Shown here: piece after piece, positions 1-64,000 of the stretch
Position numbering within the stretch: position 1 is the stretch's first letter
How the letters are laid out: every line of letters begins with the position of its first letter
Assembly (NCBI GenBank): GCA_001600635.1
Contig: BCKL01000008.1
Location: forward strand, 321,830 to 385,829
DNA: 64,000 nt
Reading direction: 5' to 3'
DNA from: Leucosporidium creatinivorum
Taxonomy: Eukaryota; Basidiomycota; Microbotryomycetes; Leucosporidiales; Leucosporidiaceae
The notes under the pieces: model-generated
Seen by the model: only the letters and a program-made list of their open reading frames with translations
What the model was told of the DNA's origin: nothing
The model's database searches: none
Program-made: the position numbers and the translations under genes

Positions 1-46
1 CCTCCCTGGCCCTCGAGCTCGGCGACACTCAGCTTCAGCAGCCGAC

Positions 47-605
47 ATGCTAGGCTTCACTCGCACTCTCTCCCTTCCCGTCGAGCCCCCATCTTCCTCC
101 TCCGCTCGACTGGCCGCCATCCTCGCCGCTCGGAACGGAGGAACGATGAGACCTCGACCGAGAAGCATCATGAGCGTCTCGTCCATCTCGTCACTCGAGA
201 GTGGAGCCAGTCACTCTACCGCGTTGGAGGAGTACATGACTGCGCCGACTACCCTGGGGTCATCGACGGCTTCCCTGCCCGGGCCGAGTAGGAGGAGAGT
301 CACCAAGTCGAGGACCTGGAGGGAGCTGCCGACGTCGAATCTCGTCTCGAAGCCGCTAGCGTGAGTTCTGATCTTCCTCGCTCGGCCTCGTACACAAGCT
401 AACTCGCTTCCTGCACTACAGACCCCAGCTCGACTCATCCTCGGTCATCTCCTTCCCCACGAGCGCCTCCCCTTCTCGCTCCGAGAGCTCCACCTCTGCA
501 TCCTCCCACGCTTCGCCACGCCCGCCGCACTCCTTCGCCCTTCCACCATCCCCTCGTCCACTACGACCCGGCTCTCCCCTCCAACGCCGACACACAGAGC
601 TCTAA
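47..605 (+). CDS. Ser/Pro-rich protein, C-terminal part (probably 5'-partial)
   Basis: Not recognised. Exons 47-360 and 422-605 join across a 61-nt intron (GTGAGT donor, GCTAAC branch, CTACAG acceptor) and end at TAA 603-605. The ATG at 47 is the first in the window. The same frame stays open back to base 1, so the true start may lie upstream and this may be only the end of a longer protein. The visible product is about 165 residues, low-complexity, rich in Ser, Pro and Arg, with no membrane segment or domain. It could be the tail of a regulatory or cytoskeletal protein, but no function is assigned. Confidence 0.55.
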
Positions 606-1022
606 TTTCGATTTTCACCGCCCTCGGCGCCCGGTCGCGCTCCATCTACCCCTCTAATTCGTCCCCTTTCTAGTCATGCGTCTCTGAGTTATCTGTTACT
701 TGTATGTGTAGAGCCCTGCAACTTTCTCCTTGGACTTGATCGCTGCAGCTGAGAATGCGGAGCTCGGTGCTACCCTTCGCCCTTCGAGTTCAAGAGTCGC
801 GACCGGGTCTTCCTCCGCCAGCTTCCTCGTTCAAAGCTCAAGTCGCCTATAGCAGCTTCGGATAGCCCTTAAGACACTTTCATCCACCTGTATTACGCCT
901 CACCACTCCCCTACACCCCCTTCTCATCTCTCAGCGCTTCTGGATTCGCTCAACTTCTCCCCGTCTCGCTCGCTCGCTCTTCTACTCAACTACACGTCTT
1001 CGAGACGCTCGTTCAAGCGTAT
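606..1022. other. intergenic, upstream of Zn2Cys6 gene
   Basis: No gene seen. The stretch becomes pyrimidine-rich toward 900-1000, as expected for a promoter and leader of the gene starting at 1023. Confidence 0.5.
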
Positions 1023-2364
1023 ATGGACAAGGTGGACTCGGCGGACGATCGCTGGCACAGGGAAGGGCCTTGTCGCGTGCTCGGCGCTTCCTCCAACTGG
1101 CAAAGGGCCAACGGTCCCAAGGCCTGCTCCGAATGTAGGAAGAGACGAATCCGCTGCTCGTCCTTCGAGACCGGAGCACCTTGCTCGAGCTGTATGTACC
1201 TCATTCGCTCGTCTGCGGTGGACTCGCTGCCCAAGCTCCACTGCACGAGCTCCGCTGATAATGTCCTCCCTCTCACCGAGCAGGCAAGAAGCATGGACAC
1301 TCGTGCAAGATCGGAGAAGAGTCCTACGAGGGTACAGCAGAGCAGCAGATCATCGTCTTCATCCCCGTTCTCCCTCCTCCTCAACCGCCCTGTTCAACCC
1401 CGAGCGATTCGGACAGCGAGGGAGTCCTCTTCGCGCTAGATGTCGACGCTCTTGCTGAGAGGTACAAGGTCTCAGGGTGAGACGACGCTTCTTCAAAGTC
1501 GAGGACGAGAGCTGACCTCCACTTCTGTAGCACAAGGCCGGCGCCCCTCGTGTGGAAGAGCCCCGATGAGCTCAAGCCGACCGCTACTGCCTCCGCACCC
1601 ATCCCCATCCGCGCTTCTCGCTCCAAACGACCTCTCAAGACGGCCTCCTCCGACGACTCTTCCTCCGACAGCCCTCCCTCCTCGCTGGGAGCCGCTCGAC
1701 CGCTATCTCTCCCAACTCCGCCGGCGCCGAAACCCTCGCCTCGCTCGTTGGAGCATCGAGCGAGGTCCAAGACGCCTGCACCGAGGATGAGGAAGGATGG
1801 AGAGTCGCTGAGCGAGGATGGGCTGCTGCTGGCGGTGTTCAAGTCGGGGAGTAAGAGCGCGTCGCCCCTCGGTCCTTCGGCGATGAGGAAGTCGAGAGAG
1901 TGGTTCGGCGGAGTTAGGTGAGCTCGACCTTGCTCTCTCCCCCTCAAGCACGACTGAAAGTATCTCACTACAGTAACACACCTCAAGCGTCTCCTCAAGC
2001 CTTCTCCAGCCGATTCGCATCGTCCTCCGTTCGCGACGACGCTGCCCCTTCGCAACCTTCCGCTCTGCATCTCACTCGCCCCAAGCCCATCGCCATCCCC
2101 TCAGTCACACCCGACATCATACTCACTCCACCTACATTCCCATCCTCATCTCACTCGCACCTCTCCCACTCCGCGCCAGCAGCGCCTACTTCCTCCCTCG
2201 CTCGCCTGCTCAACCCGACCACACCTCCCTCCATCCCCTCCTCGCCCGCTTTCCTTTCCCATCACCTCACTCCACCTCGCCCAGCTTTCGCATCGTACAT
2301 GTCTCAACCTAGACCGCTTAGTTGGAGTGCCGGAGCAGCGTCAGAGTGGTTCGAGGAGGAATGA
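1023..2364 (+). CDS. Zn(II)2Cys6 fungal transcription factor
   Basis: Exons 1023-1191, 1284-1476, 1531-1917 and 1974-2364 give 379 residues. The Gal4-type binuclear zinc cluster lies at residues 35-64 with spacing C-x2-C-x6-C-x8-C-x2-C-x6-C (C35, C38, C45, C54, C57, C64) and the basic stretch RKRRIRC. The fifth cysteine codon is completed by the first splice, which supports that intron. The rest is Ser/Pro-rich and low-complexity; I see no fungal_trans middle homology domain, so this is a short cluster-only regulator. It should bind DNA in the nucleus; targets cannot be inferred. It is convergent with the thioesterase gene, 133 nt away. Confidence 0.85.
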
Positions 2365-2497
2365 CCGAGCGCCGAGAAGAGCTTGTTGCTTGTACTAGCT
2401 AGTGTAGCTTCTTTATTAGACGTCGATACTACTGTTGCTGAACCACAGATATGGAAGGATATGAGACACCGAGCACTGTACATTGTAATCGAGCAGC

Positions 2498-4667
2498 TTA
2501 GGCGTAGACCCTGCGACCGAGAGCGAAGCAGCGAGTGAGAGGGTCAGCGAGGCGATTCTCGAGACTTGAAGCGAGAAGAAGCTTACCTCTGCAAGATCTT
2601 CTTGTCCTGCAAACGCTCCTCGCGTCTCTTGGCTGCTCCCTCGGCGATCTCGCGAGCGGGGCCGTCTGGGACTTGAACTTGACGAAGCGCTCCTTTCAGT
2701 GGTCGGCCAGAAGTGGGGTCGATGGCGACCTGCGTGAAAGATGATGGTCAGATTCTTGCGCTGACAGTCGAGAAGCATACGAGACGTACCAGGGTGAAGA
2801 ACGACTCCGAAACGAGCCGGACGGTCGGGTTCGGCGAGTTGCGATCCTCGGCCATGGCAAGAGCGAAGACCTCGACCGAGCTATCCCACACGCGCACGAC
2901 GCAGGCACGTACGTAGCAGACCTCGCCGGGAAGGACCGCGGACTTGAACGTGAGCGAGTCGATGGCTGCCGAAGACCACGAGCAGCTGGGGAGGATGCGA
3001 CGTGCACTGTGGGGAATTGGAGAGCGATGAGCCAGCGATCAGACATCTGTAGGCGTCTCGAGAATACGTACGCAATCGAGCTGACTTCCTCGATCCACCT
3101 CATGAGCGTGCCGCCGAACAGGACGTGCTTCGAGTTGGCTGTAGCAGGAAGGCGGGGTCAGCAAGCAGAATGGGCTCGGCTTCAAACAAAAGCTTCTCGA
3201 ATTCGACGTCGAAGTTTGATAGAAGAACTAACCATGCTGAGGCCTCACGATCCATAGCCCAACGACAAGCGTATCCTTCATCGCCAACGGAGCCTCGGAG
3301 CTCGCTCCCCTCCCCTCGTTGCTCACGCTCAGTCTCCTCCCCGCCGCCTTCTCGACGTCCTCATTCGCCGGCAAGGTCAATTTCCTGTACCCTCCGTGCC
3401 CCCTCGTCGCTGAAGCCTTCTGAACCTCGGCCAGCGGCACCTTGACGTCGTCCGGAAATCCCTCGATAGTAGCAACGACAAAGTCGCCGTCGACCCTCAC
3501 GTCGGGATCCTGCTTCATGTACGCCTCGACAATCATCTCCTGCTGCAAAGCAGCGACGATGCTCTCCTCGCTCTCCTCTCCTCCTCCCAGCGTCGCAGCC
3601 TCGGCGTTAATCTCAGCTTCGAGGCGGAAGATCTCCTCGCGAAAGCTGGCGAGGAGGGCGTCGCTCTTCTTGGCGCGCTGCATACGATGAGCACGACGAC
3701 GGCCGGCGAGGAGGAAGCGCTTGGTTTCGAGGGTGGTTTTGGGTGCGAGTTCGGGGACTTGGAAACGGACGGGCTTGGGAGGGGTGCTGAGGTGGAGTGC
3801 GTAGCAGAGAGAGGCGAGGGGCGAGGGCGTCGGTGGAGGAATATGCTTGGCTACGAAGGTGAGGTAGGCTGTGGTCGCAGCGCGAGATCAGCTTGGGTCT
3901 AAAGCGCAGCGCCGAGGAGGCCTACCGTGGCAGCAGTAAGTCTGATGTCCGAGGGGCGCGAAGGGCTGTTCCCTCATAACGCGAACGCCAATCTCCATAG
4001 AGCTTCCCCATGCGCGATTGACGGCTGCCGAGAGCTGCACGACATCGCCGACCCTGTTCCCCAACCGTTTCGACAATCAGCTCGGCTATCTCTGTCCAGC
4101 AAACCTGTCCTGGACGTACTTGATCTCTTGTAGGAAGATCACGCGGCTGGAGGAAGTGATTGGGAAGCGTTAGCAGACGCACTGAAGTGAGAGAAACAGT
4201 CGCCGAGCTCACTCGGCGGATATGGTCAAGCAGGGACCTCCAGCGTGCTTCGCAGCGACAATCCCGGCGGAGACGTCGATGAGCTTGAGCAATTCACCAC
4301 CACTGTGTCGTGTGAAAGAGGCGAAATCGTTGTGTTAGAACAGCGAAGTTGAGTGGAGAGAGCCGGTGGGAGGGCCGAGATAAGATTGAAGCTCACTAGA
4401 CACGTCCATGCTCGTCGCAATACTCGGGCGACTACAGATATACAATCAGCGATGTCCTATAGGTCGAGCAAGACCGCTAAAACTCACAATCTTGCAACGA
4501 TAGGACACGGATGAGCCCGAAACTGGCTTGACCTTGCGAGGAGCTGCACCTGGTGCGGGAGCTGTCGTTCGGTTGTAGGCGAGTGCTCCTACCACTGCAG
4601 AAGCCCCCACTGCTCCTACGATAGCTGGGACGACGAGCGAACGGGTGTCGCTGAACGGAGATGACAT
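2498..4667 (-). CDS. double-hotdog acyl-CoA thioesterase
   Basis: Ten exons (ascending: 2498-2510, 2587-2729, 2790-3006, 3072-3138, 3233-3868, 3926-4053, 4120-4146, 4213-4302, 4397-4431, 4488-4667) give 511 residues. It should hydrolyse fatty acyl-CoA to free acid and CoA. Residues about 10-28 form a hydrophobic N-terminal segment (signal anchor or mitochondrial presequence). Hotdog domain 1 (about 57-175) has the ACOT7/11-type signature HGRVYGGELLKLIDVSAG and LTISADRVIFLQEIKVGD. Hotdog domain 2 (about 345-475) has HVLFGGTLMRWIEEVS and SLTFKSAVLPGEV. Tandem hotdogs of this length are typical of the family. The ATG at 4667 was chosen because the hydrophobic segment follows directly; the frame is open further upstream. 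The gene is divergent from mL45. Confidence 0.88.
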
Positions 4668-4893
4668 GGCTGGGCGCGGCGGACAGAGGAGGGGTAGCTG
4701 AGGCGAGTTGGAGTCGTGTAGATGAGCAGGGGCTGCAGTCTGGTACACTGCTGGTCGACCTCGAGTTGATGGATATGCGACGAGTGAATTTGTAGGAAGC
4801 CAAGAGGGGGCAAGCCCAGAAACGCGCTGAGCGCTGAGCGCTGAGCGCGCTCTCTCGCTCCGCACCTGTTCTCGTTTCTCGTTCAACTTCACC
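4668..4893. promoter_or_regulatory. bidirectional promoter, thioesterase / mL45
   Basis: 226 nt separate the two divergent start codons. It contains a short tandem run of the 7-mer GCTGAGC at about 4824-4850, ending in GCGCGC, close to the mL45 start. No TATA box was recognised. Confidence 0.55.
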
Positions 4894-6136
4894 ATGAGCA
4901 GCTCCAACTCGCTTTCTCGACCAATGCTGGCTCTTGCTTCCCGATCCCTCCGACCAGCTCATCGCCCAACCGCTCCCCTTTCCCTCGGCGCTTTTTCTCG
5001 ATTGCCAACGCCAGCAGCAGCGCGCGGTTATGCTACGGAGAAGCCGCAGACTCAGGCTGAGCGCATGGCAGAGCTACAGGCCAAGCAGCTCAAACTGGCG
5101 GAGAAGGCAGGGAGGATGAAGCAGAACATTGGAGTCGTGAGTTCTCGCTCTTCCGAAGCAAGGCTCACAGAAGCGCGAAGCTGACCTCTGTGGTGCTGTA
5201 CGAAGATTGCTGCGATCCCTGTGTTCGGTGAGCATTCCCACCGTGCTCCGGCGAGACCTCCCAAGCTCAACTCGCTCTCCTACAGCGAACCACATCCCAC
5301 CGAAAGGCGGTCGTCAGTTCCCTGAAGGTACATCACTAAAGACTCGCTGGGACTACTTCAAGACGGATAAGATGAGCGATATGCACGGCCTCTATACGTG
5401 AGTATCGTCGCCGAGCTCCAGCAAGCGGCCGTCGCTGACCTGCGGCCGCTTCCCCTTTCGCCCCGACCCAGTCGTTACCTCTGGCGCCGAATTCTCGGCC
5501 CAACATGGTACGCCAAGTTCGAGGAGCGCGCTCTGATTGCCTACAAGACCACCAACGTCGCCCTCACCACGTAAGGCGCCTCCGCCGCTCCCTCTCGGCG
5601 CTCGGCCTGACCCTTCTCCCCTCGTTCTAGCGGCAACTACGACAAGCTGCAACCTCTGGCCACCTCGGCAGTCATCGACGCGATCAAGTCGGAGCGCACG
5701 CGCAAGCTTCGTGGACTGCGGCTGAGTTGGAAGCTGCACAAGGTCATTGCAAGGGAGGTGGTCTGCGCGAGGCAGCAGGAGATCAAGAAGGCCAACGAGC
5801 ACGTCGCGCAGATGGCTGTGAGGTTCATCACGGAGCAGGTGAGTAGCTTAAGGCTGTGTTGTACTGCTAGTAGCTCGCTGACCCTTCACGTACCGCAGAG
5901 TCTCGAGATTCACGATGCAAACGGAAGGAAGGTCGGCACTGGAAGCCACGACTCGCCCGAGAAGGTCACCGAGGCAAGCTTCATAATACATCGCTCTTCA
6001 GAGCTGTCTACTTACGCTTTCACTGCAGTACTATATCTTCCAGCGCGACATGTGGCGCCCCGAGGATGACTGGAAGGTGGTCAAGAGGGGAGCCAAGGAG
6101 ACGGACCTCATCGCCAACCCTGAGGATTCGGCATAA
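4894..6136 (+). CDS. MRPL45: mitochondrial large-subunit ribosomal protein mL45 / Mba1-like (Tim44-like domain)
   Basis: Seven exons (4894-5136, 5206-5227, 5286-5397, 5472-5570, 5631-5838, 5899-5973, 6029-6136) give 288 residues. The mL45/MBA1 family sits near the exit tunnel of the mitoribosome and helps tether it to the inner membrane. The N-terminus is Ser/Arg/Ala-rich without acidic residues to about residue 45, ending near ARGYATE, a typical presequence. The Tim44-like fold starts at about residue 126 (RYLWRRILGPTWYAKFEERA) and ends with IFQRDMWRPEDDWKVVKRG. Exon 2 is only 22 nt. The sixth intron (5974-6028) has a GC donor (GCAAGC), required for the continuous reading VTE-YYIFQRD. Confidence 0.8.
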
Positions 6137-6477
6137 AAGTGCACCGCGCACGCGCAATAGACAGCTTCAACCCAGATCGCTGTCGTCTGAAGGGGACTCA
6201 GGCGAGGTTGGGAGAGTCGAGAGAACTATCGCCGAGCGGAGACCCTGCGAAGCTACGAGACATGCTCGGGTTGCCTCCAAGACTCCAAAGCTTCTACAGA
6301 GCAGCTTTCACCTGTTCAAAGTCCAGCAAGCCAGATTCTGCTCATCCACCTCTCCAGAAGAGCGCGCCGGGCCCTCGCGTCCCTTCGTTTCCTGCGCTTC
6401 ACTCGTCTCGGCTCAACTCGCTCGCCACGGCCTACTGTCACTGGCGCGCAAGGGGCATAACTCTACGTACTTCAATT
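6137..6477. other. intergenic, upstream of dynactin p62 gene
   Basis: No gene seen; 3' region of mL45 and leader/promoter of the next gene. Confidence 0.5.
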
Positions 6478-8475
6478 ATGGCCAGCTCCACCGCCTCGTC
6501 CTCCCAAGTCCTGGTGCATTGCCCCTGCTTGAGCGCCCTCTCCAGCTCGCGACCACCTCCCTCGGAGCCGCCGCTGTCGACCTACAAGCATCACGACCTC
6601 TCGAGCCTACTCTTCTGTGAAGAGTGTGACGCTATCCGCTGCGACACCTGCGTCTCGTGCGAGATTGCTTGCTTCTACTGTCCAAACTGCCTCTTTGAGG
6701 TGCCCAGCGCCAGCGTTCGAGGGGAGAAGAACAGGTGAGTCTTGCCGAGCTACCTTCGAGATGTACGCTGACGCGTGTGCCGTCCTGCAGATGCGCCCGC
6801 AACTGCTTCCAATGCCCTCAGTGCACGCACACCCTCTCCGTCGTCGCGTCGGATCCCGACCCCTCTACACCGCTCAGCTCGGCCGCCGCGAGTGCAGGAC
6901 AGCCGCCATACTACCTCTCGTGCAGCTATTGCCGCTGGGACTCCAAGGAGGTCGGTATCGTCTTTGAGAAGCCCACCGGTCTCGCTCGTGAGCTCCGCTC
7001 GCTTTGTGCTTGAAGCCTCGCCTGAGCTAACTCACTTGCTTGCGCACAGTACAACTCCAAAAGTCCGAGGACGCCGCGCCCGAGATCGTCGAGTTCGACC
7101 ACGTCAAGGACCACCTCGAGCCCTTCCTTCGGCGCGGTCAAGCTCACGCTCCCTCGGCGGCCACTTCCGCCGCCTCCGGCTCGCTCTCCTCCTCTACCCT
7201 ATTGCAGGATGTGCCCGGTCTTGGCCAACGCTACGGAAGCCTCTTCGGACTGTCAAGTCGAGCGCGAGGAGGAGAGGCGCACGGGGCGAGAGATGAGCTG
7301 GAGAAGTACGAAGCGCTCTTCCCTGCTGGTGGAGCAGGGGCGTCAGCCAAGGGAAAGGAGAAGGGCAAGGACGCGGACTTGGATGCGGAGCATGTCAAGG
7401 CCATGAGGGAGATGAGGGAGATGGAGGACGTGGCGAGCCTCGACAAGCGGTGGACCTCGAGCTGGAAGCAGCCTCTGCTCGCCAAGTGAGTGTCAAACAG
7501 CGTTCAAAGCTTCACAAGCTGACAGATGATCCCGCACACAGCGACCTCAAACCCCTTCGCACGCCTCTACAAGCCAAACGTAGCAAGCGCTGCTCCGAGT
7601 GCAAGCACATCCTCATCAAACCCGAGCAAAAGGCCTCCTCCATCCGCTTCAAGATCAAGCTCGTCGCCTCCAACTACCTCCCTTCCATCGAACTCTACCG
7701 TCGACCACCCGCCACCATCGGCTCTCGCCTCAGCGCCATCGCCGCCGGCACCGCTTCGGGGATGAGGCGGACGCCTCGAAGTGCTATCGGTCGGTCGATG
7801 AATGATGCGGGAGGGGCCGAGGAGGAGCCGCTACGACCAGGAAGGACCTACACCTTTGAGCTGAGCTTCACCAACCCCCTCTACGAGCCCATTTCGGTTC
7901 GAACTCAAGTCGCTCGGCCGCTCGCCCAGGGAGGCGTCGAAGGTGCGCCGGCTCCCTTTGCCGTCAGTTCGCCGACTATGAGTTTTCCGATCTCGGCATA
8001 CGCGGAGGAGTGGGAATATGAGGATGATGATGATGGAGGACGGGATGGTGAGGAGGACGAGGTGGAGGGAGGAGATGGAACAGCGAGCCCGTTCAAGAAG
8101 AAGAGGGGGAGCAAGTATGGAGCGGGGATTGTGGAGAGGAAGATGAATAGGACTACGGTGGCGCTTGAGGTCGCGGTGGGGAAAGATACGGTTGGTCCGA
8201 TTCGAGTGAGTTCGGCTTTCCTTTGCTCGGCGCCTCGAATTCGCGCTCGGTGCTGACCTTTACCCGCGCGTGTTTAGGCCAACATGCTCGTCACCTTTGT
8301 CTACCAATCCGAGGACTCGGCTGCTCCTCCTTCGCCGACCAAGAGCCCCGTCAAGGGAGGAGGGAACAAGGATGATCAGAAGTCGTTCAGCTTCTGGACT
8401 CTGCTGCCGTTGGGGACGGTCACGCCGAGGGCAGAGCCGAGGAGGTCGATGGCGGTCAGCAGTAGTAGTACTTGA
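6478..8475 (+). CDS. DCTN4: dynactin subunit 4 (p62)
   Basis: Exons 6478-6734, 6791-6987, 7050-7485, 7542-8205 and 8278-8475 give 583 residues. p62 sits in the pointed-end complex of dynactin, the dynein cofactor, on the Arp1 filament. The N-terminal half carries the expected zinc-binding cysteine pairs: FCEECDAIRC, CFYCPNC, CARNCFQCPQC and LSCSYCRWDS. A further CxxC pair lies in KRCSECKHILIKPEQK after the linker. The C-terminal half has beta-rich segments typical of the family, such as FKIKLVASNYLPSIEL and FELSFTNPLYEPISV. An acidic insertion at about 8010-8080 is low-complexity. The ATG at 6478 is the first that keeps the zinc module whole. Confidence 0.88.
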
Positions 8476-8733
8476 GCCGCCGTTGCAAGCTGGACTTGAG
8501 CTGCGATATGATCGGGCAATCAGCGCCGAGAGGGGGTTCGGCGAAGCTGCTGCTTCTCAAGGCGATGCGAGCGAGAGTTGGACATATTTCTCGCCGACGC
8601 TGTGCTGTACACCTGCTCACCTTCGCTACCCTGTTATCGTACAACTCTGCGCTCATTGACTGGGACCGGCGTCGCCTCGGAGGCGATGCTGAGGCGGCCT
8701 GAGCATTGTTGATCTCCGTCCTCATCGTCTTCA

Positions 8734-11109
8734 ATGGCTCGACATCGCAAAAGCTGGTCTACAGAGAGCAGTGACGGCTCGACTGGCTCCTCGGAGGATG
8801 GTAGGGATGAGCCAAAACGCTCGCGGCGCTCCCACTTCGCCTACGACACGGATTCTTCCTCCAGCGGCTCGTCTGACGGCAGGAGAGGGAAGCAGCGGAG
8901 AGGAGTTGGAGGGTATAAGGGTGGTAGTGGCTCCTCTACAGATGACAGCAGCTCTGATTCAGAGGTGAGTCCGGCGGAGCTGGATTCTTGGCGTTCGAGC
9001 TGACCGTCTGCGAGAAGCAGGAGCAAGCCCGGCATCATCAGCACCGCAGGAAGAGAAAGAAGAAGAGGAGTCCACAGACCATGTACCTCGAATTCGGCAT
9101 CGGCGGGCTTGTTCTGCTTCTCGTCCTCGGCGCCTCCGTCACCTGGATGCTGGACTCGGATCCTTCACCCTCTACAGCACCGGCAATCCCACCTGTAGGA
9201 TCGAACTCAGCCGCTACGAAGGCTTCTACCGCCCAAGCTAGCGGTGGGACGTCTGTAGGCCTTCGCCTCCCTCGCTGCTGCGAATGCCGAGCTAATCTCT
9301 TTCTCGGCTCCCAGAAAGCTTCAAGTAAGATCAGCTCTTTCCCCACAAAGCCAAGCCCACCCTCAGGCAGTTCCACCTCTGTAGCATCACCTGCGGGCAG
9401 CGGGCCAGCAACGCCGAGACCCACCGCCGCCGCTCCCTCTTCGTCCAATACCGGCCCCTACAAGCTCATCCTCGACTGCAGCGGCGAGAAGTTCTTCGAC
9501 GACAACTGCTGGACCTTCTTCACTGATGAGGACCCTACGAAAGGCGCAAGTCTGGCTTCGCTCCCGCTGCTTTCTCCGTTTTGCTCACTCGCTCTAATCT
9601 TAGGCCGTCAACTACATCTCCAAGGACGCGGCAACGGCCGCCAAGCTTATCAGTACCTCATCTACTTCTGCTGTGATGGGTGAGCCTCATGCACGCGGCG
9701 CCATTGAACTTCGGCGATCCTCGACTAACGCCTCTCCCTCTCTGCAGTGAGCTTCGGTGACCTGCAGCTGGTCTAACGCTTCAATTGATCAAAGTGTCTC
9801 GCAGCGAGTCGACAACACCACCACCCTCGCTGCTGGCGCCAAGCGCAACTCGATTCGGCTTGGGTCGAAAACCGCCGTCAAGCTCGGCTCGGTCATCATC
9901 GCCGATATCGTCTACATGCCGTACGGATGTGGTGAGCCCTCTCATTCACCTACCTTGCAGAGCTCGAACTGACCCTGAGCGCCGTGTGGTAGGGACTTGG
10001 CCAGGTGAGTCAAAGCTCGGCGATGGTTACTGCGCTTCGAACAGGCTTTTGACCAGCTCTCTCGACTCGTAGCATGGTGGATGACAGGGTGAGACTTCCT
10101 GACTTAGCTTCACCAAGACGCAAAGCTTACGGTTGGCTCTGCGACTCGTCGACAGACCGAACTGGCCGGACGGCGGAGAATTGGACATCCTCGAAGGCGT
10201 CTCTCTGCAGACGACCAATCAGGTGCGCCCATTATCCGAAGCTCAAGCTGCTATACCTGCTCACCTGTTTATGTTGACAGATCACTGTGCACGCAAGCTC
10301 GAGCGACTGCAAGCTGGATCCCAAAGCCGACGTGACCGGCACGCTCGTCCCAGCTAACTCGGATTGTAACGCCAAGAACGCCGGTTTGTTCTTGCTCTCA
10401 GCTGTTTTCGTCTGCGCCTGGAGCTGACTCGTGGTCTCTCAGGCAACGCCGGCTGCTCGTACAAGGAGTCGAGCGAGAATTCGTATGGTAAGACGTTCAA
10501 CGATGCTGGAGGAGGCGTCTTTGCCACTGTCTTCGGTCCTGTACGTCCAGCTCACCCTTCCTTTTCTCGACCGGATCTACTCGCGCCATCGTGCTCGCTC
10601 AAACCCATCGCCGGATCTCGCAGGATGCCATCTCGCAATGGTTTTGGTCGCGTCCAAATATACCGGCCGACATTGCATCAGCCTCCCCCAACAGCTCAAA
10701 GTGGGGCAAGCCGAGCGCGAGCTGGCCGATGTCCACCTGTGCGGCGAAATACTGGGGTGACCAAACGTTGGTGAGTCGGCGGCGAGAGATCCTCTCGTCC
10801 GTCCAAGCTGACCTTCCCCTGCTCGTCTAGGTTTTCGACATCACGATATGGTGAGTTCTTCGTCTGCTGCTGACGCGTCGGGCACTATATACCTCCGAGG
10901 CAGCGAGCGTCGACGCTCCCAATCCTCGCCGAGCTTCGCAGCGAGCTGACTCTTCGCCTCTACACAGCGGAGAGTGGGCAGGAGCCCCGGGCGTATGGTC
11001 GAATGGGTGCTCGGATGTAGCGGCGACCTGCTTAGACTACGTGATGCAGGCAGCTTCTTGGACGACCGCTTACTTTGAGGTTGGCTACGTCCGAGTTTAC
11101 ACAATATGA
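8734..11109 (+). CDS. type II membrane-anchored GH16 endo-beta-glucanase (laminarinase-like)
   Basis: Fourteen exons: 8734-8964, 9021-9254, 9315-9545, 9604-9679, 9748-9756, 9809-9931, 9993-10004, 10073-10088, 10156-10222, 10281-10383, 10443-10540, 10624-10770, 10831-10850, 10968-11109; 502 residues. A Ser/Asp-rich cytosolic tail and a basic run (HRRKRKKKR) precede one membrane segment (about 100-121), then a Ser/Thr/Pro stalk and a GH16 domain from about residue 170. The catalytic signature GGELDILEG gives nucleophile E319, D321 and acid/base E324; GPNWP and the C-terminal YFEVGYVRVYTI also fit. It should cleave or remodel beta-1,3(/1,4)-glucan at the cell surface. The join around the 9-nt exon 9748-9756 is the least certain. 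The donor at 9546 is GC (GCAAGT). Intron 9255-9314 is frame-neutral and could be retained. Confidence 0.82.
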
Positions 11110-11246
11110 TCCCTAATTATCTACAGCAACCACAAAAGCTCCCGAGAGAATAATCCAAAGCGCAATGATAGATATCAACAGCTCCTCAAGTCTTCATCTA
11201 CCGCCCATCGCTCTCTTGCCGCCGCCTCTCGCTGCCCCTTCCCACC

Positions 11247-13711
11247 TTACATCGCCGAGCTGGGCTCCGTCGCCAGCAAGGGAGTCTCAAACGCCGCCAT
11301 CGCGGTAGCGAACCACTCATTGAGGTCTTGAGTCGGCTCGTAAGTAGTGGAGAGAAGCGGATCAAAGTAAGTGTAGTTGGCGAAGGGATCGAGAGGGAGC
11401 GGCTGGACGTCGAGGCGATGATGAGGAAGGAGGGCCGCTTCGATTTGAACGATGATGGGAGGGACGGCAGGGTCAATGTAGGTGTAAAGCGTGAGCTTGA
11501 GGATTTGGAGGAGGCTGAGGAGCGCGCAGAGAGCGGGAGAAAGGGAAGGCCATGGTCGGTAATGGTGGTGAGGCAAGCGAGAGATGCGATGGTGTCGGTG
11601 TACAGTGCGGTAAGAAAGAGGAAAAGATACATCAGCCAAACTGATTCGGAGCGCTCGAGCGCCAACGCAACTCACGATTCTAGTGCAGAGACGGTTTCGG
11701 GCGAGAGGACTGCTCCCTCGGCGCTGTCTAGCAGCAGCTCCGCCCAGAGATGAAGACGATACCCGCGAAAGTGCGTCACATGGGGCAGAGAGGGAAGCTG
11801 CTGCATACTATTGCCCATGGCATGTCCCGCTCGGACGGCAACTTCCCGCACTTGCTTGCGAAGCAAGTCCATTCGTTCTCGCGAGCGAGCGGCGAAGTCG
11901 TCGGTCGGCGGAGGTAGTGTCCGGGCTCGACGCTCTAGCTCCCGATGGAAGCCTAGTACCAGGACGGCGTAACCGGTACGAACGAAGTAGCTGACTGAGC
12001 GCAGAGCGTATTGGACGGGCACTGGTCGTTTCGGCGGAGCTTGATCTTGCTGACTTTCGGGGAAGAGTGTGGGCGTGGAGACGGGCTGGAGGAAGTGCAC
12101 GCGTTGTAAGATCAACGAGGCAAGGTGGTCGAGGCGAGAGAGGCTGGCTTGAAAGTTGAGCGCCGCAAGCTCGTTCAGCGGCTTTCGGCGAGCGTGAGCT
12201 ACGAGGACCAGGTCAGCGACGCTACAGCGTTCACGGGCAGAAAGCAGAACTCACGGCCAGTGAATGTCTCCTCGAGTACCCTTGCCGAGTCATTGACGAG
12301 CATGAAGTCTGTGGGGGAGCTCGGTCAGCTTCAAAAATCGCGATCTCGGCGTTCAGCTCGCTCTACTCACAGGGCAACGTCGAGTTGAACACTCCGTTGG
12401 GATCATGAAACGTTGAAGTATCACTCAGAGTGGTGGCAAAGGCCTCCGGTGATATCGCCTCGGCGCCGTACAGCAGTCGATGGTCCTCGGCCGAGCTTGT
12501 GAGGAAGGCATCGAGTCGGCGAAGCTCAGAGCGCGGAGAGCCGGAGGGCGGGAGAGTGGGAGACTTACAACATGTTTTGAGATCCACAGTAGATCGAGCT
12601 GAGCGCCTCCTCACTCTGCAGAGTGAGTTGATGTGAGCCAGGATTCAAGGCTGGCCTCGCAGAGCCACTCACCAACCAACCGAACCAACGAGCTTGCTCT
12701 CTGATCTCATCCCAATCCGCTCCCAGAGCCCTTGCTTGTGCAGCATATGCGGCGCCGAAGGGTCGGCCGAACCGGTTGGCTGGGCCGAATCCTGCGAGTA
12801 GCGAGCCAGGTCAGCGACGGCGCTCGGGGACGATCAGGGGCGACAGATTCACGTGAATCGAGGAAATCAAGCAGATAGCAAGTAGTAGCAGACTCGGTTG
12901 ACCAATTGACGGTTACTCCAGCTTCATCAGCAGCGCGAAGGGCCTCCTCGGTGAGCGCTCGGCAGGCGCCTTCTCGGCGTCGACCGAAGCTAGCCCAATC
13001 TGTTGAAGATGGCCACGAGCACAGCTCTTCCAGCGAGCTAGGTAGCTGACCATCTCCTAGGATAGCAGGGTGCGGCGAGATGAGGGCAGCCGTAGCGAGG
13101 ATGGCCAGAGTCAGAGCGCGAGTCGGCGGCGGAAGTAGGTCTGGCCGCCAGTGGCATTGCGACAGCATCTGACGGAGACTGGAGAGAGAGAGTAGGGGAT
13201 GTCGATGCTGAGGAACTCGGGTGAAGCCTGTTGAGATAGCAGGGGGTCAGCCCGACATCAAGACCGAAAGCCGACTCGGAGGAGCTCACAATCGAACAAA
13301 TGCACTACTAGGGGACCCGACAGGCTCGTTGGAGTTGCTGGTAGAGGACAAGTGACTTCATGAAGGGCCGGTGCCAACATCGAAGGCATCGCGGTCGTGG
13401 AAGTTGTTCGAGCGCTCGGCGCCGAACCTGAAGGGGAAGGAGACCACTCGGGTTCGACTCCAGCGCTGGACTCCTTGGCCTTGCGGACGGGCTTACGTCT
13501 GACTACTGGTGACGTGATGCATCTGCAGAGGAGGTCAGCTGTGGGTTTCGTGGAGCGCGAGGAAAGGAGAAAGGGCTCACTCTGCACCGTTCTCGACACA
13601 TCGCGGGCAGGGAGTTCCGGGAGCCTGAGAATGGCAGAGCACTCGTTTCGACTTGCAGCGATCGCACGCCGGGAGCTTGCGAGGTTTCGTGAGGACGTCG
13701 TCGAAAGGCAT
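11247..13711 (-). CDS. Zn(II)2Cys6 transcription factor with fungal-specific middle region
   Basis: Nine exons (ascending: 11247-11640, 11676-12198, 12255-12308, 12371-12495, 12569-12615, 12673-12791, 12853-13227, 13290-13522, 13581-13711) give 666 residues. The zinc cluster at residues 16-45 (C16, C19, C26, C35, C38, C45; x2, x6, x8, x2, x6) includes CDRCKSKRVLC; the last cysteine is completed by the first splice. The middle part (HRHPLLSLSSLRQML; REQARWFGWLSEEAL) looks like the helical fungal transcription-factor region. Spacing matches the regulator at 1023, but the rest is unrelated. The last intron (11641-11675) would be only 35 nt; a competing frame across 11540-11660 also looks protein-like, so the C-terminus is uncertain. 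Confidence 0.75.
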
Positions 13712-14127
13712 GCTGAGGTCCTCGCCGGGATGCTGCAGAGGTGTATCCGAGCAAGGGAATGTCCTAGAGTGTACTATGCAGCCTTCTGCAGGCCGATGTT
13801 GCTGAGAACTTGAGTCGAGGTGAGAGTAGAAGGAAGAGAAGCGCTGCGAGAGAGGCGAGCGTCGATCACCAGCGAGGTGGTCTCAGCTCGGAGATGATGA
13901 GGAAAGGAAGCTGCGTCAGCCTACAGAAGAGCAGCGCAAATCATCGACGAGTTGTAGCGAGAGTGAGGGCTTCGGGTGGAGCGATGTATGGTGATGGAAG
14001 CCAGAGGGAAGCAACACCGAGATTGGCGCCGAGAAGAGGGGCCAGATCGTTGCCGACAAGCTGCAGCTCGTCACAGAAGGGTGTACACCTTCTCGGCTGC
14101 TCACGAGCACCTCTGCAGTCGATCAAA
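13712..14127. other. intergenic between TF gene and F-box-like locus A
   Basis: Shared upstream region between the minus-strand regulator and locus A. Open frames here have no recognisable content and are treated as chance. Confidence 0.45.
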
Positions 14128-14323
14128 GTACACCTCGAAGTGTTTCCTGACCTTGCAGTCGGTTTCTGTCGTGTCTCGTTTCGCGCATTTCGTGTCGCCT
14201 CTCTTTCTCCTCCGCTTCACTTCGTTCTCGCTTCGACACTGTTGGACAGCTGGACAGAAGGAAGCTCTACAGCGACTAGCACCCTCCACAACCTACAGCA
14301 CCCTCCCTCGAAGCTCTACCAGG
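14128..14323 (+). repeat. F-box-family upstream block, copy at locus A
   Basis: About 200 nt shared with the regions directly upstream of B, C, D and E. Common landmarks are GTTTCCTGACCTTG, CACTTCGTTCTCGCTTCG, ACAGCTGGACAGAAGGAAGC and TCGAAGCTCTACCAGG, the last just before the start-codon position. It has the same orientation relative to each gene, so it behaves as promoter/leader copied with the genes. Confidence 0.75.
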
Positions 14324-15551
14324 GTGGACAACCTGCTCGAAGCTCAGTCCCCTTGTCCCGCTCAGCCCGTCGAAGCTCCCCGCCAGCTGACCCTCGCTCC
14401 CCACCGAGATCCTGCAGCGTATCATCCAACTCGCTCTCCCCCGACTCTCCTTCAAGACCTTTCGAGAGCGCTACGACATCCTCCTCACCTGCTGTCGCGT
14501 CAACAAGCTCTGGGCGGCGTTGGCGCAGAAGGAACTCTTTCGCCATGTCTGGTGTAGAACAGAGGCCTCCAAAGACAAGTTCGGTCGCTCGAGGATGCAG
14601 GAGGAGCTCAGCACGCAATCACTCTGGCTTCGGGAGGGGGCCGCCGTCTCCACACACAATCGAGTCTTCGCGGCTTGTGGGACGTTGAAGATGCTGTCCA
14701 TGACAGCTTTCCACCAAGAGATCCACCTGAGCGTTCCCGCACTGCTGCAGGTCTCAAGAGGCGAGTCACCCTCTTTTTCGGCGAATCGGCTGAGGCTGAC
14801 CAGCGTGCTTGCAGACCTCGAGGTGCTCGCTCTGGACTTCTTGCTTCTCGAATCGGCGCTCGAGACCAATCCTAGTACTTTCCCTGCCCCCCGTCGCCTC
14901 TCGCTCTCGTGCTTTGCGCGCTCGACGGACACGGCGACCTTTCTTCGCGCAGCAACCCTCCCTCTCCTCGAAGCGCTGGATATCACCTGCAGCAGTGGCC
15001 ACTCACAGGGGAACCTGGATGAGCTGTCCGGGTGCATCGTCGCTCTCGCCCCTCAATTGCTCTCATTCTCTTTCTCGGCCCACTGCCTTCCCTCTTCGAC
15101 GGTCCTCTCGCCCGAAACCTGGCCGGCCATGTCGAAGCTCCAGCACCTCACACTTCACCACAATGCCGACCTAAAGAAGCCACTGTCCTCCATCTCGTCC
15201 CCACTTATCACCCTCCGCCTTCGTGGACCTGTGCCGGAGGACGACGACGATCTCCCATTCGACATTTCGGCGCTCGCCAAGATCATCAGCGTGCCCCCTG
15301 GCTGTCTCAAGACCCTTAGGCAACTCGTCCTCCCTCGCACAACTCCTCCCACTCTCGCTGGGGACGACGACGACCCGGAAGAGATCGAGCAGCAGCTTGC
15401 TACCGAGGTCGTGATTGCTCGTTGCCGCGATCTGGGCATTGCCATTTCGCATTGGCCAGAAGTGGAGCACGTCACCTTCATGGAGTACATCGAAGATGAG
15501 CTGAGCTTTACGTTAGTCTCTACCGTGCCGCTGCCCGCCCGAGCTCGCTGA
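14324..15551 (+). pseudogene. F-box-like/LRR paralogue A, probably damaged at its 5' end
   Basis: Closest to copy E at 46 kb. The position of the family start codon reads GTG (14324) instead of ATG. Near 14383 there is one extra base compared with E, so the first 20 residues (to APRQL) and the F-box-like segment (LQRIIQLALPRLSFK) are in different frames. Downstream, the frame is intact over about 380 residues: F-box-like remainder (RERYDILLTCCRVNKLWAAL), then leucine-rich repeats to TGA 15551. The family intron is kept (14761-14814, GC donor GCGAGT), joining 14760 to 14815. It may be a relic or make a shortened protein; a sequencing error at one site cannot be excluded. Confidence 0.6.
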
Positions 15552-15793
15552 CCTTCCTCGCGCTCGCAGATGAGAAGAAAGCTCGAAGGGTGGCAACGAT
15601 AGGTCGACGAAGAATGCCGCTAGCTCGTTGTTGGCTGTGGAGTCCTTGCTGTACGTCTGTTCTCGATCCCAGCTGAGAGCTTCGAGCCAAGAACCAAGAA
15701 CCAGGCGAGCCGTCTCGGCGTTCTCTCCAGCTCTCAGCGAAGGAAAACGAAGCCTGAACAAACAGAGACTGCTATGGCGCTATCAAATACCTA

Positions 15794-16411
15794 TCAAATC
15801 ATCCTTTCCTGAGCCGACGACCTAGGTTGCTGCTGCTCGACAAACGTCCTAGGCTGCTCGGCGCACTTCCTGCCCCATCTCCTCCTCGACTTCTCCTCAA
15901 CAACGGGCACGGCGGGAGCCTCCTCAGCAACGCTGCTCTCCCTGATTGTCCTCCTCAGCGCATCGTTTTCGTTCTGCAGGTCCTGGAAGTTGTGCTTGGC
16001 GTGCGAGTAAGCCCAGGCGCCGATACCGCCGACGACGAGGAGAGGGAAGAGACGGGGACCACGGCCAAAGTGGCCTCGACGGTAGTGGCGGCCGAACTCG
16101 GCGTAGTAGGGGTGAGGGTGGCCGGGGTAGGTGGGAGGGAAATGAGGAGGTTGAGGAGGGTGGGCGAAGGCGTGTTGGGCGGTGTGCATCGCCGAGTTGA
16201 CGGCCGAGGAGGCGGGAGCGGCGGAGGCGGCCCTGTCGAAGCGACGAGGAGTCTTAGCAATGTATTCGTGAGGTTTGAAGCGAACAAGGACTCACGAAGC
16301 GGCGTGAGAGGCGGCTTGCGCGGCCTGAGGAACGGCTTGAGCCATCTCGGGTGCGAAGTTGTAGGGAGTGGGGAATGGTGGTGCTTGGACGCGATACCAG
16401 AAGAAAGACAT
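15794..16411 (-). CDS. small single-pass membrane protein, unknown function
   Basis: Not recognised. Exons 16296-16411 and 15794-16232 give 184 residues; the splice completes a serine codon. The N-terminus is Ala/Gln/Pro-rich, followed by a His/Pro/Tyr-rich stretch. One hydrophobic segment (LFPLLVVGGIGAWAY) precedes a short heptad-like region (HNFQDLQNENDALRRTI) and a charged tail. The arrangement of one membrane pass, short coiled coil and charged tail recalls small organelle membrane proteins, but no family is assigned. Confidence 0.65.
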
Positions 16412-17059
16412 GGTACTGAGGTGGTGATGTAGGTGAGTAGAGAGTTGAAGTTCTAGACGAGCTGATAAGAGCTTGCCGAAGGGGAAGGGGCGAGGGTGAG
16501 GGTGTGAAGTGCTGTGAGGCTGTTGTGAGAGAGCTGGTGTGCTTGAGGAGGAAGAGAGACGATCAGCGCATCTTATAAACCCTCCTGAACTCCCGCCGAG
16601 GCCGACGATCCACGCAAGACGAGTCGCCCGGCGTGGCCGAGGTGAGGCGCCAGCCCTTTCGGCCAGCTCACGACGCGTCTCGGCAGCTCGGAGGAAGGTC
16701 GGCCGATGGCGAAAAGGGCTTCGGTACCGAGCAAACAGCATCATGTTCGGCCATCTGCATGTACGACCTGACCGAGAAAGCTGCTGGAAGATGCGAAGGC
16801 GGAGGTAGGAGGAGCGATGACCGAACCGAGTGCCGGAGGCCGTTCGGAGAAGGATGAGAGGGGGCGGAGGTGCAGAGCGAAGGAGAACGAGGGTTAGTCG
16901 AGATCCTGTAGTCGCTTGAAGGCTGCCGTGAAGCTCTGAAGCGACAGTCCCGCTCGTTGGACCCTTCGCGAGTCGCTTCGCTCGCCCAGCTCATCGCCGA
17001 GCTCGACTGCGAGGTGCCGCCTGCTGCTCCAAGTCTACTCGATGGCAACACATCATCCT
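16412..17059. other. intergenic between CBP3 3' end and small membrane protein
   Basis: Holds the promoter of the minus-strand membrane protein and the 3' region of CBP3. No coding signal seen. Confidence 0.5.
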
Positions 17060-18193
17060 CTACAGCTTGGAGAAGTCGACCAAGCTCCCTGGTCCCGTCT
17101 GGGGATTGCCTCCCATCACGACATGGTCCGGCAGCCGCTCCAATCGCTGGATCTCCTTGCGGATGTAGACGACCAGCTTCTCCAGGCTCAGCACGAACTC
17201 GAGGTCGGGGTCGTCGGGGTACAGAGGGGTGAAGCTGGCGCGGGAAGGGTCCACGATGGGCTCGTCGGTGGTGAAAACGTCCTCGGACTTCTGCCCCTTC
17301 TTGAGCACCTTCTTCTGTACGGGGTCGATCGCCAGCGGGTTGGGGTTGGGGCCAATCTCGGGGACCTCGCCTGCCTTTGGTGCACGCTTGCCCTTGACTC
17401 CTCCTACGCCGCCCCAGCCTCCGCCGAAAACGTTCCTCCAGACGGCCGCCGCGAGCACCGGGTCGCTGCTGATGAGGCCCTCGTCGTAGGCGGCGCACGA
17501 GCCGTGGTACTGCTCGAGCATGTCCTTCATGTAGCCCTTGATGAGGCGGCCTTGGGTGACGGCGTAGGGACCTCGGATGCGGAGCTCGACGTCGATGAAG
17601 AAGTGGTTGATAAGCTCTTGAATGTAGGTGCGGCCGAGGGGAGGAGGGAGGGAGCGGAAGCGGACAGAGAGGAGCCAGACGTGGAGGGTGGTGATGGAGA
17701 ACCAGGTCTGGAAGGAAGGCGGCAGCGAGCATTCTACGCGAAGGGGGTGAGCGGAAGTCAGCTCGTCCATAACAAGGGCCGAGATATTGTACAGTAGCAG
17801 CTCACCCTCGTAGAAGAAGGGCGCTGCAATCTCTCCTCGTTCTGCGCATCGATCGTAGTAGTCGCTAGCGGTCCTAATGGCCGTCGATGTCTGCGAGTGG
17901 TAGCCAAAGAGGTTGGCGAGTTTTGTGACGACGGAGACGGTCATGGGCGAGTATTTGGCAGCATTGGGCAGGTTGGAGCCTGGTAGGTTTGTTGGTGTAG
18001 GCTTGGGCGTCGGGCGGTCGGCCGTCTTGGACTCGGTCGAGGGAGGCGGAGGGGGAGTCGAGGAGGAGGGGGTGGTCGAGTACGGGCGAAGGAGTAGCGA
18101 AGTAGCGGTGGGAGCTGCTGTAGGGGCAGCACGAGCTGAAGGTGCTACGCGTACTGCTGCCTGTGCTGCTGCTCGGGTGCGAGAGTAGCTCAT
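17060..18193 (-). CDS. CBP3: ubiquinol-cytochrome c reductase assembly chaperone (CBP3/UQCC1)
   Basis: Exons 17807-18193 and 17060-17734 give 353 residues. CBP3 binds newly made cytochrome b at the mitoribosome exit and is needed to assemble complex III. The Ala/Arg/Ser-rich N-terminus (MSYSRTRAAAQAAVRVAPSA) is a plausible presequence. The chaperone domain begins at about residue 80 and includes FFYEECSLPPSFQTWFSITT, LHVWLLSVRF and YIQELINHFFIDVE. The intron (17735-17806, 72 nt) contains no stop and is frame-neutral; splicing gives the family-like YEEC junction, so I treat it as removed. A longer Gly-rich loop lies in the C-terminal third. Confidence 0.87.
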   Translation of the reverse strand: MSYSRTRAAAQAAVRVAPSARAAPTAAPTATSLLLRPYSTTPSSSTPPPPPSTESKTADRPTPKPTPTNLPGSNLPNAAKYSPMTVSVVTKLANLFGYHSQTSTAIRTASDYYDRCAERGEIAAPFFYEGELLLYNISALVMDELTSAHPLRVECSLPPSFQTWFSITTLHVWLLSVRFRSLPPPLGRTYIQELINHFFIDVELRIRGPYAVTQGRLIKGYMKDMLEQYHGSCAAYDEGLISSDPVLAAAVWRNVFGGGWGGVGGVKGKRAPKAGEVPEIGPNPNPLAIDPVQKKVLKKGQKSEDVFTTDEPIVDPSRASFTPLYPDDPDLEFVLSLEKLVVYIRKEIQRLERLPDHVVMGGNPQTGPGSLVDFSKL

Positions 18194-18581
18194 CTTGTCG
18201 GTTCGAGAAGTGCAAGATGGTCGAAAGTCGAGAAGCGGCGCGCCTGACTTTCGGAGGATCGTCGTGTTGGCAATTGCGCATTTCGGTGCAGAGGTGTCCA
18301 AAGCAAGATAAAAGTTCAGCAATACTCGGCTAGAAACGAGCGCCAGATGATCCCATGCAATTTGGGTGCAAAGGGCGCCGAGGTCGCTTTCTAGCTCTCG
18401 CTCTCGCTCTCTTCCAGCTCGACTCACACCCACACTCAAGCGCCAAAAGTGCGGGAAAATGAATAATCGAGTGCAGTCAGAGCCCCACGCGAGCTGGTCC
18501 TCCTTTGGACCTCATCGATAGCGCCTTCGCCGAGCTTCGTCTGCGAGAGGGCCGAAAGTCAGTACCGGTGAGTCGGGTGGC
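18194..18581. other. intergenic, CBP3 promoter and 3' side of gene B
   Basis: No gene seen. It lies between two minus-strand genes. Confidence 0.5.
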
Positions 18582-19787
18582 TCAGCAGCGGGCTCGCCAG
18601 CAGCTCAAAGCATCCTCAAGATGGCCCACTGTGTCGTTGAAGGCGATGTGCGGCCGCAGAACGACTTTGACGTCGCGCTCTTCGGACCAGCGCATGACTT
18701 CCTCACGCTCATCCGCCAAGTCGTCCACGGCCAGCAGCTCGATCCTCGCCTTATCGATCTCTTCAAGAGGTATAGTCATCTCCTTGAGCAAGAGTAGGCA
18801 AGGCGGTCGACGCTTCAGCGCGTCGAGGAAAGGGCGGAGGGCGAGCTGGGGGTGGGCGAAAGCTGGCCCAAGGCGGAAGGTTTCGAGAGAGGTGGTGATG
18901 AGAGGTAGGATCTCGCTGAGAGGAGCATCGGAGTCCAACACGAGGTGCTTGAGCGAGGTCAAAGCCGGCCAAAGGTCGTGAGGGAGCTCAGTCCAAAGGA
19001 TCGTCGGGGCGGCGAAAGCCAAAGAGTTGAGATTGGGCAGGCAATGACGAAGGCTTGTCAGCATGGCTCCGAGTGTCGATTGAGCACCTCCTTGATCGTC
19101 TAGAGAGAGTGTGAGGTGTTGTAGCAGAGGCAGTTCGGATCCCGAGAAGAAGTCGGCGACGGCTTCGGCGCTATTGTGCTTGAGAAAGGACAAGGCAAGG
19201 TGACGAAGCCGAGGGAAAAGGAGTGGGTCGCGACGGTTCATCTTGACGCTGCAGCCACCGAGAACGAGCACTTCGAGGTCTGCCAGTGGGTCGGGGCAGT
19301 CAGCTGTCGTCGTCGCCGAAACGAATCGAGAGGCTGACGACTGACCTGGAGCGATCCCGCTGAGCAGGCTCGGTCGAATGTATCCGGTACTACCCCTCCC
19401 GGCGAAGTACAGCGCGCTCAGTCCTCGGCAAACTCGCGCGGTCGTGATGCGCGAGGTCGGCGCTCCCAGCATCCAAAGCGAGCGGGTCCGAGGGTCCTTG
19501 GCGGAGGATGCAGCTCGAGCACGAATCAGCCCTAGTGAATGAGATGCAGGTTGTCCGAGCTGGACATGGCTCCATAGCTCGACTTGAGCTACAGCTGCCC
19601 AGGCTTTGTTGACGCGACAGAGCTCCAACAGGGCGGCGTTGCGCTCTCCAAAAGTGGTGAAGCTCAGAAGGGGAAGGGCCAGGTGGATTATACGCTGCAG
19701 GATCTCGGTGGGGAGCGAGGGGAGCTGACGGCGAGCTTCGTCGGGCTGAGCGGCAGGAGGGGCTTGAGCTTCGAGCGGGTCGTCCAT
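18582..19787 (-). CDS. F-box-like/LRR protein, paralogue B (subfamily 1)
   Basis: Exons 19346-19787 and 18582-19279 give 379 residues. The N-terminal F-box-like motif is LPTEILQRIIHLALP followed by LLELCRVNKAWAAVAQVELW. The rest is irregular leucine-rich repeats (LEVLVLGGCSV, LPLLQHLTLSLDDQ, LTSLKHLVLDSDAP). By family analogy it could be an SCF ubiquitin-ligase substrate adaptor binding Skp1; this is inference. The intron 19280-19345 is frame-neutral, at the same place as in A and E but with a GT donor. The ATG at 19787 is preceded by the shared upstream block. It is the mirror partner of E at 46 kb. Confidence 0.8.
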   Translation of the reverse strand: MDDPLEAQAPPAAQPDEARRQLPSLPTEILQRIIHLALPLLSFTTFGERNAALLELCRVNKAWAAVAQVELWSHVQLGQPASHSLGLIRARAASSAKDPRTRSLWMLGAPTSRITTARVCRGLSALYFAGRGSTGYIRPSLLSGIAPGQSSASRFVSATTTADCPDPLADLEVLVLGGCSVKMNRRDPLLFPRLRHLALSFLKHNSAEAVADFFSGSELPLLQHLTLSLDDQGGAQSTLGAMLTSLRHCLPNLNSLAFAAPTILWTELPHDLWPALTSLKHLVLDSDAPLSEILPLITTSLETFRLGPAFAHPQLALRPFLDALKRRPPCLLLLKEMTIPLEEIDKARIELLAVDDLADEREEVMRWSEERDVKVVLRPHIAFNDTVGHLEDALSCWRARC

Positions 19788-20010
19788 CCTGGTAGAGCTT
19801 CGAAGAGGATTGCTGTAGCTTGTGGAGGGTGGTGGTCGTAGTAGAGCTTCCTTCTGTCCAGCTGTACGAGAGCCGAAGCGAGAACGAGGTGAAGCGGAGG
19901 TGAAAGAGAGGCGAGAGAACGGCGAGAGGCGAAATAACGGCCGCTGTCTCCCAAGGTCAGGAAACAGATTGAGGTGCAGAAATTGGCAAGCGGGGTGATG
20001 GAGAGCCAAG
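19788..20010 (-). repeat. F-box-family upstream block, copy at gene B
   Basis: Same block as at 14128-14323, on the minus strand directly upstream of B, with GTTTCCTGACCTTGGGAGAC at the distal end and TCGAAGCTCTACCAGG next to the ATG. Confidence 0.75.
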
Positions 20011-20014
20011 CATA

Positions 20015-22217
20015 GGCTACATGATACCTCAACTGCACTCTACAGCTTTTCCAGCTCCGCTTGGCCGTTCGCCAGACCTACAAACCGAGGCGAACAGCCA
20101 TCGCCGAGCGCTCGTTCAAGGAATCAAATCTGCCCCGTCACTCGGCTCTCTGGTCCAAATCGGCGTCCAGAGGGAGTCTTACTTATCTCGCTCCTCAACA
20201 CAAGCGAAACTGCCCATCTCAGGCTACTCTAGTCTCTAGTCTCCCGCCTCTCGCTCGGCGCCCTCCTCAGCAGCTCGACCGCGCCGAGACAAAGCGAGTA
20301 TTGCACATCCAAGAAAGCTCGCATCAGCAGTAACACATTCGATCATTGAGCACCTTCCTCTCAAGGTGCCTTCGCGACTCTGGAGAGGCTCAAGAAGTCA
20401 GCTCAGCGCAGAGCAGCGAGCTCCTCAAACGAGCGAAAGACTCACCAAACCTTCTTCGCATCTCCCAGAGAGGTCAGTGAGGAGTTGGATTCGAAGGCCT
20501 TCGTCTCCAGCAGCTTGATAGTTCTCTCCTTGCACAATGTGCGTAGTGAGGCTCGCTCGGCAAGCTCGGCGAGCGATTCTGGTGCGACGCCGCAGCTCGA
20601 GGGGTCTGTAGTGCAGGAAGGGTCGGAAGGTATGTCGAGCGTTCCGAGCTTGGCGAGAGAGGGGTGAGCCTCGTTGAAGAGGTTGAGAAGAGGCTGGACA
20701 GAGCCCAGTCTCGTGGCGTCGGAACGGAGGCGAAGGTATTGCAGGGGCGAGGAGAGGTGGCGAAGGATTTGGTGGCGATCAAAATCGATAACGAGGCGTT
20801 CGAGGTTTTGGAAGCAGTCCCAGAAGGTGGTGGGAAGCTCGTCGAGCAGGTCGCGGTCGTCGTCGACGTCGGGAAGGGAGACCGAAAGGAAGAGAGCACG
20901 GAGATGTGGGGCGAGCGCTGCCATGTGCTCTTGTAAGCGGCCGACTTGATAGGTCATGTTGATAGCCCCGCCTTCACGCACGACGACGGTGAGGCTCTCG
21001 AGGTGAGGGAAACGTCGTGGGTCGAGGATGCCGAGTTCGGATAGTAGAGAGTAACGGAGGATGAGGCGTCGCAAAGNAGTGAACTCGACGGCGGCGGATT
21101 GCGAGATTCGGACGTGGTCCATTGTGAGCTCGACCAGTCCTGTAGGGAGCGCATAGCATCAGTGGGAGCTGTGAGGCCGTTCAGCAACGATAGACTTACC
21201 CTTAGCGACGCTGTCGAGTGCATAGCAGGGGCTCAAGGGACCGGCAGCAGTCCTAGACACGATACTGATAGTCTTCATCCCCGTGCAGGCTTCGAAGAGG
21301 AGGGAGAGTCGCGAGTTCGACCAAGCGATCGCCATGCCGCTGCTCGCCTGCTCCGTGTCGATCCACAGCGACTGAGGGGTCGTCCAAGCGCCTGTCGCAG
21401 CTTCGATGCTCTGCTGCGCGTCCATGTACACGCCCGCATCGCGCGCCGTGCGAATCCAGGCGTGGGCGAAGAGCTCCTGCTGTCCGAGCGCGCGCCACAT
21501 GCGAGAGACTCGACAGAACTGCAGGAGGACAGCGTAGCGCTCCTTGTAGCAGGCGAAGGTATGAGGAGGTAGAGCAAGTCGAATGATGCGCTGGACGAGC
21601 TCGGTCGGGAGGGTTGGGAGGGTCTGAGTCGAGGGACGAGCGGTGGGCATGTTGTGTGAGCTTCGAGGGGAGTGCTGTAGCTTGTTGACGGTGCTGGTCG
21701 TCCGAGAGCTTCGTCCTGTCCAGCTGTACGAGAGTCGAAGCGAGTACGAGGTGAAGCGGAGGAGAAAGAGAGGTGAAAGGGCGTCGAGAGGCGAAATAAC
21801 GGCGGCTGTCTCCCAGGGTCAGGAAACACTTTGAGGTGCACTTTGATCGACTGCAAGGAGCTTCAGAGGCTTTACAACCGATACCGTGTCCACCTTGACG
21901 GGCTACAGCCGCTTGCGAGCTTTCTGACCTCTCCCCTCGGCGCTCGGCAGGTCCTTCCAGTTGCGAAGTCGAACGCCAGAGCCGTGAGCTCATCCCTCAG
22001 GTTGTGGAGTGACTTCAGGCGCTGGAGGAAGCTCAAACTTCTTCAGAAGATACGTGGCGGATCTTGAAGTCGACAGCGAGCCGCTACGATGCTCCAATTC
22101 GCTCGAGCTGCCATCGCCGAGACCAGCTCTCAAGGCTCGAGCAGAGCGCTGGCTCGTTCTGAGGCGCCGTTGAGCGTCTCGGAGGGATCTCATATGTATC
22201 ATACCGGACTCTACTGA
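20015..22217. repeat. inverted-duplication arm 1 (gene C and flanks)
   Basis: About 2.2 kb that reappears in reverse orientation at 42541-45805. Similarity covers the 3' flank (20015-20441), gene C, its upstream block and 5' flank to about 22217. Net arm length matches arm 2 once the 1061-base internal duplication there is removed. Coding identity looks high, with scattered differences in both exons. Confidence 0.85.
20442..21650 (-). CDS. F-box-like/LRR protein, paralogue C (subfamily 1)
   Basis: Exons 21200-21650 and 20442-21139 give 382 residues. The F-box-like segment is LPTELVQRIIRLALP followed by LLQFCRVSRMWRALGQQELF. The C-terminal two thirds are leucine-rich repeats (FPHLESLTVVV, LQYLRLRSDATRLGS). 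The intron 21140-21199 lies one phase-1 glycine codon after SVAK. One ambiguous base (N at 21077) falls in exon 2, at the same codon as the N in D2. Possible SCF adaptor role is by family analogy. Nearly identical to D2 in the opposite orientation. Confidence 0.8.
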
Positions 22218-22545
22218 CCCTCGACTGCCTCCCATGTTTAAGGAAGGGTGAGAAGAGCCGTGCAAGACCCCTCCGAGTCGCCGCCGAAGCGGGCTCGGCG
22301 ATGGCCTGCCTTGCTGCTGGAGAGGTTTGAGAGCCCAAACAGGCGTGTAGGAGCTACATGAGAGCTACCACTCTACCTTGACAACGCTACAACTCTCCAC
22401 CTGCCCCCCTAACCCGACCTCTCCCCTCCCCTTGTCCGCCTCTTCTCAAGCTTGCCCTTCTCCCGCTCACTGCTCCTCCACTCGTTCTCGCTTCGACTCG
22501 CTCTCGCTGGACAGGATCAAGCTGCTAAGCAGAGGACGACTGAAA
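22075..22545 (+). repeat. direct repeat R1 (also 37.2 kb; partial inverted copy at 42.55 kb)
   Basis: About 470 nt running from AGCGAGCCGCTACGATGCTC to about CTAAGCAGAGGACGACTG. It is nearly identical to 37211-37685 in the same orientation. Its first 140 nt also occur reversed at 42541-42690. No coding or transposase content is seen. Here it lies about 0.5 kb upstream of F-box gene J, so it could be a copied promoter segment. Confidence 0.75.
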
Positions 22546-23087
22546 GCCCATCTGCACCCTCACCTACACCTACACCACAGCCCTTGCGTCCACCCCTCGT
22601 CGCTCGCTCAGCTCATCGCCCGCTCGAACGCGCGCTCTTGGACCAATTGAGGACGCTGGAGCTGCTTTCGTGAGATCGTCGCTGCTGTAGGGTGAGTACT
22701 AGAGATCTGGAGATGTGTAGGAGACCTCGACGGTGCTGCAGTAGACTGGGAGAGGCGCTGAGAGGGAGGAGCTGCCGGGCGAGGGAGGAGAAGGGGGCCG
22801 CTGGACGAGACAAAGGCGCAAAGCGGCAGAAGGTGGAGGGAGATTTGAGAGTGTAGCTTGGAAGAGAGAGAGCTACAGACACTCTCGTACAAGGAGAGCA
22901 ATCCGCTGACCTTTCTTTCGCACGTCGCAGACCGTCTCGGCGATCGCTTTTCACCTCCAAGCTCGACCTGGCTGCTTCCAGCGTCGACCGCATCAGCATC
23001 AAGTACGCGAATCCACCGTTTTCCTCATCTTTAAGCAAAGCCAACCTGTGATGACCTCCACAGCTTCTCCCACGCTCTCTCCTCGCC
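22546..23087. other. leader region of F-box gene J
   Basis: No coding exon identified. A possible 5'-UTR intron runs from GTACGC at about 23002 to CCACAG at about 23062, just before the ATG at 23088. Confidence 0.4.
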
Positions 23088-24344
23088 ATGCCCGAGCTGC
23101 CTTCAGAAACCCTCCTCCACATCTTCTCCGATCTGGGCGAGCACGACGATCCACCAGCTGTCTACACCCTCTCCAATCTCTGCCTGGTATCCAAATCATT
23201 CCTCAAGCCCGCCCGAGACGTCCTCTACCGCCGACTCTACCTCTCCTTCCACCTCGCCAAAGTCGCCTCCGCCAATGGGAGCGCATTGGCGCCGTTTCCC
23301 CCTTCACTCTGCGCCGTAGAGATAGATGGGGTGCGCTGGGAGCTTCGAGTGCGCTTCGCATCCATCATCCACACCCTCGCCTCGTCCCCCGCGTTCGCTG
23401 CCCGAGTGCAATCCGTCTCTTTAGGATTCGTGTCTGAGTCCAGGAAAGGCCGCCGTCCCGATTATGCGCACTTCGGGATTCTCGTAGGGCCTCAGACACT
23501 CAGCGCGGCGATTGAACGCCTCCTCGGATCGTTCTGGCAGCGGATCCAGCCAGGCGTGCACGTCCACTTGAATTCGACTCCAAGCTGGGCGGTACAAGGC
23601 CTCCTCGACAGCCTACAGGATCGACCCGGAATGTTGAAGAGCATGAGCATGGGTGTGCGGCGAGCACGTCGTTACCACGCCATCGAGGTCGACTCCCTCG
23701 TGCAGTTGCTCGGCGACGCACCCCCGCTCCGAGCCTTGGAGTTCTATGACCGACGCTCGGAACGCTCGGACTGGCCTACGACTCCACAGCTGAGCTCTCT
23801 ACGCCATCTCAAGGTCCGATAAGCCTCCCTCCCCACCTTCCGCGCCCTCACCGCCCGCTCCTCCGCCAACCTCACTCGGCTCGACCTCGTCCTCGCCACG
23901 ACTAAACCACTCGACCTGTCGACCTTCTCCAGCCTCAAGCATGCTCAGCTGAAACTCCTCCCCACCAGTCATTGGTGGAGCCACCAATGTCCTTCCATCT
24001 CGTGGATCGCCCCAGAGCCGAGCTTCATCACTTCCCTCCACCTCGGCCCAATCAACATGTCTTCCCCTCTCCCTTCCATCCCACTCTCAGTTCAACACCT
24101 TACTCTGGCTCCCATCATTCCAGCCACTAAGGCTCACAATCCCACCTCTCGCTCATCATCCCTTTTGGCGCTCGGCCGAGCAGTTCGCTCCGCCTCTGCC
24201 CTTCGGACGCTGCACCTCCAGTGGGACGGCAGCAAGAGCGACTACTCGTCGTTGTTACTTCGGCGACAGCTCGAACTCGTGGAAGAGGCGGAGGGTAGTG
24301 GTGTACAGGTCTTGATGAGCTGGCTCGTCAAGGAGGAGCAATGA
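23088..24344 (+). pseudogene. F-box/LRR gene J interrupted by one in-frame stop
   Basis: An F-box protein distinct from subfamilies 1 and 2. It starts MPELPSETLLHIFSDLGEH and continues with LSNLCLVSKSFLKPARDVLY, a more canonical F-box. The reading frame runs 23088-24344 (418 codons) except for a single TAA at 23820-23822 in CGA-TAA-GCC. Leucine-rich repeats continue in the same frame on both sides (LSSLRHLKVR before; LTRLDLVLATT and VQHLTLAPIIP after). I could not find an intron that removes the stop and keeps frame. It may be a recent pseudogene, a truncated 244-residue F-box protein, a read-through case or a sequence error. Confidence 0.65.
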
Positions 24345-24659
24345 GGAGCGGCCGGACGGCTCGAAGGAAAAGGGATAGCAGGCGACTCAGATGGCTGTAA
24401 CGACGGGCTATTATGTATCAGAGCTTCCGGATGAAGCGAGATCACAGCTTGAAAGAGGCAACAGAGCAACGAAGCTCGAAAGAGAGAGCTCGGCCCTCGG
24501 CTCGGCGGGAGCTCGTCGAATCGCTGCCGTCGCGGTCCGTGAACACTGCTCAATACTCTCACACGGTAAGGCTCCACAGCCGAGGAATGCTAGATGCGAT
24601 GCTGGTGATTCCAAAAACTCCCGAGTATACGAGCGAACCGTCATGAGAGTCATGCCTGA

Positions 24660-25820
24660 TCAAAGCTCCTCCTTCGCCGATGCCTTGGCCTTTGCGCCAG
24701 TTGCCAGAGGCTTGAAGAACGAATGAAGAGCATCGTACTTGAGCGCGCCTGCGAGTTGGACACGAGTCAGCTCATCCTCCCGCTGAACTCTAACCGCCGA
24801 GCTCTACTCACCCTCGTACTTGGTCACCTTCTCGCCGTCGAGGATGACCAACGCGGGCACCTTCTCCACCCCGAAGGCCTTCATTGTCTCCTCTCCAATC
24901 TTTGAATCCCGAGCAGCGTAGAAGTCGATCGTCTTGTGGAAGTCGGTCGAGAGGGCTTTGTAAAGGGGAGTGACAGTCGCGGCGGAGGTGAAGAGGAGGG
25001 AGATTGGCTTCTTGGCGGCCTGGGGGATACCGAGAGGGAGACCGTCAGTTGGAGCGATTGCGGCGGCAAAGGCTGAAAGATGGCCCACCTTCGACCGAAG
25101 AGCCTCCACCTCCTTCGCTGAGGTCGCGCGCTTGACAAACGTCGGCATGTGCTTGGTGGCGTACTCGACGATACCCTTGGCTTCACGAGGTCCGTTGTAG
25201 TCCTGTGATGGTGCAGAGCCACCGGGGAAGAGCTTGAGGGTGGGGAAGCCTGCGAAGGGAGGAGGTCAGCCTTCGCTCGGCGACTTCGGCAGACTCTGAT
25301 GGCTGTAGCTCACCCTTGACATCCTGCTCCTGGCACAACGGCTTGTTCACATCTTCATCGCAGTCGACGGCCACTGAAGAAGGAGGAGATGGCGGGGTCA
25401 GCGACCTTCCCAGCGGAGCAGCAGCAGCGGGAGGAGCTTACCGATGTTGATGAGACCCTTGAGGTTCTCAGCAGCTCGGTCGTACTCGGGCGCGAGCTTC
25501 TTGCAATAGCCACACCTGAAGGACGTCGAGCATGAGCGCAGTCAGCTCGCGAGCTCCGCCGTCCACAAGGTGCTGAGCTGCAGCAATCGCTTTCACTCAC
25601 CAAGGGGCAACAAAGGCAGCTACAGTGAGCTTCTCTGATCCATGCACGGCCTTCTTGAACGTCTTGCCCGTCAGCTGCTTGACTTGCTTCGAGTTGAAGA
25701 TGGCGGCCGACGACACGTCGGCCAAAGCGAGAGCGCTGAGGAGTACGGTGGCAGTGATTTTCCTGTAGGCGAGTACTCGTAAGCTCGTTATCATCCTCGA
25801 GACGCTGTAGCAGCTTACAT
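24660..25820 (-). CDS. ER protein disulfide isomerase, single thioredoxin domain (KEEL end)
   Basis: Six exons (ascending: 24660-24748, 24812-25249, 25314-25373, 25442-25515, 25601-25762, 25819-25820) give 274 residues. It should oxidise or isomerise disulfides in secretory proteins in the ER lumen. Residues 1-20 are a signal peptide (MKITATVLLSALALADVSSA). The thioredoxin domain has W55-C56-G57-Y58-C59 in an APWCGYCKKLAPEYDRAAE context and GFPTLKLFPGG with the cis-proline. A second thioredoxin-like half without an active site follows. The C-terminus KEEL resembles an ER retrieval signal. The start codon is split: AT at 25819-25820 and G at 25762. It is divergent from STT3. Confidence 0.85.
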
Positions 25821-26350
25821 GGCGATGCGAGCGGATTCGACGGAGCCAACCCGCCGAAGCTCGCGAGCTGAGCTTCTTTGTCTCGTCCAAATCGCTCCTT
25901 GTTCGACCTCGGCTGCATCAACTTCGTACAGGAATCAGCAGAGCTACCTCTTGCTGCTCTCCTACAGCCCATATCGTCTCTAGGCCGGCCTCCCCGACCT
26001 TTCGACGCGGCACCCTCACTCCCTGGCCAGACTCGGCGGCTCAAACTCCCCATCGACTCTCGCTGAGCTCTCGAACGGTCTGATCCACTAAATGTGAGCT
26101 TCACCTCGAGCATGTAGGCTTTGCCTATCTCCGTGCAGCGACGACAGCGCTCAGAACGGCGCTCCACGTTGAGGAGACCCTGCCATTCTTGAGGGAAACC
26201 GTCGAAGGTGGTGCAGAGCTGCTGCAGAAGGTGTAGCCGAGCAGCATAACGGACTGCAGGCCCACTCATAGCTCGCCATTGCTGTATCAAACCCCGACAG
26301 CTGACCTGCCCCCCCTCGACGCCTCCAGCCGCGCTCGCTTCTCGTCCACC
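25821..26350. promoter_or_regulatory. shared upstream region, PDI / STT3
   Basis: 530 nt between two divergent genes of the ER protein maturation pathway. Reverse-strand open frames crossing it have no recognisable content. No specific element, such as an unfolded-protein-response site, was identified by eye. Confidence 0.45.
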
Positions 26351-29170
26351 ATGGTCAGCTACGCCTACCAGCCACCAGGCTACTCGGCGGCCACCTCTTC
26401 GACCATGTCGGCCTTCCTTCGCACCATCATCCTCTGCCTCATCGCTGCCGCAGCCATGGCATCTCGCGAGTTCGCAGTCGTCCGCTTCGAGTCGATCATC
26501 CACGAGTGAGTTGACCTTGGGACCTTTTAGCCTACTAGAGAGCTTGCTGACCACTCACTGTACAGGTTCGACCCGTGGTTCAACTTCCGCGCGACCCGAG
26601 TGCTCGCAAAGGATGGCTTCTACGTGCGTCCTGTTCTGAGCTCTCCCCAGCGCGCTGTAGCTGATTCAGTCTCGCCGAACAGGAATTCTGGAATTGGTTC
26701 GACCCAACAGCATGGTACCCGCTCGGTCGCGTTGTCGGTGGAACCCTCTACCCCGGCCTCATGGTCACCTCGGGGCTGATCTGGAAGGCGCTCCACACCC
26801 TCTCCATCCCCGTCGACATTCGCGAGGTCTGCGTGCAGCTCGCTCCCCTCTTCTCGGGTCTCACCGCCTTCGCCACATACCTCTTCGCCCGTGAAGTCGG
26901 CAGCGGCGCCAGCAAGGAGGCGACCGGACTGTGGGCCGCCCTCTTCATCGGCATTGCTCCCGGCTACATCTCGCGCTCGGTCGCAGGCAGCTACGACAAT
27001 GAGGCGATCGCCATCTTCATCCTCATGTTCACCTTCTACCTCTGGCTGAAGGCCGTCAAGACTGGTTCGGCCGCCTGGGGAGCCGTCGCCGCCCTCTTCT
27101 ACTTCTACATGGTCGCCGCCTGGGGTGAGTGGAATGTACGAGAGCGTGGAGATCGATTGCTGATCCTCTCGACGTACAGGTGGATACGCCTTCATCACCA
27201 ACATGCTCCCCCTCCACGTCTTCGTCCTCCTCTGCATGGGCCGCTACACCCAACGCCTCTACGTCGCCTACTCCTCCTTCTACGCCATCGGAACCCTCGC
27301 TTCGATGCAGGTCCCTTTCGTGGGCTTCCTCCCCCTCCTCACCTCGGAGCACATGTCCTCCCTCGGCGTCTTCGGCCTCCTCCAAATCGTCGCCTTCGTC
27401 CAGCTCGTCCGCTCCCACGTTCCCGCCAAGCAGTTCAAGGTCCTCCTTCGCGCCGCCCTCGCCGTCGGAGCTGTCCTCGCATTCGGTGCCCTTTGGTTCA
27501 TGACCAGGTCGGGCAAGATCGCCCCGTGGACCGGCCGCTTCTACTCGCTTTGGGACACGGGCTACGCCAGGATCCATCTCCCCCTCGTCTCCTCCGTCTC
27601 AGAGCACCAGCCGACCGCCTGGCCCTCCTTCTACTTCGACCTCCAATTCCTCGTCTACCTCTTCCCTGCCGGAGTCTACATCTGCTTCCGCGAGTTGAGG
27701 GACGAGCACGTCTTCGTCATCATCTACTCGGTCCTCGCCTCGTACTTTGCCGGAGTCATGGTCCGCCTCATGCTCACCCTTACCCCTGTCGTCTGTGTCG
27801 CTGGAGCCGTCGCCATCTCCTCCGTCTTCGAGACGTACCTCGACCCCGTCGTCCCCGAGCCTCCCACTCCCGCCGGAGCCATCGCCGCCGACACTCCCAT
27901 CTCGGACGCCGAGGCCATCAACAACGCTACTTCCAAGAAGAGCAAGAAGACCGGCGCGACCTCGTCGGGAACCTCCTCGCCCACTCCTCGCAAGAAGCGC
28001 TCCTTCAGCCCCGGCATCTTCGGCCTCGACTCTCGCGTCGCTCCGCTCCTCACCTTTACCATGATGGCCGGTCTCTTCGTGCTCCACTGCACCTGGGTTA
28101 CCTCCACCGCCTACTCCTCCCCCTCGGTCGTCCTCGCCAGCCGCAACCAGGACGGCTCGCAGAACATCATCGACGACTTCCGCGAGGCCTACTACTGGCT
28201 GCGTCAGAACACCAAGGAGGACGCCAAGATTATGAGCTGGTGGGATTACGGCTACCAGATTGCTGGATTCGCCGATAGGACGACCCTCGTCGACAACAAC
28301 ACGTGGAACAACACCCAGTGAGTCTCGGCGCCGAGTCGTTTCGGAGATGCACGAAGCTCACCTCACTCTTCATCTGTTTTTTTCTCCTCCGTCTCCTCCT
28401 TATCCTTCGCTTCTCTTTCATCTTCCCTCGTTCGCCACCCTCAGCATCGCGATGGTCGGCAAGACGATGTCAGTCAGCGAGGAGGTGGCCTACCCCATCC
28501 TCCGCCAACACGACGTCGACTACGTCCTCATCATCTTTGGAGGACTGCTCGGCTTCTCGGGAGACGACATCAACAAGTTTTTGTGGATGGTCAGGATCTC
28601 GGAGGGTATCTGGCCCGAGGAGGTCAGCGAGCAGAAGTACTTTACCTCGAGGGGAGAGTACAAGGTCGATGGAGATGCGACCGAGACGATGAAAAATAGT
28701 CTGATGTACAAGATGAGCTACTACCGGTATGTTCTCTTGCTATTGTTCGGTCGCTGAGAACGTCGTTGACCTCGTCTTTCGCTCGCAGCTTCGCCGAGCT
28801 CTATGGTGGAGGACCCGCACAAGATCGTGTGCGCCAGCAGACCATCCCCAACACCCCCATCCAGCTCGATACCCTCGGTGCGTTCTGCTGTCTCACTCGT
28901 GCTTCTCGTTCGGCGCTGACCTATCCTCTCTCTCGTCTGCAGAGGAGGCTTTCACCTCGGAGAACTGGATCGTGAGTACTCTCTGCAGCCTCAATCCGAT
29001 CCGTCGACACGTAACTGATCTTCCGCCGACGCCCACAGGTCCGTATCTACGCCGTCAAGAAGGAGGATCCTCTCGGCCGCGACCACAAGTCGGCTAACGC
29101 CTTCGCCAACGGCAAGAGGAGGAAGCGAGTCAAGGCCGCTAACAAGAAGAAGCGGAGTAGCAGTGCTTGA
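26351..29170 (+). CDS. STT3: oligosaccharyltransferase catalytic subunit STT3
   Basis: Eight exons (26351-26505, 26566-26623, 26683-27124, 27180-28317, 28445-28726, 28789-28877, 28943-28971, 29039-29170) give 774 residues. STT3 transfers the dolichol-linked glycan to Asn in N-X-S/T sequons in the ER lumen. Visible hallmarks are [12 protein letters not shown] (first DxD-like motif, about residue 52), [10 protein letters not shown], many membrane segments, and the catalytic WWDYG at about 571-575 followed by [20 protein letters not shown]. The C-terminus is Lys/Arg-rich. A cytosol-like insertion with Ser/Lys repeats (27900-28010) precedes the last membrane part. The intron 28318-28444 is longer than usual (127 nt). 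Confidence 0.95.
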
Positions 29171-29457
29171 GCGGCAGCAACCAGCAGACCGGAACGGAGA
29201 ATCAAAAAGCAGCATTACAGCTTAGAGCGACGCCGAGTCGGCGAGTGTACTTCGGCGATCGACTTCTGCTTGCTTTGAGGCTACATCGGAGTCTCAGCAG
29301 CCTTTCCTGAGTCCCCAAACAATCCACTGAGAGGCGGTTGCCTTCCTGGAAGAGTTTCCTGACCTGGCAACATAAGTCGCTTGGGAAGGCAAGACTGGCT
29401 GAGGCGATCCTGAAGCGCTGAGCAAGCTGGAGAGGGGAGATTGGCTTCCAACGTTTC

Positions 29458-31339
29458 ATGCTCGTCAGGTCGCTCACCAAGCACACTCGACTACTCACAC
29501 TTTCAAACGCTCGCCTCTCTTCTACCTACACCTCACCACTCTTCTGCAGCGCTACAGCAGCCTCCCATTCCAGCGTCATCTCTGCCCCACTCCCGCTCAC
29601 CAGGTCTTCCTCTTCGACGACCTCCTGCACCTCAGCAGCCCGTTTCCTGCACAACAGCAACTCGTCTCGCAACATGTCCACCTCGCAGGGAAAGCAGGCT
29701 CAGTCCGAGATCACCTCGTGGGCCTCCAAGGATGGCAGCTTCAAGCGTCTCCCCTCCGTCTTCCGCAACCACATCGAAGTAGGAGGACAGCACCCTCCCG
29801 AGAAGGGGCGTTACACCCTTTATGTATCCTACGCCTGCCCCTGTGAGTATGATGTAGTGCAGAACCTCTCGAGAGCCGGCTCGGACGAAGCAAGCTGACG
29901 CACTCGGCGCCCTCCTCCTCCCCGTTCGCTATTCTCCTACGTTTCTGTAGGGGCTCATCGTGCTCTGATTGTGCGCCAGTTGAAGGGTCTAGAGGCTTGG
30001 ATCGATCTCTCAGTGGTCCATCCGTTCATGGGGGCGAAAGGTTGGTCATTCTACCCTCCCATTCGCGGCGAGGACGGATCGTACCCTGCCACCGAGGGTG
30101 AGACTGGACCCGACGATGGCATTGAGGGTGTGATCCCCGATCCCCTGTACAACGCCAAGTTCATCCGCGAGCTCTACTTCAAGGCCAACCCCGAGTACGA
30201 GGGAAGGTGAGTTTCGGCCGAGCCTAACTCGAGATCGAGCTGCTGCTGTAACAAGCTCGTTCGGTACAGGTTCACTGTTCCCGTGCTCTGGGACAACAAG
30301 CTGGAGACCATCGTCAACAACGAGAGCTCGGAGATCATTCGCATGCTCAACTCGGAGGTGAGCTTGCTCGCCGTTCCCCGTTCGCTGCACTTTCGCTAAC
30401 TTCTGCAATCCTACAGTTCAACTCGGAGCTGGAGAGCAAGTTTGCCGAGATCGACTTGTATCCCGAGTCCCTTAGGTCCGAGATCGACGCTCAGAACGAA
30501 TGGGTCTATGACACGGTCAGCTCGGTGGACTTCCCCGTCTCCAAGCTGTTGCTCACTCTGTTCCGACTCCAGGTCAACAACGGCGTGTACAAATCCGGAT
30601 TTGCGACCACTCAGAAGGCGTACGAGACCGCCGTCGTCCCCCTCTTCGAGTCGCTCGACAAGCTTGAGAAGCTCCTCGACGGCGACAAGGAGTTCATCGT
30701 CGGCTCGCAGCTCACCGAGGGCGATGTTAGGCTCTTCACCACCATCGTATGTTTCCTTGCATAGACCTGTCTGCCTCCTGCTGACCTCCGCCCTCCCACA
30801 GATCCGCTTCGACCCGTTCGTCGTTTCTCGGCGTCGCTATTCTCTTGCGCTGAGCTGACTTCTTGCGACCTCCTATCGCAGAGTCTACGTCGGACACTTC
30901 AAGACCAACCTCGGAACGTGAGTCGAGCCCGCGTGACTTCTACCAATCGCAGCAGCTCATCTCCGTCCCGTTTCGCAGGATCCGCCACAACTACCCCAAC
31001 TTGAACCGCTGGGTGAGCCTTCAACGCACCTCATCTCCCTGTTCCAGATTACTGACGTGGTCTCGTTCCCTACAGCTCCGCAACCTCTACTGGAACTACC
31101 CCTCGTTCAAGGACACGACCAACTTTGAGCACATCAAGGTCCGCCGAGCTCTCGTTCTGCTCCTCTCCATCACCATGCTGACACTCGACTCTCTCGCAGG
31201 CTCACTACTACATGTCGCACCCTCAAATCAACCCGACTCGCATCGTCGTACGTCTCCTTCCTGTCCGAGTGCGCCGAACGTCTCGCTGACCTTGACCTTG
31301 CAGCCCGTCGGCCCTCTCCCTGCTATCGAGCCCCTCTGA
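29458..31339 (+). CDS. ECM4: glutathionyl-hydroquinone reductase (ECM4-type, Xi-class GST)
   Basis: Eleven exons (29458-29842, 29951-30206, 30270-30357, 30417-30515, 30573-30746, 30802-30815, 30882-30917, 30979-31012, 31076-31138, 31200-31247, 31304-31339) give 410 residues. The enzyme reduces glutathionyl-hydroquinones using the active-site cysteine: C127-P128-W129-A in [19 protein letters not shown], where the Trp codon is completed by the first splice. Other family segments are [38 protein letters not shown] and [10 protein letters not shown] Ser/Thr-rich extension of about 70 residues precedes the second methionine ([12 protein letters not shown]) and may target mitochondria. Intron 30516-30572 is frame-neutral and is removed here because [14 protein letters not shown] matches the family. 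Confidence 0.9.
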
Positions 31340-31769
31340 ACGATTCAGAAGGCCAAAGTACAATAGCTTCGCATATCGGTACCAGTCGTCAGCTTAGTTT
31401 GGAAGGCAGAATACTGTACAGTCAGCCTCAACGCCTCGGGCGGCCTGCTTCCCAGCCAGCGCCGAGCTCGACCCTCCATCAGCCGAGAGAGCCGTGGCGG
31501 CCATCTCCTCGACCCTTGCACCTGCCCTGCCACCCTGAGCCTTCGATCTCCCTGCCTGATTGCTACTGACTCGCTCAGCGTGGACAGAATCTCCTCGCCT
31601 GAAGGGCCTCGGCGCTCATACTGTCGCCTTCTTCCACCATCGCCCTCTCGTCTCCCTCTCAGCGGGACCTTGTGCATCCCTTCCCTCCACCTTCGCTAGT
31701 CTGCACCAGAGGGCGAGCTAAGCAACACCCCCGCCCTGCTGGGGCGCTGGGCCTCGGCGATTGAGCAGC
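31340..31769. other. intergenic after ECM4
   Basis: No gene recognised. It ends where a duplicated piece of ECM4 begins. Confidence 0.45.
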
Positions 31770-31968
31770 TTCTACCCTCCCATTCGGCGAGGACGGATCG
31801 TACCCTGCCACTGAGGGCGAGACTGGACCCGACGATGGCATTGAGGGTGTGATTCCCGATCCCCTGTACAACGCTCAAGTTTATCCGCGAGCTCTACTTC
31901 AAGGCCAACCCCGAGTACGAGGGAAGGTGAGTTTCCGCCGAGCTCAACCCGACGGCGAGCTGCAGCTG
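31770..31968 (+). pseudogene. duplicated fragment of ECM4 exon 2 and following intron
   Basis: About 200 nt nearly identical to 30048-30247 in the same orientation, 1.7 kb downstream. It contains the end of ECM4 exon 2 (codons for [20 protein letters not shown] to YEGR) and the GTGAGTTT donor with the start of its intron. Small indels relative to the parent break the frame (CCCATTCGGCGAGG against CCCATTCGCGGCGAGG). No flanking exon is present, so it is a partial tandem duplicate with no expected product. Confidence 0.85.
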
Positions 31969-32385
31969 ATCAGTCGCTTTGCATCGTCGAAGGATTGAAA
32001 TCAGCTTGGTAGGTCGATCCGAGTGGTTGTGTTGTGTTGCAAAGCAGTCTAGTGTAGAGGCAGGGAATCGGCTCGGCGACGGCGGTTCGGCGAGGGCGTG
32101 CAGCAGCCCGGCTCCGCTTCGGTTCAAAGCCCATTTGCTCCAAGGTCGAACAGGAAACGTTGTTCTGTATCTCTGACCTGTCTATTCGGTGACCTCAGTG
32201 ACCAATTACCCCACCCCTCACTCAGCGCCTCGAACGACTCTCGACTCGACGCGCCACTTTTCGAACAGCTCTCCCTCCGGCTCTTCACTGCTCCAGCACC
32301 GCTTCGTCTCCTACAGCACATCTTCAGCACCGTCTCAACCTCTCCCTTCACTACACAGCCCCACCAGCTAAGCCCGCCGCTCGCC
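31969..32385. other. intergenic, upstream of peroxiredoxin-like gene
   Basis: No gene seen. Pyrimidine-rich toward the ATG at 32386, typical of promoters in this window. Confidence 0.45.
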
Positions 32386-33386
32386 ATGACGTTCGACCCG
32401 ACCACTCCTCCTACGCCGCAAGAGCTCGAGAAGGCCAAGCAGATCACTGTCAAGGATGAACAGGGCAAGGATGTGCTCTTGGGAGATCTACTTGATGGTG
32501 GAGAGCAGCCTGTGATTGCGATCTGGATTCGACACTTTGTGAGTGCTTCAGAGGTGCTTGCGCGAGCAGGGGAAGAACGATGCAGGCGAGTGGAAGGCTG
32601 CTGGGTTACGAGGCTGATCTTGTGTCCTCGCTCGACAGTACTGTGGTCTCTGCATGGACTTCATCTCGTTCCTCGGCTCCAAAGTCAAGCCAGAGGATCT
32701 CACGGGCAAGGCCAAGCTCATCATCATCGGATGTGGAGACCCGAGCATGATCAAGGGCTACAGGGACCTTCTGTCTACGCCATTCCCCGTCTACGCGGAT
32801 CCCAAGAAGGAGACTTGTGAGTTTCGGCGCTGCTCGTCGACCAAGATAGCCGAGAGCTGACCTTTCCGCTTTCGCAGACACCGCTCTGGGCAGTGAGTGA
32901 TGATCCAATAGACCTACAAGACCGTTGCTGACCTCCCTTCGCGCCCAGTGACCCTTCGTACCCTTGAACAAGGAGCCTTTCCGAAGGGCAAACCTGAGTA
33001 CATTGTTCGGGGCATGATCTCGAATGTTTGGGGCTCTATCAGGGTGAGATACGCTGCATCTGTCATCATGTACAAGGCTGACCCTCGGCACCCACAGAGC
33101 GCCTTCAGGATCGGCAAGCTCGGCGCCAGCTCGGGCGACATGTGAGCTTCGGCGCTCTCTCTCCAAGGCCTCATCGCTGACTGTTCGCCTCTTACAGCAA
33201 GCAGCTTGGTGGCGAGTTTGTCTTTGGACCTGCCAACTCTGTGCTGTACACTCATCGCATGGAGGTGCGCCCTTTCCCTCGCCTCTCGGCGCTCTCTTCG
33301 CTGACTTGCTTCTCTCGCAGAACACTCGCGGCCACGCTCCCGTCGACGAATTGCTCGCGGCATCTGGAGTCTCGCCTTCCGCTTAG
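32386..33386 (+). CDS. peroxiredoxin-like protein (AhpC/TSA-type, PRXL2 family)
   Basis: Seven exons (32386-32538, 32639-32816, 32878-32892, 32949-33043, 33098-33141, 33198-33264, 33321-33386) give 205 residues. The thioredoxin-fold core includes VIAIWIRHFYCGLCMDF with a CGLC pair, LIIIGCGDPSMIKGY, FPVYADPKKETYTALGM and GGEFVFGPANSVLYTHRMEN. This matches fungal AhpC/TSA-2 (PRXL2/AAED1-like) proteins, presumed redox enzymes. It has no signal peptide and is probably cytosolic. One exon is only 15 nt. Confidence 0.8.
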
Positions 33387-33545
33387 CTACCTATACACCT
33401 CTACTCGTGATACCCTACATAATTTGGAACCTCCTCTCTTTGCCCCGAACAATGAGTGCGGACCCTCCTCGGGATGAGATTCAGACGCGTCGCTGCTTCC
33501 CTTCCTCCTTCTCGCTCGTCTGTGTTACTCTGTACAACACTCGCG

Positions 33546-35068
33546 ATGGAACCCTCTGGACATTCGAGCTGGTCAACGGGTTCTCATCTCCTGCTGCCTC
33601 GAGATGGAGGGAACTCGAGCGCCTCGGCTTCATTGGACAGGATCTTCGAGCCGACGTGAGTGTTGACGCTGAATACTCGAGTGCTTACCTGACAGCTAAG
33701 TTACACAGGCACACGCAATGGGTCACGCTGTACACCCTCATGATCTAGTACGCTCAACTCTTAACCGAGCTGAACTCGGGTCGCTAACCGACGCCAACAG
33801 CATCGTCACCCTCCTGATCTGCTGGAACCTCAAAATTGCGAGGACTATCATCTTCCCATTCAAGCTACTCACTGTTGCTTTTCACGAGTCCTGGTGAGCT
33901 CTGAGCCGGGTCGGAGTTGAGCGCTAGCTCACCTTCGCCGAATTCGTCTCCGACAGCCACGCCATCGCAGGTCAGCTTTCGCGGTTTCGGACACAGCGAG
34001 GAGTGAGCTGACCTCTCTATAGGTACTCTTACCGGCGCCAAGATTACCTCTATGCAGCTGGATCCGAACGAAGGGGGTGCGCCGAGCGCCGAGCTCCGAT
34101 TTTTGCCTCGTTTGATCGCTAAGACGGCTCTTTTGCAGGAGCAACGGGAATGAGCGGCGGGTGGGGATTCGCGAGTCTGCCTGCCGGATACTTGGGCTCG
34201 ACGTTTATTGGTAGTGCTCTCATCTTCGCCGGCTTCAACCAAAAGGCAAGCAAGATCGCCGTCTTCCCCATACTAGCCATCATGTGCTGCTGCATGTGGT
34301 GGTCTAGGAAGGATATGTTTGTTATTTGTCATGTCATGGGGTCGCTGGGGATCATGGCCGCCCTCTGTAAGTTGCTGGGCGGCTCAGCGCCTCGGCACCG
34401 TTGAGCCGAGACTTGGGCTCGAGACTCAGGCTGACCTTCGGGCTCCATAGTCATCATCGAGCATGGGGCTTTCCTTCGGTTCTTCATCCTCTTCGTCGGT
34501 ACGATGAATGGTGAGCTGTCTATCGCTGTGGAGGTCCTTGCAACGAGCTGACCGTTTTCGGCGTTCGCAGTGATGGTCAGTTTTCCCCCCTCTGAGGTTT
34601 TCTTCCGTGCCGCACTGACTCGCAGTGACTCCTGGATTGCTACAGTACACCGTCTGGGTAAGCTCTCTACCTCTCCTCGCCTGCAAGGAGCTGGGCTGAC
34701 TCGCCCTCCGTTCTCTCTCGCCCTTCCACTTCGCAGGACATCCTCGACGACCTTGTCTTCCAGAAAATCGAGGAGAGCGACTGTTCAGCCTTTACTCGGG
34801 AGTATCCATGTGAGTGTGTTACGACCTCTCCGTCCAACGAGGCTCGCTGACACTTTCTCGGCGCAGGGATGCCTGCGCAAGCCTGGGGTACAATCTGGTT
34901 CTTCATCGCCTTTTCGGGTCGTGCGTGCAATTTAACGACTCGAGGAGGAGGCTGCAACTGACAATCCTTCTCCCTACAGTCACCCTCGGCGTAATCGGAG
35001 GCCTCACCATCTTCAAGTCCAACTTTGAGGAGCAGTACCTCGAGTCGATGACTTTCCTGGCGACGTAG
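33546..35068 (+). CDS. M50B-like integral membrane zinc metalloprotease
   Basis: Twelve exons (33546-33655, 33709-33747, 33801-33893, 33957-33970, 34023-34076, 34139-34366, 34451-34510, 34571-34575, 34646-34657, 34737-34809, 34867-34920, 34980-35068) give 276 residues. The zinc motif H78-E79-S80-C81-H82 sits in TVAFHESCHAIAGTLTGAK, as in the fungal M50B-like family; QLDPNEGGATGM and PAGYLGSTFIGSALIFAG follow. About six hydrophobic segments are present. The fold suggests intramembrane proteolysis; substrate and membrane are unknown. The exact end of the eleventh exon is uncertain by 3 nt. Exons of 14, 5 and 12 nt are required by frame. Confidence 0.83.
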
Positions 35069-35502
35069 GGGAGCTAGATGAACGGAGTAACGTTGTTATG
35101 GAGGCAAAATCGATGCTTGCGGTCGACTCAAGTCGGGAGCGCCGAGATATATGAGCTTGCGAAACGTTCGCCGAGATGTATGAACGAACCTGTTCTGAAG
35201 GCTGTAGGCGATTGTAGCCAGTAGTAACGGGCACTACCACACTGCAAGGGCGCCAGCTGGCTTCGCTTGACCCTGCCACTAAGATCAGGGGTCGGCCAAC
35301 TTCCAGCCCAAGTCACTCGCTCGCTCCTCCCCTTGTCCACAACTCTCACCTTGTCTAGCTATCGCCAACTCGACCGTAGACAGTTTGGACCACCAGCAGC
35401 ACTCTCCCCTGCTCTTCCACACACCCACGACTCACCGCTCACCACCAGTCGCCCGCTCCCTCCTCTCCCCTATCCTCGCCTCCACAGAGCTGCCACCGCA
35501 AC
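35069..35502. other. intergenic, upstream of BUD13
   Basis: No gene seen. Pyrimidine-rich leader just before the ATG at 35503. Confidence 0.45.
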
Positions 35503-37004
35503 ATGGGCAAGTCGGACGATCTGCAGGCCTACTTGGCGGCAAAATACATGACGGGCGCGAAGGCAGACGCCATCCTCGACCGCGCGGGAGGCGAGGACGG
35601 AACGAAGCGACGCAAGAAGAAGCGCAAGGTCGACGGCGCGTCGTCGAGTAACACTACAGCGGTGGCAGGAGGAGGAATGCTTATTGCGGATGATGATGGC
35701 ATGAGCTGGGCTCAGCGCAAGGACGACGACGATGAAGAGGGCAGGCCAGGTGAGTCGTCGTGTTGTCCGCTGAGCTCGTCCCTAGCGGGCGCTTCAAGGG
35801 GTACAGGAGCTACAGCTGATACGCCTCATACTACACAGTCGTTGAGGAGCGTCGCGGTCACTTCAAGGCCAAGTCAGCCAACTCGTGGGCGACAATTCGC
35901 GACGCAGAGCCATCGTTCGCTCCCTCGCCTTCGCCTCCTCCGCCCGTCGACGAGGACCCCTACGTCGTCTCCACCACCGTCGATACCGAGCCTTCCGCCC
36001 CTGCTGCACCCGTCGCTCGCGGTGGTCTGCAATCCGCCTCCGCCCTTCGCGTCGAGCAGGAGCGTCGCGAGGCCGAGCAGGCGCGCAAGAAGGCGGCCAA
36101 CGAGCGGGAGCTGGCTGCGTTGAAGCAGGCGAGGCGAGATCGTGGAGAGGAGGAGGAAGATGAGGACGACCCCGAGGCGACGGTGTACCGTGATGCCAGC
36201 GGAAAGAGGATCGACCTCAAACTGGCCAAAGCCGAGAAGGCTAAGGAGAAGAGGGCGGAGTTGGAGCAGCAGATGAAGAAGATGGAGTGGGGCAAAGGAC
36301 TGGTGCAGAAAGGCGAGGTGGAGGAGAAGAAGAGGGAGGCCGAGAGGCTCAAGATGAAGGGTATCGCCAGGTGAGTTTCCTTGCTGCTCGCTGCTCGCCT
36401 CTCGGCCGTGCTGTTTCGCGGAACGCTAGCTGATAATCTGACGCGCAGGTATGCCGACGACGAGGACATGAACGACGAGCTCAAGGACCGCGAGCGATGG
36501 AACGATCCCGCCGCCAACTTCCTCACCGTACGCTCCTCTCTGCCGCGCTCGCCAGAACAGCTGCTGATCTCGCTTTCTTGGTTCCTCGAGCAGAAGAAGA
36601 AGGAGAAGAAGACGGCCGGCCCTCGCTTTCCCAAGTACGCTGGCCCACCACCACCGCCGAACCGCTTCGGCATTCCTCCAGGCTACCGATGGGATGGTGT
36701 GGATCGTGTGAGTCTTCTGCTTTCATCTCGGACCTGTCTCTTCCCGTGCTCGCGCGCCTTACCGCTCCCTCTTGACTTCAACTCGAACTGACTCCCGTGC
36801 CCTCTCCCGCCCCCTCTTCTCTCTCCCCTCTTCCGCATCCTCTCACACCACAGGGAAACGGCTTTGAAGCTATGGCCATGCAGCGCGTCAACTCGCGCAA
36901 GATGAGGTCCGCAGAGGCACATGGTGAGTTTGCTCGAGCTCGGCGCCGGAGCGGTCGCTGATCGCGTCTCCCCCTTCGCAGCCTTCTCGACGGAAGATAT
37001 GTAG
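35503..37004 (+). CDS. BUD13: pre-mRNA-splicing factor BUD13 (RES complex)
   Basis: Six exons (35503-35749, 35839-36370, 36449-36527, 36594-36707, 36854-36923, 36982-37004) give 354 residues. BUD13 acts with Snu17 and Pml1 in the RES complex of the spliceosome, promoting splicing and nuclear retention of unspliced RNA. The start [13 protein letters not shown] is typical. A basic run (KRRKKKRK) and a long charged helix follow. The C-terminal signature [17 protein letters not shown] and GNGFE is the conserved BUD13 region that binds Snu17. At 354 residues it is shorter than animal forms, as usual in fungi. Confidence 0.93.
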
Positions 37005-37210
37005 CTCAAGGAGTCACTGTAAAGCTCACATACGCAATGAAGAGATGCTCAACATCCGGCCGCGAGACCCTCCCCTCCTTTCGGCGCTCGAGAGCCCTTG
37101 CCGAAGCCGAGCTCCGAAGCTGTATGCTCACTCGCCGGCTTGTTGAGTGACTCGAGGCGCTGCAGGCATCACGGAATTCAGAACGCGCAGATCTGACGGA
37201 CTCTGGCGCC

Positions 37211-37685
37211 GATAGCGAGCCGCTACGATGCTCCAATTCGCTCGAGCTGCCATCGCCGAGACCAGCTCTCAAGGCTCGAGCAGAGCGCTGGCTCGTTCTG
37301 AGGCGCCGTTGAGCGTCTCGGAGGGATCTCATATGTCTCATACCGGACTCTACTGACCCTCGACTGCCTCCCATGTATAGGGGAGGGTGAGAAGAGCCGT
37401 GCAAGACCCCTCCGAGTCGCCGAAGCGGGCTCGGCGATGGCCTGCCTTGCTGCTGGAGAGGTTTGAGAGCCCAAACAGGCGTGTAGGAGCTACATGAGAG
37501 CTACCACTCTACCTTGACAACGCTACAACTCTCCACCTGCCCCCCTAACCCGACCTCTCCCCTCCCCTTGTCCGCCTCTTCTCAAGCTTGTCCTCCTCCC
37601 GCTCACTACTCCTCGACTCGTTCTCGCTTCGACTCGCTTTCGCAGGAGAGCATCACAGCTGCTAAGCAAAGGAGGACTACTGGAA
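37211..37685 (+). repeat. direct repeat R2 (copy of R1)
   Basis: Nearly identical to 22075-22545, same orientation, with a 3-nt difference near GTCGCCGAAGCGGG. A weaker extension to about 37120 resembles the flank of arm 1. No F-box gene follows here, so this is an orphan copy of a segment that elsewhere lies near F-box genes. Confidence 0.75.
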
Positions 37686-38786
37686 GCTCACTACTCTCCC
37701 CTCGCTCTCTCCTCTCCCTCGTAACCTCTCTCTCGGCGCGCCCGAGCCAACGCAGAATGAAAATCAAATCAAAGCAAAAGAATGTTGCACCCTATTCCCT
37801 CTCCTGCGACTCGCCTCATGGCAGCTAGCAAATGAAAAGAAGGGGAAGGGCGTAACAGAAAGATGAAAACGACCGCCGAAGCTGGACAAACTCGTACGCT
37901 GTTGAAGGTGCGGCTGGTCGGTCGGTCTTGAAGGGGTGTTGAAACGTGATGAAAAGGAAAATTGGTGAAAGAGGGAAAGAGGGAACGGCGGAAGGGAAGG
38001 AGGAAACGTATGAGGAAGGGAGAAGAGGAGGGAGGGGAGGGAGGTATGTCGAGAAGCCGAAGGAGAGTTGTGGTGAGGCGGTGGAGAGGCGGTGGCGAGA
38101 AGGGGAGTTTGAGGTGTCGTGGTGGTGGTGAGAGGAGGGGAGGGAGTGGTGGGTAATGATTGCTGCTGGGAGATCGAAGCAAGGTCATATCAGCGATTGT
38201 TGGTTCACAGCAAGAGCTCGGACAGGAGAGAGAGACAGAAGAAGCTCACCTTCCTCCTCCTCGCTCTGAAAGCCAAGCAAGAGAAAACCATAGCACAACA
38301 TCGTTCGTCGTCGTCGTCGTTCTTCATCATCATCATCATCATGCGCTATCCCCTCGTCCCTCATCTCCCCTCCCAGCCAGCTCACTCTCTCGCCGCTCCC
38401 AATCGTCGTCGCAGATACGGACATCACACAGAATTACGACCAGAGACCCAACAGCACTGCCGAGAAAAATGGTACAAGAAAAGAGGGTGGTACAGGGCGA
38501 AATTGAAAGAGGGAGGGCGAAGGTGGAAGACGAGAGCTCGGAGTTTGAAATGAGGCGAGCCCGTCGACTTTCGTGTGGTGGGAAAGGAGAGTGATGCCGA
38601 AAGATTGGAGAACGAAGAGAGGACGAAAATGATGCGAAGGCGATATATCGTGCGTCGAGTCGAGCCGAGCCGAGAAACGTGATCTGCTGGGCCAAGGTCA
38701 GCTCTTTCCTCCCAGCAAGCGAAGGAGAGCGAGAACTCACTGTACAACTCCCCCGCTTCTCCCTCTTCTCTCCTCCTCCTCACCCC
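37686..38786. other. 3' region of EDC1-like gene; purine-rich tract and spliced-UTR signals
   Basis: No coding exon supported. The plus strand is strongly purine-rich at about 37940-38160. A CGT/CAT trinucleotide run lies at about 38305-38342. On the minus strand, two canonical introns downstream of the EDC1-like stop are visible: about 38738 down to 38690 (GTGAGT donor, GCTGAC branch, CAG acceptor) and about 38250 down to 38167 (GTGAGC donor, CAG acceptor). Confidence 0.5.
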
Positions 38787-40172
38787 CTAGGCCAACCCAG
38801 CACCGCCGACCTCCATCCCCCTCCTCCTCAACAAAAAGCTCGGCGTGGGCAAACTGCTCGGCAGGGGCGAGTTATGGAACGTGGGGCCTGCGTAGCGCGG
38901 CTCGACGGGTGCTTTGGTTGGGGTTGGGGTGTAGGAGGTGATGGAGGTGCTGTGGGGTTGACGGGGGGAGTTGGAGTGACGGGGAGGAGTGCGGAGGTGG
39001 TGTTGCGAGGGGAAGTCGAGGGAGAGGGAGAGGTCCGAGAGCCCGAAGGTTTCGGAATCCTTCTGCTGCTGTCGACGCTGCTTGCCCGGCGTGCCATTCC
39101 CCCCTCCTCCTCCCTTGACAGGCGACGAGTTATTGCCGAACCGCTCGGCGGGCTCGGAGTGTTGAAGGAGCTCTTGCTGCCAGGTGAGGCCTCCCGCGCC
39201 GCCGCCGGAGGAGGTGGTGGAGGTGGAGGGGACGACGGTCGAGTCGGAGAGAGAGGTGGGGAGGGGCGGCCGTTGCTGTTGCTGCTGCTGCTGTCCTCCT
39301 CGACCGCTATTGCCGTTCCGACCGCCCGAGCCCGAGCCCGAGCCCGAGCCGTTATGCTCGCGCCTCGAGCCCGAGTTCCTGCTCCCATTCCCTCCTCCAT
39401 TCCTCGCATTCCCACTACCACTCGAGGAGCGGCCCAAACTCTCCTGCTGCCACGTCAAGTTCTGTCCCGCTCCTCCTCCTCCTTTGTTGCCCGCTCCCGC
39501 TCCCGCTCCGGCGTGGAGGGGCATATCCCACTCGTCGCCACTAGATTGCTGCGAATCATACTGGTGGTCGCGTTGGTGGGGGAGTGGGTGGGATTGGTAG
39601 GCCTGCCCAGCAGAGCGGAGGTCGAGAGTTGAAGGAGGGGCGGATTTGGAGAGAGGCGGAGGAGGGGAGTCGCCTCCTGGAGGAGGCAAGGGAGGCGAGG
39701 TTTGACGGTGGGTGCGAGGGCGGGAACGGCGTGCCTTTGTTGAGGAGGGGGGCTTGAGTGTAGCTGTAGTCGACTCGTTGGCGGAGGGCATGCTCAGCGG
39801 GGCGGGAGATGAGGGAGCGGGGATAGTTGTAGTCGCTTCGGAGGAGGAGGCGGTGGCTGTGACTGCGGTAGATTTGTTACCCCTACGAGAGCGTGTTCCT
39901 TTGGTGGGTGTTGAAGCCTGTTGAGGTGCTGCAGAAGTAGAAGCAGGGAGAGTGGCGGGCGAGGTCGGTGCGTGTTGTCGTTGTTGAGAGTGGCGAGGGG
40001 TGCAAGAGTTGGACGAGGACTGAGGGAGGTGAATGATCCCTGGTGTGGATGAGTTGTGTAGGTTGGTAGAAGGGCGAGGGGTGAGAGAGCGAGAAGCAGA
40101 GGGAGACGACGACGAGGTCGAACGGCTGTGGCTCTTTGCTGGTGAGGCGTTGCCAGCTTTCAAAGCTGACAT
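38787..40172 (-). CDS. EDC1/PNRC-like mRNA decapping activator (candidate)
   Basis: A single open frame of 461 residues from the ATG at 40172. Most is low-complexity (Ser, Pro, Gly, Gln runs). Two copies of LTWQQE (NLTWQQESLG and GLTWQQELLQ) are spaced about 100 residues apart. Near the C-terminus YAGPTFHNSPLPSSLPTPSF resembles the short motif by which fungal EDC1-type activators bind Dcp1 and stimulate Dcp2. The rest has no fold, as expected for this intrinsically disordered group. The assignment rests on that short motif. The frame also continues about 24 codons upstream of 40172. Divergent from the hydrolase-like gene, 160 nt away. Confidence 0.6.
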   Translation of the reverse strand: MSALKAGNASPAKSHSRSTSSSSPSASRSLTPRPSTNLHNSSTPGIIHLPQSSSNSCTPRHSQQRQHAPTSPATLPASTSAAPQQASTPTKGTRSRRGNKSTAVTATASSSEATTTIPAPSSPAPLSMPSANESTTATLKPPSSTKARRSRPRTHRQTSPPLPPPGGDSPPPPLSKSAPPSTLDLRSAGQAYQSHPLPHQRDHQYDSQQSSGDEWDMPLHAGAGAGAGNKGGGGAGQNLTWQQESLGRSSSGSGNARNGGGNGSRNSGSRREHNGSGSGSGSGGRNGNSGRGGQQQQQQQRPPLPTSLSDSTVVPSTSTTSSGGGAGGLTWQQELLQHSEPAERFGNNSSPVKGGGGGNGTPGKQRRQQQKDSETFGLSDLSLSLDFPSQHHLRTPPRHSNSPRQPHSTSITSYTPTPTKAPVEPRYAGPTFHNSPLPSSLPTPSFLLRRRGMEVGGAGLA

Positions 40173-40332
40173 GGTACAGGAGAAGAGAGGGAGAGGGCGG
40201 AGAGGGAGGGGAGATTCTGTAGCTGATTCGAGTAGGAGAAGCAAATTGTAGTCGAAAGCTAAATAAGAGGCAATTCGAGTCTCAAAGCCCTTTGATTGAC
40301 GTTAGACCCCTTTGTCCTCTCTCAGAGCCAAC

Positions 40333-41144
40333 ATGCTACAGCTCGCCAATCGTCTGGGCCGCATTACAGCTAGATCTACTCGCCTCCTACACACCTGTAC
40401 CACAATACCTCCCAACCCTTCAGTACGCAACTTGGCCCTCCCTCTCGCTTTCCTCGACGTCAAAGGCTGGGACAAGCAAGGGCTGCAGTGAGTTATAGCT
40501 ACTCTCTTACAGCTTACAGCACTACTCAACTGAATCGTACTGCTCTGATCTGCTACAGAGGCTGGGAGACCTGGACTCGGTTATTCGCTCAAGGAGGTTA
40601 CTCTTGCCTCTTGATCCAACTCGACCCAAACTCGCTTACAGGCGACACTTGTACCTCTCAAGGACTACTAGCCTCTTTAGAGACGGGTACGCCTTACTCC
40701 CTGTCCTGTAGCTCATCATCCCCGCTGACCCCGCCCTTCTCGCCCTTCGCGCATCGCATCGCAGACCTGCACTCGCTCCTCACCTCCCCTCTCCACGGCA
40801 CCCCTTTCCCACCATTACTCTTCTCCTCCTCCTATTCCACCCTCTTATCCCAAACCTACGTCTCCTCCCACCCTCTCTCGGGTCTCTTCCTCCACTCGCC
40901 ACCTTCCCCTCCCTCGGTCCACAAACTCGCTCCTTCCTTGTTCCCTACACAGCTAGGAGAGTTCACCTATGAGCCTAATTTCCCTGTCGGGGTGATGGAT
41001 GGGTTGAAGCAGTTTGAGCAGAGTAGACTGGGAAGGGAGTATGCAGAGGAGGGCGAGGATGGATGGTTGGCTAGAGTTGAGGGGGAGAGGGATGAACGAG
41101 GGTGGAACAAGGCTATGCAGTGGATGGATAATAATGGGCTGTGA
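40333..41144 (+). CDS. alpha/beta-hydrolase-like protein, possibly mitochondrial
   Basis: Exons 40333-40487 and 40559-41144 give 246 residues. A further frame-neutral intron (40687-40764: GTACGC donor, GCTGAC branch, GCAG acceptor) is likely and would leave 220. The N-terminus (MLQLANRLGRITARSTRLLH) lacks acidic residues and looks like a presequence. GWETWTRLFAQGGYSCLLIQ and TLLSQTYVSSHPLSGLFLHS resemble the core of alpha/beta hydrolases, but the nucleophile elbow is degenerate (FSSSYS rather than GxSxG). It may be a non-catalytic member; the substrate is unknown. Confidence 0.55.
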
Positions 41145-41463
41145 TGAGCTGCTGTGCTTGCTCAGGGAGGTTAATGGGCTACAGAGGACTAGGAAGGGGG
41201 GGGGTTGCGGCTTCGCGTCGAACGGAACTCGGCGGAAGTGGGCTGGACGACTCGCGCACTCGCTCCTTCCTCTCCCCCCTACCAACGCGTCGTAACACCT
41301 CGGCATCACCCTCCGTCGCTCCCCCAGCCCCGAAGGTAAGCTACTTGACTCACTACTCGACCCCCACCACACCACGCGGTCGCGTTGCAGCGTCGCCCCC
41401 GTCTGACTCTAGCTGACTCTTCCTCCTCTCTTTCCTCACACCTCCCTCACAGTTCATCTCGCA

Positions 41464-42505
41464 ATGAGCTCCTCTACCATCTCCCCCTCCCTCCGCCTCC
41501 AAATTTCACAGCACACCCCCCTCCTCTTCACCCCCACCACGCACCAGCCCTTCCTCCCCCTCCCTCACCCCTCATTCCCCTCCCTTCTCTCCCTCACTCT
41601 CCCCCATCCCACCGACGCCCCCCACAAACTCCACACCCTTAACCACCCCACCATCTACCCCAAGCTGCAAGGTCCTCCCTACCCCTACACACTCGCCGAT
41701 TCGGTCGCCTGGGATGCCATGCTCTTGGGTCGGTGGGAGGTCTGTCTTGCGCATTGGGCGGAGGGGAGGTGGAAGGAGGGGATGGGGGAGTGCCCTTGTC
41801 CTGTTAGCTGTTTGAGGCTGGCGGGAGAGGGACAGGAGCAGGGAGAGGGAGTGTGGGTGGGCGATTTGGGCGTGTTTAGGTGGAGGTTTGAGGAAGTCGA
41901 GGAGGAGGATCTTAAGGAGAGGGAGAGAAGGTGTGAGGAGAATGAGAAGAGAGTGGTAGGGGAGGAGGGGGTGGTGTGGAGCTTTGGCTGTTCGTTCCTT
42001 TGCCTCTTTCGTCTTCCTCTGCTCGGCACTCGAGCGCTCTTGGACTGACCGTCTCGCCCCCGTTCGCCCCCCATGAAACGCAACAGTCTTCCTCCACCCC
42101 TCCTTTCACTCCCTCGCCATCCCAACACACGCCCTCCGCGCCCTCCTCACAGAATGGTTCCTCCCCCCTCACTTGCTCGGCGCAAAAAAGATCCGCTCAG
42201 CTGCGTATGTGGGCAATGGAGCTAGTAGGCGGGTGCAGGAGAAATGCGGGATGCGCCTCGTCCCTCTTCCTACCTCCTCCTCCTCCTCGTCCTCTCCTCC
42301 CAAGCCCGCCGTCGAACCGATCGAGCCCACGACCTCGAACCTCGAGAATGAAGGCAGCGTGACCGCCGAGGACAAGGGGGAGGCAGAGGATGGGTTGACG
42401 TATATACACGATATCTCCGAATCCCGAGGAGGGGGACAGCAAGAGGTGTGGGTGTTTGAGTGGAAGGAGGCGAGGGATGGGGGGTTGGAGGCGAGGTTCT
42501 TGTGA
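41464..42505 (+). CDS. GNAT-family N-acetyltransferase (RimJ-like)
   Basis: Exons 41464-41989 and 42087-42505 give 314 residues. The GNAT core is split by the intron: VVWSFGFFLHPSFHSLAI, where FLHPSFHSLAI corresponds to the region around the acetyl-CoA-binding beta4/alpha3. ALRALLTEWFLPHLLGAKKIRSAAYVGN then ASRRVQEKCGMR follow, the usual RimJ/RimL-type end. The donor is GTTCGT. The N-terminal 110 residues are Pro/His-rich. A Ser/Pro/Glu insertion (42270-42400) lengthens the C-terminus. The acceptor substrate is unknown. Confidence 0.75.
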
Positions 42506-43112
42506 AGCTGAGCTGCTGAGGAGGAGAGGGCGGGCGGTAGGGGTCAGTAGGGTACGGTATAAGACATATGAGATCCCTCCGAGACGCTCAACGGCGCCTC
42601 AGAACGAGCCAGCGCTCTGCTCGAGCCTTGAGAGCAGGTCTCGGCGATGGCAACTCGAGCGGATTGGAGCATCGTAGCGGCTCGCTGTCGACTTTGAGAT
42701 CCGCCAGATATCTTCTGAAGAAGCTTGAGCTTCCTCCAGCGCCTGAAGTCACTCCACAACCTGAGGGATGAGCTCACGGCTCTGGCGTTCGACTTCGCAA
42801 CTGGAAGGACCTGCCGAGCGCCGAGGGGAGAGGTCAGAAAGCTCGCAAGCGGCTGTAGCCCGTCAAGGTGGACACGGTATCGGTTGTAAAGCCTCTGAAG
42901 CTCCTTGCAGTCGATCAAAGTGCACCTCAAAGTGTTTCCTGACCTTGGGAGACAGCGGCGGCTATTTCGCCTCTCGCCGTCCGCTCGCCTCTATTCCTCC
43001 TCCTCTTCACCTCGTCTCTCGCTTCGACACTCGCACAGCTGGACGAAAGGAAGCTTTACTACGACGAGAACCCCTCAACAAGCTACAGCACTCCCTTCGA
43101 AGCTCACACAAC

Positions 43113-43685
43113 ATGCCAGCCGCTCCTCCCTCCACGCTCAGCAAAACAACCCTCCCGACCGAGCTTGTTCAGCGCATCATCCGGCTCGCTCTACCTCCTC
43201 CTACCTTCACTCGCTACAAAGAGCGCTACGCCATCCTCCTGCAGCTCTGTCGAGTCTCCCGCATGTGGCGCGCGCTCGGACAGCAGGAGCTCTTCGCCCA
43301 CGCCTGGATTCGCACGGCGCGCGATGCGGGTGTGTTCATGGAGGCGCAGGAGAGGATAGAGACCGCGACGGGCGCTTGGACGACCCCTCAATCGCTGTGG
43401 ATCGACGCGCGAGAGGCGAGCAGCGGCATGGCGATCGCTTGGTCGAACTCGCGACTCTCCCTCCTCTTCGAAGCCTGCACGGGGATGAAGACTATCAGTA
43501 TCGTGTCTAGGACTGCTGCCGGTCCCTTGAGCCCCTGCTATGCACTCGACAGCGTCGCTAAGGGTAAGTCTATCGTTGCTGAACGGCCTCACAGCTCCCA
43601 CTGATGCTATGCGCTCCCTACAGGACTGGTCGAGCTCACAATGGACCACGTCCGAATCTCGCAATCCGCCGCCGTCGAGTTCACT
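43113..43685 (+). CDS. F-box-like/LRR paralogue D1, cut off by assembly gap
   Basis: Exon 43113-43563 and the first 62 nt of exon 2 (43624-43685) match D2 without a difference that I could see, then run into 100 N. The upstream block (42919-43112) is also the same. It is most likely a second representation of the same locus at a contig junction rather than a separate gene. If real, it would encode the same F-box-like N-terminus (LPTELVQRIIRLALP). Confidence 0.5.
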
Positions 43686-43785
43686 NNNNNNNNNNNNNNN
43701 NNNNNNNNNNNNNNNNNNNNNNNNNNNNNNNNNNNNNNNNNNNNNNNNNNNNNNNNNNNNNNNNNNNNNNNNNNNNNNNNNNNNN
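43686..43785. other. assembly gap (100 N)
   Basis: Exactly 100 N, the conventional length for a gap of unknown size. It begins at the base equivalent to the single N at 44747 in D2. Confidence 0.97.
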
Positions 43786-44173
43786 TTGAGCTTCCTCCAG
43801 CGCCTGAAGTCACTCCACAACCTGAGGGATGAGCTCACGGCTCTGGCGTTCGACTTCGCAACTGGAAGGACCTGCCGAGCGCCGAGGGGAGAGGTCAGAA
43901 AGCTCGCAAGCGGCTGTAGCCCGTCAAGGTGGACACGGTATCGGTTGTAAAGCCTCTGAAGCTCCTTGCAGTCGATCAAAGTGCACCTCAAAGTGTTTCC
44001 TGACCTTGGGAGACAGCGGCGGCTATTTCGCCTCTCGCCGTCCGCTCGCCTCTATTCCTCCTCCTCTTCACCTCGTCTCTCGCTTCGACACTCGCACAGC
44101 TGGACGAAAGGAAGCTTTACTACGACGAGAACCCCTCAACAAGCTACAGCACTCCCTTCGAAGCTCACACAAC

Positions 44174-45382
44174 ATGCCAGCCGCTCCTCCCTCCACGCTC
44201 AGCAAAACAACCCTCCCGACCGAGCTTGTTCAGCGCATCATCCGGCTCGCTCTACCTCCTCCTACCTTCACTCGCTACAAAGAGCGCTACGCCATCCTCC
44301 TGCAGCTCTGTCGAGTCTCCCGCATGTGGCGCGCGCTCGGACAGCAGGAGCTCTTCGCCCACGCCTGGATTCGCACGGCGCGCGATGCGGGTGTGTTCAT
44401 GGAGGCGCAGGAGAGGATAGAGACCGCGACGGGCGCTTGGACGACCCCTCAATCGCTGTGGATCGACGCGCGAGAGGCGAGCAGCGGCATGGCGATCGCT
44501 TGGTCGAACTCGCGACTCTCCCTCCTCTTCGAAGCCTGCACGGGGATGAAGACTATCAGTATCGTGTCTAGGACTGCTGCCGGTCCCTTGAGCCCCTGCT
44601 ATGCACTCGACAGCGTCGCTAAGGGTAAGTCTATCGTTGCTGAACGGCCTCACAGCTCCCACTGATGCTATGCGCTCCCTACAGGACTGGTCGAGCTCAC
44701 AATGGACCACGTCCGAATCTCGCAATCCGCCGCCGTCGAGTTCACTNCTTTGCGACGCCTCATCCTCCGTTACTCTCTACTATCCGAACTCGGCATCCTC
44801 GACCCACGACGTTTCCCTCACCTCGAGAGCCTCACCGTCGTCGTGCGTGAAGGCGGAGCTGTCAACATAAGCCATCAAGTCGGCCGCTTACAAGAGCACA
44901 TGGCAGCGCTCGCCCCACAACTCCGTGCGCTCTGCCTATGGGTCTACCTTCCCGACGTCGACGACGACCGCGACCTGCTCGACGAGCTTCCCACCACCTT
45001 CTGGGAATGCTTCCAAAACCTCGACCGCCTCGTAATCGATTTTGATCGCCACCAAATCCTTCGCCACCTCTCCTCGCCCCTGCAATACCTTCGCCTCCGT
45101 TCCGGCGCCACGAGACTGGGCTCTGTCCAGCCTCTCATCGACCTCTTCAACGAGGCTCACCCCTCTCTCGCCAAGCTCGGAACGCTCGACATACCTTCCG
45201 ACCCTTCCTGCACTACAGACCCCTCGAGCTGCGGCGTCGCACCAGAATCGCTCGCCGAGCTTGCCGAGCGAGCCTCACTACGCACATTGTGCAAGGAGAG
45301 AACTATCAAGCTGCTGGAGACGAAGGCCTTCGAATCCAACTCCTCACTGACCTCTCTGGGAGATGCGAAGAAGGTTTGGTGA
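44174..45382 (+). CDS. F-box-like/LRR protein, paralogue D2 (subfamily 1)
   Basis: Exons 44174-44624 and 44685-45382 give 382 residues, the same architecture as C. The F-box-like segment is LPTELVQRIIRLALPPPTF with LLQLCRVSRMWRALGQQELF; leucine-rich repeats follow. Compared with C, exon 2 differs at scattered codons (for example INMTYQ against VNISHQ). One N at 44747 sits early in exon 2. The upstream block of the family lies at 43980-44173. It may act as an SCF substrate adaptor (inference). Confidence 0.8.
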
Positions 45383-45839
45383 GTCTTTCGCTCGTCTGAG
45401 GAGCTCGCTGCTCTGCGCCGAGCTGACTTCTTAAGCCTTTCCAGAGTCGGCGAAGGAACATTGAGAGAAAGGTGCTTGATGATCGAATGTGTTACTGCTG
45501 ATACGAGCTGTCTTGGTCGTGCAATACTCGCTTTGTCTCGGCGTGGTCGAGCTGTTGAGGAGAGCGCCGAGCGAGAGGCGAGAGACTAGAGTAGCCTGAG
45601 ATGGACAGTTTCGCTTGTGTTGAGGAGCGAGATAATCAAGACTCCCTCTGGACGCCGATTTGGACCAGAGAGCCGAGTGACGGGGCAGAGTTGACCGCTT
45701 GAACGAGCGCTCAGCGATGGCTGTTCGCCTCGGTTTGCAGGTCTGGCGAACGGCCAAGTGAAGCTGGGAAAGCTGTAGGGCGAAGTTGAGGTATCTTGTA
45801 TCATCTGTTGAGCTGTCCAGGGTCTATGCTCGACCTTGG

Positions 45840-46035
45840 CTGCACCTCAATCTGTTTCCTGACCTTGGACGACAGCGGGCGACATGCCTCTCTGGACTCT
45901 TTCACCTCTCTTTCTCCTCGACTTCACCTCGTTCTCGCTTCGTCTCTCGTACAGCTGGACAGGTCGAAGCTCAGGACAACTAGCACCGCTCAGCAACCTA
46001 CAGCAACCCCCCTCGAAGCTTGCTGCTTTACCGGG
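45840..46035 (+). repeat. F-box-family upstream block, copy at gene E
   Basis: Shares GCACCTCAATCTGTTTCCTG, CTTCACCTCGTTCTCGCTTC and GTACAGCTGGACAGG with the other blocks, but is more diverged in the middle (ACATGCCTCTCTGGACTC). Confidence 0.7.
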
Positions 46036-47248
46036 ATGGACAACTCAGTCCAAGCTCAGTCCCCTCCTCCCGCCCAGCTCGACGTCGAAGCTCCCCGCCA
46101 GCTCCCCTCGCTCCCCATCGAAATCCTGCAGCGTATCATCCAACTCGCCCTCCCCCGACTCTCCTTCAAGACGTTCCGAGAGCGCTACGACATCCTTCTC
46201 AACTGCTGTCGCGTCAACAAACTCTGGGCGGCGCTGGCGCAACGAGAGCTCTACAGACATGTCTGGCTTAACCACGAGGTCGCAGGAGATGCTTTCCTCC
46301 GAAGCCACAGTGCACCGCTCGCCGAGAGGATGGAGTCGCTCCGTCTGAACGAGGAGCACAAATCGCCCGGCGTCAAGACCGCCGCGATGAACAGCCTCGT
46401 GGACATGCTGCCGGGTCCGAGGGAGTTGCACCTCATCACGAAACCTGGGGGGTCCGGCGACTTCCTCGTCCTCGATCTGGGTGCACTGTCGAAGCGCTGT
46501 CGAGGCGAGTCCCGCCGAGCTAGGTTCGGCGCAGCGGACTGATCCGTCGCACCCTACAGAACTCGAAGTCTTGGTGATGGACTACTGCAAATTCGACCCG
46601 GATCCAGCTCACGCCGCCTTGCAGCTCCCAGCATTGCGCCATCTTGCCCTCTCCTACCTGTACATCGCTTCCGACTTCGCTTCGATCTTAGCCAAGGCCG
46701 ACCTGCCTCAATTGGAGTCGCTGGTCCTGGTGCTTGGAAATCAGGTCTTGCGAGACGAAATGGGGACTCTCACGGCCGCCCTTGCACGCCATGCGCCTCG
46801 CCTCAAGGTCTTCACGCTCTCCTTCATCGACGACGAAGACCAGTACCCGTTATCTGACAGCTTCTGGTCCTCCCTCACCGCCCTCGAAGCTCTCACACTC
46901 GACCACAGCTACGACATTCGCTCGGTCCTCCCCCATCTTACGCCGACGCTCCGCCGCCTGCAGATTCGACCTCCCTTCCTCCGATCTGACTCCCCTCTCA
47001 CCTTCGAGTACTTGAGCAAGGCTCTCAAGGTCTCCGCGCCATGCCTCCAGTTCGTCAAAGAAATCATCCTACCTCCGGCCGAGCTATCCCCGCAGGAAAG
47101 CCCGAACGGATCACCTTCGGCGACGATTTGCGAGGGGAGGATTGAGCTTGAGACGATCTGTCTACAGCTCGGCTTGGAGGTGATCACGGTGCCTAGTTTC
47201 CGTAACGAGGATTTCATGGATCACTTGGAGAATGCCTTGACGTTCTAG
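46036..47248 (+). CDS. F-box-like/LRR protein, paralogue E (subfamily 1)
   Basis: Exons 46036-46504 and 46560-47248 give 385 residues. The F-box-like segment is LPIEILQRIIQLALPRLSF with LLNCCRVNKLWAALAQREL. Leucine-rich repeats follow (LEVLVMDYCKF, LPALRHLALSYLY, LPQLESLVLVLGNQ). The intron 46505-46559 has a GC donor (GCGAGT), the same as in A. It is the mirror partner of B and the closest relative of damaged A. Confidence 0.8.
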
Positions 47249-47672
47249 TGAGCTTACGGTGTCGATTCTCTCAGCTTGCCTCGCTGACCTTCTTCGCCGT
47301 CCAGAGCTGATCGCCGGTCGTGACATGTGTGAGAGACGGAGTCAGCCGCTGTACCTATGAAATTCCTGCTAGGTACTCGGACCGAGCGAGAGGTTCTCTG
47401 AGGAGCAGACCGGGCGCCTAGTGAAGCCTGAGTGCAAGTGCCCGTCGAAAGCCAAGCTTCTTGCCGAGACGAGTCACGAGCAGGAAGTGGAGAGTACGCT
47501 AGGCAGGGAGCGTTCGGCCGGGAGCATGATTGCGGCTGCTCGACAACGCGTTGCTTAGCTGGACACGATTTTCAGGGAAGATCGGCCTCTCCTTCGACAC
47601 TCTCACCAGCGATTGAAGCAACAAGCTATCAGACGTTTGCAAGCGAACTATAGGAAAGCGAACAAGCTATAC
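47249..47672. other. intergenic between E and the SANTA-domain gene
   Basis: Convergent 3' regions; no coding or RNA signal seen. Confidence 0.5.
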
Positions 47673-50600
47673 TCAATCGGAGAAGCTCCAGCCATCCTCC
47701 TTCGCCTCCCTCGCAACTCGAACCTCGCCCAGCCCCTCCCAGCTCGCGCCGTCCGCCCAGCGAGGAAGAGACTTGCTTAGTTGACCCTTGGCGGCGGAGG
47801 AGAGATTGGTGGGTTGCGTGCGGTGAGGACGAGAGGGCTTGGGCTTGGATTTGGGCGAAGGAGCGGGAGGGGAGGGAGCCTTGGACTTGGTCTTGCGAGC
47901 GCCGGAAGATTTGGTTTTGCGTTTGACGGGGACCTCGATCTCCTCCTGTTCACCCTCCTCGGCGACATCCTCCTCCGAGTCGGCGACCAGCATGCGCGCC
48001 TTCTTCCTCCCGCTCCCACGCTCCTTCGACGTCGCTCGCGGGGCCTCCTCTTCCTCGGCTTCCTCCGTCGCAGACCTCTTCTTCCCGCTCTGCAAGCTCT
48101 CCAAAGCACGGTCGAGCTTCCACCATCCGTCGGTACTCTTCCTCGCGCGTTGTGGTCGTCCGTTCGCGCTCGTTTGCGAATCGCTGACGATGGACGAGGG
48201 GGTCGCAGGTCGAGCTGAGTGGGTGATGGAGGATTTGCGCTTGGCAGAGGAGGTGGTGGACTTCTTGTCGGAGCGAGAGCGAGACGTGCTGGAAGGGAGG
48301 GCAGGTCGGCGAGAGTTCGAGCTGAGAGCGCGGGAGATGGCGAGGGAACGAGGGGGTGGGGCGGAGGGGGTGCGCTTGGGTGATGGAGCCGAGGGACCGA
48401 GAGTGAAGTCGTCCTCGTCCTCGTCGTCGTCGTCGACGTTCTGGGCCTCGGAAGTCGGCTCCTGCTGTCGAGTAGGCGCCTCGCTGTCGCCGTCCTCCTC
48501 CTCATCGTCGAACACGACCGCCTTAGCTTTGCCCTTGCCCTTCTTCTTCCCCGCCTTGGGACGCTTCTGGGGTCGAGCTTCCTCAGGCGAGGTCGAACGA
48601 TCCCTGGACGCCTCCGGAGCAGGCGAGTCCTCCTTCTCGGTTTCATCCACCGAGTCGACGACGCGAGTCGAGCGCTTCGTCAAACGACTGCGCTTCCTGG
48701 GTGACTTGACTGGCGATGAGTTGGCGTGGAGTGGCGGGGGAGGCGAAGGAGAACGAGCGTCGACGGCTGGGCGCCGAGGGGACGGGTTAATGGGGACTTC
48801 CTCCTGCTCTTGAGCGTCGTCGTCTTCGACCGCCTCGGCGAGTTGACTCTGCTCCAGGGCCTCCTCCTCGTCATTTGACTCGACAACGCGAGCTCTGCGC
48901 TTGCCTCGGCTCTTGCTGCTGGCGGCTGGTTTGGCGATAGAGACCTCGACCTCCTTCGGCTGAACCTCGAGAAGCTCGGGCGTGGTGGCCTTCTCGATGG
49001 ACGGCGGGATCTCGCTCGGAGCGTCGACCTCGGCCTGGGGCTCGACGGCTACATCTCCGTTGACCTCGGGCAGGAACTCCTGCTCAGTCTCGGCGATGAC
49101 GGACTGCGAGTCGGGCGCAGTAGCAGCGAGGTGGGTGAGAGCGGCGGAAGGGGCAGGAGGGGCGGGAGGCTGGGTTGATTTGGGGCGCGCTCGTCGGCGA
49201 ACGACAATATCGACGTAGGGCTCCAGCCGGGGCTTGCGAGGCGAGGCGGTGGTGTGTCGAGGTCGAGGGGACGCGACGGCGGGAGGTGGTGGCGTGGCAT
49301 GGGGAGGAGGGCGAGGAACTGGTTGAGCGCCCGGCACCGACTGTGCGTGACGGAGCAGAGCGAAAGCAGTCAGCAAACTGCTCCTTCTCGCTATTGCGAA
49401 CGAAAGCGTTCGAATGCTCACCTCGGCCTGCTCCTGCGCCTCGGCTGCTCGACAACCCAACGACGTGGAAGCGACGGGAGACGGTTGGAAAGGCGAAGCG
49501 ACGACGCTGGCTGCCTTCCCCGACGAGCGAGGAGAAGCGATGGCGGCGGCCTTCTTCGGCGAAGCCAGCTTGGCGGCCGGCGACGGGGGAGGCTTCGATC
49601 CCTTCTTGCGAGCGGGCATCTCGACTTCGACCACGAAGGAAGTCGATTTCTTGAGCGCTCGAGGCTTCTTGGCGGACGTAGTCGCTGGCTGTTCGACGAT
49701 CTCGGCGGCGGGAGCGAGGGAGGGAGTGTCGGTAGGGACGGGCGACGCGTGTCTGGAGGAGGCGTAGTCAACTGTAGCGGCGTTGTCTTCCGTGTCGGTA
49801 GGGTCGATCGTCGCGAGAAGAGAGAGGAGCCCAGCTGGGCGAGCCGAGCCATCGTCGTCGGTCGTCGAAGCCTGTCCTCGCGAGAGTGGCGCTTCGGCGC
49901 CCTCTTCCTCAAGCGTGCCATCTACGGCGAGAGGGTGATCGCCATCCCTAGTGGGAGACTGGTATGCCTGAATCATGGCATCGTCTTCCATGCGTTCCGA
50001 GGTAAGGACTGGGGCGGGCGAGCCTTCGTCGAAAGCACTGGGCTCGGCGGTCTCGTCGCGGTATAAGGCTGCGAAGGCGGCGACGCTGGCTTGGGAAGTT
50101 TGCGAGTCCTCCTGCTCGCTCGCTGCGTTGTTGTCGATGAGCGGTGGCGACCTTTGCTCCTCTGCGACGGTAGCTTTTGGCTGGGGAGAAGGCGAACGAG
50201 GGAGTGGGCTGGCGGGACGTTGGTCGTCCTGAGGTTGCTCGTCGACGGGGTGGGGCTCGAAATGTCGCTCCTCAGTAAGCTGCTCGCCGCTCTGAAGCGT
50301 CTGTTGGTCGAGGGGTTGCTCGTCAAGAGGTTGCGGAGAAGGCTGCTCGGCGGAAGGCTGGTCGAGGCGAGGCTGGACGTCGAGAGGGTGATCCTCGACG
50401 GGAGGCTCCTCGAGGGGGTGAGGCTGAGATGAAGGCTGTAGGTCGTCGACCTGGTCTTCTGACTCGAGCTTGGGCGGGATCTCGAGCACTGGGGCGGGGC
50501 TGGACCTCGGCGACTCGGCAACGACCTCCTCCTCCTCCGCCGGCACGACTTGCGAAGACCTCGGCTCCTCCTCGACGACGTCCAGCTCGTGCCGATCTCG

Positions 50601-52749
50601 TCCGTCCCACCTATCTCTGAGCAGCGACTCCTCGACAGCAACCTCGCTCGCCGTTTCTGCCGTGGCCGACCTTCCTCGCAATTGGCCGCCTCGACCCTCC
50701 GCATCGTCGGCGATGAACTGGACGACGTCGTTGGCGAAGTTGTCCACCGAGTCAACCTCGGAGTCCTGGTACATAGCTCCGAAGCTCGTCATGGTCGGCT
50801 CGAACTGTGGCGAGACGTCGGAGCCGAGGAAGGAGGCGACTGGCGGAGGAGTGGTGGCTCGCTCGGCGCTGGGCGACTCGGGAACGACTTGAGGTTCGAC
50901 ATTACCTGTAGGAGTTCGAGTCAGCGGGTGAATTCGCTGGGAGCGCGAGAACAGGCTCACGAGGAGGAGGCGTGGTAGAACGAGCGCCGTTCTCGATCGC
51001 CGGCGGAGCTTGAGAACCAACGACGGTGGCCTCGACGTCCATCGTGGTCCCTTCAGCCGAGTCATCGACGAGCGATGGTTGGTGAGCCGTCGTGAGTGTT
51101 GCCGTGGGGTCGGCGTCGGGCCTGGATGCGAAGGCAAAGGGTGCGCCGAGCGAAGCCGGGGAGTGAGGCGCGAGGGAGGTCGACGACGGGACTGGGGAGG
51201 GCTCTCGATGGAGCTCCATGTTGTCCGCTACGATAAAGAGGAAAGTCAGCCCTCGAGCTGGGAACAGGAAGAACCGTAGCAAAGCTTACAGGCTCCCGGA
51301 CTCGTCGCTACAAACGCTTCGAGGGTGTCGAGGAAGCTCATCGGTTGCTGAGGCATGTCGAGCTTCAACTCGCCTTCCTCCTTCTCAGCCTCCTGCTCGA
51401 CAGCTCCAGGCTCGACAATGGCGTCGCTTGCGACCACCTCAGCTTGAGGATCCTCTTTCAGCGACCCATCAAGCTCGCCTCTTTGCTCTTCTGTCGCCTG
51501 GGCTGCGCCAGCCTGCAAAGTATCGACCTCTTGACTGGAGGCGACTCCGGCTCCCTCGTCTTCCGTACCGACCTGGGCGTTCGCTTCGGTCGAGCTCGTC
51601 TCGGCGACGACTTCGATGGGCGCAGGCTGTTGGTCGCGAGCTGCGGCAGAGGGTGTCGCGAGGGTCACGGTGATCCTGGAGTCGGGCGGAGGAGTGACGA
51701 CGTGTGGGGAGGGTAGATATGAGGGGGAGGGAGCGTCTCGTGGAAGCGGCGCCGAGCCGTCAGAGAGTGCGGAAGCGTCGTCGACGGGCGGAGACTTGCG
51801 GAGTGCAGGTATTGGTTCGTCGGTAGCTGGAGAAGGGTCCTCGGTGGCAGAAGGAGGAGCTTCTGGGTGGAGAGGTGGCGAGGAGGCGGTCCGAGCGCTC
51901 GGAGTCGGAGGCACGACCTTGTCGTCGAGGATGGGGGGCGGGAGGTGGTCGAGGTGGGGGAGAGAAGTTGGAGGGTCTTCCTCCTGCTCGTGCATACTAG
52001 TGCCGTTAGTGCCGACTTGCGCAGCGCCATTCGGTCGCTGAACGGGCGGTTTCTTCATCGACTCGGCCTCTTCCACTTCCTCCGCATCCTCGTCGTACTC
52101 CGCGTCACGATCCTTCCTCGGCAGCGGCTCCTCCTCGTCGATTTCTGGCTCCTTGCGAAGGTCGAGCACCGCAGCGAGCTGCTTGATGGTGCTCGGCGCT
52201 CCTTCCGGCCGCTTGTAGCCTGTGCCGAGGTCGAAGAGGGATTCGGGGAGTGCTTCGTCGTCCGATTCGACGTCTGCTGGTAGGGCTTGGGGCGATAGGT
52301 CTGGCGAAGGAGGTCGACTGGAGCCGGGAGGGAGGAGAGCGAGTGGGAGAGTTGCGAGAGCGTAGATCGAGTTGGCCAGGCCTAGCAGCAGCATCCAGGC
52401 GGGCGGGACACCCTTGGAGAAGCCTGTAGTGACTGGCTCGGGTACTCCTGTAGCGTAGAGTCGAGGCGTCAGCTCTTTCGATACGCGTCGCGACAGCTTC
52501 AGATGGGACCAGCTACTCACCTGCTTGCCTAGCCCGAGCTACATCGCATGGTCCAGCTAGCTCGACCAGTGTACCGTCCTCCTTGACGAACTGCTCCAAC
52601 GAGATGCGCTCGGCGACGGTGTGAGAGCGAAGCGGCGCCTTGCTGCTGCTGCTCGAAGCGTGACCTCGCCCCCAAGCGACGACGGTCCAGGTGTCGTCTA
52701 GCAGCTGGAAAGTGAAGAACCAGTCGTGTAGCAGGATAGGCTCCGGCAT
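47673..52749 (-). CDS. SANTA-domain protein, candidate KNL2/Mis18BP1-like centromere factor
   Basis: Five exons (ascending: 47673-49340, 49422-50905, 50961-51227, 51290-52447, 52521-52749) give 1601 residues. Residues about 5-75 fit a SANTA domain: LLHDWFFTFQLLDDTWTVVA, then LRSHTVAERISLEQFVKEDG and LVELAGPCDVARAR. This domain occurs in KNL2/M18BP1, which directs CENP-A loading. A hydrophobic stretch (AWMLLLGLANSIYALATLPL) follows. The middle 1200 residues are disordered, Glu/Pro/Gln-rich. Near residue 1450, GRPQRARKSTDGWWKL resembles a CENP-C (CENPC-k) motif, which KNL2 proteins also carry. The tail has many KRK/RKK clusters. Intron 49341-49421 is frame-neutral. SANTA plus CENPC-like motif is the basis of the call; neither was tested by profile search. 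Confidence 0.55.
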
Positions 52750-53024
52750 CCTGAGGCGAGAGGCGAAGTCGAAGAGAATCGAGAGAAGAGGGGGGAAGTC
52801 AAGAGGCGCGTCGAGCTGCTCCCTCTGACTTACCCTCCGACTACTTCCTGCTCGTTTCTCGTTCACCCAACAGCTTTCGAAGGACTGTATCCGTCCATGT
52901 AGCTTACTGCTCGCCCGACGACTGCGGTGCAGGGTCCGCGCTGTGTTCGCTCCTCGTTGCCCTTCGCCGACGCTTTCGCTCTTGCTCTCTCGCTTCTCAC
53001 TCGACTTGCACCTACTTGAACAAC

Positions 53025-54502
53025 ATGCTGGGACTCCTCCGTGCTCGCATGTCCGGTAGAGCTACCCCTGGAGCACAGTGAGTCTCTCACCTCCCCTTCC
53101 CGCTCCGTCCTCGCTAATTCCCCTCCGAGCAGACCAACCCAGAAGCTCAACGAAAGGGCCCTCAAACTACCACTCGAGATCATCGAGTACACACTGCACC
53201 TCGCTGCACCCTCGGTCAGCCACGACCCCGCCTCGGTCGACCTGCGCACCACCTTCCTCCTCCGAATCGGCCTCACCTCCCGTTTCCTGCACGAATGGGC
53301 GGAGGAACGTCTGCTGGAGGAGATGATCGTCGCTGAACGAGTTCAAGGAATGCGACGCTTGGCCAATTGGATCAAGAGGCGGCCGGAGAGGGCGCCGAGG
53401 ATCCAGCAACTCGGCTTGCTGCTGGAAGAGACGGAGGAGATGGCGATGAGGAAGCCTCAGCAGCAGAAGGCGCTCAATGCCCTGTTCGCGCTTTGTACCG
53501 AGCTTCGAGTCCTTCGACTGCAGGGATCTCAGTGGAGGACATTTGTCGGTGTCGAGCCGTTTGCTGAGCTGCAGCGTGAGTTCAACCCTTCCGTCTCACC
53601 GCACATCGCTGATCTCCCGACAAGCAGACCTGCAGACGTTGCACCTCATCAACATCGTGATCGAGCCACGCTCCCGCGCTCGCTCCCTCCACTTCGCCTG
53701 GCCGCCGATTCGGACCCAGGAAGCGCCTTCTCCTCCCCTCGCCGTCACCTCGCTCAGACTGTCCAACTCGGTCTTTTCCCCCGCTCAATCCCTGCCGCAC
53801 CTGACGCATCTCGCTATCGATCAGTCCATCATCTCACCCGCGTTCTCCGTCCTCCGCTTCGCTTCCAACCTTCGCTTCCTCAACCTCGGCGCAGGCGGCA
53901 CGGACGGAGAACCTCAAGACTACGCCGAGCTCCCGCAGCGCACTTCTCTCTTCTCCCTCGGTGTCCCCTTCGCCAAGATCAGCCACCCAAGCCTTACACA
54001 AATCCCTGCCTCCGTTCGCCATCTCCGATTCCACTCGACTCGCCTCCTCCGCCTCCACCACTTCAACGCAGGCTTCGCTATCCTCTCACAAGCTCTGGAC
54101 GGGCAGTCGGATACAGCGCCGACATTGAGTCCTGAGTTTGAGCTTGGGGAGACGAGAAGGAGGCTGCGGCGAAGGTCGAGTGCTCTCGGAGCCGAGGGAG
54201 GCTTGCCTTCCTGCCTCTCCCTGCTGGGTCTCTTTTCTATCTTGTTTCTCTTCTCCCATATACGTGGTCACTACTCGAGCTCTGACACCCTCTATATCTC
54301 TGCTCGACCGCATCAGCTCTCCTCAATCAGCCAAGCGGCCGCCTCCCTCGTCTCTCCCGCTCGCCATCAGCTCACTCGCATCGCTCAACATGCTCAGTCT
54401 CTGGCGCCCGAGCCTTCTCCGACTCAACACGCGGGTACTCTCCTCGCCATCTACTGCGTGGGAGACGCCTTCCTCGCCTGCCAACGCCACCTCTCCGACT
54501 GA
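53025..54502 (+). CDS. F-box-like/LRR protein, paralogue F (subfamily 2), 3' end replaced
   Basis: Exons 53025-53077, 53133-53575 and 53628-54502 give 456 residues. The F-box-like segment is LKLPLEIIEYTLHLAAP with FLLRIGLTSRFLHEWAEERL; leucine-rich repeats follow (LQTLHLINIVIEP, LPHLTHLAIDQSII). From about 54150 the frame enters sequence homologous to the upstream region of H and overlaps the first 113 nt of G. The usual subfamily C-terminus (VERVREL type) is missing. It looks as if a tandem-duplication breakpoint removed the normal end; the last 110 residues are therefore doubtful as protein. Divergent from the SANTA gene, 275 nt away. Confidence 0.6.
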
Positions 54503-55744
54503 AGCCGTCGCCGAACCCCTTCGCCTCCCGCTCGAGCTGATCGAAATCATCCTCACTCATATTATCGAGCTTCTACTATACGACGACCTTTCTGGCGAGT
54601 CTAAGGTGTTCGGCTTTTGCCTTCGAGTCGGTCGAATCTGCCGCGATCTCAACGTGTGGGCTGAGCAACGGATCACTCGCTCGCTCGAGGGCAAGAGCCT
54701 CGCTCAGATCGAGGACATCGTAGGGAGATTCAAGAAATACACTATCAACTCGGCCGCCAAGATCAAGGTGCTTGACATCACGCTCGAGGTTGCAAAGGGG
54801 GAGAGCGCCGCGTCTCCGAGGCAGGTCCAGCAGGAGAAGGCGTTGGGCGACCTGCTGGGGTTTTGTACCGGAGTCAAGACACTCCGGTTCTTCACCAACA
54901 TGTCGGCTCCAAACCCNGTCGTTCGGTTTGAGCTGNTCAGCACGCTGTCAAGTGAGTNATTCGCCCGCTCGGCGATGGCGCAGCCTTCTCNTGNCCTCAG
55001 TAACCCCCNNATGCTGCAGATCTGGAGACGCTCGAGCTGAANGAAGTCANNCTCAANATCTCTCGCAAGACTTCAAGATTCAAGCTGCACCTCATCGTAC
55101 CCTTCACGCGCCGTCGACCGCTCCCTTCCCTCTCCGCCCCCTCGATCCGCTGTCTTCGCTTCTACCGCACCACCTACTCCGAAGGCCTGCCTCCGCCTAC
55201 GTCCGACACGATTTTCTTGCCCTCACTCTTCCCCTCGGCCACCCTCCTCACTCTCACCTACTACCCCTTCACGCTTCACACTCGTTGTGGTCCCTTCCCC
55301 ACCCTCGGCTTTCCCTCCTGGACCTCCCTCCAAGCTCTCGATATCGCCTACGAGGACGTCTCACGTCAAGCCCTACTTGCCAACTTTCCACCCCAAACCC
55401 GCTTCGTCAGGCTCGGTCTCCGCCCGCGCTACAGGCAATGGGTCTCCAGCTTCGATTTGGAGAGGAGCATTGAGCCGCTTCGGCGCGCTCTGGAGGAAGA
55501 TGCGCCTGCGTTCAGGAAGCTGGAGGCTGTTTACATCGAGGTGAATGAGAATCATGCCCTGTCCGATGGAATTAGGGGAAGCAGTCTGAAGGAGTGGGAG
55601 CGGTTCGGCCGAGTCGCGCTGGAGAAGGGCGTCGAGGTACTGCTGGAGAAGGACGACAAGGTGGTAGAGGTGGGGGACGATAAGAGAACGACGAGTGTTG
55701 TGGTGGGAAAGCAGAGCTTCGCAGAGCGTTTGCAGGAGTTGTAG
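54390..55744 (+). CDS. F-box-like/LRR protein, paralogue G (subfamily 2)
   Basis: Exons 54390-54951 and 55020-55744 give 428 residues. F-box-like part: LRLPLELIEIILTHIIELLL, then FGFCLRVGRICRDLNVWAEQ. Leucine-rich repeats and the subfamily C-terminus (SFAERLQEL) follow. Eleven ambiguous bases lie between 54917 and 55057, around the intron and the start of exon 2, so several residues there are unknown. The intron (54952-55019) is at the same place as in H and I. Confidence 0.75.
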
Positions 55745-56106
55745 CTCGGTAGAAGAGACACTATGGAAACTTGGCGCTCGGCGTTCATCTCCTCGTCGTC
55801 TCGAGCCACCGCGAGCAGGCAAGCGAGCAGCATACGAAAGGCGGTAGAGTTGCGCCATAATCAGAGCGGTGGGAGCACCAGCAGGGAGGCTGAACCGGGC
55901 CAAGATGGAGCGCTCTGGGAGCCGAGAGAGGCTTGCCTTCCTGCCTCTCGCTCGCCGCTAATTTTTCGCTCCCTCGACTCTTCTCATAGCCTTTCTTGCA
56001 TCACATTTGTGTCTACNTCGGTGTAGACAGTNACGNCCACCCTCAGCAGACCCCTCCACTNNNTCTNNCGCGCTNGCCAGCCTNCTTCNCTCGNCCCTNG
56101 CTCGCN
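55745..56106. other. intergenic between G and H, with ambiguous bases
   Basis: Contains a segment (55915-55960) shared with 54180-54225 upstream of G (GAGGCTTGCCTTCCTGCCTC). It is followed by 14 ambiguous bases between 56017 and 56106, just before the H start codon. Confidence 0.6.
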
Positions 56107-57467
56107 ATGACCAAGCTCCGCCGACGCCGCGCCGCGCAGCTCGACAAACAAACGGATCCCTCTCAATCCGTACCGACATCGTCGAGTCTTGCTCGCAGCC
56201 TTCGATCTGCTCCTTCAAGCGAGGCTGCTGTCGCCGACCCACCACTTCGCCTTCCTCTCGAGCTCATCGAGGCTATACTCGCGCAAGCCGTCGAGATCTT
56301 GAGCCTGGAGTCTTCAGATGGCCCAACAGCGTTCCAATTCTGCCTTCGAGTGGGAGAGACATGCCGTCACTTCAACGCCTGGGCGGAGCAGCGGATGACT
56401 CGCTCGCTGAAGATTGGTGGCTTGGATCAGCTGGAGGACTCGGTGAGGAGGCTACAGGATGGACTCAAGCACTTCAGTCAGAAGCTCGCCAGGCTGGAGG
56501 TGATCTTGACGGTCAATTGTGACGACAAGGATGGGAGGGCGAAACGGAAAAGGCAGGTGAAGGCGCTGGAGCAGCTGTTGGGACTATGTAGTCAAGTCAG
56601 GATACTGAAGTTGGGAGGTTGGACGGGTACCCGACCACCTGTGATCTCGTTGGAGCTGATCATGAGGCTTCCGAGTGAGTGGCTCGGTCTCGGTGCTCGG
56701 CGATGGCTCTCGTGCGGCGCTGATCGGTTCTGGTTGCAGACTTACACACTCTATGCTTCAGTCACGTCAAACTTGACGTCTTCACCAGCACCAGACGCTG
56801 GTCACTGCACCTCAGCCCGCCCTTCATCCAACTTCGCACGCCGCCTCCCCTCGCCTCCCCCTGCCTCCGCTCCGTCCGCTTCCATGACACAACCTTCGTT
56901 AACGTGCGCCTCCGCCAGCCCGCGCCCGACGTCCACTTCTCCTTTCTCTTCCCCTCCGCAACTCTTCTCACTCTCACGCACAATCCCTTCGACTACACCC
57001 CTCTCGACTCGTTCGGCGGCGCCTCCTGGTCCTCTCTCCTGGCCCTCGCCATCTCCCCCGACTTCCTAGGTCGCCACGGCCGAGAAATATTTCACAGCAA
57101 TAGCTTCCCACCAAGCCTTCGACTCGTCAAGCTCGCTCTATGCTCGGAGTATGGAGGAGAGGGAACTGACGAGAGTTTCGCCGTCACGCTCGATGACTTT
57201 GCCCGAGCTTTCGAGGGAGACGGGTCGACGCTAAGCCACCTAGAAGCCATCTTTCTCGAGCTCCATGAGGATCATATCTTGGTGAACATGAACCAGCTCT
57301 GGCGCGAGGATGAGCCGTGGGAGCGCTTTCAGAAGGCGGCGCAGGCGAGAGGAGTGGAAGTGGTGCCCGAGGAGGATGGTCAGGTGGTGGACATTGGTGA
57401 GGATGGGCATACGAGGAGTGTAGTCGAAGGGAAGAAGACCTTTGTAGAGCGGGTGAGGGAGTTGTAA
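56107..57467 (+). CDS. F-box-like/LRR protein, paralogue H (subfamily 2)
   Basis: Exons 56107-56674 and 56740-57467 give 431 residues. F-box-like part: LRLPLELIEAILAQAVEILS with FQFCLRVGETCRHFNAWAEQ. Leucine-rich repeats include ATLLTLTHNPFD and LRLVKLALCSEY; the C-terminal block EDEPWERFQKAAQARGVEVV ends in FVERVREL. It is very close to the partial copy I at the window edge, in opposite orientation. An SCF adaptor role is by analogy only. Confidence 0.8.
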
Positions 57468-57689
57468 ATCAGCGATGGAGGCGGACATGAACAGCTCGGC
57501 GCTCGGCGCTCGTCTCCTTGCCGTCGTGAGACCCTGCGAGCAGGCGAGAAAGCAGCGAGCAGCCCTCGACTCGAGCGATCTGTAGGACTTCACACCTCCC
57601 GCTCGCCCTCTCCGCCCGTCCAATCGCAAGGTAAAGCGACCTTTCCATTCCCTGTCCCTTCCTCTCCTTCCCCTCTACCAAAACCCACC

Positions 57690-60306
57690 TTATTCCTCCT
57701 CCTCAATTACCCCCCTCCTCGCTCCACCAACTTTCCTCGCCGTCCCCGTTCCCTTCCTCGCACTAGGCTCATCTTTAGCAGGCGTCTGCAGCCTCGAGCT
57801 CCTCCTCGCCGGCTTGGGCGTTTCGGGTCCTGCTCCCGATGCTGAGGGCTTCTTGGCCGAGGCGGTAGCGGTGGCGGTAGAGCGCTTGGGTTGGGGAGTG
57901 GAAGGCGCTGCTGAGGAGGCGCGGGCGGAACGGCGAGTGGTCGTTGGCTTGGCCGAGGCGGTCGACTTGCCCAAAGCGGCGCCGCGAGTTCGGCGAGTAG
58001 CAGGTCGGTGCTCCTCCTCCTCTTCTCCCTCATCATCGTCGTGTCCTCCATCCGATTCGGCATCTCCCTCACCAGGGAACCCACCCGGGAAAGCCGGGCT
58101 CGCCTTCCCCTTGCTCGCTCCTCCCCTACTCGCCCTCGTCGACCTCCCCTCCCTTCCACCCGTCTTGACCGCGCTCGTCGGCCTCCGCTCCTCCGGCTCC
58201 GTACTGACTGCTCGTCGTTTGTCGATAGTGACAGCGGTGGATGTCTGGTTCCTCCTCTTCGAAGACGAGGCGGCGGGAGCGGCAGCAGCGATAGTAGCTT
58301 TGATGGCTGGATCTTGGGCCGCTCGGAAGCCGAACGCATGTGCTGGCTCCTCCTCCTCCTCTTCCTCGGCGGCGTGGTGTTGAGGCGCAGGAGCGGGGAG
58401 AGCCCTCCTCTCCCTCACATCCTCCTCCTCCTCATCGTCGTCGTCGACCTCCATGTCCTCCTCAAACCTCGCCCTCCCCCCCGGGCCAAACAACGTCAGA
58501 CTCTCATCTCTCGCCTTTCCATAAGCGCTGGCCTGCTGCCTGACACTTCCGAATCCCGAAAGCGTGGGCTTACGCGCTGACGAGGGTTGAGGAGAGGGGT
58601 AGTCGGCGCCGTGATTGGAGTGGGCGAAGAAGGAGTCGCGAGAGGGGGAGGCGAAAGCGAGGGCGGAGGAGGCGAAAGGGGATTCGGGGGCGCGGCCTTT
58701 GCCCTTCTCCCCTCCGCCGGGGGTCTCGGGGGCGGCAGAGGGCTTAAAAGGTGAGGTAGAGGTCCCCTCCCTCAGCGCCCTGAGCACGCTCTTCTGCACT
58801 CCACCGAGGGTGGACCCATCCGTGCTCGAGACGAGGGGCTTCTCCCTCCTGAGGAAGGGGGAGGCCGAGAGTGGGAGGTCGGAAGGCTGCGGTTGAGGGA
58901 CGGGAGCGGCGGCTTTACGGGGGGTGGCGACGAGGCTTGTTGGTGCGGGGGTGGGAGCGGGAGGAGGGACCGGCTGCCAGGCGGGTTGGGTGATGCTCGC
59001 CGAGGAGGTGGGAGCGCGGGAGGTCGAAGTCGAGGCGGTGGAAGGCATAGCGGGGTAGTCGTCCGCTTCGAGGGCGAGGGCGTTGCGCTGCACCTCTGTC
59101 AACGTAGCATGCATAGCCTTGAGCAGTCGTTCGCGCTCGTCGTTGGGCGGGACCGTCGCCTTGGCTTGCGACCAGAAGCGAAGGGCGTCGATGGGCCGGC
59201 CTTCGGCGATGTACTTGGAGAGGCGCCAGTCGGCTGTGAGGGTTTCGGAGATGGTGGAGGAGGTGGGGTGGAGGCAGAAGGAGGTGACGAGGGCGTCTTC
59301 GGCTGAGGTGAAGGGGTGGGAGAGGAGCGCTTGGAGGTGGTGCGCGACGGGCTTGCCGAGGGCGTTGTCTGTAGCAAGTTGGGAGTTAGTTATCGCATTA
59401 TGAAGAGCTCCTCAAGCTCGACAGCATCCCCAGACTCACCTCCAAAGCAGCTAGCGAGCACCTGCGTCGCCAACCCTTTGCCCCCCTCCTCTTCCGCCCA
59501 CTTGCGCTGCATCCCCCAAGCTTCGACCACCCCAAACTTTCTCTCCTGATCACACAACGCCTGCACCACGATCCTCGCCTCCTCCTCCCCCTCCAGAGCA
59601 ACTCCACTCAACCTCCAAAAGCTCAGAACCAACCCCGCTCGCTCCTTGACAGGCGGCAAGGTAGCGAGGGCCCCGAACGTCTTGGGAACGAAATCGGGGG
59701 TGAGATGAGGATCGGTGAGGGCCGAGACGGCCGAGCGCCAGTCTCCAGCGTCGAGAGCGTGGAAACCTTCGATGCCGCGAAGGAATCCTGTAGGGAGGAG
59801 GAACTCGCGGGCGAAGGCGGTGGGAAGAGGGGAAGGTGAGGAGGTGTCCAAGGATTGAGAGTCGGCGAGGAGGAGGTAGAAGATGATGCAGTGAGCTTGG
59901 AGCGTTGAAGGGGAGGTGAGGAGCGAGAATAAGAGGGAATTGAAGTTGCTCGTGGATGTAGGAGGGTAGTTGGAGGGCCCTGCAGCGTGTGCAGAGCGTC
60001 AGCTAGCCTGCCCCTGCTCCCCTGAGCCGAGCCGAAGGAGCTGAGAGAGCTCGAGTTGAACGACTTACCATCGTGTCCGAGCAAGCTGAGCAAGTTGTCG
60101 ATGAACAAGAGGTGGTCTGGTCGACCTAAGCGAGCTTGTCTGACTTCCTGTAGCCTGGTAGGAGTCCAATTGAAGGCGGAAGGGGAAGAGATGTGAGGGA
60201 AGTAGCCAGCGAGGGAGGAGAGCAGCGTCAAGTCGAGCGGTGCTTGTGTAGTGCTGTTGCCGTCTACCAGTACAAACGACGAATCGCTCGAGCTACTCGT
60301 GTCCAT
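57690..60306 (-). CDS. ELYS-like nucleoporin with basic disordered tail
   Basis: Exons 60069-60306, 59440-59979 and 57690-59368 give 818 residues. The first 380 residues form a helical ELYS-like domain (HCIIFYLLLADSQSL, GFHALDAGDWRSAVSALTDP, VQALCDQERKFGVVEAW, ALRFWSQAK). This is the region found in ELYS/fungal nuclear pore assembly factors that bind the Nup107-160 Y complex. The tail is disordered with acidic runs and many Lys/Arg-Ser/Thr-Pro and RRTRG-type basic patches, suitable for chromatin or DNA contact. It is divergent from KGD2 with only 149 nt between the starts. Confidence 0.78.
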
Positions 60307-60455
60307 CCTGTTATGTAGTCGAGTCGAGCCCTAAAAAGTGCGGTAAAAGGTCAAGTGACTGGCAGCTTCACTACTCGCGGAAACGACCGGCAGCGAATTG
60401 CACCTCTCTCGTTCTTACTCTTTCCTTACCTCGTATTAAATCTCTCGCTCTCGCC
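60307..60455. promoter_or_regulatory. compact bidirectional promoter, ELYS-like / KGD2
   Basis: 149 nt between divergent start codons; no defined element recognised. Confidence 0.5.
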
Positions 60456-62561
60456 ATGTACTCTGTTCGTCGGCAACTCCCTAAAGTGGCCAGGCAGGCT
60501 TCGACCTTGCCTCGCCTCACCGCTCAGCGTGTAGCTCTCCCCGCCTTGTCCCAGTCCCAGGCTGCTCTCCTGCCCTCGCTTCAGTCCTTCGCTCCCCAGT
60601 CTTACCGCTCCTTCCATGCTTCTTCTTACTCACTGGGTAGGTTACTACTGCTACAGACTACTCCGCTACAACCACAGCTGACTCTTTTCATTCGACCACG
60701 CACTCTGTTCAACGCGAGCAGAAGCCGAGACGATCAAGGTCCCTTCCATGGCAGAATCCATCACCGAGGGCACCCTCAAGCAGTGGCTCAAGCAGGAGGG
60801 AGACTACGTAGAGGCAGACGAGGAGGTCGCCACCATCGAGACTGACAAGGTGAGCTCGTTGCTCCTTCCAAACGCCCAAGGCTCCTGCTGCTCCGGCGTC
60901 ATGCACCGCGGCTCGAGGTTGCTGTTGTATCTCGGAGTCGCTAACGCTCGCTCGGGGCTGTTCTACAACAGATTGATATCGCCGTCAACGCTCCCAAGGC
61001 TGGTTACATTCGTGGTCACCTCGCTGCTGAGGAGGATACCGTCACGGTCGGACAGGACCTCTTCAAGCTCGAGGCTGGAACTGCTCCCGAGGGTGGTTCG
61101 TCGGCTCTGCGCGCTCTCCATCCACTCCGCAGCATGACTGACCTCATCTCCCTGCTATAGGAGCCGAGAAGGCCAAGTCTGAGCCCAAGGAGGAGCCCAA
61201 GAAGGAGGAATCGGCGGCACCCAAGAAGGAGGAGCCGAAGAAGGAGGAGGCGCCCTCACCCAAGAAGGAGGAGTCGTCGAAGCCCGCTCCCAAGAAGGAG
61301 GAGTCCAAGCCTGCGCCCAAGAAGGAGGAGAAGTCGTCGGCACCACAAGAGCCCAAGATTGCTGGCTCGAGGACCGAGACGAGGGTGCGTCTTCCATCAA
61401 CCCTCTCTACGCCGTTCCTGCAGCTCTTCAGAGGCTCACAGCTAACTCTCGACTCTGCTCCACAGGTCAAGATGAACCGCATGCGCATGCGCATCGGCGA
61501 GCGCCTCAAGCAATCCCAAAACACGGCCGCCTCGCTCACCACCTTCAACGAGATCGACATGTCCTCTTTGATGTCGATGCGCTCGCAATACAAGGACGAG
61601 ATCCTCAAGAACACGGGCGTCAAGCTCGGCTTCATGTCCGCCTTCGTTAAGGCGTCCACCGTCGCGCTCAAGGAGATCCCCGCGGCCAATGCTAGTATCG
61701 AGGAGGACCAGATTGTATACAGGGATTACGTCGACCTGAGTGTTGCGGTTGCTACGCCTAAGGGTCTCGTTACCCCCGTGCTGCGGAATGCCGAGGGCAT
61801 GAGCTTCTTGGAGATTGAGCAGGGCATCGTCGACCTCGGCAAGAAGGTGAGTGTTGGGTGCTGTCTCTTCGCTACTGAGCTCCAGCTGACTCGATTGTGC
61901 GCATCACAGGCCAGGGACAACAAGCTGACGCTCGAGGATATGGCCGGAGGAACCTTCACCATGTTCGTCGTTTCGCTCTCCCTCTCTCTCGCCGACCGAG
62001 CGTCGAGCTGACCTCCTACCCTTCCACAGCTCCAACGGTGGAGTCTTCGGATCCCTCTACGGAACCCCCATCATCAACACCCCTCAAGCCGCTGTTCTCG
62101 GTTTGCTCTCCCCCCTCCTCTCCCTGCTCGGCGCCGAGAGCTGACCTTCCGACTTGGTTTGAACTCGAACAGGCATGCACGCCATCAAGGACAAGCCCGT
62201 GGTCGTTGATGGAAAGATTGTCATCCGCCCCATCATGGTCGTTGCCCTTACGTACGTTTCTCACGCGCGCTCGAGACAGCTGAGCCGATAAACCCGAACC
62301 GAGCGCTAATCATCGGCTTCCTGCTTCCTTCTTCCTTCTTCCTCTCTCTCCACCCATTTCCCTCCCTCGCCTACCCGTCCCCGATCCCACCTCGCCCTAC
62401 GCCTTTCTCCCTACTCCCTCCCTCCTCCGCCCTCCTCTTGCCTTCCTCGCCAACCCGCCAACAGCTACGACCACCGCCTGCTCGACGGCAGGGAGGCCGT
62501 CACTTTCCTCGTGCGCGTCAAGCAGCTGATTGAGGATCCTAGGAGGTTCAACCTTGTCTAA
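60456..62561 (+). CDS. KGD2: dihydrolipoyllysine succinyltransferase, 2-oxoglutarate dehydrogenase E2
   Basis: Nine exons (60456-60636, 60722-60849, 60972-61092, 61161-61384, 61466-61846, 61910-61962, 62030-62100, 62173-62251, 62465-62561) give 444 residues. It transfers the succinyl group to CoA in the TCA cycle, in the mitochondrial matrix. Presequence: [14 protein letters not shown] to about residue 60. Lipoyl domain with the lipoylated Lys in ATIETDKIDIAV. Linker of Lys/Glu/Pro repeats; no peripheral-subunit-binding domain is visible, as usual for this E2. The catalytic domain starts [15 protein letters not shown] and contains [16 protein letters not shown] and the active-site [15 protein letters not shown] (His about 416). 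The intron at 62252-62464 is unusually long (213 nt). Confidence 0.95.
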
Positions 62562-62771
62562 GCAAGAAGGAGGAATGGGGGAGAAGAGGAAGAGGGAGGA
62601 GCGAGTGGTATAGATACCGACGAGGCGAGGAGCGCCACGCACACGACGACGACGACGCATCTTGCTGAAAGGGACTTCATATTCTTTTTGTGATCAGTTC
62701 TCGGTGTCGCGGGCGAGGGAGAGGAAGAGGGAGAGCTGAGAGTGAGCGCCGAGCTGAGAGTCGTCGTTACA

Positions 62772-64000
62772 TTACAGCTCCCTCGCTCGCTCTACAAAGC
62801 TCTTCACCCCTTTGACTACACACCTCGTATGCCCATCCTCATCAATGTGCACCACCTGACCATCCTCCTCGAGCACCACTTCCACACCTCTCGCCTGCGC
62901 CGCCGTCTGTAAGCGCTCCCACGGCTCATCCTCACGCAGGAGGCGGTACATGTTCACCAGCAGATGATCCTCGTGGAGTTCTATAAAGATGGCTTCCAGG
63001 TGGCCTAGGGTCGATCCGTCTCCCTCGAAAGCTCGGGCAAAGTCATCGAGCGTGTCGGCGAAATCGCTTAGGACCGCTTCGCGCCCATGCTCCGGGCATT
63101 GAGCGAGCTTGAGGAGTCGAAGTTGAGGGGGAAAGCCATCGAACATCCCTCGGCATCTGTGGCGTATAAAGCTGGGGGAGACCGCGAGAGCGAGAAGAGA
63201 GGACCAGGAGGCGAGGTCGGAGGACTCGGGCCCGGGGGCGAGAGGGCGGTGGTCGAAAGGACGGTGGGTGAGGGTGAGGAGAGTTGCGGAGGGGAAGAGC
63301 TTCGGGAAGCTGACTTTGGGCTCGATTTGCTGGAGTCGGACGTTGATGAAGGCGGTGCGATGAAAGCGGATGGAGCGGATGGAGGAGGAGGAGAGAGAAG
63401 GCGGCGTGCGGTGTTGGATGAAGGGGGGGCTGAGGTGCAGTGACCAGCGTCTGGTGCTGCTGAAGGTATCAAGCTTGACGTGGCTGAGGTATAAGGTGCG
63501 AAGGTCTGCGATGGGGTATCGTCAGCTGCCCGCGAAAGGAATCGCCGAGCGCCGAGCCCACTTGAACTCACGGGGAAGCCTCAGAATCCGCTCGAGCGAG
63601 ACGACAGGCGGTCGGGTGGACTCCAAACCCCACAGACCCAGCACTCTGACTCCAGCACATAGCCCCAACAACTGCTCGAGCGCCTTCCCCTGCCTCTTCC
63701 GCTTCGCCCTCCCGTCCTCCTCGTCACAATGCACCTTCAACACGACCTTCAGCTCAGTGAACTTCTGACCAAAGTGAGGCCCCAGTTCCTTCAACTTCTT
63801 CACCGTATCCTCCAGCTGCTTCAAGTTGTTAATCTCGAGCCAGCGAGTCAAGCGCTGCTCGGCCCAGGCGTGGAGGTGTCGGCACGTCTCTCCCACTCGA
63901 AAGCAGAATTGGAACGCTGTTGGGCGATCTGACGATCCAGGCTCAAGATCTCGACGGCTTGCGCGAGTATAGCCTCGATGAGCTCGAGAGGAAGGCGAAG
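62772..64000 (-). pseudogene. F-box-like/LRR paralogue I (subfamily 2), runs off the window, probable frameshift
   Basis: Exon 2 is 62772-63505; exon 1 begins at 63572 and continues past the window end. The product is close to H: ETCRHLHAWAEQRLTRWLEI, leucine-rich repeats, EDEPWERLQTAAQARGVEVV and the end FVERAREL. Between LPLELIEAILAQAVEILSL and CRHLHAW the sequence has one base fewer than H (about 63935), so the F-box-like start and the rest are in different frames. It may be a relic or use another start. The 5' end lies outside the window. Confidence 0.6.

What the first reader, a model, noticed from the sequence alone, without database searches (positions are those of the whole stretch)
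14128..64000. Local swarm of F-box-like/LRR genes in two subfamilies
Eleven loci (A, B, C, J, D1, D2, E, F, G, H, I) in 50 kb share an N-terminal LPxE(I/L)(L/V)QRII-type or LPLELIExIL-type segment followed by irregular leucine repeats. Subfamily 1 (A-E) and subfamily 2 (F-I) each have one intron at a fixed place. Several members look broken. This is birth-and-death evolution of probable SCF adaptors, possibly a fast-evolving recognition repertoire.
Basis: partly seen in the sequence, partly recalled or inferred. Interest (0 to 1): 0.7.

Follow-up and report, generated by a model that had tools for sequence, protein, structure and literature searches.

The report
Fungal F-box genes swapping recognition bodies
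A fungal chromosome carries about 25 related genes for probable protein-destruction adaptors whose front end stays nearly constant while the back half, thought to recognise targets, has been exchanged between copies, which would be a way to build a changing recognition repertoire.

Summary
Subfamily 1 (A-E) consists of F-box plus leucine-rich-repeat (LRR) genes. D1 is an assembly overlap: 961 bases repeated exactly across a 100-N gap. A, F and I are broken; B, C, D, E and H have open spliced frames, and so has G apart from N. Subfamily 2 (F-I) has six loci, in one inverted repeat. It has no Pfam F-box hit, but its profile matches subfamily 1 and its intron sits at the same place.

Subfamily 1 belongs to 26 loci along 560 kb of this contig, in a genome with at least 128 F-box matches and one Skp1 locus. 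The new result: 24 of these 26 loci share all or part of a ~400-base 5' cassette (noncoding DNA, ATG, F-box), while upstream DNA and LRR bodies are mostly unrelated. Of 11 young duplicate pairs on several contigs, 9 share only the body or only the upstream DNA. Cassette and body trees reject each other. LRR bodies have therefore been exchanged at DNA level, at or near the cassette.

Best reading: SCF (ubiquitin-ligase) adaptors forming a recombining recognition repertoire. Skp1 binding and the recognition role are inferred, not shown.

The parts
14195..15551 (+). Locus A: 5' cassette (about 14195-14536) plus F-box/LRR reading frame (14388-15551); broken 5' end (start codon lost, frame break before the F-box)
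18582..19787 (-). Locus B: F-box/LRR gene, exon 1 19787-19346, intron 19345-19280 (phase 1; frame stays open if retained), exon 2 19279-18582
   Evidence: exon 2 structure
19594..19984 (-). 5' cassette of B (noncoding plus start of F-box), 74-85% identical to cassettes of other fetched C8 members
20442..21650 (-). Locus C: F-box/LRR gene, exon 1 21650-21200, intron 21199-21140, exon 2 21139-20442
   Evidence: cassette differs from D far more than flanks and body do
23055..23822 (+).
   Evidence: 36.2 bits; 33.2 bits
42725..43685 (+). 'D1': exact repeat of 43786-44746 across a 100-N gap; assembly overlap, not a second gene
44174..45382 (+).
46036..47248 (+). Locus E: exon 1 46036-46480, intron 46481-46559 (weak donor, model less sure), exon 2 46560-47248
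45850..46240 (+). 5' cassette of E (noncoding plus ATG plus F-box), used as genome query: 27 matches, 26 on C8
43786..46232 (+). D-E block, inverted duplicate of the C-B block (19597-22036) at 90.5%; the match ends inside the F-box, after which the bodies of B and E are at background identity
53158..54139 (+). Locus F (subfamily 2): F-box-like exon 1 53158-53580, second exon from about 53624; C-terminus lost against the mirror copy F'
54513..55741 (+). Locus G (subfamily 2), with scattered N; 100% identical to its mirror copy over 54800-55700 (N left out)
56107..57464 (+). Locus H (subfamily 2): exon 1 56107-56674, exon 2 about 56740-57464
62775..63935 (-). Locus I (subfamily 2), mirror partner of H; frame break after its first ~70 codons, most of which lie beyond the window end
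52829..57467 (.). Left arm of an inverted repeat F-G-H; the right arm is 62772-64000 and continues about 3.7 kb beyond the window (C8:385830-389564)
37210..37678 (.). Copy (96%) of the DNA upstream of C (22071-22541); no F-box gene seen beside it, probably a relic of a duplication

Best explanation
This is a family of F-box/LRR proteins, most likely substrate adaptors of SCF ubiquitin ligases, whose repertoire is renewed by duplication, decay and DNA-level exchange of gene bodies. The typical gene has a conserved 5' cassette of about 400 bases (some 200 noncoding, the start codon and the F-box) followed by a one-intron LRR body. Ectopic recombination or gene conversion with an end in or near the cassette puts one member's LRR body behind another member's upstream DNA and F-box. 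Shown: the sequence architecture, a predicted LRR fold for one body, the mosaic histories and the tree conflict. Inferred: Skp1 binding, recruitment of targets for ubiquitination, promoter activity of the cassette, and selection for a diverse recognition repertoire.
Confidence: 0.72

Rival explanations
1. Ordinary birth-and-death of F-box genes: cassette and F-box are conserved by purifying selection, LRR bodies simply evolve fast, and no exchange is needed.
For: The Neochlamydia F-box/LRR families were explained by birth-and-death, and that paper says the same of eukaryotic F-box families (PMC4209131, passages); broken members are present; two young pairs here are plain duplications.
Against: Cannot explain six young pairs whose bodies are 88-99% identical while the noncoding cassette is 72-82%, the F-box 74-91% and the upstream DNA at background, nor three pairs with 89-99% upstream and unrelated bodies; tree conflict; synonymous sites show the same reversal in the two youngest pairs tested.
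Confidence: 0.15
2. Assembly artefact: repeats were mis-joined, giving false mosaics.
For: D1/D2 is such an artefact; C38 and C9 share a 100% identical stretch at the C38 end; mirrored N in 218808/239063 and in the subfamily-2 arms.
Against: Mosaic pairs such as 243597/309805 and 248792/280828 differ at many sites along the shared tract, with no N in those genes; the pattern recurs on other contigs with different cassettes.
Confidence: 0.08
3. The proteins keep the F-box fold but work outside SCF, or are decaying gene-family noise without a common function.
For: Near-threshold F-box scores in several members; of 27 C8 loci given to the gene-model script (D1 included), 18 gave long models, 3 short ones (153124, 280828, 500838) and 6 none.
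Against: The F-box part has the lower dN (median 0.24 against 0.98 in the body); the positions of LPxLPxE..QRII..LALP are invariant in 11 of 11 aligned proteins, chosen from the longer models; Skp1 and cullins present.
Confidence: 0.2

Closest known systems
F-box/LRR (FBXL) SCF substrate adaptors such as SKP2, FBXL17, TIR1 and yeast Dia2
   Same: N-terminal F-box and C-terminal LRR solenoid; the predicted body aligns best with these and other LRR folds.
   Different: Well-studied FBXLs are slowly evolving single genes (recalled); here there are dozens of paralogues with a shared 5' cassette and exchanged bodies. Skp1 binding untested.
Neochlamydia NEX1a F-box/LRR family (Domman et al., PMC4209131, passages read)
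   Same: Large family with a conserved N-terminal F-box and LRR bodies; 129 and 158 F-box proteins in the two genomes.
   Different: Bacterial proteins thought to be secreted effectors; the authors found mostly marginal signs of recombination and concluded birth-and-death without homogenisation, whereas exchange is strong here.
Podospora NWD non-self recognition genes (Paoletti et al., PMC1805685, passages read)
   Same: Fungal multigene repertoire whose interaction domain is exchanged between loci by unequal crossing-over or gene conversion.
   Different: NACHT/WD-repeat proteins in which short repeats are homogenised; here whole LRR bodies move and stay very different, while the F-box end is the shared part.
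Pneumocystis msg genes with the UCS/CRJE junction (PMC5676039, passages read)
   Same: A conserved 5' element with the protein start acts as a recombination junction for variable bodies.
   Different: There msg-I genes use one single-copy subtelomeric expression site; here most loci have their own cassette and lie at 152-715 kb of a 1.03-Mb contig. The product here is thought to be intracellular (inferred), not a surface antigen.
Tetrahymena LRR genes shuffled by ectopic recombination (PMC6564038, passages read)
   Same: LRR diversification by ectopic recombination between paralogues.
   Different: Unit is a 90-bp exon array; no F-box cassette was described in the passages seen.

Membership tests
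F-box/LRR (FBXL) proteins, subfamily 1 | F-box domain near the N-terminus | tested here: met
   PF12937 in A, B, E over the cut-off (25.3-27.3 bits); A and B lie just below and E just above it; C and D at 15-16 bits, below it, but C aligned with the rest and D its near copy.
F-box/LRR (FBXL) proteins, subfamily 1 | C-terminal LRR solenoid | tested here: met
F-box/LRR (FBXL) proteins, subfamily 1 | Binding to Skp1 and assembly into SCF | not testable with these tools
   Skp1 and cullin genes exist in the genome; no binding data.
F-box proteins, subfamily 2 (F-I) | F-box domain | tested here: inconclusive
   No Pfam match at E<=1; hhalign to subfamily 1 probability 95%, E=3.7e-8 with the LPLELIE segment on the F-box; same intron place; exon-1 structure model only pLDDT 53.
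Birth-and-death multigene family | Duplicates of different age plus broken members in one genome | tested here: met
Birth-and-death multigene family | Species-specific gain and loss against relatives | not testable with these tools
   The genome has no relatives in the searchable set (note).
Msg-like cassette switching with a single expression site | One expression site; donors without promoter; subtelomeric location | tested here: not met
   Cassette DNA, full or partial, at 24 of 26 C8 loci, spread over 152-715 kb of a 1.03-Mb contig; where the contig lies on its chromosome is unknown.
Concerted or exchanging recognition repertoire | Exchange of the variable domain between loci | tested here: met
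Concerted or exchanging recognition repertoire | Diversifying selection at contact residues | tested here: inconclusive
   Only bulk pairwise dN/dS was computed; medians below 1, body near saturation.

The most novel reading that the evidence does not exclude
A fungus uses its ubiquitin-ligase adaptors as a somatic or population-level recognition repertoire. Individual chromosomes keep private clans of F-box genes, each clan with its own promoter/F-box cassette, and a recombination process targeted to that cassette keeps re-pairing it with new LRR bodies: a degradation-based counterpart of NLR or antigen-receptor diversification.
Probability: 0.15. Interest if true: 0.9.

Novelty: new variant of a known kind. 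Interest (0 to 1): 0.62.

Why it matters
F-box families are a standard case of birth-and-death evolution. Here one genome shows whole LRR bodies moving between conserved F-box cassettes, on several contigs with different cassettes. That gives a simple mechanism for making new ubiquitin-ligase specificities quickly, and a testable candidate for an intracellular recognition system in fungi that is not based on NLRs. The family is large for a small basidiomycete-like genome: printed PF00646 counts are 3-18 in nine tabled Pucciniomycotina, smut and Malassezia species, but 43 in the Agaricomycetes column (PMC4469406, table passage), and 11-17 F-box proteins in S. cerevisiae, S. pombe, U. maydis and P. 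graminis (PMC7991009, passages); here there are 32 PF00646 and at least 128 PF12937 matches. These are six-frame domain matches, not gene counts, so the comparison is rough, and by PF00646 alone this genome does not exceed Agaricomycetes.

Tried and rejected
Subfamily-2 exon-1 structure: confidence too low (pLDDT 53); its best matches, such as RNA polymerase and designed helical bundles, are not informative, and no F-box row was listed, which shows nothing. PDB sequence search with the subfamily-2 profile gave no F-box protein, only hits at E 0.38-0.5. PDB sequence search with the subfamily-1 profile gave mostly LRR proteins: dynein light chain at E=6e-5, FBXL2 at 0.0018, FBXL17 and FBXL3 at 0.3-0.5. 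Foldseek on the B exon-2 model had no match at E<=0.001; NLRP9 was the second row and Rad7 and FBXL17 lay lower. A cassette as a mobile element: 24 of the 26 C8 matches sit at loci of the family; a 61-bp piece at C8:638425 and an upstream copy at 37210-37678 do not; no element ends were sought, so this is only disfavoured. Retrocopying is rejected because shared bodies keep the intron. An RIP-like mutation bias was glanced at in one block pair: transitions 107 of 220 differences. Three alignments of exon pieces meant for a full-length model were judged misplaced (A3 and A5 by inspection, A6 by its summary) and dropped; the exon-2 alignment A7 was used instead. Literature: nine searches; none of the listings showed, by title or abstract start, a paper on body exchange behind an F-box cassette in a fungus. 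This covers only the open-licence library. The species was not identified; 'fungus' rests on the fungal Zn2Cys6 domain in a neighbouring ORF, genome size and short introns. The 42 non-C8 loci of the pair counts were chosen from the hits and are not a random sample; hits on C1, C18, C39 and C27:139766 were not fetched, and L068 was fetched but not analysed. D1 and the C38 end copy of a C9 locus were dropped before the counts. A first count gave 7 body-sharing pairs, because it also asked for upstream identity under 68%; the recount gives 8, adding C9:569457/615450, a plain duplication.

Full report
SETTING. The window is C8:321830-385829 of an unnamed 27.7-Mb genome in 63 contigs. Of 10 neighbouring ORFs scanned, 7 have a Pfam family: fungal Zn2Cys6 cluster, ubiquinol-cytochrome c chaperone, STT3 (two ORFs), thioredoxin, Bud13 and a 2-oxoacid dehydrogenase acyltransferase. 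The F-box genes are thus scattered among ordinary genes.

WHAT IS THERE. Subfamily 1 has the architecture ATG, F-box, intron, LRR body. Of 27 C8 loci given to the model script (D1 included), 21 gave a spliced model: 18 of 359-402 aa and 3 shorter; the intron is phase 1 in 19 of the 21. B, C, D and E are open. A has lost the start codon and has a frame break before the F-box. D1 is an exact 961-base repeat of D2 across 100 N and is an assembly overlap. The block with C and the 5' part of B is an inverted 90.5% copy of the block with D and the 5' part of E.

Subfamily 2 gave 11 matches, all at C8:374987-389236: F, G, H and, in mirror order, I, G', F'. F has lost its C-terminus against F', I has a frame break, and G has scattered N. 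Pfam finds no F-box in the exons scanned at E<=1, but the profile of the subfamily matches that of subfamily 1 from the F-box to near the C-terminus, probability 95%, E=3.7e-8. The intron of both subfamilies lies just before the first LxxL strand of the second exon. I take the two as distant branches of one family.

DOMAINS. PF12937 matches at least 128 places in the genome (150 of 330 candidates scored) and PF00646 32. In the window A, B, J and E match PF12937. Exon 2 of B was predicted as strand-helix repeats, pLDDT 86. Foldseek listed no PDB match at E<=0.001, but realignment of its candidates by VIA-align put LRR proteins on top: RNA1p 11.4, SKP2 11.3, FBXL17 10.7, TIR1 10.5, Dia2 10.0. 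One Skp1 locus with two matching exons and cullin genes on C5, C14 and C20, plus a match below the cut-off on C6, are present.

THE CASSETTE. Aligning C8 loci on the LPSLP codon shows a segment from about -270 to +130 that is 75-90% identical in most windows of the 20 pairs tracked, while DNA beyond it is at background unless the pair is young; 21 loci are shown aligned. The segment of E used as a query finds 27 places: 26 on C8 and one weak match on C27. Without D1 and a 61-bp piece the C8 matches are 24 of the 26 loci; 17 cover at least 300 of 391 bases, 7 are partial (C, D and 153124 mainly in the noncoding part; 500838 and 532985 mainly in the coding part), and 481056 and 562092 have none. 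Over 153 pairs the mean identity was 28% far upstream, 53% near upstream, 70% in the F-box, 30% in the rest of exon 1 and 35% in exon 2, gaps counted as differences.

MOSAICS. 218808 and 239063 share the body at 99% but have different upstream DNA and an 82-88% cassette. 239063 in turn shares upstream DNA (76-82%) with 309805 and 468852, whose bodies are unrelated to its own; 309805 shares its body (91%) with 243597. 500838/532985 and the C11 pair share 97-99% upstream and have unrelated bodies; B/E share 89% upstream and not the body. C/D are almost identical except in the cassette: 53 of 340 against 30 of 1199 differing sites, p=3.6e-17. Among 68 loci and 522 same-contig pairs, 8 share bodies at >=85%; 6 of these 8 have background upstream DNA, and the other two are C/D (upstream shared; its value is disturbed by the gap) and C9:569457/615450, a plain duplication with a 96-99% cassette. 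3 pairs share upstream DNA at >=85% and none of them the body. Four share only the 3' flank among the three outer segments at that level. Three of the 8 body-sharing pairs come from three loci. In 3 of the 4 C8 body-sharing pairs the shared tract ends within about 1250-1450 bases of the anchor, near the 3' end of the gene, so what moved looks like the body itself.

TESTS. The cassette tree and body tree of 17 C8 loci conflict; AU tests reject each on the other's data, p=1.4e-39 and p=1.3e-4 (one row, 280828, has a tail that is probably out of frame). Median dS is 0.63 in the F-box part and 1.84 in the body over 91 pairs of 14 loci, but the order reverses in the two youngest pairs among them. 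Selection on the protein does not readily do this at synonymous and noncoding sites; exchange between loci does. Intron sequence is carried with the body, so the exchange is at DNA level. Subfamily 2 also shows patchwork identity along its arms: 100% over most of G, 97-100% around the start of H, 65-91% in the H/I bodies, though N in this stretch advise caution.

OTHER CONTIGS. blastn among 43 further loci shows the same design with other cassettes in subsets of loci: C10 (about -280 to +150), C27 (-236 to +150), C13 (-245 to +175), C9/C38 (-220 to +245) and a C11 pair. Between other contigs only F-box stretches of about 60 bases match; C9 and C38 share one clan and also an identical stretch at the C38 end. 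Whole-contig medians of noncoding cassette identity are 66% on C8 but 50-54% on C27, C9/C38, C13 and C10, against 51% between contigs and 48% for shuffled sequence, so the clans are subsets.

HOW IT MOST LIKELY WORKS. F-box binds Skp1; the LRR body picks targets for ubiquitination; recombination at the cassette gives upstream DNA and F-box to new bodies. The first two steps follow from the known biology of FBXL proteins and are not shown here. The third is inferred from sequence history; rate and mechanism (crossing-over, break-induced copying or gene conversion) are not resolved. I favour a recognition role (non-self, virus or mobile-element proteins, or allorecognition) at about 40%, because of copy number, body divergence and exchange; bulk dN/dS below 1 does not add support.

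COMPARISON. Works like: Podospora NWD repertoires (exchange of the recognition domain), Pneumocystis msg (junction in a conserved 5' element), Tetrahymena LRR shuffling. Member of: FBXL-type F-box proteins for subfamily 1 by domain content; subfamily 2 only probably. It is not an msg-type system, since most loci have their own cassette and are spread inside the contig. The nearest family in shape, Neochlamydia NEX1a, was reported with mostly marginal signs of recombination.

CHECK OF THIS REPORT. After the first sending I recounted the pairs, corrected 'all members' to 24 of 26, added the Foldseek result and the plain duplications, and softened the comparison of F-box numbers.

Noticed in passing
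window 42725-44746: Scaffold gap of 100 N with identical 961-base sequence on both sides: unmerged contig overlap.
   Followed up: yes
C38:216100-217366 (L040) and C9 around 864668 (L045): The end of contig C38 is 100% identical, in reverse, to C9 sequence about 8 kb from the C9 end, over at least 1267 bases; the two contigs probably overlap.
   Followed up: partly
window 54917-55057 and 56017-56106; L016 139-228 and 1194-1334: Single N at mirrored positions of the two inverted-repeat arms, as if reads could not be assigned between near-identical copies.
   Followed up: partly
window 23055-24344: Another F-box gene with a better F-box score than any member of the two subfamilies; a stop (perhaps in an intron) divides its frame at 23822.
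   Followed up: no
window 30049-30248 and 31770-31968: A 200-base direct repeat at 92.5% identity, away from the F-box genes.
   Followed up: no
C8:638425-638485 (L068): Short piece of the 5' cassette away from the listed family members, perhaps a relic.
   Followed up: no
L027 and L066 (C11): Two F-box genes with about 1 kb of 95.7% identical upstream DNA and F-box, then unrelated bodies.
   Followed up: partly
L047 and L049 (C9:615450 and C9:569457): A young plain duplicate pair of F-box genes with body, cassette and near-upstream DNA all 89-99% identical; shows that exchange is not universal.
   Followed up: partly
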